Shown here: positions 1-64,000 of the stretch, piece by piece | How the letters are laid out: each line of letters opens with the position of its first letter | How positions within the stretch are numbered: position 1 is the first letter of the stretch | DNA from: Tragulus kanchil | Taxonomy: Eukaryota; Chordata; Mammalia; Artiodactyla; Tragulidae | Length of the DNA stretch: 64,000 bases | Reading direction: 5' to 3' | Assembly (NCBI GenBank): GCA_022376925.1 | Contig: JAIOJX010000002.1 | Span: 134,240,831-134,304,830 of the forward strand | Notes under the pieces: model-generated | Databases searched by the model: none | The model's input: only the letters and a program-made list of their open reading frames with translations | Told to the model about the DNA's origin: nothing | Translations under genes and position numbers: made by a program

Positions 1-83
1 CTTTCATGGATCCTTTTTGGGTGTTTGCCAGTGTGATGAGGCTGGGTAGGTGGGTAAGAGGTGACGTAAAAATAATAAAGAGG

Positions 84-227
84 GACTTCCCTGGTGGTCC
101 TGTGGCTTAGACTCAGAGCTCCCAATTCAGGTGACCTGGGTTCGATTCCTGGTCAGGGAACTGGATCCCACATGCTGTAACTAAGACCTAGTACAGCCAA
201 ATAAGTAAATAAAAATATTAAAAAAAT
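84..227 (+). mobile_element. Short tRNA-Glu-derived SINE (CHR-1-like)
   Basis: The element begins with the CTTCCCTGGTGGTCC head, has a box-B-like GGTTCGATTCCT at 139-150, and ends in an AATAAAAAT-type tail. An 11-bp AATAATAAAGA flanks it at 71-81 and 228-238, consistent with an L1-type target-site duplication. The short form lacks the long 3' body of the larger CHR elements. Non-coding. Confidence 0.8.
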
Positions 228-239
228 AATAATAAAGAA

Positions 240-675
240 GACACACCTTCCTAGAGTATGAGATAATTAAAAGGTTGAGAGAGTACGTCCATTTTTTTGT
301 CATGGTAAGATGTTCAAACATTGGCATATTGCAGAAGAGAGTGTAAAAGTCACTTACGGTCAGGAGAGCCAAGGTCTGTAGCAAAGCATTCTGGGTGTAC
401 GTTCAGGAGATGCTGTGGGCCCCCGGCCTGTATCCCTTCCCAGGCCCGTGCTGGATTCGTCTTGTATCAACACATGGAGCCAGTTGTGCTTCTGTCTTCC
501 TCACTGCTTTCAGTCACATCAGACTTGGTAGCTTAAAATTGCTGGGTTGGGAATCTTTACATTATAGACACTGAAACAGGCAACTGTCCAGGGCTTTTCT
601 GCTCAGGAGAGCCTGTTGTTAAACATTTATCAGCACATCAGCTACTTGGCACCCACCATTCCTATATACGCCAAT
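240..675. other. No recognisable gene or repeat
   Basis: This is mixed-composition sequence with no convincing coding frame, splice-flanked exon or repeat family that I recognise. Short open frames on both strands lack any family resemblance. Confidence 0.5.
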
Positions 676-960
676 GACTTTTCCCAGCTTTGTTGAGGTA
701 TCATTGGTGCACAGAAAACGACACGTAATTAATGCATGTGATCTGGTGAGTTTGGGCATATGTATACTCTTTTATCACCATTATCATGATCAAGGTAATA
801 AACATGTTCACAATCTCCAAAACTTTGTGTTCCTTTGTTTTACAGTTTCTTTTTTTTTTTCCATATGTGTGTAGTGTGAGACCTACCTACTTAATAAATG
901 ATGAAGTGCACGGTATTATTATTTACTGTAGGCACTATGTCATATAGAAGATTGCTGAAG
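676..960 (-). mobile_element. L1 LINE fragment (old, antisense)
   Basis: The stretch resembles the reverse complement of the 3' part of older mammalian L1 elements, with the TTTGTTGAGGTATCATTGG-like start and a following run about joint positions and fluid TTATCACCATTATCATGATC-like text. It is diverged and truncated, with no usable reading frame. The subfamily is not determined. Confidence 0.6.
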
Positions 961-969
961 CTTACCTTG

Positions 970-1120
970 TATTGTTGTTCAGTCACTAGGTTGTGTCTGA
1001 CTCTTTGTGACAGCAGGGACTGCAGTACACCAGGCTTCCCTGTCCTTCACTGTCTCCTGAAGTTTGCTCAAATTCATGTCCATTGAGTCAGTGATGCTAA
1101 CTAATCCTCCGCATATTCCT
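970..1120 (-). mobile_element. BovB-related fragment (Bov-A/Art2A type)
   Basis: The sequence contains GACTCTTTGTGACAG followed by the GTTTGCTCAAATTCATGTCC and GAGTCAGTGATGC blocks that mark the ruminant BovB 3' region and the Bov-A/Art2A units derived from it. It is one of only two such fragments in the window; the other is near 53.9 kb. It supports a ruminant source. Confidence 0.75.
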
Positions 1121-1555
1121 GAAACTGTCTCGGGTCCTTTGTCTCTGAAAGGCTAGACAAACAGGGATCACCCGTTTCCAGATGGGAATAGTTAGGGCCA
1201 AGGCCTAGGCACAACCAAATAGACTTAAAGAAAAATTCCCCTCCTCCACCCCATGTGACAGGGCATCCTTACTCAGGAGGAAACAGTCCCCCAAAAGGAC
1301 CCAGGCCTTCAATGCCCCTTCCCACCCACATAGAGAAGAGCAGGACACAAGGCAGGGGAGGGGTCTGTCACCAGCAAAGCCCATTCAAAATTCCCAGGGA
1401 ATAAAATTAGAACCTGTGTGATAGGAAAAAAACCCCAACAAAATCTGACCTTGATGTTCTCTGCTGAGTCTAGTTCACTGGCTTCCAGGGCTTGAGACGC
1501 GGAAGCCTAATGCTGGCCCTTCCCAACAGAATTCCTGATACAAAAAAGCAGCGCC
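1121..1555. other. Unclassified non-coding sequence
   Basis: No gene, RNA or clear repeat is visible. The stretch is moderately purine- and C-rich with no sustained reading frame. Confidence 0.45.
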
Positions 1556-1569
1556 CACAGCTTGGCTCC

Positions 1570-1995
1570 TATACCACATTTTCTTTACCTATGTACCTGT
1601 CGATGCACGTTGGGATCAATTATTGTGAATAATGCTGCAAAGAATACAGGAACACAGGTATCTCTTCATGATGTCATTTTGTTTTCTTTGCATATGTGCC
1701 CAGATTTGGGGTTGCTGGATCACGCATGTGTGGTTAAGTCGTTTCGATTATGTCCAACTCTTTTGCAACCCCATGGACTGTTGCTCGCCAGGCTCCTCTC
1801 TCCATGGGATTTCCCAGGCAAGAATACTGGAGTGGGTTGCCTTGCCTTCCTCCAGGGGATCTTCTCGACTCAGGGATGAAACCCCTGTCTCCTGCGGCTC
1901 CTGACTTGTAGATGGATTCTTTACTGCTGAGTCATTGGGGGAAGCCCTTGCTGGATCATATGGTAGTTCTATTTTTAATTTTTTTGAGCAACCCC
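1570..1995 (-). mobile_element. L1 LINE fragment interrupted by a Bov-tA SINE
   Basis: The TTGTGAATAATGCTGCAAAG and GGATCATATGGTAGTTCTAT blocks match the antisense of the familiar L1 3' region. The element is split at 1722 by a Bov-tA insertion and resumes at 1948, with TTGCTGGATCA repeated on both sides (1712-1722 and 1948-1958). The SINE is therefore younger than this L1. Confidence 0.75.
1723..1947 (-). mobile_element. Bov-tA SINE inserted in L1
   Basis: Read on the minus strand this is a tRNA-Glu-like head followed by a Bov-A unit: the AAGAATACTGGAGTGGGTTG block and the CCAACTCTTTTGCAACCCC block are diagnostic. An 11-bp direct repeat TTGCTGGATCA flanks it. Bov-tA is restricted to ruminants. 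Confidence 0.85.
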
Positions 1996-1999
1996 AATG

Positions 2000-2676
2000 A
2001 CTTCTTCCTACAAGCATGGGTGGCAGTCTTCCCGGGGGCTTTGCCTGCTCTAGGCATGTGCTCAGCCTGTGTCGGGGGCAGGTGGAAATGCCAGGGAGTC
2101 AATGACCATGGGAGCAGCCCTGAACCAATGACAGATGGGAATGGAGGATATATACCTGGGTCTTCCCCTTTCAGGTGGGGCATCAGGGGCATGTTCTCTT
2201 CACCTTCAGACTCTCCAGCAGGTTGGAGCTCCAGTTGCCCATGGTATTCGCCTGCTCCTTGTGGTACCCTGCTTGGCTCCTTTTGTCCTGTCTCCCTTTC
2301 CCCTGTCAATCCTGGATTACATTATAAGTAGACACTTTGCTGTCAAAGTCATGTCTCGGGGTTCTCTGGAGAAACTCAACCTGATCTGTGACAGATCTTC
2401 CAGAACACAAGCTCACCATCCTCTGGGGCTGTGGGCACTCAGTGGGATGCTTAGAAGGAGCCCCATATTAGATGGCTGTGCAGATCCTGGTATTTTCTGA
2501 GTTTAGGGAGTTTCAGGTCATACAAAGACTGTGCACTTTTTGGGCTCTTGGGATGTGAAATGATCTGGGGTGGCACATTGACCCCTCTTAGACTTTTGCA
2601 TTTTGATCATGTGATTCTGACAGATGAGTTTCACAAGTGAGGGGAGGGGGCAAAGAAGATATTTGATTTCTGATGA
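2000..2676. other. Unclassified non-coding sequence
   Basis: Overlapping open frames of up to 139 codons occur on both strands, but none has a recognisable domain and they overlap each other, as expected by chance in G/C-rich sequence. A unique locus segment is likely. Confidence 0.45.
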
Positions 2677-3102
2677 AATTTTAAGGTTTTTTCAGAGGAT
2701 TTCTGCTGGAACAGACTTTTTGATTGAAAGATGTTTGTCTGGTGTTTGTCTCCAGCTGATGGTGGGGGGAGCAGATAAAGCTCACTGAGTAGCTATTTTT
2801 TCTCAGACACTCTGGGGGAATATTTGTGCATAGAGAGAAATAGAGGAGAGGGAGGGATGGGTGGGTAGGAATCATCCTTTATAGCTGGTCTTCCCCCCGG
2901 TCTAGTGTTTCTCAAACTTTCCTAGCTGTCACTATCATCTGATTAAAAAGTTCAGGTTGTTTGGATCCATTAGAGAACTCCTGAGTCTCCAAGGAAATCT
3001 CTATCATTTGATATGTGATTCTGATGTTGGAGGTTCAAAGACTAAACTTTTAGAAATGCTGGCTCATAGGCTCTGGCTTCACACCTGCTCTGTGCCAGCG
3101 AC

Positions 3103-3312
3103 GCGTTGCTATTTACTTGCTAAGTTGTGTCTGGCTTTTTCGCAACCCCCGTGGTCTATGGTGGCTTCCCTGTCGACAGCATTTTCCAGGCAAGAATTCT
3201 GGAGTAGATGGCCATGTCCTCCTCCACGGGATCTTCCCTAACCAGGGATTGAACCTGCGTCTCTTACATTGCAGGCAGATTTATTTTACCACGGGCCCCC
3301 CTGGGAAGCCCA
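3103..3312 (-). mobile_element. Bov-tA SINE (duplication 1, copy 1)
   Basis: The minus strand shows the SINE head at the right (TGGGCTTCCCAGGGGGGCCC-like end near 3312) and a Bov-A tail at the left (GTTGTGTCTGGCTTTTTCGC). AAGAATTCTGGAGTAGATGG corresponds to the conserved middle block. A second copy at 4185-4394 belongs to the tandem duplication and is not an independent insertion. Confidence 0.8.
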
Positions 3313-4184
3313 CCAGTGATGAGTGCTCCTGAAGGGCCTGGGGGATTCCCCAGGCTCTACTTGCTGTTCTGGTTGGTGGGAAAGCAAACCAGCCGCACCT
3401 TTTCTCAGCCTGAGGCCCTCTGTATCTTGTCGAGCTCAGGAGGTTGGAGACCTTTGTCAGGCCGGAGGGTGGGGCATTCGTCTGGGCGCTGTGGTCTAAC
3501 CCGAGGAAACCACACCCGCCCCATCTCGAGTCTGACATTTTGGTGGATTGGTTCGGGGGCTGGGGGTGGGGGACGTGCCTGTTGACCCCAGCGGGGCTCC
3601 GTGCCCCGTGAGCAGCAGCTACCAAATGCTAGTGATTTGCTTGCCACCCTCAGCTCTGTTGCCACACGGTCTCCACACGCTGTGCCATTATTCACTTATT
3701 ATTTGACTATGAATCGACATGTTTAAAGATTTATGTATTTGAGCTTATAAAGGAAACTGCATATCGCTCCTGTAAATTTTAAGGTTTTTCAGAGGATTTG
3801 GGAAATTGAAAGATGTTTGTCTGGTGTTTGTCTCCAGCTGATGGTGGGGGGAGCAGATAAAGCTCACTGAGTAGCTATTTTTTCTCAGACACTCTGGGGG
3901 AATATTTGTGCATAGAGAGAAATAGAGGAGAGGGAGGGATGGGTGGGTAGGAATCATCCTTTATAGCTGGTCTTCCCCCCGGTCTAGTGTTTCTCAAACT
4001 TTCCTAGCTGTCACTATCATCTGATTAAAAAGTTCAGGTTGTTTGGATCCATTAGAGAACTCCTGAGTCTCCAAGGAAATCTCTATCATTTGATATGTGA
4101 TTCTGATGTTGGAGGTTCAAAGACTAAACTTTTAGAAATGCTGGCTCATAGGCTCTGGCTTCACACCTGCTCTGTGCCAGCGAC

Positions 4185-4394
4185 GCGTTGCTATTTACTT
4201 GCTAAGTTGTGTCTGGCTTTTTCGCAACCCCCGTGGTCTATGGTGGCTTCCCTGTCGACAGCATTTTCCAGGCAAGAATTCTGGAGTAGATGGCCATGTC
4301 CTCCTCCACGGGATCTTCCCTAACCAGGGATTGAACCTGCGTCTCTTACATTGCAGGCAGATTTATTTTACCACGGGCCCCCCTGGGAAGCCCA
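4185..4394 (-). mobile_element. Bov-tA SINE (duplication 1, copy 2)
   Basis: It matches the element at 3103-3312, offset by 1082 bases, including the same flanks. Two independent insertions would not share flanking sequence, so this copy arose by segment duplication or mis-assembly. Confidence 0.8.
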
Positions 4395-5084
4395 CCAGTG
4401 ATGAGTGCTCCTGAAGGGCCTGGGGGATTCCCCAGGCTCTACTTGCTGTTCTGGTTGGTGGGAAAGCAAACCAGCCGCACCTTTTCTCAGCCTGAGGCCC
4501 TCTGTATCTTGTCGAGCTCAGGAGGTTGGAGACCTTTGTCAGGCCGGAGGGTGGGGCATTCATCTGGGTGCTGTGGTATAAACCGACTGAACCTCACCCT
4601 CTCCATATCGACTCTGACAGTTTTGTGGATTTGTTCCTGGGGTGGGGGTGGGGGACGTGCCTGTTGACCCCAGCGGGGCTCCGTGCCCCGTGAGCAGCAG
4701 CTACCAAATGCTAGTGATTTGCTTGCCACCCTCAGCTCTGTTGCCACACGGTCTCCACACGCTGTGCCATTATTCACTTATTATTTGACTATGAATCGAC
4801 ATGTTTAAAGATTTATGTATTTGAGCTTATAAAGGAAACTGCATATCGCTCCTGTAAATTACCAACTGCCATAAACAAAATAACTAGACAAACACAATAT
4901 ACACAAAAGCACCAAAAAATTGTCAAAAAGGGAGATTAGCAAGCGTTCAAGAGTTGTAAAAACAAGCCTGCTTGAAACACAACTCCTCTGTGGTGATCTG
5001 AAGGATGGAGAAAAAGAACCAGCTTGTTGCTGATTGATTTGGGGTTATTAAAGCCATAGGGTCCCCTCTGAAAATCATTTTGGT

Positions 5085-5285
5085 CTTCCCAGGTGGTTCA
5101 GACAGGAAAGAATCTGCCTGCAGGGCAGGAGACCCAAGTTCAATCCCTGGGTTGGGAAGATCCCCTAGAGAAGGGAATGGCTCCCCACTCCAGTATGCTT
5201 GCCTGGAGAATTCTGTGGATAGAGGACCCTGGTGGGCTACAGTCCGGGAGATATCAAAGAGTCAGACATGACTGAGCAATTAACA
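5085..5285 (+). mobile_element. Bov-tA SINE
   Basis: It has a tRNA-Glu-like head (TCTTCCCAGGTGGTTCAGAC), a box-B-like AGTTCAATCCCTGGG, the GGGAAGATCCCC...CCACTCCAGTATGC middle and a Bov-A tail AAAGAGTCAGACATGACTGA. This complete layout is specific to ruminants. The short open frames here are SINE-derived. Confidence 0.9.
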
Positions 5286-5289
5286 CTAC

Positions 5290-6105
5290 TGCCACATGAA
5301 CAATGCATTTCCTAACAGGTCGGGATCCACTGAGTGAAGGAACTGGTAGGCAGTAGTCCTGGGTCCAGAGATTGTTTTGAAGGCAGCCATTGGTGGGCTG
5401 GGCATCCTGCTTCTCAGACTGGCCACTGGGCAGCTTGGGTTTGGTAGAGGTTGGCCACTCAATGACTCCACTCACCAGGTCAGATCAAGGAGCGGGGCGT
5501 TATGACAAATGATATGTCACCGAGCTGGAACTCCTTAGAGCAGCAGCCCTTTGCTGACATGTGTGTCCAGATCTGGTAAGATTGTGAACTTGGAAATGAG
5601 GCCTGTGAATTGGCTGCCTGTTCGACTCGAGACAGCAAGGTCCTCAAGAGAGGGGCTGGGGGGCCTGGTGCTTGGGATCCTCAGTCAAGAGGGGCCCCCC
5701 AGAGAGGTATGGGACAGACACTGAAGTTGACCTTTACTTGTTCCACCAGGGCTGTTGCTACCTGGATTTTTCTGGAAGAACTCATCTGCGTATCCTTGAA
5801 AATAAGATTGGACTTCCAAAAGCCCCTTCCCTGGCCGAGGTGACTGAACCTAGGGCAGCATGTGTAGGAGCCCTGGGGACCGGCACTTAAGCAGTTATGT
5901 TGTGCAAACCTAATTATGGCTAATCAAAAAAGCAATTAAGAATTCTGAACTTGACTCTCAAACACAATGGAAGGAAACTCTGGGTTATCCTGTGCCCCAC
6001 CCAGCCATCACCAATAAAACTCTTTTGATGTTTACAAGGCAAAATCAAACATTTTGATTCTTGGTTATATAGCTACCCTGAGAATTAGTGTGGTTCAGTA
6101 AAAAT
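5290..6105. other. Unclassified, probably unique sequence
   Basis: No convincing gene. Open frames of 73-77 codons on both strands lack family features. An AATAAA lies at 6013-6018 within CCAATAAAACTC, but with no upstream gene evidence it is not called as a polyadenylation site. Confidence 0.45.
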
Positions 6106-6255
6106 AACTTGAGTTTCAGAGTTCTATTAAGCTTGAGACTGAATCCAGATCCTTTCAATTACTCACTGAACAACCTTGGGTAGGGAACTTTACTCTTCAG
6201 TGCCTCAGCCTCTAATATCTGTGTAAGATATAGGTAATCGCAGGACTTTGTAGAG
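6106..6255 (+). mobile_element. MIR relic
   Basis: The order of motifs (loss-tolerant AATCCAGATCC, CACTGAACAACCTTGGGTAG, CAGTGCCTCAGCCTCTAAT, GTAAGATATAGGTAATCGCA) follows the MIR core in sense orientation. It is strongly diverged, as expected for a relic shared by all mammals. Confidence 0.7.
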
Positions 6256-6727
6256 TCGTAATGCTTTGTCTTCCCCCTTGGTCACCCCCAATGACTTCAG
6301 CTGAGGCCCTGCGGCCCCACCTGGAAAATGGGACTCTGGCCTTTATCAGTCAGGAATCTTTCTGTTGTAACCAGCTTATGAAAGAAAAGGAGTTTATTGT
6401 TTCGTGTAACTGAGAGTCCAAAGGTAGACCTGGCAAAGGACAGTCCCAAAGGTTCATTGTTGTCATCATAGATCAGAAATGTCTCTTTTCACTCTCCACT
6501 CTGTTTTCCTCTGTGTTGGTTTTGTTCCCCAGCAGCACCCCAAATGAAAAGAGAGCCTCCCTCTCCCAACAGTACTGCAGAAAGACCCAGAAATGAACTT
6601 CAGCTTAAAGAAGGAAACCTCACTATCGCCAAGTGGATGTAGACACAGAACTCCGATTGGCCAGACTGGTCACATGCTCACCCCAGGAGCTAAAGGCTGC
6701 AATCTCACTTGTATCACATGCAGGGCA

Positions 6728-6730
<3 letters not shown>

Positions 6731-6769
<39 letters not shown>
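6731..6769. repeat. (TG)n microsatellite
   Basis: About 19 uninterrupted TG units. It is a simple dinucleotide repeat, likely length-polymorphic, and it creates the poly-Cys-Val frames seen in translation. Confidence 0.97.
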
Positions 6770-6773
<4 letters not shown>

Positions 6774-7012
6774 GATTCCTTAAAGCAAAAGCAGAATGCT
6801 GTTGCCAGAAGAGGGCTGTGTGCAGTCAACAGATAACTGTATACTAGTCAGATGATTATTATTATTTTTTTGGCTACAAACAGCAGAATTACCAACTCAC
6901 AGTGGCTTTGTTGACTTGTAGTTACAAGATGGCTGCTATGACTCTAGTCATCATACTGTCACAGGGAGAGTGTCCGGGACAGATGCACGGCTCAGGCAGC
7001 AAAAGTGAACTT

Positions 7013-7262
7013 CTTGGGCTTTCCTGGTGGTCCAGTGGGTAGAGAGTCCACCTTGCAGTGCAGAGGGCACCGGTTCAGTCCCCGGCCCAGGAGGATCCCA
7101 TGTGACACGGAGCAGCTGGACTGGTGTGTCCAATTTTCGGCCAGCGCTCTGGAGCACATGTGTCCAGATCTGGTGCTCCTCAATGAGAGAGGCCACTGCA
7201 GTGGGAGGCCCACATAGGCCAAAGAATGAAAAATGGATGAAAATAGGTATAAAAATAAAAAG
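7013..7262 (+). mobile_element. CHR-like SINE, dominant subfamily (duplication 2, copy 1)
   Basis: The CTTTCCTGGTGGTCCAGTGG head, box-B-like CGGTTCAGTCCCCGG, the GGACTGGTGTGTCCAATTTT block and the GAGAGGCCACTGCAGTGGGA block define the subfamily that dominates this window. It ends in ATGAAAAATGGATGAAAATA. It recurs at 8110-8357 only because of the segment duplication. Confidence 0.85.
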
Positions 7263-7324
7263 CATGGTAGGGGAAAATATTTTAAAAAATCTTCTTTCAT
7301 GTCTGTCTATTTTTCTTTAAAAAA

Positions 7325-7505
7325 ATCTATTTATTTATTTTTGGTTGCATTGGGTCTCCATTGTGGTGTGCAGGCTCAGTAGTTGTGGTCCACCAGCTTA
7401 CTTGCTCCCTGGCATGTGGGATCTTAGTTCCCCGACCAGGGATCAAACCTCAGTCCCCTGCATTGGAAGGTGAATTCTTAACCACTGAACTACCAGGGAA
7501 GTCCC
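7325..7505 (-). mobile_element. Short tRNA-Glu SINE (duplication 2, copy 1)
   Basis: In minus orientation it shows an ATTTATTTATTTTTGG tail at the left and the GGGAAGTCCC head at the right, with GACCAGGGATCAAACCTCAG as the inverse of box B. The repeat at 8420-8600 is the duplicated copy. Confidence 0.8.
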
Positions 7506-7769
7506 CATGTCTGTCTGTTTTGATAGTCTCCAAATGTAGATCCCCTCATAGGGATTTGTCATTGACCAAACAGAAAAATCTCTAACTGTAATGGACGTTG
7601 GAAAAGTCAATATCTGACATTTTTAGGCTTTATCATGGGACATGAGCTTTCCTAATAGTGATGAAAATAGAGAGAAATAATAGCTGGGTAGTCTATTATT
7701 CTAAATGTGACTGTGATAGTGGAAAACCCCTAAATGTTGATGGTTTAAGACGGTGTTTTTTGGGTTTTT

Positions 7770-7957
7770 TTTAAACATTTATTTATTTATTTTGGCAGGG
7801 GTGGGGAGGGAGGGGTGTGGATGGGCCACTTCCACTGGTCTTTCACTTCTCTAGTTTCATCCATCTTTGTTCTTTGGCCCATGTAGGCCTCCTATCGCCG
7901 CGGCATCTGTTGTCACAGAGCACCGGCTCTGGGTGCATGCGCTCCAGAGCTCTGGCT
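7770..7957 (-). mobile_element. Truncated CHR-like SINE at duplication 2 junction
   Basis: The 3' part of a minus-strand SINE with the G-rich 3' extension (7797-7825) is present, but it stops abruptly at 7957, where copy 2 of the duplication starts. The intact version is at 8853-9175. The truncation coincides exactly with the duplication junction. Confidence 0.85.
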
Positions 7958-8109
7958 CAGATGATTATTATTTGGCAAAACGCAATTACCAACTCACAGT
8001 GGCTTTGTTGACTTGTAGTTACAAGATGGCTTTTATGACTCTAGTCATCATACTGTCACAGGGAGAGTGTCCGGGACAGATGCACGGCTCAGGCAGCAAA
8101 AGTGAACTT

Positions 8110-8357
8110 CTTGGGCTTTCCTGGTGGTCCAGTGGGTAGAGTCCACCTTGCAGTGCAGAGGGCACCGGTTCAGTCCCCGGCCCAGGAGGATCCCATGTGA
8201 CACGGAGCAGCTGGACTGGTGTGTCCAATTTTCGGCCAGCGCTCTGGAGCACATGTGTCCAGATCTGGTGCTCCTCAATGAGAGAGGCCACTGCAGTGGG
8301 AGGCCCACATAGGCCAAAGAATGAAAAATGGATGAAAATAGGTATAAAAATAAAAAT
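8110..8357 (+). mobile_element. CHR-like SINE (duplication 2, copy 2)
   Basis: Duplicate of the element at 7013-7262. It differs by a 2-base deletion in GTGGGTAGAGTCC and a few substitutions. Confidence 0.85.
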
Positions 8358-8419
8358 CATGGTAGGGGAAAATATTTTAAAAAATCTTCTTTCATGTCTG
8401 TCTATTTTTCTTTAAAAAA

Positions 8420-8600
8420 ATCTATTTATTTATTTTTGGTTGCATTGGGTCTCCATTGTGGTGTGCAGGCTCAGTAGTTGTGGTCCACCAGCTTACTTGC
8501 TCCCTGGCATGTGGGATCTTAGTTCCCCGACCAGGGATCAAACCTCAGTCCCCTGCATTGGAAGGTGAATTCTTAACCACTGAACTACCAGGGAAGTCCC
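8420..8600 (-). mobile_element. Short tRNA-Glu SINE (duplication 2, copy 2)
   Basis: Duplicate of 7325-7505, offset by 1095 bases with identical flanks. Confidence 0.8.
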
Positions 8601-8852
8601 CATGTCTGTCTGTTTTGATAGTCTCCAAATGTAGATCCCCTCATAGGGATTTGTCATTGACCAAACAGAAAAATCTCTAACTGTAATGGACGTTGGAAAA
8701 GTCAATATCTGACATTTTTAGGCTTTATCATGGGACATGAGCTTTCCTAATAGTGATGAAAATAGAGAGAAATAATAGCTGGGTAGTCTATTATTCTAAA
8801 TGTGACTGTGATAGTGGAAAACCCCTAAATGTTGATGGTTTAAGACAGTGTT

Positions 8853-9175
8853 TTTTGGGTTTTTTTTAAACATTTATTTATTTATTTTGGCAGGGGTGGG
8901 GAGGGAGGGGTGTGGATGGGCCACTTCCACTGGTCTTTCACTTCTCTAGTTTCATCCATCTTTGTTCTTTGGCCCATGTAGGCCTCCTATCGCCGCGGCA
9001 TCTGTTGTCACAGAGCACCGGCTCTGGGTGCATGCGCTCCAGAGCTCTGGCTTGGCAACTGGACACATCGGTCCAGTCATTCCGCGGCACGCGGGATCCT
9101 CCCAAGCCAGGGATCGAACTGGCGCCCCTTGCACTGCAAGGCAGCATCCCTACCCACTGGACCACCAGGGAAGCC
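8853..9175 (-). mobile_element. Full-length CHR-like SINE with G-rich 3' extension
   Basis: The intact minus-strand element is flanked by the 14-bp direct repeat TTAAGACAGTGTTT (8839-8852 and 9176-9189). The left part carries the G-rich extension (8892-8920), then the GGCCACTTCCACTGGTC, TTCATCCATCTTTGTTC and GGCATCTGTTG blocks, and the head CCACCAGGGAAGCC at the right. The perfect long TSD implies a recent insertion. Confidence 0.93.
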
Positions 9176-9189
9176 TTAAGACAGTGTTT

Positions 9190-9775
9190 ATTCCTTGTTT
9201 ACCCTGTGTGTTGTCAAGTGCAGGTCAGTATCCTTGGCTCCACATGCCTTCATGTTGCAGGAACCAGGCTAAAGGGGCAGCCCCTGTTGGGGCCAGGCCT
9301 TGTCTCAGAGGGAAAGCAAAAGAGCTGCAGGAAACACAGCTAAGTTTCTCTGTGGACTTACACTTGATGATGTTGTGTACCGGGAAAGGGCTCAGTGGGG
9401 CAATTCTTCTGCAGCTCGTGGCCACTCTGGTATTCAGTTGGCCACAGCGTGACCTGGAGGGTCTGACTTGGCTATACTCTTAGGTCTAGCGCCTTGGTAG
9501 GGATGCCTTGAAGGCTGGGCTCTCTGGCATGGGAGTGTGAGTGTGAGGGTTGTAGGCCTCCTCCATGGCAGTTCAGGGCTCCCAGGCACCGTGTCCCCAG
9601 AGACCGGAAGTGGAAAACCCTGGGCCTGGAAACATCACTTATGTCATAATGTATTAGACAAAGCAGTCACAGAGCCCACAAGAGGAGAGCAGGAGTTTTA
9701 AGGGATTTATGGCCTCTTTTACTTGTCACCTGTGGATTTAGGAACAGATGCCTAATCTTACAGGGAAGGGCAGTG
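9190..9775. other. Unclassified non-coding sequence
   Basis: No gene or RNA recognised. From 9564 onward it lies in tandem duplication 3. Confidence 0.4.
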
Positions 9776-9779
9776 GAGT

Positions 9780-10100
9780 TTTTTAAAAATAATTTGTTTA
9801 TTTTTGGCTGTGCTGGGTCTTCATCATTGCATGGGCTTTTCTCTAGTTGTGTCAAGCAGGGGCTACTCTCTAGTTTTGGGGAACAGGCTCCTCATTGCGG
9901 TGAAGTCTCCTGTTGCAGAGTCTGGGCTATGGAGCACGTGAACTTCAGTAGTTACCACATGTGGGTTGATACTGGAGCTGCAGGCTCTAGAGTCCAGGCT
10001 CTGCAGTTGTGGCTCATGGGCTTAGTTGTCCCTTGGCATGTGGCACCTTCCCGGATCAGAGATGGAACCTGTGTCTCCTGCATTGACAGCTGGCTTCTTT
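9780..10100 (-). mobile_element. CHR-2-like SINE (duplication 3, copy 1)
   Basis: A minus-strand element of the older, longer type: TTGTTTATTTTTGGCTGTGC at the left, GGGGCTACTCTCTAG and GCACGTGAACTTCAGTAG blocks, then GTGTCTCCTGCATTGACAG at the right. Its head is separated by later A/T-rich and SINE sequence. A duplicate lies at 10884-11204. Confidence 0.75.
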
Positions 10101-10149
10101 TTTTAAATTTTAATTAAAAAATTTTTTTAGCCAATTTAAAAAATTTCAT

Positions 10150-10490
10150 TATTTATTTATTTATTTATTTTTAAAGATTTATTTGTTTATTTTGGGTGGG
10201 GGTTGGGTTGGGGAGGGGGGGGGAGCGGGCGGGCCACTTCTATTGGTCTTGCATTTCTCCATTTTCATCCATCTTTGTTCTTTGGCTCCTGTGGGCCTCC
10301 CATCATGGTGGCCTCTGTTGCTGCAGAGCGCCGGCTCTGGGCGCATGCGCTCCAGAGCTCCGGCTCGGTAATTGGACACATCAGTCCAGCCGCTCTGCGG
10401 CACGTGGGATCTTCCCAGGCCAGGGATTGAAATGGCGCCCCCTGCATTGCAAGGCGGTGTCCTTATCCACTGGACCACCAGAGGAAGCCC
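10150..10490 (-). mobile_element. CHR-like SINE with G-rich extension (duplication 3, copy 1)
   Basis: The run from the TTTATTTATTTTTAAAG tail through the G-rich extension (10193-10230) and GGCCACTTCTATTGGTC to the CCACCAGAGGAAGCC head is the dominant subfamily in minus orientation. TCATTATTTATTT occurs on both sides and may be its target-site duplication. It is duplicated at 11255-11597. Confidence 0.88.
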
Positions 10491-10605
10491 TCATTATTTA
10501 TTTTCATCCATCTTTATTCTTTCGTATGTGTGTGGATCTCCCATTGCAGTGGCCTCTCGTGTTGCAGAGAGGTGGATTCTTTGCCACTGAGCCATCAAGG
10601 AAGCT
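10491..10605 (-). mobile_element. Internally deleted CHR-like SINE
   Basis: TTTTCATCCATCTTTATTC is followed by CCCATTGCAGTGGCCTCTCG, then jumps to a GATTCTTTGCCACTGAGCCA-like head, so the middle is missing. Duplicated at 11598-11712. Confidence 0.65.
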
Positions 10606-10883
10606 CAGGGAGTGGATAGTTTTAAAATGAATTTTAAGATGGACCTGACCTTAGCTCAGTGTAAGAACATGGCAGTTCAGGGCTCCCAGGCACCGTGTCC
10701 CCAGAGACCGGAAGTGGAAAACCCTGGGCCTGGAAACATCACTTATGTCATAATGTATTAGACAAAGCAGTCACAGAGCCCACAAGAGGAGAGCAGGAGT
10801 TTTAAGGGATTTATGGCCTCTTTTACTTGTCACCTGTGGATTTAGGAACAGATGCCTAATCTTACAGGGAAGGGCAGTGGAGT

Positions 10884-11204
10884 TTTTTAAAAATAATTTG
10901 TTTATTTTTGGCTGTGCTGGGTCTTCATCATTGCATGGGCTTTTCTCTAGTTGTGTCAAGCAGGGGCTACTCTCTAGTTTTGGGGAACAGGCTCCTCATT
11001 GCGGTGAAGTCTCCTGTTGCAGAGTCTGGGCTATGGAGCACGTGAACTTCAGTAGTTACCACATGTGGGTTGATACTGGAGCTGCAGGCTCTAGAGTCCA
11101 GGCTCTGCAGTTGTGGCTCATGGGCTTAGTTGTCCCTTGGCATGTGGCACCTTCCCGGATCAGAGATGGAACCTGTGTCTCCTGCATTGACAGCTGGCTT
11201 CTTT
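10884..11204 (-). mobile_element. CHR-2-like SINE (duplication 3, copy 2)
   Basis: Duplicate of 9780-10100, offset by 1104 bases. Confidence 0.75.
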
Positions 11205-11254
11205 TTTTTAATTTTTAATTAAAAAAAAATTTTTTTAGCCAATTTAAAAAATTT

Positions 11255-11597
11255 CATTATTTATTTATTTATTTATTTTTAAAGATTTATTTGTTTATTT
11301 TGGGTGGGGGTTGGGTTGGGGAGGGAGGGGAGCGGGCGGGCCACTTCTATTGGTCTTGCATTTCTCCATTTTCATCCATCTTTGTTCTTTGGCTCCTGTG
11401 GGCCTCCCATCATGGTGGCCTCTGTTGCTGCAGAGCGCCGGCTCTGGGCGCATGCGCTCCAGAGCTCCGGCTCGGTAATTGGACACATCAGTCCAGCCGC
11501 TCTGCGGCACGTGGGATCTTCCCAGGCCAGGGATTGAAATGGCGCCCCCTGCATTGCAAGGCGGTGTCCTTATCCACTGGACCACCAGAGGAAGCCC
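11255..11597 (-). mobile_element. CHR-like SINE with G-rich extension (duplication 3, copy 2)
   Basis: Duplicate of 10150-10490. The G-run in the extension differs in length between the copies, which is typical of consensus or sequencing noise in homopolymers. Confidence 0.88.
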
Positions 11598-11761
11598 TCA
11601 TTATTTATTTTCATCCATCTTTATTCTTTCGTATGTGTGTGGATCTCCCATTGCAGTGGCCTCTCGTGTTGCAGAGAGGTGGATTCTTTGCCACTGAGCC
11701 ATCAAGGAAGCTCAGGGAGTGGATAGTTTTAAAAATGAATTTTAAGATGGACCTGACCTTA

Positions 11762-11935
11762 CCAGTTAACAAGGATCATGAAATAGAAATGATTAAAACA
11801 TGGTTAACAGCTTAATAGCCATCATGAAACCTACATTAAAACATAATTACATTAAATAGTTAACACACATTATGCTTAATATATTTGTATATGCTTAACA
11901 CATGGGCTAATTAATATTTATTATGAAACCAACCT
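11762..11935. other. A/T-rich spacer
   Basis: Several imperfect short repeats of TTAACA/CATTAA type, with no gene or element recognised. Confidence 0.4.
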
Positions 11936-11939
11936 TTTT

Positions 11940-12042
11940 TTTTGGCATATAGGATCTTAGTTCCCCAATGAGGGATCAAAACAATGCCCTCTGTAGTAGA
12001 AGCATGGAATCTTAGCCACTGGACCACCAAGGAAGTCCTGAA
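11940..12042 (-). mobile_element. Short tRNA-Glu SINE fragment
   Basis: GGATCTTAGTTCCCCAATGA followed by CCACTGGACCACCAAGGAAG is the inverse of the short CHR-type head and box-B area. Confidence 0.75.
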
Positions 12043-12349
12043 ACAAAAATATTTAACACAGTGGGGATACTGCTACAGAAAGATCAATGGAACAAAAAAG
12101 AAATTACAGCTACACACACACGCACCCTAACACAGTTTGTAAAGTATGATAAAACATTATATATTTAAATATTAGACCCCTCAATCACATCACAAGATAA
12201 AATAACAAATGATTTAAAATAAAAAGAATATAATTGAATATTAATGTAATCTGAGTGGCCAAGCCTCTTCTAAGAATAATTGCCAAGGAAACTATTAATA
12301 GTATTAAATATATAAAAATTCTGTATATCCAAAAAAACCCATGAAAGAA

Positions 12350-12770
12350 GTTAAAGATCAAGGGCAAACTAAGGTATCATTTACATTATATTATATATAT
12401 CCAACAAAGGGTTAAAATCTTTTACATATAAATAGCTCTTTCAAATCCTTTTAAAAAGATGACTATCAAATAGGCAAGGAAGTGAACAAGACAATTTTAA
12501 AAAGAAATACAAATATCCGAAATCATATAAATGTGTTCAGCCTCAATGCTCAGTAGACTCTAATTAAAACCATGATTCTTCTGAGAATTACTCTGGTTTC
12601 ATAAATCAGAAGCCTCGAAGCTGGTCCTCCTCTTTGACTCAGAACTCTCATTCGTAGGAATTAATCCTAAGTAAATAATTATGGATGTGCAAAGAGATTG
12701 ACCTACCAGATTATTCACCTGAGTCTTGTTTATAACAACATGAAAAACCGGAGTCAATTAACCATGTGTC
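12350..12770 (+). mobile_element. Old L1 LINE fragment
   Basis: The order AACAAAGGGTTAAAATCTTT, AATAGCTCTTTCAAATCC, CAAATAGGCAAGGAAG, AAATGTGTTCAGCC and GTTTATAACAACATGAAAA follows the last part of L1 ORF2 and its 3' region in sense orientation. Many stops and indels leave no functional frame. Confidence 0.7.
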
Positions 12771-13225
12771 TATGGGCGGGGCAGCTCTGGGGTGCATCAT
12801 CAGGGTGTCCCTTCAAGAAGGAACTTGCCCTTCACTTCAAGGGAATGCTGGAGCTGGCAGATTACGGCTTTGGCTTGCTTGGGATCCACCTCACTCTCAC
12901 GCAGAAGCCGCACTGATCTGAGGCAGCCGGGCTGAGGACAGAGCAAGGTGCAAGCACCTGACAAGTGTTTCTCATCTGCAAGGCCCCTCTATCAGGAAAC
13001 TGCTCCAGACTCTCTGCTGACATAGCTGAACCTTTGCCAAGTCTGTGTTGCTATCTGAGGTGCTGTCTGGCCAATCCTGCTTCCTCACTGTGTTATCTTC
13101 CCAGGTGTTACTCCCAACTGAATTCCTCAGTCTGCCTCAGGGTCTCCTTCCCAGAAAACCTGATGAACGGAGAGGGTTAGGGTTCAGTTGGAGTTTCATC
13201 ATAGAAGCAGAACCATTAAGAATGA
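12771..13225. other. Unclassified, probably unique sequence
   Basis: A G/C-moderate stretch with open frames of 71-137 codons that run into the adjacent SINE and show no domain. No gene is called. Confidence 0.4.
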
Positions 13226-13231
13226 AAGGGA

Positions 13232-13500
13232 TGAGCTTCCCTGGTGGTCCAGTGGGTAAAGAGTCCACCTTGCAGTGCAAGAGACACCAGTTTGATCCTT
13301 GGCCTGGGAAGATCCCACGTGCCACAGAGTGGCTGGACCAGTATGTTCAGTCACGAGCCTGTGCTCTGGAGCTCATGCGCCCAGAGTGGGTGCTCTGCGA
13401 CGAGAGAGAGGCCACTATGATGGGAGGCCCACAAATGCCAACGAATAAAGATGGATGAAAAATAAATGATGACTTACAGGCAAAAAAAAAAAAAGAGAGA
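13232..13500 (+). mobile_element. CHR-like SINE, array copy 1
   Basis: It has the CTTCCCTGGTGGTCCAGTGG head, the GGACCAGTATGTTCAGTCAC middle and an A-rich tail followed by (GA)n. It is the first of three head-to-tail SINEs. Confidence 0.88.
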
Positions 13501-13882
13501 GAGAGAATGAGGGCTTCCCTGGTGGTCCAGCGGGTAAGGAGTCCTCCTTGCAGTGAAAGAGACACCGGTTCGATCCCTGGACTGGGAAGATCCCACGTGC
13601 TGCAGAGTGGCTGGACCAGTATGTTCAGTCACGAGCCTGTGCTCTGGAGCTCATGCGCCCAGAGTGGGTGCTCTGCGACGAGAGAGAGGCCACTATGATG
13701 GGAGGCCCACAAATGCCAACGAATAAAGATGGATGAAAAATAAATGATGACTTACAGGCAAAAAAAAAAAAAGAGAGAGAGAGAATGAGGGCTTCCCTGG
13801 TGGTCCAGCGGGTAAGGAGTCCTCCTTGCAGTGAAAGAGACACCGGTTCGATCCCTGGACTGGGAAGATCCCACGTGCTATG
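13327..13882 (+). repeat. 278-bp tandem duplication within the SINE array
   Basis: The segment 13327-13604 (SINE body, A-tail, (GA)n and the head of the next SINE) repeats at 13605-13882. Both breakpoints fall at the same place in the SINE, at GAGTGGCTGGACCAG. That is what unequal recombination between two neighbouring SINEs would give. It differs from the ~1.1-kb duplications in size and in having homologous breakpoints. Confidence 0.85.
13510..13780 (+). mobile_element. CHR-like SINE, array copy 2
   Basis: This is a hybrid: its head matches array copy 3 and its body matches copy 1, as expected for the middle element after unequal crossing-over. Confidence 0.85.
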
Positions 13883-14040
13883 GAGCAGCTGGACCAGTGT
13901 GTCCAATTATAAGCCAGCACTCTGGAGCGCCTGCGCCCAGAGCCGATGGTCTGCAACAAGAGAGGCCACTGCAGTGGGAGGCCCTAACAGCCCAAGGAGT
14001 AAATATGGATGAAAATAAATAAATAAAAAAACAATAAAAG
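13788..14040 (+). mobile_element. CHR-like SINE, array copy 3
   Basis: The same head as copy 2 is followed by a different body (CAATTATAAGCCAGCACTCT, GAGCCGATGGTCTGC) and an AATAAATAAATAAAAA tail. Confidence 0.87.
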
Positions 14041-14680
14041 AGGCCAAAATTAAGAAAACGAAAGGGACAGAGGGACTTATTATAGAGATCAGATCTTGGT
14101 CATCTGAGGTCATCAGTGGTCAGGAATCAGTATATGAGGGGGTGGCTTTTCTGAATCTGGGGTTGGGCCTGATGTTAACAGTTGGGAATTAAAAATACAC
14201 ATGAGGTCAGGAAATACAGAGATGCGCTGGAGTCGGTGAGGACAAAGTGCACCTGTAACCACCTTCCTCCTGGGTGATGTCGGGAACTGGCAGAAGTTTG
14301 TACCCATCCCGTGCATCTTTCAGGATTTGGAGAAGCCAGAGCAGACCGAGAGTTGCGGGGGGAACTGCAGGCCTGCCCGCTGCCCCACAACAAGAGGTGA
14401 ACCCGCAGATCCTCCACAGCCTGTGTGAGTGGTGATAATGCTGTGCGCTGCCCCTGGGAGCATAGAAACACCTGCTCTTTCACTTCTGCCCCTCGCCCCT
14501 ATCTTATGTACATTTTTCTCATGGGCAACTACGACTCAAACTATAGGAAAGGGAATTCCTGGAAATATAGTTCCAGTTTAGCTAAAATGGAAGTAGAATG
14601 CAGCCATTAAAATGGGACTGGTTAAAAATCATACATAGTCATAAAATGAGGTGGTATTTATCTATTTAAAATGATGCTGT
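14041..14680. other. Unclassified, probably unique sequence
   Basis: A 102-codon minus-strand open frame (14175-14483) lacks recognisable domains. No splice-framed exon or RNA gene is evident. Confidence 0.4.
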
Positions 14681-14684
14681 GCGT

Positions 14685-14797
14685 TCGTTGCTCAGTTGCG
14701 TCTGACTCTTTGCAATCCCATGCACTGTAGCCCTCTTCCCCTCCTCTATCCGTGGGAATTCTCCGGGTAAGAATACTAGAGTGGGTTGCTGTGCCCT
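14685..14797 (-). mobile_element. Bov-tA/Bov-A fragment
   Basis: TTGCTCAGTTGCGTCTGACTC and AAGAATACTAGAGTGGGTTG are the inverse of a Bov-A tail and the linking block. The tRNA-like head is missing. Confidence 0.75.
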
Positions 14798-14854
14798 TAT
14801 CTATTTAAAACGATGCTGCGGATGAATATTTATTGTCATTAAAAGACAACAATA

Positions 14855-15152
14855 GGGCTTCCCTGGTGGCCCAGGGGATAAAGACACCACCTTGTAGTGC
14901 AAGGGGCGCTGGTTCGATCCCTGGCCTGGGAAGATCCCACGGGCCGCAGAACGGCTGGACCGATGTGTCCAACTACCGAGTCGGAGCTCTGGAGCACATG
15001 CGCCCAGAGCCAGCGCTCTGCAGCGGGAGAGGCCACTGTGATGGGAGGCCCACACAGGCCAAAGGACAAAGATGGATGAAAAATGATAAATGAAAGACCA
15101 ATAGAAGTGGCCCGCCCATCCCCTTCCCTCCCTAACCTGCCCCCCCACCAGA
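14855..15152 (+). mobile_element. CHR-like SINE with C-rich 3' extension
   Basis: A full plus-strand element: GCTTCCCTGGTGGCCCAGG head, TGGTTCGATCCCTGGCC box-B area, ACATGCGCCCAGAGCCAG body, GACCAATAGAAGTGGCC, then the C-rich extension at 15108-15150. This is the only plus-strand example of the extended 3' end in the window. Confidence 0.9.
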
Positions 15153-15164
15153 AAAAAGAATGCT

Positions 15165-15372
15165 AAGGGCTTCCCTAGTGGCTCAGATGGTAAAGAACTC
15201 ACCTGCAATGCAGAAGACCCAGCTTCCATCTCTGGGTCAGCAAGATCCCCTGGAGGAGGGCATGGCAACCCACTCCAGTATTCCTGCCAGGAGAGGCCCA
15301 TGGACAGAGGAACCTGGTGGGCTGCAGTCCATGGGGTCACACAGAGTTGGGCACAACTGGAGTGGCTGAACA
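15165..15372 (+). mobile_element. Bov-tA SINE
   Basis: Full layout: CTTCCCTAGTGGCTCAGATG, AAGATCCCCTGGAGGAGGGC, CCACTCCAGTATTCCTGCC, and the Bov-A tail with GGTCACACAGAGTTGGGCAC. It starts directly after the extended CHR-like SINE. Confidence 0.9.
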
Positions 15373-15711
15373 TTTGAGGTTCTTACACATTACCACCTTG
15401 TGTTTTCTCACTGATTCTGGCTTTCCTCTTTCCTTGGACTGACTTTTCCCCCAAGCTCTGCCTAGTTAGTTCCTCCTTATTATTCTAGACCTTCTCTGGT
15501 ATTGCTTTGTTGAGGTATTTGCAACTCTGTGGTTCCCAAACCTGTTTGAACATCAAAATAAATTCCATGGGAAACTTTTTTTTTTTTGAAATAGCTCTGG
15601 TTGAGATTATTATGTGCAACGTTAGATCTTACCTAACCTGCTTTTCAATGTTTTGGAACTGAGTGCAGTAGCTATTCTGATGTGAATAGTGATGTGGGTT
15701 TTTTGGTCAGA

Positions 15712-16068
15712 ATTTTTTAAAAAAATTTACTTATTTATTTAGTTTTGGCTATTCTGTGTTTTCACTGATGCCATGGGCTCTTCTCCAGTTGCAGGGAGTC
15801 GGGGCTACTCTCTAGTTGAGTGAGCAGGCTTTTTGTTGCGGTGTCTTTTCTTGTTCTGGAACTCGGGCTCTAGGGCACACAGGCTTCAGTAGCTGCGGCC
15901 CATGGGCTCAGGAGTTGCGGCTCTGAGGCTCTAGAGCACAGGCTCCAGAGTTGTGGCTCACAGACCCAGTTGCTGTGCAGCATGTGGGATCTTCCCAGCT
16001 CAGGGATTGAACCTGTGTCTCTTGCATTGGCAGGCGAACTCTTTACCACCGAGTCACCAGGGAAGCCC
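15712..16068 (-). mobile_element. CHR-2-like SINE (long, older type)
   Basis: A complete minus-strand element from the TTACTTATTTATTTAG tail through GGGGCTACTCTCTAGTTG and CTCTAGAGCACAGGC to CACCAGGGAAGCCCC. It is about 350 bases and more diverged than the dominant subfamily. Confidence 0.85.
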
Positions 16069-16504
16069 CCGTGGGAAACTTTTAAAAATAGAGATACTTG
16101 GGCTTCATTATAGACCTCCTACAATAAAAGCTAGAGAGGTAAGACCAGGAATTTTGTATATATATATTTTTGGGAAATAGATTTGCCTTCGGGAGATAGA
16201 GACTGTGAATAATAATGGCCCAAACAAAATAGGCACTATTTCTGTCTCACATAAAAGTCAAAGATGTGCTGGATGTCTGTTAGGTGGCCAGAATCCTTCC
16301 ACATTGTTGCTCTGCCATTGTTCGAAAGCTGCTGTCCACTACCTGGGCCGTGACGGTACACCCCCGTGTCTTCTGCACTCCAGCCAATGGGAAGAGAGGA
16401 AAGGTGAACAGGTAGGGCTTGCCCTTTCCCACTGCAGTGTACTTCTGGGAAGCTGTGTGCATTACTTCCCCTCAAATCCACGAGCCAGTGCTTAGTCTTC
16501 TTCT

Positions 16505-16816
16505 TCTTTTTTTATCTTGGCCTCCTTTATTGGTTTTCTACTCATTTATTTTCATCCATCTTTATTCCTCGGCCTGCCCATGCAGTGGGCATGTGCCCAT
16601 CTTTGACTTTTATTCCTCGGCCTCCCATCACAGTGGCCTCCCTCACTGCAAAGCATCAGTTCTGGTCACACGTGCTCCAGAGCGCTGGCTCACAACTGGA
16701 CACACTGGTCCAACTGTGCCGTGGCACATGGAATTCTCCCGGGCCAGGGATCGAACCAGTGCCCTTGGCACTGCAAGGTGGACTCTTTACCCACTGGACC
16801 ACCAGGGAAGCCCAGA
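16505..16816 (-). mobile_element. CHR-like SINE (duplication 4, copy 1)
   Basis: A minus-strand element with TTTTCATCCATCTTTATTCC, then an internal ~50-base repeat in which TTTATTCCTCGGCCT occurs twice (near 16561 and 16609), and the head CCACCAGGGAAGCCC. Duplicated at 17603-17914. Confidence 0.85.
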
Positions 16817-17069
16817 ACTTAGTCTTCTTAAATGCATTTGAGGATGGTCAAATGCATAACTAAAATTTCTGATGTTTAGAAGAGGAGAATGAATCTGAGA
16901 GAGAACTGTGTGTTTTATCTACTAAAGTGTATTTTAAAACTCAACTTCCCAGAATATCATTTCTGATGGTCATCAGGGTTTGGAAGTACTGGAAGCATCT
17001 GTAAGCTTTCCCAACCAGAAGTATCTCCTTCTGATGGTCTTCACCTAAGAACATGGCCTCCTTAAATAT

Positions 17070-17150
17070 AAACAGTGTTTATATTTCTGAGTCTAACAGT
17101 TGCCGAGCACATAGTAGATGCTCAATAGGCTTTTGTCAAAGAAATTGAAT
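17070..17150 (+). mobile_element. MIR 3' end relic (duplication 4, copy 1)
   Basis: CGAGCACATAGTAGATGCTC followed by AATAGGCTTTTGTCAAAG corresponds to the conserved MIR tail. Duplicated near 18170-18250. Confidence 0.65.
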
Positions 17151-17284
17151 GGGGAGTTCCCATATCCCATGGGCATAATATAGATTTTAAGGTTTATTTT
17201 TCAGTGATTACCAAAGTTTTCTAATGTCTATATCACTCTAAACTGTAACATTTCATTAGGCATGTCATTTGTACTAATTATAGT

Positions 17285-17436
17285 GAGGCTATGGAAAGAA
17301 CCCGCCTGCAATGCAGGAGACACCAGAGACACCGGTTCAATCCCTGGATTGGAAAGACCCCTGTAGGAGGTGATGGCAGCCCATTCCAGTATTCTTGCCT
17401 GGAAAACCCCATGGACAGAGGCTCTAAGCCTTTCAT
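17285..17436 (+). mobile_element. Bov-tA fragment (first of three copies)
   Basis: AACCCGCCTGCAATGCAGG, a box-B-like CGGTTCAATCCCTGG, and CCATTCCAGTATTCTTGCC identify a Bov-tA lacking its start. The same sequence appears at 18385-18536 and 19555-19706 because duplications 4 and 5 overlap here. Confidence 0.8.
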
Positions 17437-17602
17437 GCGGTGAACAGGCCGTGACGGTACACCCCGTGTCTTCTGCACTCCAGCCAATGGGAAGAGGAAA
17501 GGTGAACAGGTAGGGCTTGCCCTTTCCCACTGCAGTGTACTTCTGGGAAGCTGTGTGCATTACTTCCCCTCAAATCCACGAGCCAGTGCTTAGTCTTCTT
17601 CT

Positions 17603-17914
17603 TCTTTTTTTATCTTGGCCTCCTTTATTGGTTTTCTACTCATTTATTTTCATCCATCTTTATTCCTCGGCCTGCCCATGCAGTGGGCATGTGCCCATCT
17701 TTGACTTTTATTCCTCGGCCTCCCATCACAGTGGCCTCCCTCACTGCAAAGCATCAGTTCTGGTCACACGTGCTCCAGAGCGCTGGCTCACAACTGGACA
17801 CACTGGTCCAACTGTGCCGTGGCACATGGAATTCTCCCGGGCCAGGGATCGAACCAGTGCCCTTGGCACTGCAAGGTGGACTCTTTACCCACTGGACCAC
17901 CAGGGAAGCCCAGA
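17603..17914 (-). mobile_element. CHR-like SINE (duplication 4, copy 2)
   Basis: Duplicate of 16505-16816, offset by 1098 bases. It includes the same unusual internal repeat, which excludes an independent insertion. Confidence 0.85.
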
Positions 17915-18534
17915 ACTTAGTCTTCTTAAATGCATTTGAGGATGGTCAAATGCATAACTAAAATTTCTGATGTTTAGAAGAGGAGAATGAATCTGAGAGA
18001 GAACTGTGTGTTTTATCTACTAAAGTGTATTTTAAAACTCAACTTCCCAGAATATCATTTCTGATGGTCATCAGGGTTTGGAAGTACTGGAAGCATCTGT
18101 AAGCTTTCCCAACCAGAAGTATCTCCTTCTGATGGTCTTCACCTAAGAACATGGCCTCCTTAAATATAAACAGTGTTTATATTTCTGAGTCTAACAGTTG
18201 CCGAGCACATAGTAGATGCTCAATAGGCTTTTGTCAAAGAAATTGAATGGGGAGTTCCCATATCCCATGGGCATAATATAGATTTTAAGGTTTATTTTTC
18301 AGTGATTACCAAAGTTTTCTAATGTCTATATCACTCTAAACTGTAACATTTCATTAGGCATGTCATTTGTACTAATTATAGTGAGGCTATGGAAAAGAAC
18401 CCGCCTGCAATGCAGGAGACACCAGAGACACCGGTTCAATCCCTGGATTGGAAAGACCCCCTGTAGGAGGTGATGGCAGCCCATTCCAGTATTCTTGCCT
18501 GGAAAACCCCATGGACAGAGGCTCTAAGCCTTTC

Positions 18535-18665
18535 ATAAGCATTGCCTCATTTAGTTTTTACAATGAGCCCGTGCGTTAGGTATTTTTTGTATTAAGCCAC
18601 ATTATGAATGTAATATAATATTCTCAAGGTCATGGAGCTACTCAGTGGTGAAATCCACAGCTTCC
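18535..18665 (-). mobile_element. MIR relic (duplication 5, copy 1)
   Basis: GCCTCATTTAGTTTTTACAA, GTTAGGTATTTTTTG and CAAGGTCATGGAGCTACTCA are the MIR core in antisense order. Duplicated at 19705-19835. Confidence 0.7.
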
Positions 18666-18994
18666 TCTTAATCATTAAGCTATTATGTCTGTTGAGAAAT
18701 TGCTAGTTTCTAATCACCGAAGTGTTTCTTTTAATTAAACACCCTCCCTGACTTTCCTTCAATTTTATATATGAATTCTTATAATTATACTTCAGTGGAT
18801 ATTAATTTGATATTCAAGAGATCTACTTGTCACTTCCCAGCACAGAAGTAATTCACAACATTATTTAATTTAACACTCAGATCATCAACTTGTTATTGAA
18901 ACCCCTACCGATCTTCTTTCCTAACTCCGAGCGAAATTCTCAGATTCAGTTTTGAGTGAATGACCGCTTAAGTAATCTTTATTATTATTTTAAA

Positions 18995-19275
18995 TTATTT
19001 ATTTTCTTATTTTGGTTGCACTGAGTCTTCATTGCTGCACACGGGCTTTCTTTAGATGGTGAGCCGAGGCCAGGCTACTCTGTTGTGATGCACAGACACC
19101 TCATCGCGGTGGCTTCTCTTGATGCAGAGCACTGGGTCTAGGGGCGTGAGCTTCAGTTTGGGCTCTACAGAGTGGGCTCAGGAGTTGTGATACTTGGTTG
19201 CTCTGCGGCATGTGGAATCTTCCTTGACCAGAGACTGGCAGGCAGATGCTTATCCACTGTACCACCAGGGAAGTC
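18995..19275 (-). mobile_element. CHR-2-like SINE (duplication 5, copy 1)
   Basis: TATTTTGGTTGCACTGAGTC at the left through GCATGTGGAATCTTCC to ACCACCAGGGAAGTCCC at the right. Parts of the box-B area are missing. Duplicated at 20165-20447. Confidence 0.75.
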
Positions 19276-20164
19276 CCTCATTAATTATTAATATTCATTA
19301 ACACTCTGGCTTGCCAGACACTGAACTGAAAGCAGCTGTCATAGGGATTAGCAAAACGACCCATTTCACTGTCAACTCCAGTCCTTTAGAGAGGAGAGTA
19401 GATGATACAACCAAACATACATGAAAGAGTTAAGTTCACATAAAGATAAATGCCACAAAGAAAGTTAAATGGTGATTTTATAGGCAGCGATTGAGGGTGG
19501 GGTTTTTGATAAGGTGCATTTCATTAGGCATGTCATTTGTACTAATTATAGTGAGGCTATGGAAAAGAACCCGCCTGCAATGCAGGAGACACCAGAGACA
19601 CCGGTTCAATCCCTGGATTGGAAAGACCCCCTGTAGGAGGTGATGGCAGCCCATTCCAGTATTCTTGCCTGGAAAACCCCATGGACAGAGGCTCTAAGCC
19701 TTTCATAAGCATTGCCTCATTTAGTTTTTACAATGAGCCCGTGCGTTAGGTATTTTTTGTATTAAGCCACATTATGAATGTAATATAATATTCTCAAGGT
19801 CATGGAGCTACTCAGTGGTGAAATCCACAGCTTCCTCTTAATCATTAAGCTATTATGTCTGTTGAGAAATTGCTAGTTTCTAATCACCGAAGTGTTTCTT
19901 TTAATTAAACACCCTCCCTGACTTTCCTTCAATTTTATATATGAATTCTTATAATTATACTTCAGTGGATATTAATTTGATATTCAAGAGATCTACTTGT
20001 CACTTCCCAGCACAGAAGTAATTCACAACATTATTTAATTTAACACTCAGATCATCAACTTGTTATTGAAACCCCTACCGATCTTCTTTCCTAACTCCGA
20101 GCGAAATTCTCAGATTCAGTTTTGAGTGAATGACCGCTTAAGTAATCTTTATTATTATTTTAAA

Positions 20165-20447
20165 TTATTTATTTTCTTATTTTGGTTGCACTGAGTCTTC
20201 ATTGCTGCACACGGGCTTTCTTTAGATGGTGAGCCGAGGCCAGGCTACTCTGTTGTGATGCACAGACACCTCATCGCGGTGGCTTCTCTTGATGCAGAGC
20301 ACTGGGTCTAGGGGCGTGAGCTTCAGTTTGCGGGCTCTACAGAGTGGGCTCAGGAGTTGTGATACTTGGTTGCTCTGCGGCATGTGGAATCTTCCTTGAC
20401 CAGAGACTGGCAGGCAGATGCTTATCCACTGTACCACCAGGGAAGTC
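20165..20447 (-). mobile_element. CHR-2-like SINE (duplication 5, copy 2)
   Basis: Duplicate of 18995-19275. It gains two bases in the CAGTTTGCGGGCTC run relative to copy 1. Confidence 0.75.
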
Positions 20448-20672
20448 CCTCATTAATTATTAATATTCATTAACACTCTGGCTTGCCAGACACTGAACTG
20501 AAAGCAGCTGTCATAGGGATTAGCAAAACGACCCATTTCACTGTCAACTCCAGTCCTTTAGAGAGGAGAGTAGATGATACAACCAAACATACATGAAAGA
20601 GTTAAGTTCACATAAAGATAAATGCCACAAAGAAAGTTAAATGGTGATTTTATAGGCAGCGATTGAGGGTGG

Positions 20673-20985
20673 AGTGTGGCTGCTTTAGATAAGGTGGTTC
20701 AGTGAAGGGTTCTCTAAGGACGTGATGCTTGAAGTAGGGCCTCAAGGCTGAAAGCAAGTCTCCTATGGAAAGATTAGGAGAAAGAACACTCCAGTCAGTG
20801 GGCAAAGCATGTGCAAAGGCCCCGAGGCAGGAACAGAGAGTGTTTAGAAGTGAGGAGAGAGCTCTAAGAGACACACTGAAAAGAGGGAGCAGGGGCCATA
20901 TCACGTAGGTCAGTACAATGAACTTGGATTTTATTCTAAGAGAAGTGGGAAGTTGTTGGAGAGTTTTATGTGGAATTGTAAGATG
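20673..20985. mobile_element. Ancient interspersed repeat, family uncertain
   Basis: The sequence GCAAAGGCCCCGAGGCAGGA, then GGGGCCATATCACGTAGG and GGATTTTATTCTAAG looks like a widespread old mammalian repeat, but I cannot name the family reliably. Confidence 0.45.
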
Positions 20986-20994
20986 ATCTGTTCT

Positions 20995-21550
20995 AAATTT
21001 TAAAGAAGTCACTTTGGGAGAATAATTTCTTTCGTGACCCAAACATTCCTCTCCTAGGTATATACCCCAAAGAACTGAAAGCTGTACTTAAACACTCTCC
21101 TAGTAATGTTATTCACAATGTTTACTGAAAGAAGAAAATAAAAATGCAGTATTTCCATACAATGAAATACTACTTAGCCACAAAAAAGGGAGTCATGTGC
21201 TGACACATGCCACTGCCTGGATGATCCTTGAAAACATAGGTATTTTATAAATGAAAGAAACCATCCAGAAAAGGCTACATATTGTATAATTCCATTTATA
21301 TGAAAAGTCCAGAGTAGGCGAATCCATAGAGACAAAAGGTGAAGTTATGCCTGGGGACAGGAAGATTTGATTTTGTCTTCTTAATGGAGATGAATTTCCA
21401 CTTGGGGTGATGAAGAAAGTTCTGAAAATAGACGGTGATGAGGGTGGTACCACACTGTAACTGCATAGAATACCCCTGAATTGTAGAGTTTAAAATGGTA
21501 CATTTTATTCTCTTTGTAATTAGTAATAATGATAATAATAACAGAATTAC
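20995..21550 (+). mobile_element. L1 3' end (old L1M type; duplication 6, copy 1)
   Basis: TATACCCCAAAGAACTGAAAG, CATACAATGAAATACTACTT, GTATAATTCCATTTATATGA and TGAATTGTAGAGTTTAAAAT follow the sense order of old L1 3' regions. Duplicated at 22090-22645. Confidence 0.8.
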
Positions 21551-21651
21551 CCGAGGGTTTAGTTTAAATGCAGCTTCTTGGGGGCTTTTCTTTAGAAATC
21601 ATGATTCTGGAGGTCTGGGGAATCCTAGGGACCTGCCATTAAAAATAGAGA

Positions 21652-21950
21652 GGGCTTCCCTGGTGGTCCAGTGGGTAAAGAGTCCGCCTTGCAGTACAAA
21701 GGGCGCTGGTTCAATCCCTGGCCTGGTAAGATCCCACGTGCCGCGGAGTGGCTGGACTGATGTGTCCAACTACCGAGCCGGAGCTCTGGAGCGCATGTGC
21801 CCAGAGCCGATGCTCTGCAGCGAGAGAGGCCACTGCGATGGGAGGCCCACAGGAGCCAAAGAACAAAGACGGATGAAGATAGATAAGCAAAAGACCAATA
21901 GAAGTGGCCAAAAAAATAAAATAAAATAAAAAGAGAGAGAGAGAGCAAAA
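21652..21950 (+). mobile_element. CHR-like SINE, dominant subfamily (duplication 6, copy 1)
   Basis: GCTTCCCTGGTGGTCCAGTG head, TGGTTCAATCCCTGGCC, GGAGCGCATGTGCCCAGAGC body and GACCAATAGAAGTGGCC followed by an A-rich tail and (GA)n. It is one of the least diverged members. Duplicated at 22747-23045. Confidence 0.92.
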
Positions 21951-22089
21951 GCAGGGAGACCAGACAGAAAGAGGGGAGGCTTGGACCAGGACGATGACAA
22001 TGAGGGTAGATTTAGAAGGGCAGGGGACCTACCCTGGAGATAGTGTCCCCAAAACATGTTCCTGGTTTGCATCTAAGGCAATCTGTTCT

Positions 22090-22645
22090 AAATTTTAAAG
22101 AAGTCACTTTGGGAGAATAATTTCTTTCGTGACCCAAACATTCCTCTCCTAGGTATATACCCCAAAGAACTGAAAGCTGTACTTAAACACTCTCCTAGTA
22201 ATGTTATTCACAATGTTTACTGAAAGAAGAAAATAAAAATGCAGTATTTCCATACAATGAAATACTACTTAGCCACAAAAAAGGGAGTCATGTGCTGACA
22301 CATGCCACTGCCTGGATGATCCTTGAAAACATAGGTATTTTATAAATGAAAGAAACCATCCAGAAAAGGCTACATATTGTATAATTCCATTTATATGAAA
22401 AGTCCAGAGTAGGCGAATCCATAGAGACAAAAGGTGAAGTTATGCCTGGGGACAGGAAGATTTGATTTTGTCTTCTTAATGGAGATGAATTTCCACTTGG
22501 GGTGATGAAGAAAGTTCTGAAAATAGACGGTGATGAGGGTGGTACCACACTGTAACTGCATAGAATACCCCTGAATTGTAGAGTTTAAAATGGTACATTT
22601 TATTCTCTTTGTAATTAGTAATAATGATAATAATAACAGAATTAC
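22090..22645 (+). mobile_element. L1 3' end (duplication 6, copy 2)
   Basis: Duplicate of 20995-21550 at an offset of 1095 bases. Confidence 0.8.
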
Positions 22646-22746
22646 CCGAGGGTTTAGTTTAAATGCAGCTTCTTGGGGGCTTTTCTTTAGAAATCATGAT
22701 TCTGGAGGTCTGGGGAATCCTAGGGACCTGCCATTAAAAATAGAGA

Positions 22747-23045
22747 GGGCTTCCCTGGTGGTCCAGTGGGTAAAGAGTCCGCCTTGCAGTACAAAGGGCG
22801 CTGGTTCAATCCCTGGCCTGGTAAGATCCCACGTGCCGCGGAGTGGCTGGACTGATGTGTCCAACTACCGAGCCGGAGCTCTGGAGCGCATGTGCCCAGA
22901 GCCGATGCTCTGCAGCGAGAGAGGCCACTGCGATGGGAGGCCCACAGGAGCCAAAGAACAAAGACGGATGAAGATAGATAAGCAAAAGACCAATAGAAGT
23001 GGCCAAAAAAATAAAATAAAATAAAAAGAGAGAGAGAGAGCAAAA
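22747..23045 (+). mobile_element. CHR-like SINE (duplication 6, copy 2)
   Basis: Duplicate of 21652-21950, including the same (GA)n tail length. Confidence 0.92.
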
Positions 23046-23204
23046 GCAGGGAGACCAGACAGAAAGAGGGGAGGCTTGGACCAGGACGATGACAATGAGG
23101 GTAGATTTAGAAGGGCAGGGGACCTACCCTGGAGATAGTGTCCCCAAAACATGTTCCTGGTTTGCATCTAAGGCAAAAGAAGAATCAAAGATGGTGCACA
23201 GGTT

Positions 23205-23395
23205 TTTTTTTTAAACATAACTTTTAGTTTTTACTGACATACAGTTGATCTACAATACTGAATCAGTTTCAAGTATACAGCATAGTGATGCAGTATTTTA
23301 TAGATTATACCCCATTTAAAGTTGTACAACAACAGGTGGGGGCACGTGTATGCCTATGGCTGATGTATTCACATTGATGTATGACTCCCAGGTTT
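23205..23395 (-). mobile_element. L1 fragment
   Basis: TACTGACATACAGTTGATC and TTTCAAGTATACAGCATAGT resemble the antisense of artiodactyl L1 3' sequence; the GATGTATGACTCCC end is less certain. Confidence 0.6.
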
Positions 23396-23399
23396 TTGA

Positions 23400-24178
23400 T
23401 TTGAGCATCTGATTGAAGAATCATGCCCTTTACAGGGCAGGGAGATTCTAGAGTTACAATACATTTGGGACAATTAAGAGGTTTGTGCAAAGTGAGACCT
23501 TTCCTTGGAGAAGGTGCCAATGCAGAGATTGCTAGATGCCTATTGTAAGCCGTCCACATTCCCTTTCTTTAACAATAAAACACTGATTTTATTTGGAGTG
23601 GCAAAGTGCCCAGCTAAAAGTCAACACTTCTCCAGTTCCTTTGCAGTTAAGGATGACAAGTGAGCTTGTAAACCGGTCTTTGAAACTCTTTAAAAGGCCA
23701 TCATTTAAGCTGCGAGGGACAACCGTCTTTTTGCTTCCTCTTCTACCCGGTTAGAACAGGAGCTCCCGAGCCATAACATGAACACGAACAAGCTTGACCT
23801 TGAGGTTTGACGTTACATGCCAAGAATCAGAGAAGGAGCCGGAATTCCAGATAACTTTGTGGAGCCACTGTGCTTGTTCTAGTTTTTTTACATCAGAGAG
23901 TAAACCCTAAAACTGCTTCCTCCACAGTAACTGGACCTCTGTTACTAGCTGCTGGATGCCATTCCTGTCTGATACCGTGCCACTTCTTGAAAAATGTATT
24001 TTCCTATAATTTTCGGCATTTCCCTCTTACTCTCATCTCATCCAAGCAGCATACTGGAGAATTTGCCTAGAAATAGTTTATTCATAGTATGTCAATCCAG
24101 TGCATTTAAAACAATATTTTCTCAACATGCTTTGGGCCCGATTTTCCCTAACCAACATGTATCAGCAATATAAAGCAA
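23400..24178. other. Unclassified, probably unique sequence
   Basis: No gene. An 84-codon minus-strand open frame at 23305-23559 partly overlaps L1 and has no domain. Confidence 0.4.
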
Positions 24179-24191
24179 GCCCTTGTATTTT

Positions 24192-24518
24192 TTTTTTTTT
24201 TAGAAACTCTTTTTTTGTGGGGGAGAGGTGGTGGGTTGGGAACGGAGGGGGGCGGGCAGGCCACTTCTATTGGTCTTTATTTATCTATTTTCATCCATCT
24301 TTGATCTTTGGCCCGTGTGGGCCTCCCATCACAGTGGCCTCTGTTGTCACAGAGCACCGGCTCTGGGTGCATGTGCTCCAGAGCTCCGGCTTGGTAATTG
24401 GACACATTGGTCCAGCTGCTCCGTGGCACGTGGGATCTTCCCAGGCCAGGGCTCGAACCGGCGCCCCTTGCACTGCAAGGTGGTGTCCTTACCCACTGGA
24501 CCACCAGGGAGGCCCAAA
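24192..24518 (-). mobile_element. Full-length CHR-like SINE with G-rich extension
   Basis: A minus-strand element flanked by a 12-bp direct repeat CCCTTGTATTTT (24180-24191 and 24519-24530). The G-rich extension lies at 24217-24260, followed by GGCCACTTCTATTGGTC and the head CCACCAGGGAGGCCC. The perfect TSD marks a recent insertion. Confidence 0.93.
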
Positions 24519-24599
24519 CCCTTGTATTTTAACGTGTCATTTTTATGCAGTCTCCTAAATTTTGATCTTTTAAGCGTCAGTGCCTTTGACATGCACTAA

Positions 24600-24990
24600 G
24601 GGGAATCCATTGAAGAGGTTGATTGTCATTGTCTGGGTGCCAAAGATTATACTGGTTTCTATCCAACAGTTAAGAACATAAATCCTTCAGTGCAGGTGGA
24701 AACATTGTAAGTTCTCTAGATATATTCTTTACACTTGTAACAGAGAGTCTGGCAGGGACTGGACGTTGAGTTATAATTCTCTGTAGCTCTAAAAGTGGCC
24801 ATTTAAAAATTATAAGCAATGCGTGTTGACACTTTTACGTAGAACACCCAAGAAACTGTTAATCCTGATTACCTCCAAGCAGTGGGAACAGAGGTCTGGG
24901 GAGGGGAAACTCTTGCTTTCTAGATTACACCTTAATATTGTTTTTTATAAAATAGATAAACAACAAGGCCCTGTTTAGAGAACTGTTTAA
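24600..24990. other. Unclassified non-coding sequence
   Basis: An A/T-leaning stretch with no recognised gene, RNA or clear element. Confidence 0.4.
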
Positions 24991-25435
24991 GCTATTACTG
25001 TTTGTTGCATAGAGAACTATCTTCAATATCTTGTCATAAGCTGTAATAGAAAAAAAAGACATATATATACACATATATATACAACTGAGTCACTCTGCAG
25101 TACACCAGGAACTATCAACATTTTTTTAAAAATTTTGACCACTTTTATTGGTTTTTTATTAATTTATTTTCATCCATTTTTATTCTTTGGCTCCTGTGGG
25201 CCTCCCATTGCAGCGGCCTCTCTCGTTGCAGAGCACTGGCTCTGGGCGCATGCGCTCCAGAGCCCTGGCTCATAATTGGACACACCAGTCCAGCCGCTCC
25301 GCTGCACGTGGGATCTTCCCAGGCCAGGGATCGAACCAGTGCCCCTTGCACTGCAAGGCAGACTTTTTACCCACTGGACCACCAGGGAAGCTCCCACAAC
25401 ATTTGAAAATCAACTATACTTTAAAAAAAACAATT
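24990..25435 (+). mobile_element. L1 3' end interrupted by a SINE
   Basis: GCATAGAGAACTATCTTCAA, ACAACTGAGTCACTCTGCAG and TACACCAGGAACTATC lead to CAACATT, where a SINE is inserted; the L1 resumes at about 25395 with ACAACATTTGAAAATCAACT and its A-rich end. CAACATT is present on both sides. Confidence 0.82.
25125..25394 (-). mobile_element. CHR-like SINE nested in L1
   Basis: It runs from TTTGACCACTTTTATTGG, TTTTCATCCATTTTTATTC and GCATGCGCTCCAGAGCCC to the head CCACCAGGGAAGCTC, flanked by a short CAACATT duplication. It ends at the GTGGCC(A) form without the G-rich extension. Confidence 0.9.
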
Positions 25436-25469
25436 GTTTTAACAATTTAACATCATAGGTTTTGTACGT

Positions 25470-25712
25470 GTGTGTGTATGTGCGTATGTGCTTGCTTATG
25501 ACTGACTCTTTGTGACCCCATGAGTTGTAGCTCACCAGACTCCTCTGTCCATAAAATTTCCCAAGCAAGAATACTTCAGTGGGTTGCCATTTCCTTCTTC
25601 ACGTGATCTTCCCAGGCCAGGGATCGAACCCATGTCTCCTACATCGGCAGATGGATTCTTTACCACTTTAACACAGATGGATTCTTCACTACGGAGCCAC
25701 CAGGGCAGCCCT
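25470..25712 (-). mobile_element. Bov-tA SINE with partly repeated head
   Basis: GACTGACTCTTTGTGACCCC at the left is the inverted Bov-A tail, followed by AAGAATACTTCAGTGGGTTG and GGATCGAACCCATGTCTCC. GATGGATTCTT occurs twice near the right end (25650-25690), a small internal duplication of the head. Confidence 0.85.
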
Positions 25713-26279
25713 CCGTCTGTGCACCAAGGATGGGAGGCGAAGAGTTCCTGGCTTGCTGGGAGGGTGTGGACCATCTCCTGGTAGGTGGCGCTGGAGTCTG
25801 AGTTCGGGCATGTGCCCCTCAGAGAAGCACATTGGGTGTTGTGTCTCGTGATTTGAAGCCTTCCAGGAGGCTGTGTCGGGGCCCACCAGAGGGTGACACA
25901 GTGTCCTGAAGGTCACAGCCTGCAGAGGCCTCAGTGTTGTCACCAGACCGGGAGGTGTGATACGAAGGCCCAGTTATACACCAAATTCAAGACAGAAACC
26001 CGCGGTCTCCTCCACCCACACAATCCCACTTTAGAGAGGCAAATTCTTTAAATTCTTTGGCCATTTCTCCTCTGATTTGCCTCTATATTTATAAATCTGT
26101 GTCTGTTCTGCTGTTGTTTATCTTTTCAGTTATAGACATTCCCACCATGATCTGTTTGGACCCACGAAACAGCTCGGACACACAGATGGGCTTTGTGTCC
26201 CCACCAACCAATTTTCTGACACCGGCTAGCTGTCCCGCAAGTCAGCCAACTCGGACGCTCTCAATCTGGAGTTAGCCCT

Positions 26280-26505
26280 GTGTGTGCATGCGTGCTAAAT
26301 TGCCTCAGTCGTGTCCGACTCTTTGAGACCCTCTGGGCCACAACCCGCCAGGCTCCTCTGTCCTTGGGATTACCTAGGGAAGAATACTGGAGTGGGTAGC
26401 CAGGATCTCCTCTAGGGGATCTTTCTGACCCAGGAATTGAACTCACATCTCCTATGTCTCTTGCATTGGCAGACGGGTTCTTTACCACTGAGCCACCTGG
26501 GAAGA
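26280..26505 (-). mobile_element. Bov-tA SINE (duplication 7, copy 1)
   Basis: GCCTCAGTCGTGTCCGACTC, AAGAATACTGGAGTGGGTAG and GCCACCTGGGAAG give a full minus-strand Bov-tA. Duplicated at 27416-27641. Confidence 0.87.
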
Positions 26506-27415
26506 AGGGTCCACAAATGAAAAGCTCAGTCCTGAGAGACTGTCTCCTCTTCAGAAGCCAGTCAGCAGTCAACCTCCTGTACTTTTGATTGGCGAGTTCC
26601 CACAGCCCCCTCCTTCAGTTCAATAGTTTGCTAGAATGGCTCCCAGGACTAAGGAGAAATTTACTTACTAGTTTCAGTTTACTGTGAAGGATACACTCAG
26701 GCACTGACAAATGAAAGAGAGGCACAGGGCAGGGCCTGGGGCAACAAAAGCAAAGGGCACTGAAGCTCCAAGCACACCCCACCCCTCCAAGTCCCTCGAT
26801 ATGTTCCTCAGTCCTGAAGCTCTTCAAACACCGTTAGGATTTTGATGGTTCCGTTGTGTAGACATGATTGCTTAAATCGAGGGCCATTGGTAATTAACTC
26901 AAGCCCCAGCTCCTTTTCCTTTCCTAGAGGTCCGGGGAGATCCCAACCTTTAATTCTAAGGTTGCCCCAGAAGCACATTGGGTGTTGTGTCTCGTGATTT
27001 GAAGCCTTCCAGGAGGCTGTGTCGGGGCCCACAACAGTGTCCTGAAGGTCACAGCCTGCAGAGGCCTCAGTGTTGTCACCAGACCGGGAGGTGTGATACG
27101 AAGGCCCAGTTATACACCAAATTCAAGACAGAAACCCGCGGTCTCCTCCACCCACACAATCCCACTTTAGAGAGGCAAATTCTTTAAATTCTTTGGCCAT
27201 TTCTCCTCTGATTTGCCTCTATATTTATAAATCTGTGTCTGTTCTGCTGTTGTTTATCTTTTCAGTTATAGACATTCCCACCATGATCTGTTTGGACCCA
27301 CGAAACAGCTCGGACACACAGATGGGCTTTGTGTCCCCACCAACCAATTTTCTGACACCGGCTAGCTGTCCCGCAAGTCAGCCAACTCGGACGCTCTCAA
27401 TCTGGAGTTAGCCCT

Positions 27416-27641
27416 GTGTGTGCATGCGTGCTAAATTGCCTCAGTCGTGTCCGACTCTTTGAGACCCTCTGGGCCACAACCCGCCAGGCTCCTCTGTCCT
27501 TGGGATTACCTAGGGAAGAATACTGGAGTGGGTAGCCAGGATCTCCTCTAGGGGATCTTTCTGACCCAGGAATTGAACTCACATCTCCTATGTCTCTTGC
27601 ATTGGCAGACGGGTTCTTTACCACTGAGCCACCTGGGAAGA
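27416..27641 (-). mobile_element. Bov-tA SINE (duplication 7, copy 2)
   Basis: Duplicate of 26280-26505 at an offset of 1136 bases. Confidence 0.87.
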
Positions 27642-28289
27642 AGGGTCCACAAATGAAAAGCTCAGTCCTGAGAGACTGTCTCCTCTTCAGAAGCCAGTCA
27701 GCAGTCAACCTCCTGTACTTTTGATTGGCGAGTTCCCACAGCCCCCTCCTTCAGTTCAATAGTTTGCTAGAATGGCTCCCAGGACTAAGGAGAAATTTAC
27801 TTACTAGTTTCAGTTTACTGTGAAGGATACACTCAGGCACTGACAAATGAAAGAGAGGCACAGGGCAGGGCCTGGGGCAACAAAAGCAAAGGGCACTGAA
27901 GCTCCAAGCACACCCCACCCCTCCAAGTCCCTCGATATGTTCCTCAGTCCTGAAGCTCTTCAAACACCGTTAGGATTTTGATGGTTCCGTTGTGTAGACA
28001 TGATTGCTTAAATCGAGGGCCATTGGTAATTAACTCAAGCCCCAGCTCCTTTTCCTTTCCTAGAGGTCCGGGGAGATCCCAACCTTTAATTCTAAGGTTC
28101 GTTTCTGCAGCAACCAGTCCCCACTTGAAACCCATTTAGGGGCCAACTGAGTCACCTTATTACATAAACTCTTATTATGAATAACAAAAAACACTTCCTT
28201 TACCTCATCACTCAGGGAATTCCAAGGGTTTTAGGAGCCCTCTGCCAGGAACTGGGGACAAAGACCAAATATGTATTTCTTCTATTATT

Positions 28290-28434
28290 TAAAAATGTAA
28301 TTTATTATTTTTTTTGCTGCGTTGGGTCTTAGTTGTGTATGGGATCTTTCACTGCAGCACATGGACTCTTGAAGTGGCGTCCCCTGCATGGCAAGGCCAA
28401 TTCTTAACCACTGGACAGACCACTAAGGAAGTTC
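28290..28434 (-). mobile_element. Short tRNA-Glu SINE
   Basis: TTTTTTTTGCTGCGTTGGGTC at the left and CACTAAGGAAGTTCCC at the right mark a short, diverged minus-strand CHR-1-like element. The L1 insertion at 28452 starts just past its right edge. Confidence 0.7.
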
Positions 28435-28451
28435 CCAAATACATATTTCTT

Positions 28452-28813
28452 TTTTTTTTTTTTATTCTTTATTTTAAAAGTTTTACAGAGTTTTGTTGTT
28501 CACAGACATGTATGTTCCAAGATCAGTCATATGCATATCCATGGTCTCCACCCGCCCAGTTCCCCCCATCCCACCCCTCCAGACCTTCGCCCCATGCCAT
28601 TGTAAGCACTCCTATTCCCTTAGCACTATGACACTAGCTGTCTTTTCCACACATGACAGTATAGGTTTCCGTGTTACTCCCTCCATGCTTCCCCCTCCCT
28701 ATTTCTTCCCCACAATGTCCCTATGTCTATGCTCTGTCTGTTTTTCCATGTATTCCCTGAGTGTGTTATCAAGACCGTCCTACTAGATTCCATATATGTG
28801 TGTTAGTATACTG
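28452..28813 (-). mobile_element. 5'-truncated L1 insertion with 17-bp TSD
   Basis: A 362-bp segment with a poly(T) start (the inverted poly(A) tail) is flanked by a perfect 17-bp repeat CCAAATACATATTTCTT (28435-28451 and 28814-28830). The right end TTCCATATATGTGTGTTAGT and the general layout match the terminal part of ruminant L1. This is a young retrotransposition product. A processed transcript is an alternative, but there is no reading frame. Confidence 0.82.
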
Positions 28814-28830
28814 CCAAATACATATTTCTT

Positions 28831-29485
28831 ATGCTATTACCATATCACAACATTATTTACAGACTTCCTAATATAAAGGATTTATCTCTTTTATACTCCT
28901 CACTCATTTCCATGCCTGTCTTTAACCTCATGACAGCACAAGATTAGGTGAAATCACTGCTCAGTGCTTACACTATTATGGCAATATAAGCTCCATAGGA
29001 GCGGAGCTATGGGATGTACTATGCGTCCCTTGTCTTCTTGTGCATGTTTTTGTTTTCCCTGGGGTGAGTAATCCCTTTATTTCACTCTATTCATTTTCAA
29101 CACACTCATCACCAGGTCTGCCTGCACCAACAGCATCTCAGGAGCATCTTCCCCTTCAAGCACAGCGGGTGATTTAGCCCTCAGCCTCCACCCTCCCCAG
29201 ACCTCTGCCGTCCGCTGTGTTTCCCAAACTGGCCACGACAGTATTTCCTCTCCTGCTTGCTCTTCCAGTCTTGTCACTTCACATCCAAGGCAGAGTCGAT
29301 CTGCCTTCCCTTGAACCTGGGCTCCCGGGAGTCTGTGATTACTGTGACAAGTAGATTGTGGTGGAAGTGACTGTGTGCGATGGGTCATGCTGGGACCTGA
29401 AAAGGCATCTTGTTTTCTGTCTGGCTGTCTCTCTTAAGGCTCTTCCTCTTAGAAGCCAGTTCCTTCTGAGAGTCAGTACTGAGCT
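28831..29485. other. Unclassified, probably unique sequence
   Basis: A 103-codon minus-strand open frame (29077-29388) has no recognised domain. No gene is called. Confidence 0.4.
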
Positions 29486-29487
29486 AC

Positions 29488-29690
29488 TGGGGCTTCCCTG
29501 GGGCCTCAGATGGTCAAGAAGCTACTGTCAGTGCAGGAGACCCAGGTTCAATTGATCACTGGGTCGGGAAGATGCCCTGGAGAAGGGAAAGGCTACCTAC
29601 TCCAGTCCTCCTGCCTGGAGAAGCCCATTGTTTATCCATGAGTCTCAAGGGTGACCACGATTGACCAATTTTCACTTCACTCACTCAGAC
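29488..29690 (+). mobile_element. Bov-tA SINE
   Basis: GGGCTTCCCTGGGGCCTCAG, AGGTTCAATTGATCACTGGG (diverged box B), GGAGAAGGGAAAGGCTACC and a decayed Bov-A tail. Confidence 0.8.
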
Positions 29691-29979
29691 AAAACTCAAA
29701 CTGTCCCAGATGGACAGAGCACCTTGTAAGGGCTGAGGCCCCCAGTTCACAGCCAGCATCAACCACCAGACAGGTAAATAAATGACTCCTCAGATAACTG
29801 TAGTCCTCAGTCTTCTATAAGACTGCATGCCAATTTGTGACTCCATGTTGGATCTATCTCTTTGATGTTAACCTTTGTTTTTTATTGCTCTGGTGATTAT
29901 AATCATATGTAATGGCCTGCAGGCTTCAGAGAACCCTGCTCCTCGGCCTGACTATTAAACTAAATTGCTTTCATTCAGC

Positions 29980-30510
29980 CCACAGAGACCATCTGATGCT
30001 GTCCACCTGTGGATGGCTGCAGAAAAGAAGAAATGGATACATCCCCTCTCTGAGGCTGGACATTCCAGAAGATATTGGTGAGTCGTATGATATTTTTACT
30101 TGACTTCCTCACCTCCCCTTTCTCTGTTCTATAAAAGAATCTGGGGGCTTCCCTGGTGGTCCAGTGGGTAAGGACACCACCTCCCAGTGCAAGGGGCACC
30201 AGTTCGATCCCTGGCCTGGGAAGATCCCACGTGCCACAGAGCAGCTGGACCTATATGTCTAACTACCAAACCAGCGCTATGGAGAACATGCACTCAGAGC
30301 TGGTGCTGTGCAGCAAGTGAGGTCACTGCGATGGGAGGCCCACACAGGCCAAAAGAACAAAGATGGAAATAAATGAAAGACTAATAGAAGTGGCCAAAAA
30401 AAAAAAAAAAAATCTTGCATCCAGACCCCAATAAGATGATTATTTTGAGACATTCATCGGCCATCTTCCCAGTCAGTCAGCCTTCTGAATAAGGTCTTAT
30501 TCCTTGCCTT
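29980..30510 (+). mobile_element. ERV LTR fragment, family B, interrupted by a SINE
   Basis: It reads GCTGTCCACCTGTGGATGGC, CATTCCAGAAGATATTGG, a TATA-like CTATAAAAGAA at about 30131, then after the SINE CCAATAAGATGATTATTTTG and TCTTATTCCTTGCC. The same order appears on the minus strand at 54395-54720, so this is a dispersed element; its layout (TATA box, then end-of-LTR block) suggests an LTR. It is broken by a SINE at 30146-30417. Confidence 0.65.
30146..30417 (+). mobile_element. CHR-like SINE (duplication 8, copy 1)
   Basis: GGCTTCCCTGGTGGTCCAGT head, CAGTTCGATCCCTGGCC, GGAGGCCCACACAGGCC, GACTAATAGAAGTGGCC and A17. It is inserted into LTR family B. Duplicated at 31237-31502. Confidence 0.9.
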
Positions 30511-30812
30511 GAGCTTCCCTGGTGTCTCAGCAGTAAAGAATCCACGTGCCAATGCAGGAGACATGGGTTCGATCCCTGATCTGGGAGGATCCCACATGCT
30601 GCAGAGCCAACTAAGCTTGTGCACCCTAACTATTCAGCCTGTGCTCTAGAGCCTGGGAGCTTCAACTACTGAAGCCCTTGCCTCCTAGAGCCTGTGCTCC
30701 ACCTTAAGAGTGGCCTGTGCACTGCAACTGGAGAGCGGCCCCCACTCCCCACAATAGACAAGCCTGGGCAGCAATGAAGACTCAGCACAGCCATACATAA
30801 ATAAACAAAAGT
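30511..30812 (+). mobile_element. CHR-2-like SINE (duplication 8, copy 1)
   Basis: GAGCTTCCCTGGTGTCTCAG head, GGGTTCGATCCCTGATC, GCCTGTGCTCTAGAGCC and an AATAAATAAAC-type tail. Duplicated at 31602-31903. Confidence 0.85.
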
Positions 30813-31236
30813 GACAGGGACAGAGTAGAACAGGTAGGTGGTTGTAGAGTCCTAGTAGGGGATGGTAGGTAGAAGGGTGAAATCTGAGAGAGGTTGGGAG
30901 GCCAGTGAGTTGACGAGAACTCAGGAGAGCTGCTCCTTGTTCAGTAAAGCAGGCTCGACTGGGTATAAACAGCTGAGGAAGGAGGAGCTGGCGAAGAAGG
31001 AACTAATGATGTATGCCTTGCATCTGTGTCTACTTGAGGGGGGCGGTCTTCTAATCCTATATATGGCTGTCCACAGAGACCATCTGATGCTGTCCACCTG
31101 TGGATGGCTGCAGAAAAGAAGAAATGGATACATCCCCTCTCTGAGGCTGGACATTCCAGAAGATATTGGTGAGTCGTATGATATTTTTACTTGACTTCCT
31201 CACCTCCCCTTTCTCTGTTCTATAAAAGAATCTGGG

Positions 31237-31502
31237 GGCTTCCCTGGTGGTCCAGTGGGTAAGGACACCACCTCCCAGTGCAAGGGGCACCAGTTCGATC
31301 CCTGGCCTGGGAAGATCCCACGTGCCACAGAGCAGCTGGACCTATATGTCTAACTACCAAACCAGCGCTATGGAGAACATGCACTCAGAGCTGGTGCTGT
31401 GCAGCAAGTGAGGTCACTGCGATGGGAGGCCCACACAGGCCAAAAGAACAAAGATGGAAATAAATGAAAGACTAATAGAAGTGGCCAAAAAAAAAAAAAA
31501 AA
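31237..31502 (+). mobile_element. CHR-like SINE (duplication 8, copy 2)
   Basis: Duplicate of 30146-30417 with one A fewer in the tail. Confidence 0.9.
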
Positions 31503-31601
31503 TCTTGCATCCAGACCCCAATAAGATGATTATTTTGAGACATTCATCGGCCATCTTCCCAGTCAGTCAGCCTTCTGAATAAGGTCTTATTCCTTGCCTT
31601 G

Positions 31602-31903
31602 AGCTTCCCTGGTGTCTCAGCAGTAAAGAATCCACGTGCCAATGCAGGAGACATGGGTTCGATCCCTGATCTGGGAGGATCCCACATGCTGCAGAGCCAA
31701 CTAAGCTTGTGCACCCTAACTATTCAGCCTGTGCTCTAGAGCCTGGGAGCTTCAACTACTGAAGCCCTTGCCTCCTAGAGCCTGTGCTCCACCTTAAGAG
31801 TGGCCTGTGCACTGCAACTGGAGAGCGGCCCCCACTCCCCACAATAGACAAGCCTGGGCAGCAATGAAGACTCAGCACAGCCATACATAAATAAACAAAA
31901 GTG
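31602..31903 (+). mobile_element. CHR-2-like SINE (duplication 8, copy 2)
   Basis: Duplicate of 30511-30812. Confidence 0.85.
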
Positions 31904-31904
31904 A

Positions 31905-32335
31905 CAGGGACAGAGTAGAACAGGTAGGTGGTTGTAGAGTCCTAGTAGGGGATGGTAGGTAGAAGGGTGAAATCTGAGAGAGGTTGGGAGGCCAGTGAGT
32001 TGACGAGAACTCAGGAGAGCTGCTCCTTGTTCAGTAAAGCAGGCTCGACTGGGTATAAACAGCTGAGGAAGGAGGAGCTGGCGAAGAAGGAACTAATGAT
32101 GTATGCCTTGCATCTGTGTCTACTTGAGGGGGGCGGTCTTCTACCATCCTATATATATGGCTGTCCACTCAATCGAGGAGAGAGCAGAGCAGGGCTTTCC
32201 TGCCTGCCCGCTTGCACCACTTACAAGTACCCTATCCTAATAAATCCTCTTCTTGTCTATCACTCTGCTTCTCGCTGAATTCCTTCTGCGTTGAGGCATG
32301 AAGAATTTGAGCCTCAGTGGGTCCAGACGTTGGGT
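31905..32335 (+). mobile_element. ERV LTR, family C
   Basis: A TATA-like CTATATATATGG at about 32150 is followed 80-100 bases later by CTAATAAATCCTC (polyadenylation signal) and TTCTTGTCTATCACTCTGC, the usual promoter-R-U5 order of a retroviral LTR. A partial copy at 30813-31070 is part of duplication 8. The upstream boundary is uncertain. No coding potential for viral proteins is visible downstream. Confidence 0.65.
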
Positions 32336-32342
32336 AAGTGCT

Positions 32343-32545
32343 GGATTAAGTCCTGGCCGCATGGGTTCAAGTCCTAGACAAGGTTTTGGCCGGGATTGAG
32401 TCCTGACTACATGGGTTCAAGTCCCAAGCAGGATTTTGGCTGGGGTTAAGTCCCAGCCACGTGGGTTCAAGTCCCAAATAGGGTTTTGGCTGGAATTCAA
32501 GGTCCAGCCACATGGATTCAAGTCCCAAGCAGGGTTCGATCAGGT
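32343..32545 (+). repeat. 50-bp tandem repeat (4 units) with box-B-like motifs
   Basis: The motif GGGTTCAAGTCC starts at about 32363, 32413, 32463 and (as GGATTCAAGTCC) 32514, each about 50 bases apart and embedded in related text with TTTTGGCTGG. GGTTCAAGTCC resembles the RNA polymerase III box B (GGTTCRANNCC). It lies just downstream of an LTR, in what would be a retroviral leader. Confidence 0.85.
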
Positions 32546-32609
32546 CTGGGCCCTGGGTTTAAGTCTCAAATCGAGGTAAAACCCTTTCAAAAGTATCTTA
32601 AAAGAGTTG

Positions 32610-32690
32610 TATTCCTTGCCTCAACATCTCATGTCTTGGATTTATTGTCATGTCGGGGACGAGCAGAGGGAGCTTGGAGTTAGCCTATGA
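32610..32690 (+). mobile_element. LTR family B 3' end and leader start
   Basis: TATTCCTTGCCTCAACATCTC, CTTGGATTTATTG, TGTCATGTCGGGG and GAGGGAGCTTGGA match in order the minus-strand element at 54395-54470. It may be the continuation of the LTR broken at 30509, because TATTCCTTGCCT is repeated at 30498-30509 and 32610-32621. Confidence 0.6.
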
Positions 32691-32699
32691 GTCTTCCAG

Positions 32700-33215
32700 T
32701 TGAGGCCCTAGCCATTGAGTAGGAGAGACAAGCAAACCCTGCTGTATGAATTTCTGACCCACAAAACCCATGTACATAATAAGTGGATGTTTTTCGCCAC
32801 TGAGTTGTGTTACGCTGCCACAGTAATACTGTTGCCCACTTCGAGATGGCCCCGGGGGTCCCTGTCTCTTTATACCCACACCTAGTGTGGTCTTCTCCTA
32901 CAAATCATTGTTGATCTCTGGTGACTGATAGAATATTGTGGAAGTGACGGTATATTAATTCCAAGGTTGGAGTATAAGAGACATTGTGGCATCCGTCCTG
33001 GGCTCTGTCCCCTTCTCTGCTGGATCAAACACTCCAGGGGAGCTGACTCCCATGTGTTGAGTAGCCTTTATGTAGAGGCCCACCGAACAAGTAAGGAACT
33101 CAGGACCCTTGCCAGCAGCCAAGCAAATGGGCAGATCCTTGCCATTTCCTTCTCTAGGGGACCTTCCCCAACCAGGGATTAAACCTGTGTCTTCTATGTC
33201 TCTTGCATTGCAGGT
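32700..33215. other. Unclassified sequence
   Basis: No gene is recognised. The final ~60 bases (33145-33215, TAGGGGACCTTCCCCAACC) resemble the inverted end of a Bov-tA element. Confidence 0.4.
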
Positions 33216-33217
33216 GG

Positions 33218-33578
33218 ATTTTTAAAAAATTTTTATTTATTGATTTATTTTTTGGCTATTCTGGGTTTTCAATGCTGCCACAGGCTCTTTAGTTGCAGGG
33301 AGTGGGGCTACTCTCTAGTTGAGGTGAGCAGGCTTCTTGTTGTGGTGACTTCTCTTGTTGTGGAACTCGGGCTCCAGGGCACATGGGCTTCCATGGCTAC
33401 AGCACATGGGCTCCATAGTTGCGGCTCCGAAGCTCTAGAGCACAAGGTCAATAGTTGTGGCTCACGGGCTTTGTTGCTCTGCAGCATGTGGGATCTTCCC
33501 GGATCAGGGATCAAACCTGTGTATTCTGCATTGGCAGGCGAACTCTTTACCACTGAGCCATCAGGGAAGCCCTTTCCC
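33218..33578 (-). mobile_element. CHR-2-like SINE
   Basis: A complete minus-strand element from TTTTTATTTATTGATTTATT through GGGGCTACTCTCTAGTTGAG and CTCTAGAGCACAAGG to CATCAGGGAAGCCC. Open frames on both strands here (121 and 108 codons) are SINE translation products. Confidence 0.88.
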
Positions 33579-33688
33579 CCTAGATGTTTGTTTTGCTCTT
33601 TATAGTTTTGATTTCTCATTTTGGTAGAGCACACTACCCAGCAGTGTCCTAAGAGTGAATTTAGGGATAATATTTTGAGAGCTTATGT

Positions 33689-33689
33689 G

Positions 33690-33720
<31 letters not shown>

Positions 33721-33745
33721 CACCACTGGGTATATATATATATAA
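33689..33745. repeat. (TA)n microsatellite
   Basis: About 14 TA units (33689-33716), a 14-base spacer CCACCACTGGGTA, then a second shorter TA run. A length-polymorphic site is likely. Confidence 0.92.
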
Positions 33746-33949
33746 TTCCCTCATATTTGATTGTAAGACATCAGATTCTAGAATTTTAGATAGAAAATAT
33801 TTTTTCCTTAAAAATTTGAATGCATTGCTTCATTTTTCTCCTGGCTTTCTATATTGCTATTGAAAATTATGACGCTTTGTATGTGGCTGATTTTGGTTTC
33901 TGTTTTCCCTTTCTGAAAACTTTTAGGAGGCATTGCGGGTGGTGGTTGA

Positions 33950-34090
33950 GCAGGCAGATTCTAGGACCAGACTTCCTGGTCTCACATCTTAGTTCCAATG
34001 GTTATTGGCTGGAAACTTTTACTCTTTCTGTGTCTTTGTAAAGTGGGAATAATATGGTACCTACCTCATAGAGATGCTGTGGTACTGCCC
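33950..34090 (+). mobile_element. MIR relic
   Basis: GATTCTAGGACCAGACTTCC, CTGGAAACTTTTACTC, GTAAAGTGGGAATAATATGG and TACCTCATAGAGATGCTGTG follow the sense MIR core. Confidence 0.8.
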
Positions 34091-34535
34091 TCCACCCATT
34101 GATGTAGCTCCTTCTCGGGGGGATACATGTCTTAGATCATTTCTGCGGGGAGGATTAGAACAGGCTTGGCAAGTTTTATCTGTAAAGAAACAGATAGTAA
34201 ATATTTTTGGTATTGTGGGTTATACAGTCTCCAGCAGCTATTCAACCCTGCCGGTACGGTGTGAAAACCACCATAGACAAAGGTAAATGTGTGAGCGAAG
34301 TGATGCTCCAATAAAACTTTATTTACACAGTGGCACACTTTGGGCCACGGAGCATACATAGGTTGCGGATCCTGATGGGGAAGGCACTTGATTCTTTCTT
34401 ATGTGTTCCTTAGACTCTCTCCAAAGGTCTAGCGACGCCCCCTGGTGGGAGCATCTCAGACCAAAAACTCTGACTCCAATGTCGGTCCCACCCTCTGAAT
34501 TATCCTCCCATTAAAATACGTAAAGAAAACAAAGC
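34091..34535. other. Unclassified sequence
   Basis: No gene. The part around 34120-34390 has features of an old DNA transposon-like relic (CAAGTTTTATCTGTAAAG, CAATAAAACTTTATTTACA), but the family is not certain. Confidence 0.35.
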
Positions 34536-34536
34536 A

Positions 34537-34785
34537 GGGCTTCCCTGGTGCCCTTGCAGTGCAAGGGGCACTGATTCAATTCCTGGCCTGGAAAGATCCC
34601 ATGTGCCAAGGAACGGCTGGACCGGTGTGTCCAATTAGGAGCCAGTGCTCTGGAGCGCATGCGCCCAGAGCCAGTGCTCTGCGACAACAAGAGAGGCCAC
34701 TGTGATGGGAGGCCCACACAGGCCAAAGAATAAAAGATAGATGAAAATAAATGTAAAATAAAAGAGGCATGATAGGGAAAATACT
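34537..34785 (+). mobile_element. CHR-like SINE with deleted head
   Basis: GGGCTTCCCTGGTG joins directly to CCCTTGCAGTGCAAGGGGC, so about 30 bases around box A are missing. The rest (GATTCAATTCCTGG, GGAGCGCATGCGCCCAGAGC, GAGAGGCCACTGTGATGGG) is intact. Loss of box A would be expected to weaken Pol III transcription. Confidence 0.85.
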
Positions 34786-34934
34786 ACAAAAAAAAATAAA
34801 TCAAGCAGAGTTGTGTTGCAATGTTAGTGAAATAACCTGAATGAAACTTAGTGAGAGACAATTATCAGCTATGCTACATCTGAATCTGCATTATGCAGTC
34901 ACAGTTTCATGGTCCTCAATGGAGAAAATGCTTA

Positions 34935-35050
34935 ACTCTTTATATTATTTTTTAAAATTTATATAGGAGTGTAGTTGATTTACAACGTTGTGTTAGTTTC
35001 AGATATACAGTAAAGTGATTCAGTTATACATATATATATGCATCAATTTC
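34935..35050 (-). mobile_element. L1 3' fragment
   Basis: GAGTGTAGTTGATTTACAAC, GTTAGTTTCAGATATACAG and AAGTGATTCAGTTATACAT are the antisense of the common artiodactyl L1 3' region. Confidence 0.85.
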
Positions 35051-35157
35051 TTTATATTATTTTATTCTCAATAAAACAACATGCTGTGACAATTTGAATC
35101 ATTAATTCTAGGTCAGGTGGCATGCTTGGAATGTGAAGATGAAAGTTTCTATCTTGA

Positions 35158-35310
35158 AACTTGCCTGGTGGTCCAGTGGTTAACACTTCGAGCTCCCAAT
35201 GCAGGGGCCTGAGTTTGATCCCTGGCTGGGGAGCTAGGATCCCACATGCCACAACTAAAGATCCCGCATGCTGCAACTGAGCCCGGTGCAGCCAAATAAA
35301 TAAATACAAA
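35158..35310 (+). mobile_element. Short tRNA-Glu SINE
   Basis: TGCCTGGTGGTCCAGTGGTT, GAGTTTGATCCCTGGCTGG and GGTGCAGCCAAATAAATAAA form a short CHR-1-like element. Confidence 0.82.
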
Positions 35311-35322
35311 TAAAAGATTGTT

Positions 35323-35612
35323 AGGACTTCCCTGATGGTCCCGTAGATAAGAATCTGCCTGCCGATGCAGAGACCACAAGTTCGATCCCTGATGGGAAGA
35401 CTCTCCATGCCATGGGCCAGGGCAGCCGGTGCCCCACAACTACTGAGCCTGTGCTCTCGAGCCCGTGAGCCACAGCTGCTGACACCCGTGTGCCTACAGC
35501 CTGTGCTCTGCAACAAGAAAAGCCACTGCAATGAGAAACCTGCGCACCACCACTAGAGATAGCCTCACAGCAATGAAGACCCAGAGCAACCAAAAATAAA
35601 TAATTTTTAAAG
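35323..35612 (+). mobile_element. CHR-2-like SINE (duplication 9, copy 1)
   Basis: GGACTTCCCTGATGGTCCCG head, AAGTTCGATCCCTGATG, GCCTGTGCTCTCGAGCC and ACCAAAAATAAATAATT tail. The copy at 36485-36712 lacks the head, because duplication 9 starts inside this element. Confidence 0.85.
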
Positions 35613-35839
35613 ACATTTTCTTTATAAAAGAAAATTACTGTCTTATCTTCAAGGAATTGAGTAAGCAAGTCATTTAGAGCATGTTGACTGTGCCACAGTG
35701 GACTGATTTTTTTTTTCTGCTAATCGTTAGCACAGACTAAAAAAATAAAACAAAAGATACAATTAACGCTTGCTGGGATGAGATGAAAAGGGTGCCTTGT
35801 TGATGTCTGGCGAGTTGGAACACAGTTTGGCTAAAGTAA

Positions 35840-36057
35840 CCTTTTTTAAAAAATTTATTTATTTTCATCCATCTTTATTCTTTGGTTTGTGTGGGCCTCC
35901 CATGGCAGTGGCCTCTCTCGTTGCAGAGCACCAGCTCTGGGCGCATGCGGGCCAGCCGCTCTGTGGCACATGGGATCTTCCCGGGCCAGGGATTGAACCG
36001 GCATCCCATGCACTGCAAGGCAGCATCTTTGCCCACTGGACCACAAGGGAAGCCCTA
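35840..36057 (-). mobile_element. CHR-like SINE with internal deletion (duplication 9, copy 1)
   Basis: TTTTCATCCATCTTTATTC, GAGCACCAGCTCTGGGCGC, then GCATGCGGGCCAGCCGCTC shows loss of about 30 bases in the body. The head CCACAAGGGAAGCCC is intact. Duplicated at 36940-37154. Confidence 0.85.
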
Positions 36058-36939
36058 AATTAACCTTTTGTGGTCACCTCCATCCTGCCTCTGTTTTCTG
36101 CTCGCTTCTTTCTTGGCCCTGTGTGTCTGGCTTTGGGGGTGGGAACGGGTGGGTGGAGAGCAGCTTATTCTTCATTTCCCGTTGCCTCTTGGGGACGGCT
36201 GTCCCCAAAGTGAGCTGCCATCAGATATACCTCTCAAGCCTCAGTCCCGCAGGGACAGGTAAGAACCCATACCCATCTTTACAAGATCATAGGTAGCTGG
36301 AGGAGCCTTCTAGAAACTAACCAGGACTTGCTCCTGCTGTTGTGTTACCAGCAGACCGCACACCTATACGCTTCCTGGACCTCACACCACGTGTCCTCTG
36401 GCTACCTCCCACCTCAGTCCTGGCCTGCTGAGTCCCCAATCTGCCATCAACAACCCCCAGCTGGTTTTCTCCTCTTCTGCTTCCATCCCTGATGGGAAGA
36501 CTCTCCATGCCATGGGCCAGGGCAGCCGGTGCCCCACAACTACTGAGCCTGTGCTCTCGAGCCCGTGAGCCACAGCTGCTGACACCCGTGTGCCTACAGC
36601 CTGTGCTCTGCAACAAGAAAAGCCACTGCAATGAGAAACCTGCGCACCACCACTAGAGATAGCCTCACAGCAATGAAGACCCAGAGCAACCAAAAATAAA
36701 TAATTTTTAAAGACATTTTCTTTATAAAAGAAAATTACTGTCTTATCTTCAAGGAATTGAGTAAGCAAGTCATTTAGAGCATGTTGACTGTGCCACAGTG
36801 GACTGATTTTTTTTTTCTGCTAATCGTTAGCACAGACTAAAAAAATAAAACAAAAGATACAATTAACGCTTGTTGGGATGAGATGAAAAGGGTGCCTTGT
36901 TGATGTCTGGCGAGTTGGAACACAGTTTGGCTAAAGTAA

Positions 36940-37154
36940 CCTTTTTTAAAAAATTTATTTATTTTCATCCATCTTTATTCTTTGGTTTGTGTGGGCCTCC
37001 CATGGCAGTGGCCTCTCGTTGCAGAGCACCAGCTCTGGGCGCATGCGGCCAGCCGCTCTGTGGCACATGGGATCTTCCCGGGCCAGGGATTGAACCGGCA
37101 TCCCATGCACTGCAAGGCAGCATCTTTGCCCACTGGACCACAAGGGAAGCCCTA
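36940..37154 (-). mobile_element. CHR-like SINE (duplication 9, copy 2)
   Basis: Duplicate of 35840-36057 with the same internal deletion and three further missing bases. Confidence 0.85.
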
Positions 37155-37814
37155 AATTAACCTTTTGTGGTCACCTCCATCCTGCCTCTGTTTTCTGCTC
37201 GCTTCTTTCTTGGCCCTGTGTGTCTGGCTTTGGGGGTGGGAACGGGTGGGTGGAGAGCAGCTTATTCTTCATTTCCCGTTGCCTCTTGGGGACGGCTGTC
37301 CCCAAAGTGAGCTGCCATCAGATATACCTCTCAAGCCTCAGTCCCGCAGGGACAGGTAAGAACCCATACCCATCTTTACAAGATCATAGGTAGCTGGAGG
37401 AGCCTTCTAGAAACTAACCAGGACTTGCTCCTGCTGTTGTGTTACCAGCAGACCGCACACCTATACGCTTCCTGGACCTCACACCACGTGTCCTCTGGCT
37501 ACCTCCCACCTCAGTCCTGGCCTGCTGAGTCCCCAATCTGCCATCAACAACCCCCAGCTGGTTTTCTCTCCTCTTCTGCTTCCAGGCACTACTGGTCCCT
37601 TCAGTATGAATTAACATGAACCTCTTGTTTTCTTCATTTAAAATTCTAAACACATGAACACGCCTTGTAAAAATTAAAATAGTTGAGAAGCATAGAGAGT
37701 AAAAAGTTGAAAGTCCTTTCTTCACTGGACTCATCATGGTCCCCAGAGTTGACCACAGTGAGTAATTTTGTGTTTCAGAACTATTTTTCAGAACATAATT
37801 TAGACTCATAGAAT

Positions 37815-38158
37815 TTTTATTTATTTATTATTTTTGCATATTCCGGGTTTTTACTGCTGCTGCAGGCTCTTCTCTAGTTGCAGGGAGTGGGGGCTACTTT
37901 TACTTGAGGTGAGCAGGCTTCTTGTTGCGGTGACTTCTCTTGTTGTGACCCTTAGGCTCTAGGGCACACGGGCTTCAGTAGTTGCAGCCCATGGACTCCA
38001 TAGTTGTGACTCCGAGGCTCTAGAGCACAGGCTCCATAGTTGTGGCTCATGGGCTTAGTTGCTCCACAGCATGTGGGATCTTCCCGGATCAGGAATTGAA
38101 CCTGTGTCTCCTGCATTGGCAGGCGAACTATTTACCACTGAACTACCAGGGAAACCCT
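37815..38158 (-). mobile_element. CHR-2-like SINE (duplication 10, copy 1)
   Basis: TTTTTATTTATTTATTATTT through GGGGGCTACTTTTACTTG and CTCTAGAGCACAGGCTCC to ACTACCAGGGAAACCC. Duplicated at 38900-39244. Confidence 0.87.
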
Positions 38159-38899
38159 AGACTCAGAATTTTAGGACAGGTGTCCACAATTTATAGAACA
38201 TGGTGAATGAAGGCGAGGTGGGAGACAGATGGGTTCCCGGTTAGACATTTACAGCCCGTCCCCTCGTCACACTTCCAGATAGAAACAATGACAATAACAG
38301 GTTGCCCAGCTGGACTTTGCTTCCAGTGGACGCTTTATGAAAACAGGAATGACAGGAGCAGAGAGGAGCTGAGCCCTGACCAGACAAGACAAAAAGAGAC
38401 CACATATCTCTTATTCTCGAGGTCAAGGAGACCTTTCCAACTACACATGCACAGAAGGCCTCCTTAAGGGTCAAAAAGGGAGGGACACCACCCCGTAGTA
38501 GATGATGTCAGCCTACCTATAGGCTCTTCACTAGAAGCCATCTTGTCTAAGACACGCACACTTAGGGGAGGACCTTGAACAATACAGACTCAGAACCAGG
38601 CAAATGGCCTGCTGAGTCCCCAATCTGCCATCAACAACCCCCAGCTGGTTTTCTCTCCTCTTCTGCTTCCAGGCACTACTGGTCCCTTCAGTATGAATTA
38701 ACATGAACCTCTTGTTTTCTTCATTTAAAATTCTAAACACATGAACACGCCTTGTAAAAATTAAAATAGTTGAGAAGCATAGAGAGTAAAAGTTGAAAGT
38801 CCTTTCTTCACTGGACTCATCATGGTCCCCAGAGTTGACCACAGTGAGTAATTTTGTGTTTCAGAACTATTTTTCAGAACATAATTTAGACTCATAGAA

Positions 38900-39244
38900 T
38901 TTTTATTTATTTATTATTTTTGCATATTCCGGGTTTTTACTGCTGCTGCAGGCTCTTCTCTAGTTGCAGGGAGTGGGGGCTACTTTTACTTGAGGTGAGC
39001 AGGCTTCTTGTTGCGGTGACTTCTCTTGTTGTGACCCTTAGGCTCTAGGGCACACGGGCTTCAGTAGTTGCAGCCCATGGACTCCATAGTTGTGACTCCG
39101 AGGCTCTAGAGCACAGGCTCCATAGTTGTGGCTCATGGGCTTAGTTGCTCCACAGCATGTGGGATCTTCCCGGATCAGGAATTGAACCTGTGTCTCCTGC
39201 ATTGGCAGGCGAACTATTTACCACTGAACTACCAGGGAAACCCT
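38900..39244 (-). mobile_element. CHR-2-like SINE (duplication 10, copy 2)
   Basis: Duplicate of 37815-38158 at an offset of about 1086 bases. Confidence 0.87.
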
Positions 39245-39289
39245 AGACTCAGAATTTTAGGACAGGTGTCCACAATTTATAGAACATGG

Positions 39290-39980
39290 TGAATGAAGGC
39301 GAGGTGGGAGACAGATGGGTTCCCGGTTAGACATTTACAGCCCGTCCCCTCGTCACACTTCCAGATAGAAACAATGACAATAACAGGTTGCCCAGCTGGA
39401 CTTTGCTTCCAGTGGACGCTTTATGAAAACAGGAATGACAGGAGCAGAGAGGAGCTGAGCCCTGACCAGACAAGACAAAAAGAGACCACATATCTCTTAT
39501 TCTCGAGGTCAAGGAGACCTTTCCAACTACACATGCACAGAAGGCCTCCTTAAGGGTCAAAAAGGGAGGGACACCACCCCGTAGTAGATGATGTCAGCCT
39601 ACCTATAGGCTCTTCACTAGAAGCCATCTTGTCTAAGACACGCACACTTAGGGGAGGACCTTGAATGAAACCAAATACAGACTCAGAACCAGGCAAAGGC
39701 AATGATTGATCAAAGGAAACCTGGAAGAAATGCCCCATATAAGTAATTCAAACTACCACGAGGGTGTGACTCTCCCTGAGCCCTTCCGTGTGAGTTATTC
39801 ACACACTTTTTCTTTCTAATGAATGCTTGTTTCACTACTTTCTGTCTTTGTGGAAATTCATTTCTGCACAGCTGAAGGGTCAGGGCCTTGTCACTGGCCA
39901 CTGGCTCTCGTGGTCAAGTGGCTAGGATTCAGGGTTCTCACTGCTGCAGCCTGACTGCAGGCTTTTGGCAGGGAACCAAA
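39290..39980 (+). mobile_element. ERV LTR, family A (upstream copy) with tRNA-Glu-like segment
   Basis: The landmarks are GAGGAGCTGAGCCCTGACC, TCTTATTCTCGAGGTCAAGG, GAAGAAATGCCCCATATAAG (TATA-like) and a tRNA-Glu-like segment at 39901-39977. The same order occurs at 43085-43830 and 62165-62850, and in part at 51590-52260. The part at 38205-38605 is the truncated copy from duplication 10. I call it an LTR from its pairing with 43085-43830; exact ends are uncertain. Confidence 0.65.
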
Positions 39981-41339
39981 TCTTGCTTCAGGCCGCTGCT
40001 GGATGAGGCCACCAAGATCACTGTGATGCAAAAATCCAGCAATTCTAGGTAAATCGTGGGCTTCGCCCAGCTGCAGCTCGAGCCCCCTGACCTTTCTATT
40101 GCTCTCTGCTTCTCTTTCTTTCCAAGACCGACAGGTCACAACCTCAGTCCACGCACTGCATTATGGCTCCTCTCACATTGAGGGTGGCAGGCGGTACCCC
40201 CACGAGGTGAAGATTCAAATAATGCTTGGGGCACCGCTGATGCTGTTCTTTGGGACCCAGTGGAAGCATGATATCTGACGATGAAAGAACCCAAGTCTGT
40301 CTCTCTCCTGTACGGATCCCTTCACTATGCTTTCCTTTCTACCCCCTTCACTATGCTCTTCTTTCCCATCTTACTCATACAAAACAAGTTCTCTGTCTCA
40401 CTTTATGTGTCTTTATTCTTTTAGAGAAGGATATTTTAGACCTCATTCCTAAACTGTGTCCTCGCCACTGCCAAACTCTCTGTTGCCTACTATCAGATGA
40501 TTCCCAATTTTACCATGGTGGCCAGACAAGCAGGGTGCTAGACTTGGGGTTTTTCTGTTGTTTAATCTCCCACCTTACTCTGTGCCTCACATCCCCTGTG
40601 GGAATACTCTCGTCTCTCAGTGCTCGGGTCCTGTTCCCCTGGTATTTTACACAGCACCCAACACTGATTTCTCCAAGGGTTCCTCTTTGTATCCATCAGA
40701 ACCTCTCCATTCCAGGCCTCGGCAGTTCACACACTGCAATGGACAGCTTATTGGACTGGCCCCTTTCAAGCAGATCACCATGCTGCAACAGATTCTCTTC
40801 AAGGAGAGCCCTGGGAATGCACTGGCACTGGTTCAAAGGGATCTGGTCAGCCAGACACATCTGGTCAAGGATTGGTGGGAGAGTAGAAGATGCTCACAAT
40901 CCCATCAACCAACAGGATTCTAAAGAAGTGCAGAGGATGCTCTGGTGCCTCTTAATCATATTTCCAGGATGCTGGGCTTCATTCTAGGAGTGCTGCTCTT
41001 GGTGGTAGGGTGCTCAACATGGGGATCCCCCTTTTAAGCCCAATGGGCTGAGAAAGGGAAAACTTAGGTTTTGCTGTAACATTGCCTGACTTTAACTTAA
41101 GCTAGTGGTGGTGGGGGAATGAAATAATAGCCTGAAAATCTGTATCTAGATTATAATACTATCTTACAATGAAATCTTTATTGTGACATGGTGGGAAAGG
41201 GGACTGAGGTTCCCTTGGGTTTAGGACTTTACGGCCCTTTATCATAATCCTGCTCTATCTGGCTTCTATAATCAAAACCTTGAGGAATCAGAAGAACTCT
41301 TCTGACATCCTCAATAATCTCCTTTTAACTTCTCCCCAC

Positions 41340-41392
41340 TCTCAGGGGGTGGGGGTAGAGGTCGGGGTGGGGGTGAGGGTGGGAGGGGAACC
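41340..41392. repeat. G-rich low-complexity tract
   Basis: Runs of 4-5 G separated by T or TA (GGGGGTGGGGGTAGAGG and following) could form a G-quadruplex. Low-complexity sequence. Confidence 0.8.
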
Positions 41393-41439
41393 AAGCTTCA
41401 CCCACTCCTGCAAGTTCCCTTACTCCTCCAGGCTCTTCT

Positions 41440-41776
41440 TCTTCTTCTTTTTTTTTTTTTTTAAGATTTATTTATTTTATTATTTATTTTTGGGTGGGGG
41501 TCGGGTTGGGGAGGGAGGGGAGTGGGCAGGCCACTTCTATTGGTCTTTCATTTCTCTATTTTCATCCGTCTTTGTTCTTTGGCTCCTGTGGGCCTCCCTC
41601 TGTTGTCACAGAGCGCCGGCTCTGGGCGCATGCGCTCCAGAGCTCTGGCTTGGTAATTGGACACATTGGTCCAGCTGCTCCGCGGCACGTGGGATCTTCC
41701 CAGGCCAGGGATCGAACCAGCGCCCCTTGCACTGCAAGGCGGTGTCCTTACCCACTGGACCCCCAGGGGAAGCCCT
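41440..41776 (-). mobile_element. CHR-like SINE with G-rich extension
   Basis: A poly(T)/TTTATTTATTTT tail, G-rich extension at 41492-41528, GGCCACTTCTATTGGTC, TTTTCATCCGTCTTTGTTC, GCATGCGCTCCAGAGCTC and head end GGGGAAGCCC. The GGCCTCCCTCTGTTG join shows a small deletion in the body. The 207-codon frame across it is not a gene. Confidence 0.9.
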
Positions 41777-43084
41777 AGGCTTTTCTTATAGAATTAAAAA
41801 TCCCACCTCCCCAGAAGGACAATCCCTGTTGGGTCAACATTTTATCAGCCAGTCTGCCCCTGTTACCAGGCTCAATTTGAGCACTATTTGGTCTAAATTT
41901 TAGCTATGAAGCTATTATTGCAGAAATAAATATATATTCAGTGAACCACAATATTCTTTAGACTCTGGAGAAAGATTTTTCTTTGAAATTTCAAAGCCAG
42001 ATCTTTTCTTTTTTTTAATCATAAAGTTTAATTATGGTTCAGAAAAAGTTGAGTGAATAACTTTCTCTGCAAAAATATATTGACTCTGTAGACTGCAGTT
42101 ATTGGGGGCAGGGAGGACAGGGGGCAGCTGGTAAGTTAAATTACCCTATTTTCTATTCTGAAAAAGACAAGAAGTCCCGCATACAGTCTGATTATAGAGA
42201 TGCGTGTGCCCCACATGGTTGAGAATAAATACAATAAGGATTATTATAACCAAGAGTCTAAGCAAGAATAAGAACCATGTTACATTGGTAGCAATTTTGA
42301 TCTTGGTCCAGATAGAGTCAGCTCTTGGGTTATCCTGTCCAAAGGAAAGGAACCATTTGAAATGATCAGATGCATGTTGATGTTAATTTCTATTGACCCA
42401 CTGTGACGGGTGTAGGTGTAGCAGATCCACTTAGAGGTAGTTGGATGAGTGACCACCAAATGTTAATAGACAAAATAGATTTTCATTTCTTTTCAGGAGA
42501 ATAAGCATGAATCCCAATCTGGACTTGACATTTTGAGGAGACTTGCAGCCAGGTAGCCAGTTGTCTAGTTTTAACTAAGTCAACTTTAATCTTTCATGTG
42601 ATATTAACACATACATAACAGGAGCTACTGGCCACTACAGAAGTCTTTTCTCTTTGGGGAACATATGATCTAAGCAATTTTTACCATCTAAAAAATACAG
42701 TAGTTACAAGAGGAGACCTTGCAAATGTAAGGTTATAGCTACCAGCTGCCAGTTAGCCTTGTCTTAAAAATGGCTAGTGGCATCAAGTCTGACACAGTGT
42801 TATAATAATTCTTTCACTAATCTTTGGCCCCTGTTGTCTTAATCTACTTGTCTAGTTTGTTCTTTTAAGGACACAATGGTTCCCCAGACAAGACGATGGT
42901 GCTGCAGAGATTCCAACCACTCCTCAGGACAGATTCAGCTGGAATCACAGCAGAAGTCACCCTGTGCCCCTTAATGAGATAGGATGAGAGCTCTGTGACC
43001 CTGGCTAGGTAGGGTCTATGAGGCCCATGCCAGCCTGAAGAAGTTACAGAAGACAGACCTTCAACATTCATCCTTCCCGTAAAG

Positions 43085-43830
43085 ATTTCTTGAGGCTGAC
43101 ATCTCTCAGGTGGGATTTGAGGCCAGAGATAGACAGGGTCCAGGTTAGACAGTGACAGCCAGCCTCCTGTTTAGATTTCCAGACAGAAATAACAGCAAGA
43201 ACAGGGTACATAGCTGGACTTTGGTGGACACTTTATGGTAACAGGAATGGCAGAGATAGAGAGAAGCTGAGCCCTCTTGTTCAGATAAGAGATAAAGAGA
43301 TTATATCTTATTCTCGAGGTCAAAGAGACCCTCCCAACAACACTTGCCCAGAAAGGCTCCTTGAGGGTCAAAAGCGGGTGCCACTCCATAGTGATGTCAG
43401 GCTACCCATAGGCCTCTTAATTAGACTCCATCTTGGCCTAAGAGATGTGCCCACACAGGGGAGAACTGTGAGTTGAACCAAATACAGATTCAGAGCCAAG
43501 CAAAGTAAGATAACTGGACGAGAGGAAGTGTGGAAGAAATGATCCATATAAGTGATTCAGACTACCACAAGGGCACGGCTCTCTCTGAGCCAGCCCCGTG
43601 AGTCAATTCACACGTACTCTTTTCCCTCCTAATCATCAGTTTACTTGTTGCACTACTTCTCTTCTGTTTGTGGAAATGCATTTCTATACAACTGACAAGT
43701 CAGCGTCTGCCCCTGGCCCTCATGGCCTAGTGACTAGGATTTAGTGGTCTCACGGCTATGGCTTGACTTCAATCTCTGGCTGGGGAATTGAAATCCTGCT
43801 TAAAGTCACTCTGGGTGGAGGCCACCTGTG
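43085..43830 (+). mobile_element. ERV LTR, family A (downstream copy) with tRNA-Glu-like segment
   Basis: GAGAAGCTGAGCCC, CTTATTCTCGAGGTCAAAG, GATGTCAGGCTACCCATAGG, AATGATCCATATAAGTGATT and the tRNA-Glu-like segment at 43711-43788 match the copy at 39290-39980 in order and orientation. As the partner of that copy it would be the 3' LTR of a provirus about 4.5 kb long. Confidence 0.65.
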
Positions 43831-44144
43831 ATCAAAGGGAATCACAGCCTTGGCAAGTGGGCTGATTCCACGCATCTTTTATGACTTGCAGCATTTGACC
43901 ACGACCGCCTGTTTTAAACCGTGGCTCCTCGTGGGCTTCCTAGCCACCACACACTGACTGACTGTTCTTTCTCATTTCCTCGAAGGTCTTCTGTCATCTG
44001 GTGTTCTTCTGGGCTCTGTTCTCCTCTCTCTCATTTGAGTGGGACAGAGAACATGTATCCTCTTCTTTAGACTTGCAAAGATATACCCACTGTTGAAGTA
44101 TGTGCTGACCTAAATCTGAGTGTGAGGAAGGATTTCTTTTTTTT

Positions 44145-44345
44145 TTTTTTTCGGTGGTCTAAAGACTCGACGCCCCCAGAGGGCCTGGGTTAGACCCCTG
44201 ATTGGGGGACTAGATCTGACCTGCTGCAACTAAGAGTTCACATTCCACAACTAAAGATTCCATATGCGTGACAAAGGTGGAAGATCCTGGGTGCTGCACA
44301 TAAGACCCAGCACAGCCAAATAAATAAATGCAAATAAATATTCAA
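44145..44345 (+). mobile_element. Short tRNA-Glu SINE (diverged)
   Basis: TCGGTGGTCTAAAGACTCG, GGGTTAGACCCCTGATTGGG and GCACAGCCAAATAAATAAAT show a diverged CHR-1-like element with an unusual poly(T) immediately 5' of it. Confidence 0.72.
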
Positions 44346-44349
44346 GAAA

Positions 44350-44834
44350 AATTAAGCTGAGTGGGGACCAAGTGTGGCTGAAAGGTCTAGCCTTATTCCA
44401 ACCAGAGTGCATATCCACACAGTAGGTTGCTGCTACTGCTGCTATTATTACTGAATGAAACTTGGGTCTGCTTGCCTTTAGGAGGTAAAGCCAACCTATG
44501 GCTGCCTGGCTGTGGTGAAGCAAAGTGCAGTGTTTATTGCAGAGGACCATACAAGGGGTCTGGAGCAGCCAGCGCTCAAAATGTCCAAGTTCCCAGTGGG
44601 TTTCAGCAAGGCATTTTTAAAGGCCAGGGGCATTCCACAACATGCGATCAGCTTGCGCACAATTCTCAGATTGGTTGATGGCATGATAACCAAGAGATGT
44701 CACAGGGATTAATATTATTGCTCTTTAGGTGCCAGTAGGTTTCAGGGCGGTGCTCATGGTCATCAAGCAGTTCCTTTCTTCCATTTGAAGGGGGTTTTAG
44801 CATCTGTTAAGCAGCTCAGGAAGTGTGCACCAGA
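44350..44834. other. Unclassified, probably unique sequence
   Basis: A few overlapping open frames (65-99 codons) on both strands, none with a domain. No gene is called. Confidence 0.4.
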
Positions 44835-45296
44835 TATGGTTATCTAGGAACTTCAGAGAGGAATTACAGCAAAGGGCATGAAAAGAGTCTGTTCCAGGAA
44901 GGCTCTATAGGGTCTTGCTTGACTACCCTGTGGCTGCTACTCCTGCTCATTTGGTTGGCTGAAAAGGAGCTCAGATCTTACCATAGAAATATTAGTCAAT
45001 TTCATTTACTCCCATTACCATCATTTCCAATATCCCTTTGCATCCACTGATGGTCACGGGAGTTATTGTATGACCAGCTTAGGAAGGAGGTATGAACATT
45101 TGGGTCTGAGGCCATGAAGGGAGGCAGGCACAACAGGGGTGAAGAGAGGAGGTCATGGCATCTGTATCTGCTGGACTCCATGGAATAGGTTTGTGCACCT
45201 GTCATTAGAAGGGTAAAGAATATACGCTCTAGAATTGTCTTCCCAAACTCTTTTGTAGGAAGTGGGTGGTGTATATAACACACGTAAAGAACAACT

Positions 45297-45480
45297 CAGG
45301 ATTTTCCTGGTGGCCCGGTGATTAAGAATCTGCTTTCCAGTGCAGGGGACCCAGGTTTGATCCCTGGTCCAGAAACTAAGATCCCACATGCTGTGGGGCA
45401 ACTAAGGCACTACAACTAGTGAGTCTGCATGACACAACCAAGACCCAGAGCAGTTAAAAAGAAAAAGTTAAAAAAAAAAA
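45297..45480 (+). mobile_element. Short tRNA-Glu SINE (duplication 11, copy 1)
   Basis: GGATTTTCCTGGTGGCCCGG head, AGGTTTGATCCCTGGTCC, and a tail of A14 or more. Duplicated at 46403-46586. Confidence 0.8.
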
Positions 45481-45485
45481 AAAAG

Positions 45486-45800
45486 AGGGCTTCCCTGGTA
45501 GCTCAGTGGTGAAGAGTTCATCTGCCAGTGCAGGAGACAAGAGCTCAATCTCTGTTCTGGGAAGATCCCACATGCTGCTGAGCAAGTAAGCCCGTGAGCC
45601 ACAACTACAGAGCCTGTGCTCTAGAGCCTCAGAGCCACAACTATGGAGCCCATGCGCCCTAGAGCCCAAGTTCCACAACAAGAGAAGTCACCACAACAAG
45701 AAGCCTGCTCACCTCAACTAGAGAGTAGCCCCGACTCCCTGCAACTAAAGAAGAGCCTGCAGCAGCAGTGAAAACCTAGAATAGCCAATAAATAAATAAA
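45486..45800 (+). mobile_element. CHR-2-like SINE (duplication 11, copy 1)
   Basis: GGGCTTCCCTGGTAGCTCAG, GAGCTCAATCTCTGTTC (decayed box B), GCCTGTGCTCTAGAGCC and AATAAATAAATAAAAT. It follows immediately after the poly(A) of the preceding SINE. Duplicated at 46592-46906. Confidence 0.85.
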
Positions 45801-46402
45801 ATATAAAACAAGAAAAGAGAAATTCATAAAAGTTAAGTGCACAGCATGAAGCATCGCTAGAAAGCAAAACACCGTATGAGGGTTCCCTTGTGGCTCAATG
45901 GTAAATCTGAAGGGGTTACATGTTCAGCCAGGAAGGCCAATATGGTTATCTAGGAACTTCAGAGAGGAATTACAGCAAAGGGCATGAAAAGAGTCTGTTC
46001 CAGGAAGGCTCTATAGGGTCTTGCTTGACTACCCTGTGGCTGCTACTCCTGCTCATTTGGTTGGCTGAAAAGGAGCTCAGATCTTACCATAGAAATATTA
46101 GTCAATTTCATTTACTCCCATTACCATCATTTCCAATATCCCTTTGCATCCACTGATGGTCACGGGAGTTATTGTATGACCAGCTTAGGAAGGAGGTATG
46201 AACATTTGGGTCTGAGGCCATGAAGGGAGGCAGGCACAACAGGGGTGAAGAGAGGAGGTCATGGCATCTGTATCTGCTGGACTCCATGGAATAGGTTTGT
46301 GCACCTGTCATTAGAAGGGTAAAGAATATACGCTCTAGAATTGTCTTCCCAAACTCTTTTGTAGGAAGTGGGTGGTGTATATAACACACGTAAAGAACAA
46401 CT

Positions 46403-46586
46403 CAGGATTTTCCTGGTGGCCCGGTGATTAAGAATCTGCTTTCCAGTGCAGGGGACCCAGGTTTGATCCCTGGTCCAGAAACTAAGATCCCACATGCTGT
46501 GGGGCAACTAAGGCACTACAACTAGTGAGTCTGCATGACACAACCAAGACCCAGAGCAGTTAAAAAGAAAAAGTTAAAAAAAAAAA
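46403..46586 (+). mobile_element. Short tRNA-Glu SINE (duplication 11, copy 2)
   Basis: Duplicate of 45297-45480. Confidence 0.8.
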
Positions 46587-46591
46587 AAAAG

Positions 46592-46906
46592 AGGGCTTCC
46601 CTGGTAGCTCAGTGGTGAAGAGTTCATCTGCCAGTGCAGGAGACAAGAGCTCAATCTCTGTTCTGGGAAGATCCCACATGCTGCTGAGCAAGTAAGCCCG
46701 TGAGCCACAACTACAGAGCCTGTGCTCTAGAGCCTCAGAGCCACAACTATGGAGCCCATGCGCCCTAGAGCCCAAGTTCCACAACAAGAGAAGTCACCAC
46801 AACAAGAAGCCTGCTCACCTCAACTAGAGAGTAGCCCCGACTCCCTGCAACTAAAGAAGAGCCTGCAGCAGCAGTGAAAACCTAGAATAGCCAATAAATA
46901 AATAAA
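46592..46906 (+). mobile_element. CHR-2-like SINE (duplication 11, copy 2)
   Basis: Duplicate of 45486-45800. Confidence 0.85.
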
Positions 46907-46983
46907 ATATAAAACAAGAAAAGAGAAATTCATAAAAGTTAAGTGCACAGCATGAAGCATCGCTAGAAAGCAAACACTCGTAT

Positions 46984-47185
46984 GAGGTTTCCCTTGTGGC
47001 TCAATGGTAAAGAATCTGCCTGCAACACAGGAGATGTGGGTTTGAGCTCTGGGTTGGGAAGGTCTTCTGAAGGAGGAAATGTCAACCCATTCCAGTATTC
47101 TTGCTGGGAAAACCCCATGGACAGAGGAGCCTGGCAGGCTGCAGGTCATAGGGTCGCAGAGTCACACACAACAGAGTGAGCACGT
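46984..47185 (+). mobile_element. Bov-tA SINE
   Basis: GTTTCCCTTGTGGCTCAATG, GGGTTTGAGCTCTGGG, CCATTCCAGTATTCTTGC and GGTCGCAGAGTCACACAC give a complete plus-strand Bov-tA. The duplicate at 45880-45905 holds only its first bases. Confidence 0.87.
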
Positions 47186-47189
47186 ACGC

Positions 47190-47639
47190 AGGCAAATACT
47201 TGTATGAATAACCACCCAAATCAAGAACTAGAACTACCAGCACTGTAAGAGTCAGCCCCCACATGCTTCTTTACTCTGAAACCTTTTCCTTCCCACCCTC
47301 CAAAAGGAAACCACATTCCTGAGTTTCTGATAATCACCTCCTTAGACATTTTGATTTCATCACCTTAGACTGCATCTCTGAATCATGTCCTTTGCTTTTG
47401 CTTGTTTTTGAACTTTATGTAGATTTATTGAAAATACTTTTTTGTGAGTGTTTTCTTTCACTTGACTTTATATTTGCGAACAATGCCTGCTATTGTGTGG
47501 AGTGTTTGTGCATTCTTACTGTTGTTTGGTATTCCATGCATTGTCTGAATTAACCACACTTTAAAAAAAAAAAAAAGCTATTCTACTGTTGAAGGACAAT
47601 TGAATTGCTTCCAGTGTTTGATTTTTACACAGATGCTGT
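47190..47639 (-). mobile_element. Old L1 fragment interrupted by a SINE
   Basis: GTATGAATAACCACCCAAAT, CAAGAACTAGAACTACCAGC, GTATTCCATGCATTGTCTGA and ATTGAATTGCTTCCAGTG follow the antisense of old L1 3' sequence. A SINE sits at 47649-47933 with CTGTAGAAG on both sides. Confidence 0.75.
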
Positions 47640-47648
47640 CTGTAGAAG

Positions 47649-47933
47649 TGGTTTTTTTTTTTTTTTTTTTTTTGCCACTTCTATTTGTCTTTTGTTTATT
47701 TGTTTTCACCATCTTTGTTCCTTAGACTGTGTGGGCGGGCCTCCCATCACAGTGGCCTCTGTCGTTGCAGAGCACTGGCTCTGGGCGCATGCACTCCAGA
47801 GCTCTGGCTCAGTAGTTGGACACATCAGCCCAGCTGTTCCGCGGCACATGGGATCTTCCCAGGCCAGGGATCGAACCAGCATCCCTTGCACTGCAAGGTG
47901 GTGTCCTTACCCACTGGACCACCAGGGAAGCCC
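47649..47933 (-). mobile_element. CHR-like SINE
   Basis: Poly(T), TTTGCCACTTCTATTTGTC, CATCTTTGTTCCTTAG, GCATGCACTCCAGAGCTC and the head CCACCAGGGAAGCCC. The 9-bp repeat CTGTAGAAG at 47640-47648 and 47934-47942 is its target-site duplication. Confidence 0.92.
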
Positions 47934-48224
47934 CTGTAGAAGCGTTTTTATGAGAGCCTTCGTGACTGCTGGGGAAACTAGCCATTGCAATGTTGCAGCG
48001 ATGGGAAAGGCCACTTCTGTGCAGAATCCACTCTCTGTGGAGCCCCAAGACCTCTTTGCATGGGGAGGTGGCACCTCAATGCCAGCACATTCTCACAAGG
48101 GACACTGTATCTAGTGGTTCCTTTGTGGGGCTTCTTCTATCTCCGTCTGAAACGGAAAGAAAGGACTTGACAACTTTTGTGTTTCAGACTGCAGTGGAAA
48201 TCTGGTATGTGAACGCAGATGAGG

Positions 48225-48350
48225 TTGCATTTTTTTTTCTGGCTATGCCACGTGGCTTGTGGAATCTTAGTTCCTTAAGCAGAGATTGAACCCGGATGCT
48301 TGGCAGTGAGAGCACAGAGTGTCAGCCACTGGACCGCCAGGGAATTCCCT
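48225..48350 (-). mobile_element. Short tRNA-Glu SINE
   Basis: TTTTTTTTCTGGCTATGCC at the left and CCACTGGACCGCCAGGGAAT at the right, with GAGATTGAACCCGGATGC as the inverted box-B area. Confidence 0.8.
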
Positions 48351-48542
48351 GGAGGAGGCTGCTCTTTGGACATAGGAATGGGGTTCAGGTGGGAGGCTCA
48401 GAGATATTGTCATTTCGGTATAAGTGAATCCACTGTAAACAAGAGTTCCCCCACTGCTGACTAGTGGGGAAGGGGTCCTTATCAGACCACTTGGGTGGGC
48501 GGGTATGTTACTCATTGGGTCTTGGATAAGTGATAGCAGGTT

Positions 48543-48886
48543 TTTACATTTATTTATTAATTTTTGGCTATTCTGGGTTTTCACTGAGGCCACAGGCTCT
48601 TCTCCAGTTGCAGGGAATGGGGGCTACTCTCTAGCTGACGTGAGCAGATTTCTTGCTACAGTGACTTTTCTTGTGGAACTCAGGCTCTAGAGCACATGGG
48701 CTTCAATAGTTGCGGCACATAGGCTCCATAGTTGCGGTTCTGAGGCTCTAGAGCACAGGCTCCATAGTTGTGGCTCACGGGCTTCGTTGCTCTGCAGCAT
48801 GTGGGATCTTCCAGGATCAGGGATTGAACTCGTGTCTCCCCCACTTGCAGGTGAACTCTTTACCACTGAGCTACCAGGGAAGCCCA
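48543..48886 (-). mobile_element. CHR-2-like SINE
   Basis: TACATTTATTTATTAATTTT through GGGGGCTACTCTCTAGCTG and CTCTAGAGCACAGGC to CTACCAGGGAAGCCC. Complete minus-strand element. Confidence 0.88.
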
Positions 48887-48889
48887 ATG

Positions 48890-49260
48890 TCAGGTTTTTG
48901 TTGGTGGCCCGGTGTAGAAGAAGCTGCCCCCTTCCCACTGACTGACCCCATAGCTGATATAACTCATCAACTAGAATGAAATATTCACATCTGTGCACAT
49001 CAGTAATGACTGGTGATGACCTTGGAAGGGTCTGGAAGGCTGTTCTGTGTGAGAGAACCAGGTCTGGCCTATGCATTGCACAAATGAAGCAGATTTTCTT
49101 GCCTTGCCTCTCTCTATCTCAGTGAAGATCACCTCCAAGAAGTTCCCAGTATCCTAGTTTCTTAGATCAAATGATGAGATCCATCCTGATTAAATACTTA
49201 GCTGTCAGGCACTGGTTGAAGCAGTTTCTATGCAGATGCATTTAACGCACAAGCATCACT
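48890..49260. other. Unclassified sequence
   Basis: No gene or clear repeat recognised. Confidence 0.35.
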
Positions 49261-49264
49261 CTGG

Positions 49265-49640
49265 GTGAGGAAGTGTGTACCAATTAGCTTGTGCTGTGTA
49301 ACAAAACGCTCCCAAAGGTCATGTCTTAACATAACAGGTATGTCTCACATTTCTGTGGGTTTGCTGGGAATTTACTCTGACTTGGGCTGACTTGGCTGGG
49401 GATGGATAGTCTAGGAAAGCCTCCTTCCCATGTCTTTCAGTTGGCCTAATGTCAGCGGGGGTGATAGTCACATGCCTCTCATCAGCCAGCCCATGTGTGT
49501 TCACAGGGTGGTGGAAAGATTCTTAACAGCAAAGAGAGTAAGCGCTAATATAAGCACATCTCCAGCTTCCACTTGCATTGCATTAGCTAGTGTCCCATTG
49601 GCCAAAGCAAGTCACACGGTTAACAGGAGATGATGAAAGA
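49265..49640. mobile_element. Ancient interspersed repeat, family uncertain
   Basis: GCTTGTGCTGTGTAACAAAAC, GGTATGTCTCACATTTCTGT, TTGGGCTGACTTGGCTGGG and the end GGCCAAAGCAAGTCACACGG resemble a common ancient mammalian repeat, but I cannot assign the family without a library search. Confidence 0.5.
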
Positions 49641-49664
49641 GACCTACTCAAGGGATGGTAAACA

Positions 49665-49835
49665 ATCCACTACAGACTCTAATCCTCCCCATTTTACTGA
49701 TGAGGAAGCTAATGCTTAGAGAAGTGAAGAAACTTGCCTCAGGTCACATAAGTGCTATTGGGCAGAGCTCAGCCTCAAATTCAGGTCTATCCGGTGGCTA
49801 AGCTGGTACCTCAGTTCTATTCATATTGCCTCCTG
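49665..49835 (-). mobile_element. MIR relic
   Basis: CCCCATTTTACTGATGAGGA, AAACTTGCCTCAGGTCACAT and GAGCTCAGCCTCAAATTCAG form the antisense MIR core; it is well preserved over about 170 bases. Confidence 0.9.
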
Positions 49836-49839
49836 CTCA

Positions 49840-50285
49840 GACCTGAGCACTTGTGTCCCAGTGGACCAGCTCCGGAGCAGAGAGATGAGGGAAGGCTCAC
49901 TTAACCAGCCTCCCCTAAAAGGCCACTCAGTCTTACAGCCTAGCAGTTGCCTATGTAGCCAGCCAGGCTTAGCAGTCTCTGCAAATCTGAAGAAAAAATC
50001 CTCATGAATCTGACTAATAATTCAGTTATTGCACTGGATTCTGTACCCTTGGAAGAGTCTTGGGAGGTCACACTCCATAGAATGTAGGAAATGGATGGAA
50101 AGAATAAAAGATGGAGGTAGAAATGGACCGTTATGCTGCACATAAAAGTATTCGCTCAATGGGCAGCCATTAAACTCCCGCTGGGTCTGAGCTAGAGCCT
50201 GATTGCTCTTGAGAAGTGCAGGCAGGGGAACAGTTATTCTCTAAAGCACTGTTTGCAACCGTGTGTGCTAAGGTAACACGTTGGC
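49840..50285. other. Unclassified sequence
   Basis: No gene recognised. Confidence 0.35.
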
Positions 50286-50309
50286 ATGATGGTGTTAGGG
50301 AGTCAGGGT

Positions 50310-50950
50310 AGAAAAAAAAGGGGAGTCCAGAATGGCAGTTAGAAAGCCCCAGAAAGAGAGAACAATGAAAAAATCTGAGGACCGGAGTGGGAACTTGCAG
50401 TGGGAAAAAAAACCAAAAACATCCCCCCTTCCTGATTGATGGTGGGTATTAGTCCTATTTTACATGGGGCAGAACCAATCAGGTTCCCAGGGGAAGGAGA
50501 CAAAAAGTATAAAAAAGGGAAACAAACATGGGCTGAAGTAACTCCTTTGGGGTCGGCCTGCACTCACTTCTCTGGGGTATACTATCTGCTATCTGCTTAA
50601 TAAAATTTTGAGCTGAGTTGTAACACTGGTCCACTGTTTCAAATCTTTTTTTTTTTTTTGGCCACTTCTACTAGCCTTCCATTTATTTCCATCTTTGTTC
50701 TCTGGCCTGTGTGGGCCTCCCATCGCAGTGGCCTCTCTTACCGCAAAGTACCAGCTCTGGGCGCATGCGCTCCAGAGCTCCGGCTCGGTAGTTGGACACA
50801 TTGGTCCAGGCGCTTCGCGGCACATGGGATCTTCCCAGGCCAGGGATCAAACTGGCTCCCCTTGCACTGCAAGGCGGTGTCCTTACCCACTGGACCACCA
50901 GGGAAGCCCCTGTTTCAAATCTTTGATGTGATGAGACCAAACCAAGGGAG
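50310..50950 (+). mobile_element. Solo ERV LTR, family D, interrupted by a SINE
   Basis: CCAATCAGGTTCCCAGGG, a TATA-like AGTATAAAAAAGGG at about 50506 and a polyadenylation signal AATAAAATTTTGAGCTGAG at about 50600, about 95 bases apart, give an LTR promoter-to-R layout. A SINE splits it after CTGTTTCAAATCTTT. The left boundary is uncertain and no matching second LTR is in the window. Confidence 0.65.
50649..50909 (-). mobile_element. CHR-like SINE with 15-bp TSD
   Basis: Poly(T), GGCCACTTCTACTAGCC, GGGCCTCCCATCGCAGTGG, GCATGCGCTCCAGAGCTC and the head CCACCAGGGAAGCCC. CTGTTTCAAATCTTT at 50634-50648 and 50910-50924 is a perfect 15-bp target-site duplication. Confidence 0.95.
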
Positions 50951-50996
50951 AGGGACACACGCACATAGCAATGTTAAAGACAAGAGTCCCCAAATG

Positions 50997-51272
50997 GGGC
51001 TTCCCTGGCGGTTCAGTGGGTAAAGAGTCCACCTTGCAGTGCAAGGGGCACTCGCTTGATCCCTGACCCAGGAGGATCCCATACGCCACGGAGTGGCTGG
51101 ACCAGTGTGTCCAATTACCAGCCAGTGCTCTGGAGTACATGCGCCCAGAGTCGGTGCTCTTCAATGAGAGAGGCCACTGCAATGGGAGGCCCATGCAGGC
51201 CAAGAGATAGATAAAAATAAATAAATAAACCAATAAAAGAGGCCAAAATTTACCAAAAAAAAAAAAAAAAGC
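50997..51272 (+). mobile_element. CHR-like SINE, inverted relative to its neighbour
   Basis: GGGCTTCCCTGGCGGTTCAG, GCTTGATCCCTGACCC (decayed box B), ACATGCGCCCAGAGTCGG, GAGAGGCCACTGCAATGGG and a tail of about A16. It faces the SINE at 50649-50909 across a spacer of less than 100 bases. Confidence 0.92.
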
Positions 51273-51589
51273 ATCCCAAATGAAGTATCTTATGCCAAGC
51301 CCATATCACTAAACCAAGACTGATTGCATGTTTGACACTCCCAGAAATGGAATTTTATCACAGTCAATCAGATATTGCCTGTTTAGCTTGCCCGGCAGAC
51401 TCCAGACATCTCCTGTAAGGAAAATAACATTGGTCTACTTTTTGCCTAGTGCAACTTCCTTGTTTCTGCTCCCTTCTGCCCACAAAATCTCTGGCCTTGT
51501 CTAGTTCTTCAGAGCTCCTTTCCATCTGCTAGACTGAATACTGCTTGATTCATGATTTATTGAGTTGAATTTTATTTTTTACAATGGAT

Positions 51590-52260
51590 ATCAAGAATAA
51601 GATGAAAGATTCTTAGACTGAGAAGCTACAAGATTATAAGATCTAAGATTCGAGAGAGGTGGGAAAAGTAGGGCATCTTTGTGCAGACTGTCTCTTGTTT
51701 GGTTGTTAGAACCTGTACTGAAGCAGGGGATGGATGGGCTCCAGACTGAGCAGCTGTAGTTTCTCCCTTGTGGACATATGCTCCATAATAACAGGAGAGA
51801 GGAGCTGAGCCCTGGCCGGGTAAGAGGTAAAAGACCACTTATTCCTCATTCTCAAAGACAAGGAGACCTTGCCATCTGTACAGGTGCAGAAAGGCTCCTT
51901 GGAGGTCAAACAGGGAGGGGGCATCCCCTTACAGGAAGTGAAGTCAACCTACCCATAAGCCTCTTTGCTGGATACCATCTTGGTTAAGAGATGTGTACGC
52001 ACATAGTGGAGGACCTTGAGATAAAAGTAATATGGACTGAGATTCAAGCAAGAATCTTGCTGAGAAAAGCAAGATGATTAGCTGAAGGAAACCCAGAAGA
52101 AATGCCCCATAGAAGGGATTCTAACTACAACAAGGGTGCAACTCTGAATCTACCCATGTGTTTATCCACATCTTCTCTTTTTTCCACCCGAGATCAGTAC
52201 CAACTTCTGTGCTGATCTGAGCCCACCATTGCTTTTTGACTTTAAGGTCTACTTCAAAAG
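51590..52260 (+). mobile_element. LTR family A relative (duplication 12, copy 1)
   Basis: GGAGCTGAGCCCTGGCCGGG, CAAGGAGACCTTGCCATCTG, GAAGTCAACCTACCCATAAG, GAAGAAATGCCCCATAG and ATTCTAACTACAACAAGGG follow family A, but it diverges after about 52190 and lacks the tRNA-Glu-like segment. Duplicated at 52670-53340. Confidence 0.65.
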
Positions 52261-52669
52261 GACACTTTTTTTTTTTTTTTTATAACTCTGGGAAAACTGG
52301 GAGATCAGGCAGGTTTTGGGATAAGGATTGAAGGAATAAAATACCTCCAAACCCCATACTAGATTTGCAATCAAGCTGAAACTCTCGGTCCCTCAGGGCT
52401 TGTTATTCGCAAGAAAGAAACCAAAAAAGAAGTTATTTGTAAGAAAAAAGGTTGTTTGTTAAGAAACAAAGTACCTAGATTTTGCCCGGCAGACTCAGAC
52501 ATCTCCTGTAAGGAAAATAACATTGGTCTATTTTTCCTTGTTTTCCTGCTCCCTTCTGCCCACAAAATCTCTGGCCTTGTCTAGTTCTTCAGAGCTCCTT
52601 TCCATCTGCTAGACTGAATACTGCTTGATTCATGATTTATTGAGTTGAATTTTATTTTTTACAATGGAT

Positions 52670-53340
52670 ATCAAGAATAAGATGAAAGATTCTTAGACTG
52701 AGAAGCTACAAGATTATAAGATCTAAGATTCGAGAGAGGTGGGAAAAGTAGGGCATCTTTGTGCAGACTGTCTCTTGTTTGGTTGTTAGAACCTGTACTG
52801 AAGCAGGGGATGGATGGGCTCCAGACTGAGCAGCTGTAGTTTCTCCCTTGTGGACATATGCTCCATAATAACAGGAGAGAGGAGCTGAGCCCTGGCCGGG
52901 TAAGAGGTAAAAGACCACTTATTCCTCATTCTCAAAGACAAGGAGACCTTGCCATCTGTACAGGTGCAGAAAGGCTCCTTGGAGGTCAAACAGGGAGGGG
53001 GCATCCCCTTACAGGAAGTGAAGTCAACCTACCCATAAGCCTCTTTGCTGGATACCATCTTGGTTAAGAGATGTGTACGCACATAGTGGAGGACCTTGAG
53101 ATAAAAGTAATATGGACTGAGATTCAAGCAAGAATCTTGCTGAGAAAAGCAAGATGATTAGCTGAAGGAAACCCAGAAGAAATGCCCCATAGAAGGGATT
53201 CTAACTACAACAAGGGTGCAACTCTGAATCTACCCATGTGTTTATCCACATCTTCTCTTTTTTCCACCCGAGATCAGTACCAACTTCTGTGCTGATCTGA
53301 GCCCACCATTGCTTTTTGACTTTAAGGTCTACTTCAAAAG
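52670..53340 (+). mobile_element. LTR family A relative (duplication 12, copy 2)
   Basis: Duplicate of 51590-52260 at an offset of 1080 bases. Confidence 0.65.
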
Positions 53341-53869
53341 GACACTTTTTTTTTTTTTTTTATAACTCTGGGAAAACTGGGAGATCAGGCAGGTTTTGGG
53401 ATAAGGATTGAAGGAATAAAATACCTCCAAACCCCATACTAGATTTGCAATCAAGCTGAAACTCTCGGTCCCTCAGGGCTTGTTATTCGCAAGAAAGAAA
53501 CCAAAAAAGAAGTTATTTGTAAGAAAAAAGGTTGTTTGTAAGAAACAAAGACCTAGATTTGCATTTGAATGAGGTGCCAATCAGTGTTCATTAGCGGGAA
53601 TACAACGCCATTAGCAGGAAGGTAGCTTTGGCAATCTGCTCTTTAGTTTTGTAGATTCAAACAAGTATTCTAAAAGATGTTCTGTGTCTGATGAGATCCA
53701 GTGGCATCAATGTTTCCCACTGTTTCTCCCCAGGGAAAAGCAAGGTTCAGCAGGGAAAATTGTAGTCTCCTTATCCTCCTTTCTCACTCACACATGCCTC
53801 AAGGCTCTTCTGTACTTTCAGGTTGTCAAAACTTTGAAGGACTGGAGGTGCTTCTTGAGGAGAACATTC

Positions 53870-54065
53870 AGTTCAGTTCCTGTCACTCACTCCTGTCTTT
53901 GACTCTTTGTGTGTCCTCACCCTCTCCCGGAGCTTGCTCAAACTCGCGTGCATTGACTCGGTGATGCCATCCAACCATCTTGTCCTCTGTCGTCCCCTTC
54001 TCCTTTTGCCTTCTAATTTCCCCAACATCAAGATCTTTTCCAGTGAGCTGGAAATTGTTATCCCA
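53870..54065 (-). mobile_element. BovB-related fragment
   Basis: AGTTCCTGTCACTCACTCC, GAGCTTGCTCAAACTCGCG, ACTCGGTGATGCCATCCAAC and GTCCTCTGTCGTCCCCTTC match the ruminant BovB 3' region in antisense; it is the clearest BovB-related piece in the window. Confidence 0.8.
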
Positions 54066-54394
54066 AGAGGGTAGGAATAAACTGGTCATCTGAGAAGTCA
54101 GGAGAGAATCTGTTTATCACACACATTCTCTTTTCTCATTGAAAGGAAGGACTCTTGACGGGTTGAGGGCAGAATAGAAACACACAATAAAGCCACCAGT
54201 TCATGGAAGATCGCTGGATGAGACTTTCAAAGGAAAGTAGACCTCTCTGACAGAAGGACTGGAGAACTGGAGCCTGGCATAACTTCTGGCTGGAAGAAAT
54301 GTCAGCAGCTATTGGCAGGCAAGACAAGAGGCCCTCTTGTCTTGTCACTAACCTGAAACCAGGGACTACATGCTCTTCTCATTTCTCGTCCTAG

Positions 54395-54725
54395 TGTTAC
54401 CAAGTCCAAGCTCACTCTGTTCACCGCATGACAGGCCAACAAATCCAACAGACAAGGTGTTGAGGTAAGGAAAAAGACTATTTGGGAAACAGTTGTCTGA
54501 GAAGATGGTAGGTTAGTGCCTCAAAATAACCATCTTTGTTGGGCTCTGGATGCCAGGTTCTTTCATAGATCAGAGATGGGGGAAGGTGAGGAAGCAAAGC
54601 AAAATAGCCATTGATCTTGCAAACATCTCCTAGAATGGCAAGCCTCAGGCAGAGGATGTGTTCATTTCTCCCTTCCTGCCATCTACAGGTGGACAGGGTT
54701 CTGAACAAAGACACTTTAGGTTATA
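54395..54725 (-). mobile_element. ERV LTR fragment, family B (minus strand)
   Basis: On the minus strand the order is CTGTCCACCTGTAGATGGC, TGAGGCTTGCCATTCTAGG, CTTTGTTGGTTATTTTGAGG-type text, then CTTACCTCAACACC and CTGTTGGATTTG, parallel to 29980-30510 and 32610-32690. The 54492-54725 part is repeated at 55572-55805 by duplication 13. Confidence 0.65.
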
Positions 54726-56641
54726 GTCAAGCAGAGAGGCAGGATCCTAAAGGCAAGCCATTAACTATGGTTATAAAAACAAAAGCAACAAAAAGCAAGT
54801 CAAAGAAACAGTTTGCAGCACGGTGTCTGAGTCCACCATCTCCCAGGATTGCTGGCATTCTCACTGAAAGCATCTTTCCTTTCTACCAACATGGCTCCCT
54901 CCCTCCCTTCTCTCTCCCACTTTCTCTCCTATGGGTTTTCAAGCAGCAAACATCCAGACCTCAGGTAACAGAAGTGAGCGATTAACCCGGTCCCAGGCAC
55001 TCTCTGTAAAGGGAAACTCCTGAGCCGCTAGGCATTAGGGGACCTCTCGGGACCAAAGCAGGCACAGGGGAGCTCTACCGCACAGACGCTGCTAGCCCAG
55101 GTGGTAGAATTACACGACCCTAGGTTCAAATTCCAGCCTTTCCACCAGCCTCCTAGAGTGATTCTTGGGCACATTAATGTTTGAGAACTTCTGTGCCAGC
55201 CTGCTTTCCTGTCTCTGACTGTCTATGCTTGACCTCAGGAGCTTGTACTTCAGGAAGGAGGGCACATCTCAACGTGAGAGCGACACCCAGGAGCTGAGTG
55301 TAATGAAAATTTAGTTTGTCATGAAAAGGAAACAAGCATTTCCTTTTCCTTTTTTGTGACAGAACTTCCTTTTAAAATGTTTCATCCTTCAGGTACCCTC
55401 TGTAGCTCATGTCATCTTGTTCTTCGTGGGCCACCGGTGGTCTCTGTCCCCAGGCAGTGGTATAATTGGTCTAAACAAACCATGCTTTCCTATTCCCTTT
55501 CCTTATTGGTGGGCTTCGGGTTGGGGCCATGAGGCATTTCGGACCAAGGAGATGTGAATGGGAAAAACAGGGTTGTCTGAGAAGATGGTAGGTTAGTGCC
55601 TCAAAATAACCATCTTTGTTGGGCTCTGGATGCCAGGTTCTTTCATAGATCAGAGATGGGGGAAGGTGAGGAAGCAAAGCAAAATAGCCATTGATCTTGC
55701 AAACATCTCCTAGAATGGCAAGCCTCAGGCAGAGGATGTGTTCATTTCTCCCTTCCTGCCATCTACAGGTGGACAGGGTTCTGAACAAAGACACTTTAGG
55801 TTATAGTCAAGCAGAGAGGCAGGATCCTAAAGGCAAGCCATTAACTATGGTTATAAAAACAAAAGCAACAAAAAGCAAGTCAAAGAAACAGTTTGCAGCA
55901 CGGTGTCTGAGTCCACCATCTCCCAGGATTGCTGGCATTCTCACTGAAAGCATCTTTCCTTTCTACCAACATGGCTCCCTCCCTCCCTTCTCTCTCCCAC
56001 TTTCTCTCCTATGGGTTTTCAAGCAGCAAACATCCAGACCTCAGGTAACAGAAGTGAGCGATTAACCCGGTCCCAGGCACTCTCTGTAAAGGGAAACTCC
56101 TGAGCCGCTAGGCATTAGGGGACCTCTCGGGACCAAAGCAGGCACAGGGGAGCTCTACCGCACAGACGCTGCTAGCCCAGGTGGTAGAATTACACGACCC
56201 TAGGTTCAAATTCCAGCCTTTCCACCAGCCTCCTAGAGTGATTCTTGGGCACATTAATGTTTGAGAACTTCTGTGCCAGCCTGCTTTCCTGTCTCTGACT
56301 GTCTATGCTTGACCTCAGGAGCTTGTACTTCAGGAAGGAGGGCACATCTCAACGTGAGAGCGACACCCAGGAGCTGAGTGTAATGAAAATTTAGTTTGTC
56401 ATGAAAAGGAAACAAGCATTTCCTTTTCCTTTTTTGTGACAGAACTTCCTTTTAAAATGTTTCATCCTTCAGGTACCCTCTGTAGCTCATGTCATCTTGT
56501 TCTTCGTGGGCCACCGGTGGTCTCTGTCCCCAGGCAGTGGTATAATTGGTCTAAACAAACCATGCTTTCCTATTCCCTTTCCTTATTGGTGGGCTTCGGG
56601 TTGGGGCCATGAGGCATTTCGGACCAAGGAGATGTGAATGG
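54492..56641 (+). repeat. Tandem duplication 13 (1080-bp period)
   Basis: Copy 1 is 54492-55561 and copy 2 55572-56641 with about 10 unmatched bases between. All landmarks checked are offset by exactly 1080 bases and I noticed no internal difference. Confidence 0.95.
54730..55560. other. Unclassified sequence inside duplication 13
   Basis: Possibly the upstream part of the minus-strand LTR family B element, then unique sequence. A 124-codon open frame at 54611-54985 (repeated at 55691-56065) has no domain and overlaps the LTR fragment. No gene is called. Confidence 0.4.
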
Positions 56642-56699
56642 AGACTGTGTGGGGGCTCCTGGCAGAGGTTTCCCTTGCTGATCGAGAGATGATGAGCAG

Positions 56700-57048
56700 G
56701 ACTTCCCGGGTAGCTCAGTGGTAAAGAGTTTGCCTGCCAGTGCAAGAGACATGAGTTCGATCCCTGAGCCGGGAAGATCCCCCATGCTGCGGAGCAACTG
56801 AGCCTGTAGCCACAACTATGGAACCTGAGCTCTAGCGTCTCGGAGCTGCGACTGTGGAGCCCATTTGCCACAACGACTGAAGCCCGTGTGCCCTAGGGCC
56901 CGAGTTCCACAACAAGAGAAGTCACCACAACAAGAAGCCTGCTCACTTCAACTAGGAGTAGCCCCGACTCCCTGCAACTAGAGAAGAGCCTGTGGCAGCA
57001 GCGAAAATCCTGAATAGCCAAAAATAAATAAATAATAACTTCTTAAAA
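56700..57048 (+). mobile_element. CHR-2-like SINE
   Basis: GGACTTCCCGGGTAGCTCAG head, GAGTTCGATCCCTGAGC, GAGCTCTAGCGTCTCGGAGC, CTAGGAGTAGCCCCGACTC and AAAAATAAATAAATAAT. A complete plus-strand element. Confidence 0.88.
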
Positions 57049-57059
57049 AAAGAAGAGAT

Positions 57060-57385
57060 GAACAAGGAACCCTTGTACTGACTCTGGGTACTGTTGTGAG
57101 AATTCTGTGGGTACTCTGGGTACTGTTGTGAGAAAGTGCTGCCTAGAGGTTGGGTAGCCATCTTGAGGTCATGAGGAGGCTGCGAGGTCAAGGGTGGTCA
57201 AATGAAAGAGCAGAAATTTTAGGGGAAGTACACTGGCTGAAACTGCCCACCCTGGCCAGGCACCATAGTAACTATTTGTATGAGCTGTTTGACGACTGGA
57301 GGTCCTAGTAAGGAACACAGAAGTAATAAGCCACCACTAAGTGGAAGAGTTTGGGAAAGGTCAAAAGAAGGCACCATGTGTCCAG
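57060..57385. other. Unclassified sequence
   Basis: It includes a short imperfect duplication of CTGGGTACTGTTGTGAGAA (near 57086 and 57118). No gene. Confidence 0.4.
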
Positions 57386-58009
57386 CCATCTCCCAGAATC
57401 GTTCTTGCTGGCATTCATCTTGGCTGAGCCGTACATGCACCACCAGGAAGGACTCTTGCATTGGAATGATTGGCCAAAACCACCTGGAAACTAATTCCAT
57501 TATCGTAAAATCTGAGACTGCGAGCTACATGGCAGAGCAGTCCTCCTGGATTTCCTCACCTTCCTGCTCTCCACCCGGTGCCCCTTCCCAAAAGGGTCTC
57601 CTGCTGGTCAGCACATGTGTCTCCTCGGACAAGCCATTTTCAAGTGTTAGACAAGAGCCCACTTGAGAGCCCTGGTAAGGGTCCTCCTTCCTGCACAGAA
57701 AGAAGCTGGGCTTTACTGATGCCACACAAATGCTGAATCAATCAGTTCTGTGGAATTGGTCAGTTCTGTGGCTGTCATTTTATTAGGTGAGATAATTACA
57801 TCCTAAAGACAGATCCATTGGTAGGTGTCTTGCTATTGAAAGTTTCTTTAAAAAGAGAAATTGGAGATGTGCACTCTGGAGGCCTGAGGAAGGAGGCCCT
57901 GGGAGGCGGAGAGCTGGAGACCAAAACAGAAAGTCTAGGCACTAGACGGTATCTCTAAGAAGAGGACCGAGGAGTGGTATGACCTTTCTACCACAGAGGA
58001 GTGGCTGAA

Positions 58010-58215
58010 ATGGAATCAGGGTGCCTGGATTCAAAGGCCAGGTCCACCCCTTATCTTACCCTGTCACCTTGGGCCAGTTACATAACCTCAGTTTCCTCAT
58101 CTGTAAAACAGACTCATAATAGTACTATGGAACAGGATTTGAAAATGTTAAATTAGGAACCTGAAGTCCCTAGCCCATGGTAAGTATGACATAAGTATGA
58201 ATGATGAGGTGATGA
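58010..58215 (+). mobile_element. MIR relic (duplication 14, copy 1)
   Basis: GTGCCTGGATTCAAAGGCC, CCTTGGGCCAGTTACATAAC, CTCAGTTTCCTCATCTGTAA and the end around GGTAAGTATGACATAAG form a well-preserved sense MIR. Duplicated at 59061-59266. Confidence 0.92.
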
Positions 58216-59060
58216 ATCTTTGACAATTAGTTTTGTGTTTTTTTCCTTTATATGGTTAAATTTCCCTTTGTAAGAAATTAACTTTTATTTTGAAATAATT
58301 ACAGATTTATACGCAGTTTTAAGTAAAAATTCTTAGATTCCATGTACAAGGTACCCTGTTTCTCCTGATGGTAACACTGTACAACAGTCTTGTACAACAT
58401 CACAATATGGCCATAGTTACAGTGAGGCAAAAATTCCCATCTCCCAGAATCGTTCTTGCTGGCATTCATCTTGGCTGAGCCGTACATGCACCACCAGGAA
58501 GGACTCTTGCATTGGAATGATTGGCCAAAACCACCTGGAAACTAATTCCATTATCGTAAAATCTGAGACTGCGAGCTACATGGCAGAGCAGTCCTCCTGG
58601 ATTTCCTCACCTTCCTGCTCTCCACCCGGTGCCCCTTCCCAAAAGGGTCTCCTGCTGGTCAGCACATGTGTCTCCTCGGACAAGCCATTTTCAAGTGTTA
58701 GACAAGAGCCCACTTGAGAGCCCTGGTAAGGGTCCTCCTTCCTGCACAGAAAGAAGCTGGGCTTTACTGATGCCACACAAATGCTGAATCAATCAGTTCT
58801 GTGGAATTGGTCAGTTCTGTGGCTGTCATTTTATTAGGTGAGATAATTACATCCTAAAGACAGATCCATTGGTAGGTGTCTTGCTATTGAAAGTTTCTTT
58901 AAAAAGAGAAATTGGAGATGTGCACTCTGGAGGCCTGAGGAAGGAGGCCCTGGGAGGCGGAGAGCTGGAGACCAAAACAGAAAGTCTAGGCACTAGACGG
59001 TATCTCTAAGAAGAGGACCGAGGAGTGGTATGACCTTTCTACCACAGAGGAGTGGCTGAA

Positions 59061-59266
59061 ATGGAATCAGGGTGCCTGGATTCAAAGGCCAGGTCCACCC
59101 CTTATCTTACCCTGTCACCTTGGGCCAGTTACATAACCTCAGTTTCCTCATCTGTAAAACAGACTCATAATAGTACTATGGAACAGGATTTGAAAATGTT
59201 AAATTAGGAACCTGAAGTCCCTAGCCCATGGTAAGTATGACATAAGTATGAATGATGAGGTGATGA
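59061..59266 (+). mobile_element. MIR relic (duplication 14, copy 2)
   Basis: Duplicate of 58010-58215 at an offset of 1051 bases. Confidence 0.92.
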
Positions 59267-59494
59267 ATCTTTGACAATTAGTTTTGTGTTTTTTTCCTTT
59301 ATATGGTTAAATTTCCCTTTGTAAGAAATTAACTTTTATTTTGAAATAATTACAGATTTATACGCAGTTTTAAGTAAAAATTCTTAGATTCCATGTACAA
59401 GGTACCCTGTTTCTCCTGATGGTAACACTGTACAACAGTCTTGTACAACATCACAATATGGCCATAGTTACAGTGAGGACACAAACATTCCCAT

Positions 59495-60660
59495 GACTAA
59501 AGAGTTCTCTCATTACTCTTTTATTTCCACACCCACTTTCTCTTTACCTCTCTTCTTAATCTCTAGTAACCACTAATTTGTTCCCTGTTTCTATGATTTT
59601 TGTCATTTTAAGAATCATTTAGTATGTAGACTTCGGGTTTGACTTTTTTTTTCCACTCGGCTTCTCTGAAGATTCAAAGACGCTATTGAATGGATCAAGA
59701 GTTTGTTCCTTTTTACAGCTGAATGGTATTCCATGATGTGGGTACTCTATGGTTTGTTTAGCCATTTAACCAGTGAAAGACATTTGGGTTGTTTCCAATT
59801 TGGGGCTATTACAAATAAAGCTGTTGTAAATATTCATATAGAAATGTTTGTGTGAACATAAATTTTCATTTCTCTGGAATGGATGCCCAAGATCACAATT
59901 GCTGGGGTCGTAAAGCAGTTGCATTTTTAGGTTGGGTTTTTTTTTTTTTTTTAAAGAAACTGCAAAATTGTTTTCCAGAATGGCTATAACATTCTACATT
60001 CTCACTAGAGATGTTTCATCTTTGCCAACATTTGGTGTTGTCATTACTTTTTATTTCAGTTATTTTGCTAAGTGTGAGGTGATATCTTAGTATGGCCTTA
60101 ATTTGCATTTTCCTCTTTCCATGTGCTTATTTGCCATCTGTATCTCCTCTTCAGTAAAATGGCTCTGCATATCTTTCATCCATTTTCTAATTGGATTGTT
60201 TGTGAGTTTTGCTATTGTTGAGCTTTGAGAGTTCTTTGTGTAGTTTGTATTTATTTTTGGCTCTGCTGGGTCTTCATTGCTGCGTGCACATTTTTCGAGC
60301 TGCTGTGTGCAGGCTTCTCATTGCAGTGGCTTCTCTTGTTGCAGAGCACGGGCTCTAGGGTGATTGGGCTTCAGCAGTTGTGGCACATGGGCTCAGTCGT
60401 TGTGGCTCCCTGGGCCCTAGAGTGCAAACTTGGTAGTTGTGGCACAAGGGCTTAGTTGCTCCACAGCATGTGGGATCTCTCAGGATCTGGAATTGAACCG
60501 GTGTCGCCTACATTGACAGGCAGATTCTTTACTACTGAGTCACCAGGGAAGCCTAAGATATCTTTAGGTATTTTAGATATTAATATTTTGTTGGATATGG
60601 GTTGGCAATTTTCATTCTTTTAACAAAGTCTTAAAATCTTACTCAAATATTTCAGAGGCA
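59495..60660 (-). mobile_element. Old L1 fragment interrupted by a SINE
   Basis: TAACCACTAATTTGTTCCC, AGCTGAATGGTATTCCATG, GACATTTGGGTTGTTTCC and TTAATTTGCATTTTCC are the antisense of an old L1 3' region. It is interrupted by a SINE at 60240-60557 and continues with ATATTTTGTTGGATATGGG. Part of it (from 59987) repeats at 61083 because of duplication 15. Confidence 0.85.
60240..60557 (-). mobile_element. CHR-2-like SINE (duplication 15, copy 1)
   Basis: TTTATTTTTGGCTCTGCTGG through GGGCTCTAGGGTGATTGG and GCATGTGGGATCTCTCAGG to CACCAGGGAAGCC. It is inserted in L1. Duplicated at 61336-61653. Confidence 0.85.
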
Positions 60661-60667
60661 GATAATT

Positions 60668-60875
60668 CTTTTTTATTTATTTATTTTCATCCATCTTTAT
60701 TCTTGAGCCTGTGTGGGCCTCGCATCGCAGTGGCCTTTCTCGTTGAGAGCACTGGCTCTGGGCACATGCGCTCCAGAGCGCTGACTGGTAACTGGACACA
60801 TTGGTCCAGCTTCTCTGCTGCCTATGGGATCTTTCCAGGCCAGGGATCGAACCAGTGCCCCAGGGAAGCCCAGCA
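60668..60875 (-). mobile_element. CHR-like SINE with short head deletion (duplication 15, copy 1)
   Basis: TTTATTTATTTATTTTCATC, GGGCCTCGCATCGCAGTGG, CTCCAGAGCGCTGACTGG, then CAGTGCCCCAGGGAAGCCC, where the usual ~45 bases between box B and head are missing. CAGATAATTCTT flanks it (near 60659 and 60885) as a probable TSD. Duplicated at 61764-61972. Confidence 0.87.
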
Positions 60876-61335
60876 GCAGATAATTCTTGAAGGAGAAGGG
60901 AGGAAGCTGGCACTTAGGTGTTAGATAATAAGCACTTAATAAATAGCATGTTTCCATAGTAATAAATGTGAGCTAGGGATGCAGGGTAGGAAGGGAGAGT
61001 GGAGTGAAGGAAGACTTTTGGGTCCCCTCACCCTGGCCCACATGACCCCAAAGTGGAAATTATCCTTAGTGAAAGTTCCTTTTAACATTCTACATTCTCA
61101 CTAGAGATGTTTCATCTTTGCCAACATTTGGTGTTGTCATTACTTTTTATTTCAGTTATTTTGCTAAGTGTGAGGTGATATCTTAGTATGGCCTTAATTT
61201 GCATTTTCCTCTTTCCATGTGCTTATTTGCCATCTGTATCTCCTCTTCAGTAAAATGGCTCTGCATATCTTTCATCCATTTTCTAATTGGATTGTTTGTG
61301 AGTTTTGCTATTGTTGAGCTTTGAGAGTTCTTTGT

Positions 61336-61653
61336 GTAGTTTGTATTTATTTTTGGCTCTGCTGGGTCTTCATTGCTGCGTGCACATTTTTCGAGCTGCT
61401 GTGTGCAGGCTTCTCATTGCAGTGGCTTCTCTTGTTGCAGAGCACGGGCTCTAGGGTGATTGGGCTTCAGCAGTTGTGGCACATGGGCTCAGTCGTTGTG
61501 GCTCCCTGGGCCCTAGAGTGCAAACTTGGTAGTTGTGGCACAAGGGCTTAGTTGCTCCACAGCATGTGGGATCTCTCAGGATCTGGAATTGAACCGGTGT
61601 CGCCTACATTGACAGGCAGATTCTTTACTACTGAGTCACCAGGGAAGCCTAAG
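61336..61653 (-). mobile_element. CHR-2-like SINE (duplication 15, copy 2)
   Basis: Duplicate of 60240-60557. Confidence 0.85.
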
Positions 61654-61763
61654 ATATCTTTAGGTATTTTAGATATTAATATTTTGTTGGATATGGGTTG
61701 GCAATTTTCATTCTTTTAACAAAGTCTTAAAATCTTACTCAAATATTTCAGAGGCAGATAATT

Positions 61764-61972
61764 CTTTTTTATTTATTTATTTTCATCCATCTTTATTCTT
61801 GAGCCTGTGTGGGCCTCGCATCGCAGTGGCCTTTCTCGTTGCAGAGCACTGGCTCTGGGCACATGAGCTCCAGAGCGCTGACTGGTAACTGGACACATTG
61901 GTCCAGCTTCTCTGCTGCCTATGGGATCTTTCCAGGCCAGGGATCGAACCAGTGCCCCAGGGAAGCCCAGCA
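61764..61972 (-). mobile_element. CHR-like SINE (duplication 15, copy 2)
   Basis: Duplicate of 60668-60875 with the same head deletion and the same flanking CAGATAATTCTT. Confidence 0.87.
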
Positions 61973-62181
61973 GCAGATAATTCTTGAAGGAGAAGGGAGG
62001 AAGCTGGCACTTAGGTGTTAGATAATAAGCACTTAATAAATAGCATGTTTCCATAGTAATAAATGTGAGCTAGGGATGCAGGGTAGGAAGGGAGAGTGGA
62101 GTGAAGGAAGACTTTTGGGTCCCCTCACCCTGGCCCACATGACCCCAAAGTGGAAATTATCCTTAGTGAAAGTTCCCTTTT

Positions 62182-62850
62182 AAGAGAACCAAGAGAAACT
62201 GAGGCAGGAGGTAGATGAGACCACGCCCTCCCTCCCCCAGGGGAGAGACCCCAAGACAAGAATAGTAGGACAATTGCGTCTGAACCCTGCCCGGATAGAA
62301 GAGACCACACGGTTCTTAGTTATGAAGTCAGGAGACCTCCCAGGCTACACACGAGCAGAAAGGCTCTTTGGAAATCAAAAGGCAAGTGACACTCAGTGAT
62401 GCTAACCACCCACAGGCCTCATGGCTAGACTCCGTCTTGGCTAAGAGATGTGCGAGCACACACAGGAGGATGCTGAGATACCCCAAAGATGGACTATGAA
62501 CCAGGGAAATCAAAATGACTGACCAAAGGAAACCAGGAAGAAATGCCCCATATGAGTGATTTGAACTCCCACAGGGCATGACTCCGAGTCAACTTGTGTG
62601 TCTATCCAAACATACTGTACTCTTTTCCCCTCCTATTCGTAATATGTACTTTACTTGTTTCACTACTTTTCATCTTTGTGGGGATTCTTTTTTTGCAAAG
62701 CTGAAGAGCCAGAGCCTTTTCATTGATCACTTCTGTAGTGGTTCAGATTTGGTGTTCTCAAGGCCATGACCTCAGTCTCTGGCCAGGAACCAAAACCCTG
62801 CCTCAAGCTGCTGTGGGCCAAGGCTACTTGAGATCAAAACTACCTCTGGA
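62182..62850 (+). mobile_element. ERV LTR, family A (third copy) with tRNA-Glu-like segment
   Basis: CACACGAGCAGAAAGGCTC, CTAACCACCCACAGGCCTC, CTCCGTCTTGGCTAAGAG, GAAGAAATGCCCCATATGAG and the tRNA-Glu-like segment at 62724-62790 match the order at 39290-39980 and 43085-43830. What follows may be ERV leader or host sequence. Confidence 0.65.
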
Positions 62851-64000
62851 GAACCCCTGCCAAGAAGATGGAGAATAGAAACAGGGGGGCTGAGGCAGAG
62901 TATAAACTGTAGGATTAAGAAAACCACCAGGAGAAAAGTGTTTCCCTCGCCACTCAAAAATAAGGACATTTAAGATCTCAAGTAAGAATTACAGACGCTT
63001 TGGGTCTGTTTAGAGAAGACAGACCACCAAGGTGCCTTGGCCAGTTGCCAAGTGTCAAGGTGGAAAATTGAGCCTGTGAACTCTGTTTCTCATATTCACT
63101 CAATACAAGTGTTTCTGGATCAAAGAAAGACTGGAGAGACTCTGGAACATTTGGAAAGGAAAATTTTCAAAGTTTAAACAGAGCCGGTGGAATTAGAGGG
63201 AAGAAGGAAATGTTGGGAAAGATCTAGCAACTTGAGAGATCATTGTTGCAGATTTGAAAATGTAGCTTTGCAACTGAATCTGGACTCTGGACTCCAACTC
63301 GTAATTCAATCTCGGAGACAGAATTCTGGGTGAAGTAGAGAAGAATAACTTTAGCACTTTGTCAGGCAAAGGGGGACACAGCAGACTAATGCCTAAAAAA
63401 TTGTGTGTCCCAAGCTGGAAGGGGTAGAGAAGAATCTTATACTATTTAAGGAGCAGGATGTGGTCAGCCCATGGACATTTTTCTGATGGATACCTGGTGA
63501 GGTACAAAGGCGTCAGCAGCACATCACCCTTCTCGTTTGAACTGGTCTGGATCTACCTGCTTGTGGGCAGCATACAGTCCTTAGCTGTTAGCTTCTCCTC
63601 CTTGGTAGGGGTTTCAGTACCTACAAAATAGCTCAAAGATAGCATTGTATGAGGAACTAGAGCCCTGTCCCAAGATTGCACTATTGTTTCTTGTCATTTC
63701 TTTCCTTGTTTCACATCCCCTCTCTTCCCGAATTAGCAACTGCTTGAACCTGCCAGGAACTTGGGGAAAGTCATGGAGGCTGAATGAAGCCTATTTCCTA
63801 TAATCAAAGAAATGGAGGACACAGAAAGGCTTTTATGCCTAGGAGTCCCACAGGGTCCTGCTTGATATCAGCTTCTCAAAGGTGATGTTGGAGCTGGCTC
63901 TCTCTCTTTCTCTGGAAAATAAGGGTTTCTCTAGAGTAGGGAGGGTGATCATTTGCTTGGATTTGAAGTCCTTCTAAAGGGGAAATAATGTCACTAAAAT
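62851..64000. other. Unclassified sequence after LTR family A
   Basis: No gene, RNA or recognised retroviral domain is visible up to the window edge. Given its place after an LTR it could be decayed ERV leader and internal sequence, but the sequence does not show this directly. Confidence 0.35.

Follow-up and report, generated by a model that had tools for sequence, protein, structure and literature searches.

Two kinds of false duplication described in published assemblies come close to the feature reported here. Duplicated overlapping contigs (DOCs), defined by Kelley and Salzberg (2010), account for a mis-assembled total ranging from 7.9 kb in dog to 13.7 Mb in chimpanzee, according to the available part of that study (PMC2864568). 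Homotype false duplications (VGP/Ko et al. 2022; PMC9516828, available part) are under-collapsed, lack allelic differences and are tied to read errors, with very low read depth and gaps between the copies as hallmarks. Our pairs resemble DOCs in that the end overlap of neighbouring pieces is retained twice on a chromosome. However, DOCs lie between separate contigs and, in the text available, are discussed as divergent haplotypes, whereas the pairs described here lie inside gap-free sequence and form one narrow length class amounting to ~23–33% of the sampled sequence. Near-identical facing ends of neighbouring pieces were found in all 15 pairs first located and in the 47 complete pairs among 51 detected, and the copies end at piece ends with end-specific errors (44:5 at starts versus 4:35 at ends); separate contigs were not found for the copies in the N-free 64-kb window. 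The feature is a DOC-like false duplication that falls outside the definition of a DOC. It resembles homotype false duplication in being under-collapsed, devoid of allelic differences and tied to read errors, but differs in showing no gaps between copies in the 64-kb window. A term search of the accessible text of PMC13431229, which treats segmental duplications in 117 vertebrates, returned no mention of false duplication.

Tandem pairs in the window

The window, that is, the whole 64-kb stretch of DNA analysed, contains 0 N characters, and the joins sit within continuous sequence. Together with 12 ten-kb loci it formed the sample, in which 51 pairs were detected, 47 of them complete; the 3-kb loci L001–L008 were left out of the counts. 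Pair boundaries and difference counts were taken from a stricter alignment scoring, and a looser earlier alignment was discarded. The original prediction had proposed 15 head-to-tail pairs in the window, and all 15 are present. Its periods agree with ours within a few bases (range 1051–1170), its junction positions fall inside, or a few bases from, the junction zones computed here, and its surplus of ~16.4 kb compares with periods totalling 16.5 kb, or 26% of the window. Its count missed a 16th unit, which starts at 62,999 and has its second copy outside the window. The pairs are as follows.

Pair 1, 2676..4860, strand.: copy 1 2676–3778, copy 2 3774–4860, 5 bp common at the junction
Pair 2, 6848..9052, strand.: copy 1 6848–7957, copy 2 7957–9052
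Pair 3, 9564..11761, strand.: copy 1 9564–10653, copy 2 10668–11761, 14 unmatched bases between
Pair 4, 16346..18536, strand.: copy 1 16346–17436, copy 2 17447–18536, 10 unmatched bases between
Pair 5, 18347..20672, strand.: copy 1 18347–19500, copy 2 19517–20672, 16 unmatched bases between
Pair 6, 20986..23176, strand.: copy 1 20986–22081, copy 2 22081–23176, copies identical (0 differences)
Pair 7, 25823..28099, strand.: copy 1 25823–26963, copy 2 26969–28099, 5 unmatched bases between
Pair 8, 29980..32168, strand.: copy 1 29980–31074, copy 2 31071–32168, 4 bp common at the junction
Pair 9, 35381..37584, strand.: copy 1 35381–36485, copy 2 36481–37584
Pair 10, 37518..39697, strand.: copy 1 37518–38604, copy 2 38605–39697
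Pair 11, 44834..47011, strand.: copy 1 44834–45905, copy 2 45940–47011, 34 unmatched bases between
Pair 12, 51388..53560, strand.: copy 1 51388–52482, copy 2 52482–53560
Pair 13, 54487..56641, strand.: copy 1 54487–55561, copy 2 55565–56641, 3 unmatched bases between
Pair 14, 57386..59494, strand.: copy 1 57386–58440, copy 2 58437–59494, 4 bp common at the junction
Pair 15, 59987..62183, strand.: copy 1 59987–61085, copy 2 61083–62183, 3 bp common at the junction
Pair 16, 62999..64000 (part inside the window), strand.: copy 1 62999–64086, copy 2 64105–65194 (window numbering, locus L020)

In pair 1, copy 2 starts without 16 bases that copy 1 has, and 18 substitutions are clustered at 3480–3560; copy 2 of pair 12 likewise starts without 16 bases of copy 1 and carries 2 extra bases. 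The final 190 bp of copy 2 in pair 4 are the start of pair 5, and the final 67 bp of copy 2 in pair 9 are the start of pair 10, each of these stretches being present three times.

The 47 complete pairs had a period of 1101 ± 31 bp (range 1024–1170). When tandem pairs with periods of 250–6000 bp were sought in the window and the 12 ten-kb loci, 51 of the 52 recovered lay at 1000–1200 bp, the sole exception being a 278-bp array in the window. Piece lengths ranged from 1.7 to 7.3 kb (34 measured). A constant homopolymer-compressed overlap length, as a graph in compressed space would give, was not seen (742–947, values from the too-loose alignment).

The breakpoints had been described as sharing no sequence, which is correct insofar as no common motif is present, but the copies overlap by at least 3 bp at the junction in 16 of 47 pairs (11 exactly, 5 with mismatches), random breakpoints giving an exact match of this kind in 6%. 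Copies are separated by 3–119 unmatched bases in 23/47 pairs. Examined as damaged continuations, 19 of these 23 fillers (lengths of 3, 4, 5 and 119 bases left out) exceeded z = 2 in 4/19 cases with a mean z of 1.2, and are not clearly of that nature. Neighbouring units overlap each other in 10 of 34 cases, which fits what shingled pieces would give. The resulting threefold stretches (10/10) were dropped as an independent test of shingling, being forced by the overlap of neighbouring pairs; they do not discriminate, because overlapping real duplications would produce them too.

Differences between copies

Originally described as nearly identical, the copies diverge most towards their ends: over the 47 pairs, the outer 100 bp per side (9,400 bases) contained 111 differences and the interior (41,982 bases) contained 73. 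The outermost 25 bp had a rate of 21–22 per kb versus 0.4–1.5 per kb at 100–200 bp, and a raised value of 3.2 per kb in the bin 200–400 bp from the unit end mostly reflects the 18 substitutions of pair 1. Interior substitutions were absent from 31/47 pairs and totalled 39 in 41,982 bp, including the 18 of the pair 1 cluster.

Indels near the two ends of the unit had opposite directions. In the first 100 bp of the unit, bases were missing from copy 2 in 44 cases and from copy 1 in 5; in the last 100 bp, they were missing from copy 2 in 4 cases and from copy 1 in 35 (Fisher p = 9e-15, 47 pairs). Mid-unit indels were near-even (20 v 14). Counted by pair, net missing bases fell on the piece-end side in 30, on the opposite side in 4 and on neither in 13 (n = 47). 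The missing bases sit on the side expected of a piece end, showing, as does the single period class, that pieces were joined unmerged.

Occurrence across the assembly

The pairs were originally seen in one window; they are indeed present there, but they are not local, occurring on all 16 chromosome-scale contigs of an assembly of 3.17 Gb in 32 contigs. Eleven 10-kb stretches outside the window held 33 such pairs in 110 kb, or ~1 per 3.3 kb. Homeobox matches formed 44 same-strand pairs spaced 1013–1203 bp apart, with equal bit scores in 35/44; 85 of 150 rows belonged to a pair, pairs were found on 16/16 chromosome-scale contigs, and 11/44 fell in four Hox-like clusters (32 rows). Places of a SINE 17-mer on contig C1 showed 23 of 99 adjacent spacings at 1076–1258 bp versus 1.1 expected. 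Twelve four-kb stretches, 8 of them in small contigs, were sampled at a distance of 50 kb from the start of a contig; a pair of 1.07–1.16 kb was found in 4 only, other periods in 2 and no pair in 6.

From the sampled sequence the false share is estimated at ~23–33%, and between about one quarter and one third of the assembly appears to be false extra DNA; by extrapolation, it would contain of the order of 0.65–0.95 million false 1.1-kb tandem duplications. The pairs are not biology, yet their scale is large. Used unchanged, the assembly would present many doubled exons, Hox-like homeoboxes included, and would mislead gene models, the counting of tandem or segmental duplications, estimates of gene-family size and analyses of read depth. 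The combination of a single length near 1.0–1.2 kb, deletions polarised to piece ends and overlapping units constitutes a fingerprint that is cheap, needs no reads and should reveal the same fault in other public assemblies.

Ruminant genomes usually measure 2.6–2.8 Gb. Removal of 23–33% would leave ~2.1–2.4 Gb, which is below that size and counts against an artefact.

Explanations for the pairs and origin of the unit

Judged from sequence, the duplications are probably an assembly artefact in which overlapping consensus pieces were written head to tail (probability roughly 0.88). This is the best explanation because the overlap length is fixed, errors are polarised towards piece ends and pairs occur on 16/16 chromosome-scale contigs. 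The original prediction that pieces with ~1.1-kb overlapping ends had been joined without merging is accordingly supported by the end-error polarity, the single period class and the genome-wide recurrence. Under the proposed mechanism, a contig would be a chain of consensus pieces whose neighbours overlap by one fixed graph unit of ~1.1 kb. This overlap, which should have been aligned and collapsed, would have been printed twice as the pieces were output end to end, and three times wherever one overlap runs into another. Towards the ends of a piece the consensus would be of low quality and lack bases, as can happen when nanopore reads are prone to deletions. An artefact of one kind or another is almost certainly responsible.

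It is unlikely, though worth weighing, that a gap filler or scaffolder pasted in fill still bearing ~1 kb of anchoring flank, which would likewise give ~1-kb repeats at joins recurring genome-wide. Such fill would require a draft broken every ~3 kb across 3 Gb, piece-end errors occur on both sides of the join, and the overlap of units in 10/34 cases would mean that fills overlap each other.

Heterotype (haplotype) false duplication, with both parental alleles set side by side, is a common source of false duplications (PMC9516828, available part), and the few interior differences, as in the L020 units, could be allelic. It is nevertheless very improbable here and was rejected, most copies being identical inside: the expected spread of allelic differences is lacking in the 31 pairs free of interior substitution, 18 of the 39 interior substitutions lie in one cluster of pair 1, and alleles set side by side would not be expected to share a single length or to carry errors of opposite direction at either end.

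Real tandem duplication through template switching or end joining, the remarkable process that the original prediction had entertained, would account for direct, adjacent pairs and for joins with short homology or inserted bases, such as the 16/47 overlapping and 23/47 filled junctions, but it was rejected as having next to no chance of being correct, given one content-independent length recurring ~1 per 3.3 kb in sampled loci, doubled homeobox matches on every chromosome-scale contig and in Hox-like clusters, an end-error direction that has no biological reason, and 31/47 pairs with an unsubstituted interior.

For the unmerged overlapping pieces, a candidate source is the fuzzy Bruijn graph of wtdbg2/Redbean, in which vertices are 1024 bp of read and contigs are overlapping read sequence from which wtpoa-cns then builds a consensus (PMC7730629, PMC12037172 and PMC6966772, available parts). 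The overlap observed here approximates such a vertex (mean 1101, sd 31, versus 1024 bp of read); homeobox spacings reach down to 1013, so that 1024 is no floor for the period. From size and error pattern, we infer at about even odds that the unit would be one 1024-bp vertex from a graph of the wtdbg2 type, with neighbouring units left unmerged at the consensus step. No description of unmerged wtdbg2 output was found in the literature searched, including the available text of PMC7730629, PMC12037172, PMC7483855 and PMC6966772, the last of which, in that text, mentions sequence duplication solely for circular contig ends. With real reads, Redbean genome sizes were not significantly different from references (PMC7730629, available part), which counts against the wtdbg2 link. 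We tentatively propose that the pairs may represent a failure mode of long-read consensus that the literature searched does not describe, in which neighbouring graph units are output in full inside gap-free, chromosome-scale mammalian sequence.

The bin size of wtdbg2 is 256 bp of read. A grain of 275 bp (256 × 1.07) in piece spacing was unsupported (Rayleigh p 0.019–0.69). With the unit preset at 256, Rayleigh p was 0.009–0.085 over 12 cuts, uncorrected, and 0.09–0.11 with the unit free, making a 256-bp grain in piece lengths only suggestive.

Head-to-tail pairs of a single length class

The original prediction described fifteen head-to-tail duplications of 1.05–1.17 kb in the window, and k-mer self-comparison with local alignment found all 15 again at the same positions, in sequence containing no N bases. 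Extending the window into the contiguous sequence on its right revealed a sixteenth pair; 3 kb of left flank yielded no further one. Across the window and 12 ten-kb loci, searched over a range of 250–6000 bp, 51 of 52 tandem pairs have a period of 1000–1200 bp, the remaining one being a 278-bp array that may be a genuine repeat.

62,999–64,086 (copy 1) and 64,105–65,194 (copy 2), window numbering: pair 16
13,235–14,020: SINE-like 278-bp unit, head to tail 2.8 times, ~90% match

The period averaged 1101 ± 31 bp (range 1024–1170) over the 47 complete pairs analysed, four of the 51 detected being omitted as partial or cut by a locus edge. The window also carries a minisatellite at 32343–32536 (50-bp unit, 3.9 copies, ~80% match), and its SINEs resemble Bov-tA, which suggests that the DNA is from a ruminant.

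Unit ends, junctions and overlapping units

Differences between copies are concentrated at the unit ends, with 111 in the outer 100 bp per side (9,400 bases) versus 73 across 41,982 interior bases. Their rate is 21–22 per kb within 25 bp of the ends and 0.4–1.5 per kb at 100–200 bp; at 200–400 bp it is 1.5 per kb from the unit start and 3.2 per kb from the unit end, the latter mostly reflecting 18 substitutions within 80 bp in pair 1 (3480–3560, counterpart 4562–4642). The interiors of this pair are otherwise near-identical, and one of its copies was perhaps polished with reads of a paralogue.

The direction of missing bases is the key evidence. Over the unit's first 100 bp, bases are missing 44 times from copy 2 and 5 times from copy 1, versus 4 and 35 times, respectively, in the last 100 bp (Fisher 9e-15, two ends only) and 20 and 14 times in mid-unit. 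Net missing bases per pair lie on the piece-end side in 30 pairs, on the opposite side in 4 and on neither in 13. The start of copy 2 and the end of copy 1 meet at the junction, so both act as noisy, base-poor piece ends, with their partners resembling well-read interiors. Opposite directions on the two sides would not arise from an edge bias of local alignment. These observations support the reading, already proposed, that the pairs are an artefact of overlapping pieces joined without merging.

Copies abut or overlap by 0–17 bp in 24 of the 47 pairs and are separated by 3–119 unmatched bases in the other 23; such bases resembled damaged continuations in only 4 of the 19 cases tested. Junction overlaps of at least 3 bp occur in 16 of 47 pairs (11 exact, five with mismatches), whereas random breakpoints give exact matches in 6%, figures not quite alike given that the alignment tolerates mismatches. 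This excess may reflect a joiner that took brief chance matches between the ends.

If pieces overlapped by a fixed length, adjacent units would overlap each other wherever the piece step was shorter than that overlap. Such overlap, by 49–426 bp, was found in 10 of 34 cases of neighbouring complete pairs, and in all ten the stretch common to both units occurs three times. The third copy is a consequence of the unit overlap and carries no independent weight; real duplications that overlapped each other would also produce it. In a threefold stretch of the right flank (64048, 65155 and 66262, window numbering), copies 1 and 3 agree against the middle one at one substitution and one nearby indel, perhaps reflecting two alleles in different pieces.

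Candidate program and known false duplications

In the layout of wtdbg2 (Redbean), consecutive units have one vertex of four 256-bp bins in common, an overlap for which its consensus program offers a setting. In deletion-prone nanopore data, 1024 bp of read would span slightly more than that length of genome, consistent with 1.10 kb. A possible 256-bp grain in piece spacing reached p values of only 0.009–0.085 at a preset unit over 12 cuts and 0.09–0.11 with the unit free. We give about even odds to the pairs being unmerged units of the wtdbg2 type. A benchmarking paper describes Redbean as cutting reads into 1024-bp segments merged as vertices, and its assemblies as oversized from mediocre simulated reads and of normal size from real ones (PMC7730629).

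No description of unmerged ~1.1-kb output of this sort was found in the accessible parts of the literature searched. Kelley and Salzberg report 'duplicated overlapping contigs' in the cow, chimpanzee, chicken and dog genomes, setting aside within-contig duplications as rarely mis-assembled (PMC2864568), and Ko and colleagues distinguish heterotype from homotype false duplications, which amount to at most 16% of an older assembly (PMC9516828). The present pairs are the same kind of false duplication but lie inside continuous sequence, form a single length class and take a larger share.

Spread and extent across the assembly

The window (C31:134,240,831–134,304,830) belongs to an assembly of 3,167,203,957 bases in 32 contigs, of which 16 exceed 70 Mb. 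Eleven ten-kb loci on 11 contigs (110 kb) contain 33 pairs. A 17-base SINE word was followed through its first 100 listed occurrences, every one on contig C1: 23 of 99 adjacent spacings fall at 1076–1258 bp versus 1.1 expected by random spread. Homeobox matches form at least 44 same-strand pairs spaced 1013–1203 bp, a lower bound from 150 scored among 439 candidates, with equal bit scores in 35. They were seen on all 16 chromosome-scale contigs and are partly non-independent, some lying where several homeoboxes are closely clustered; 11 fall in four Hox-cluster-like regions (32 rows; e.g. C27:60.94–61.08 Mb and C15:274.5–274.6 Mb). Twelve four-kb stretches 50 kb from contig starts, eight in small contigs, yielded a 1.07–1.16 kb pair in four, another period in two and none in six, which counts against a uniform spread; short stretches miss some pairs because a full pair takes ~2.2 kb.

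The share of sequence in duplicate is 26% in the window, ~23% from SINE pairs and ~33% in the 11 loci (mean 33%, 95% bootstrap interval 28–37%). Shares of ~23–33% imply a true genome size of ~2.1–2.4 Gb, below the 2.6–2.8 Gb usual for ruminants; either the assembly also lacks sequence or the sampled regions are pair-rich relative to the whole. Extrapolation gives ~0.65–0.95 million such pairs genome-wide. The value of the finding is practical, not biological.

Among the small contigs, satellite-like tandem units of 692 bp (C29:50001–54000, 24% G+C) and 364 bp (C19:50001–54000) were observed. Contigs C14, C16 and C25 measure exactly 200,000, 242,000 and 225,000 bases, presumably as left by Hi-C scaffolders cutting at round numbers.
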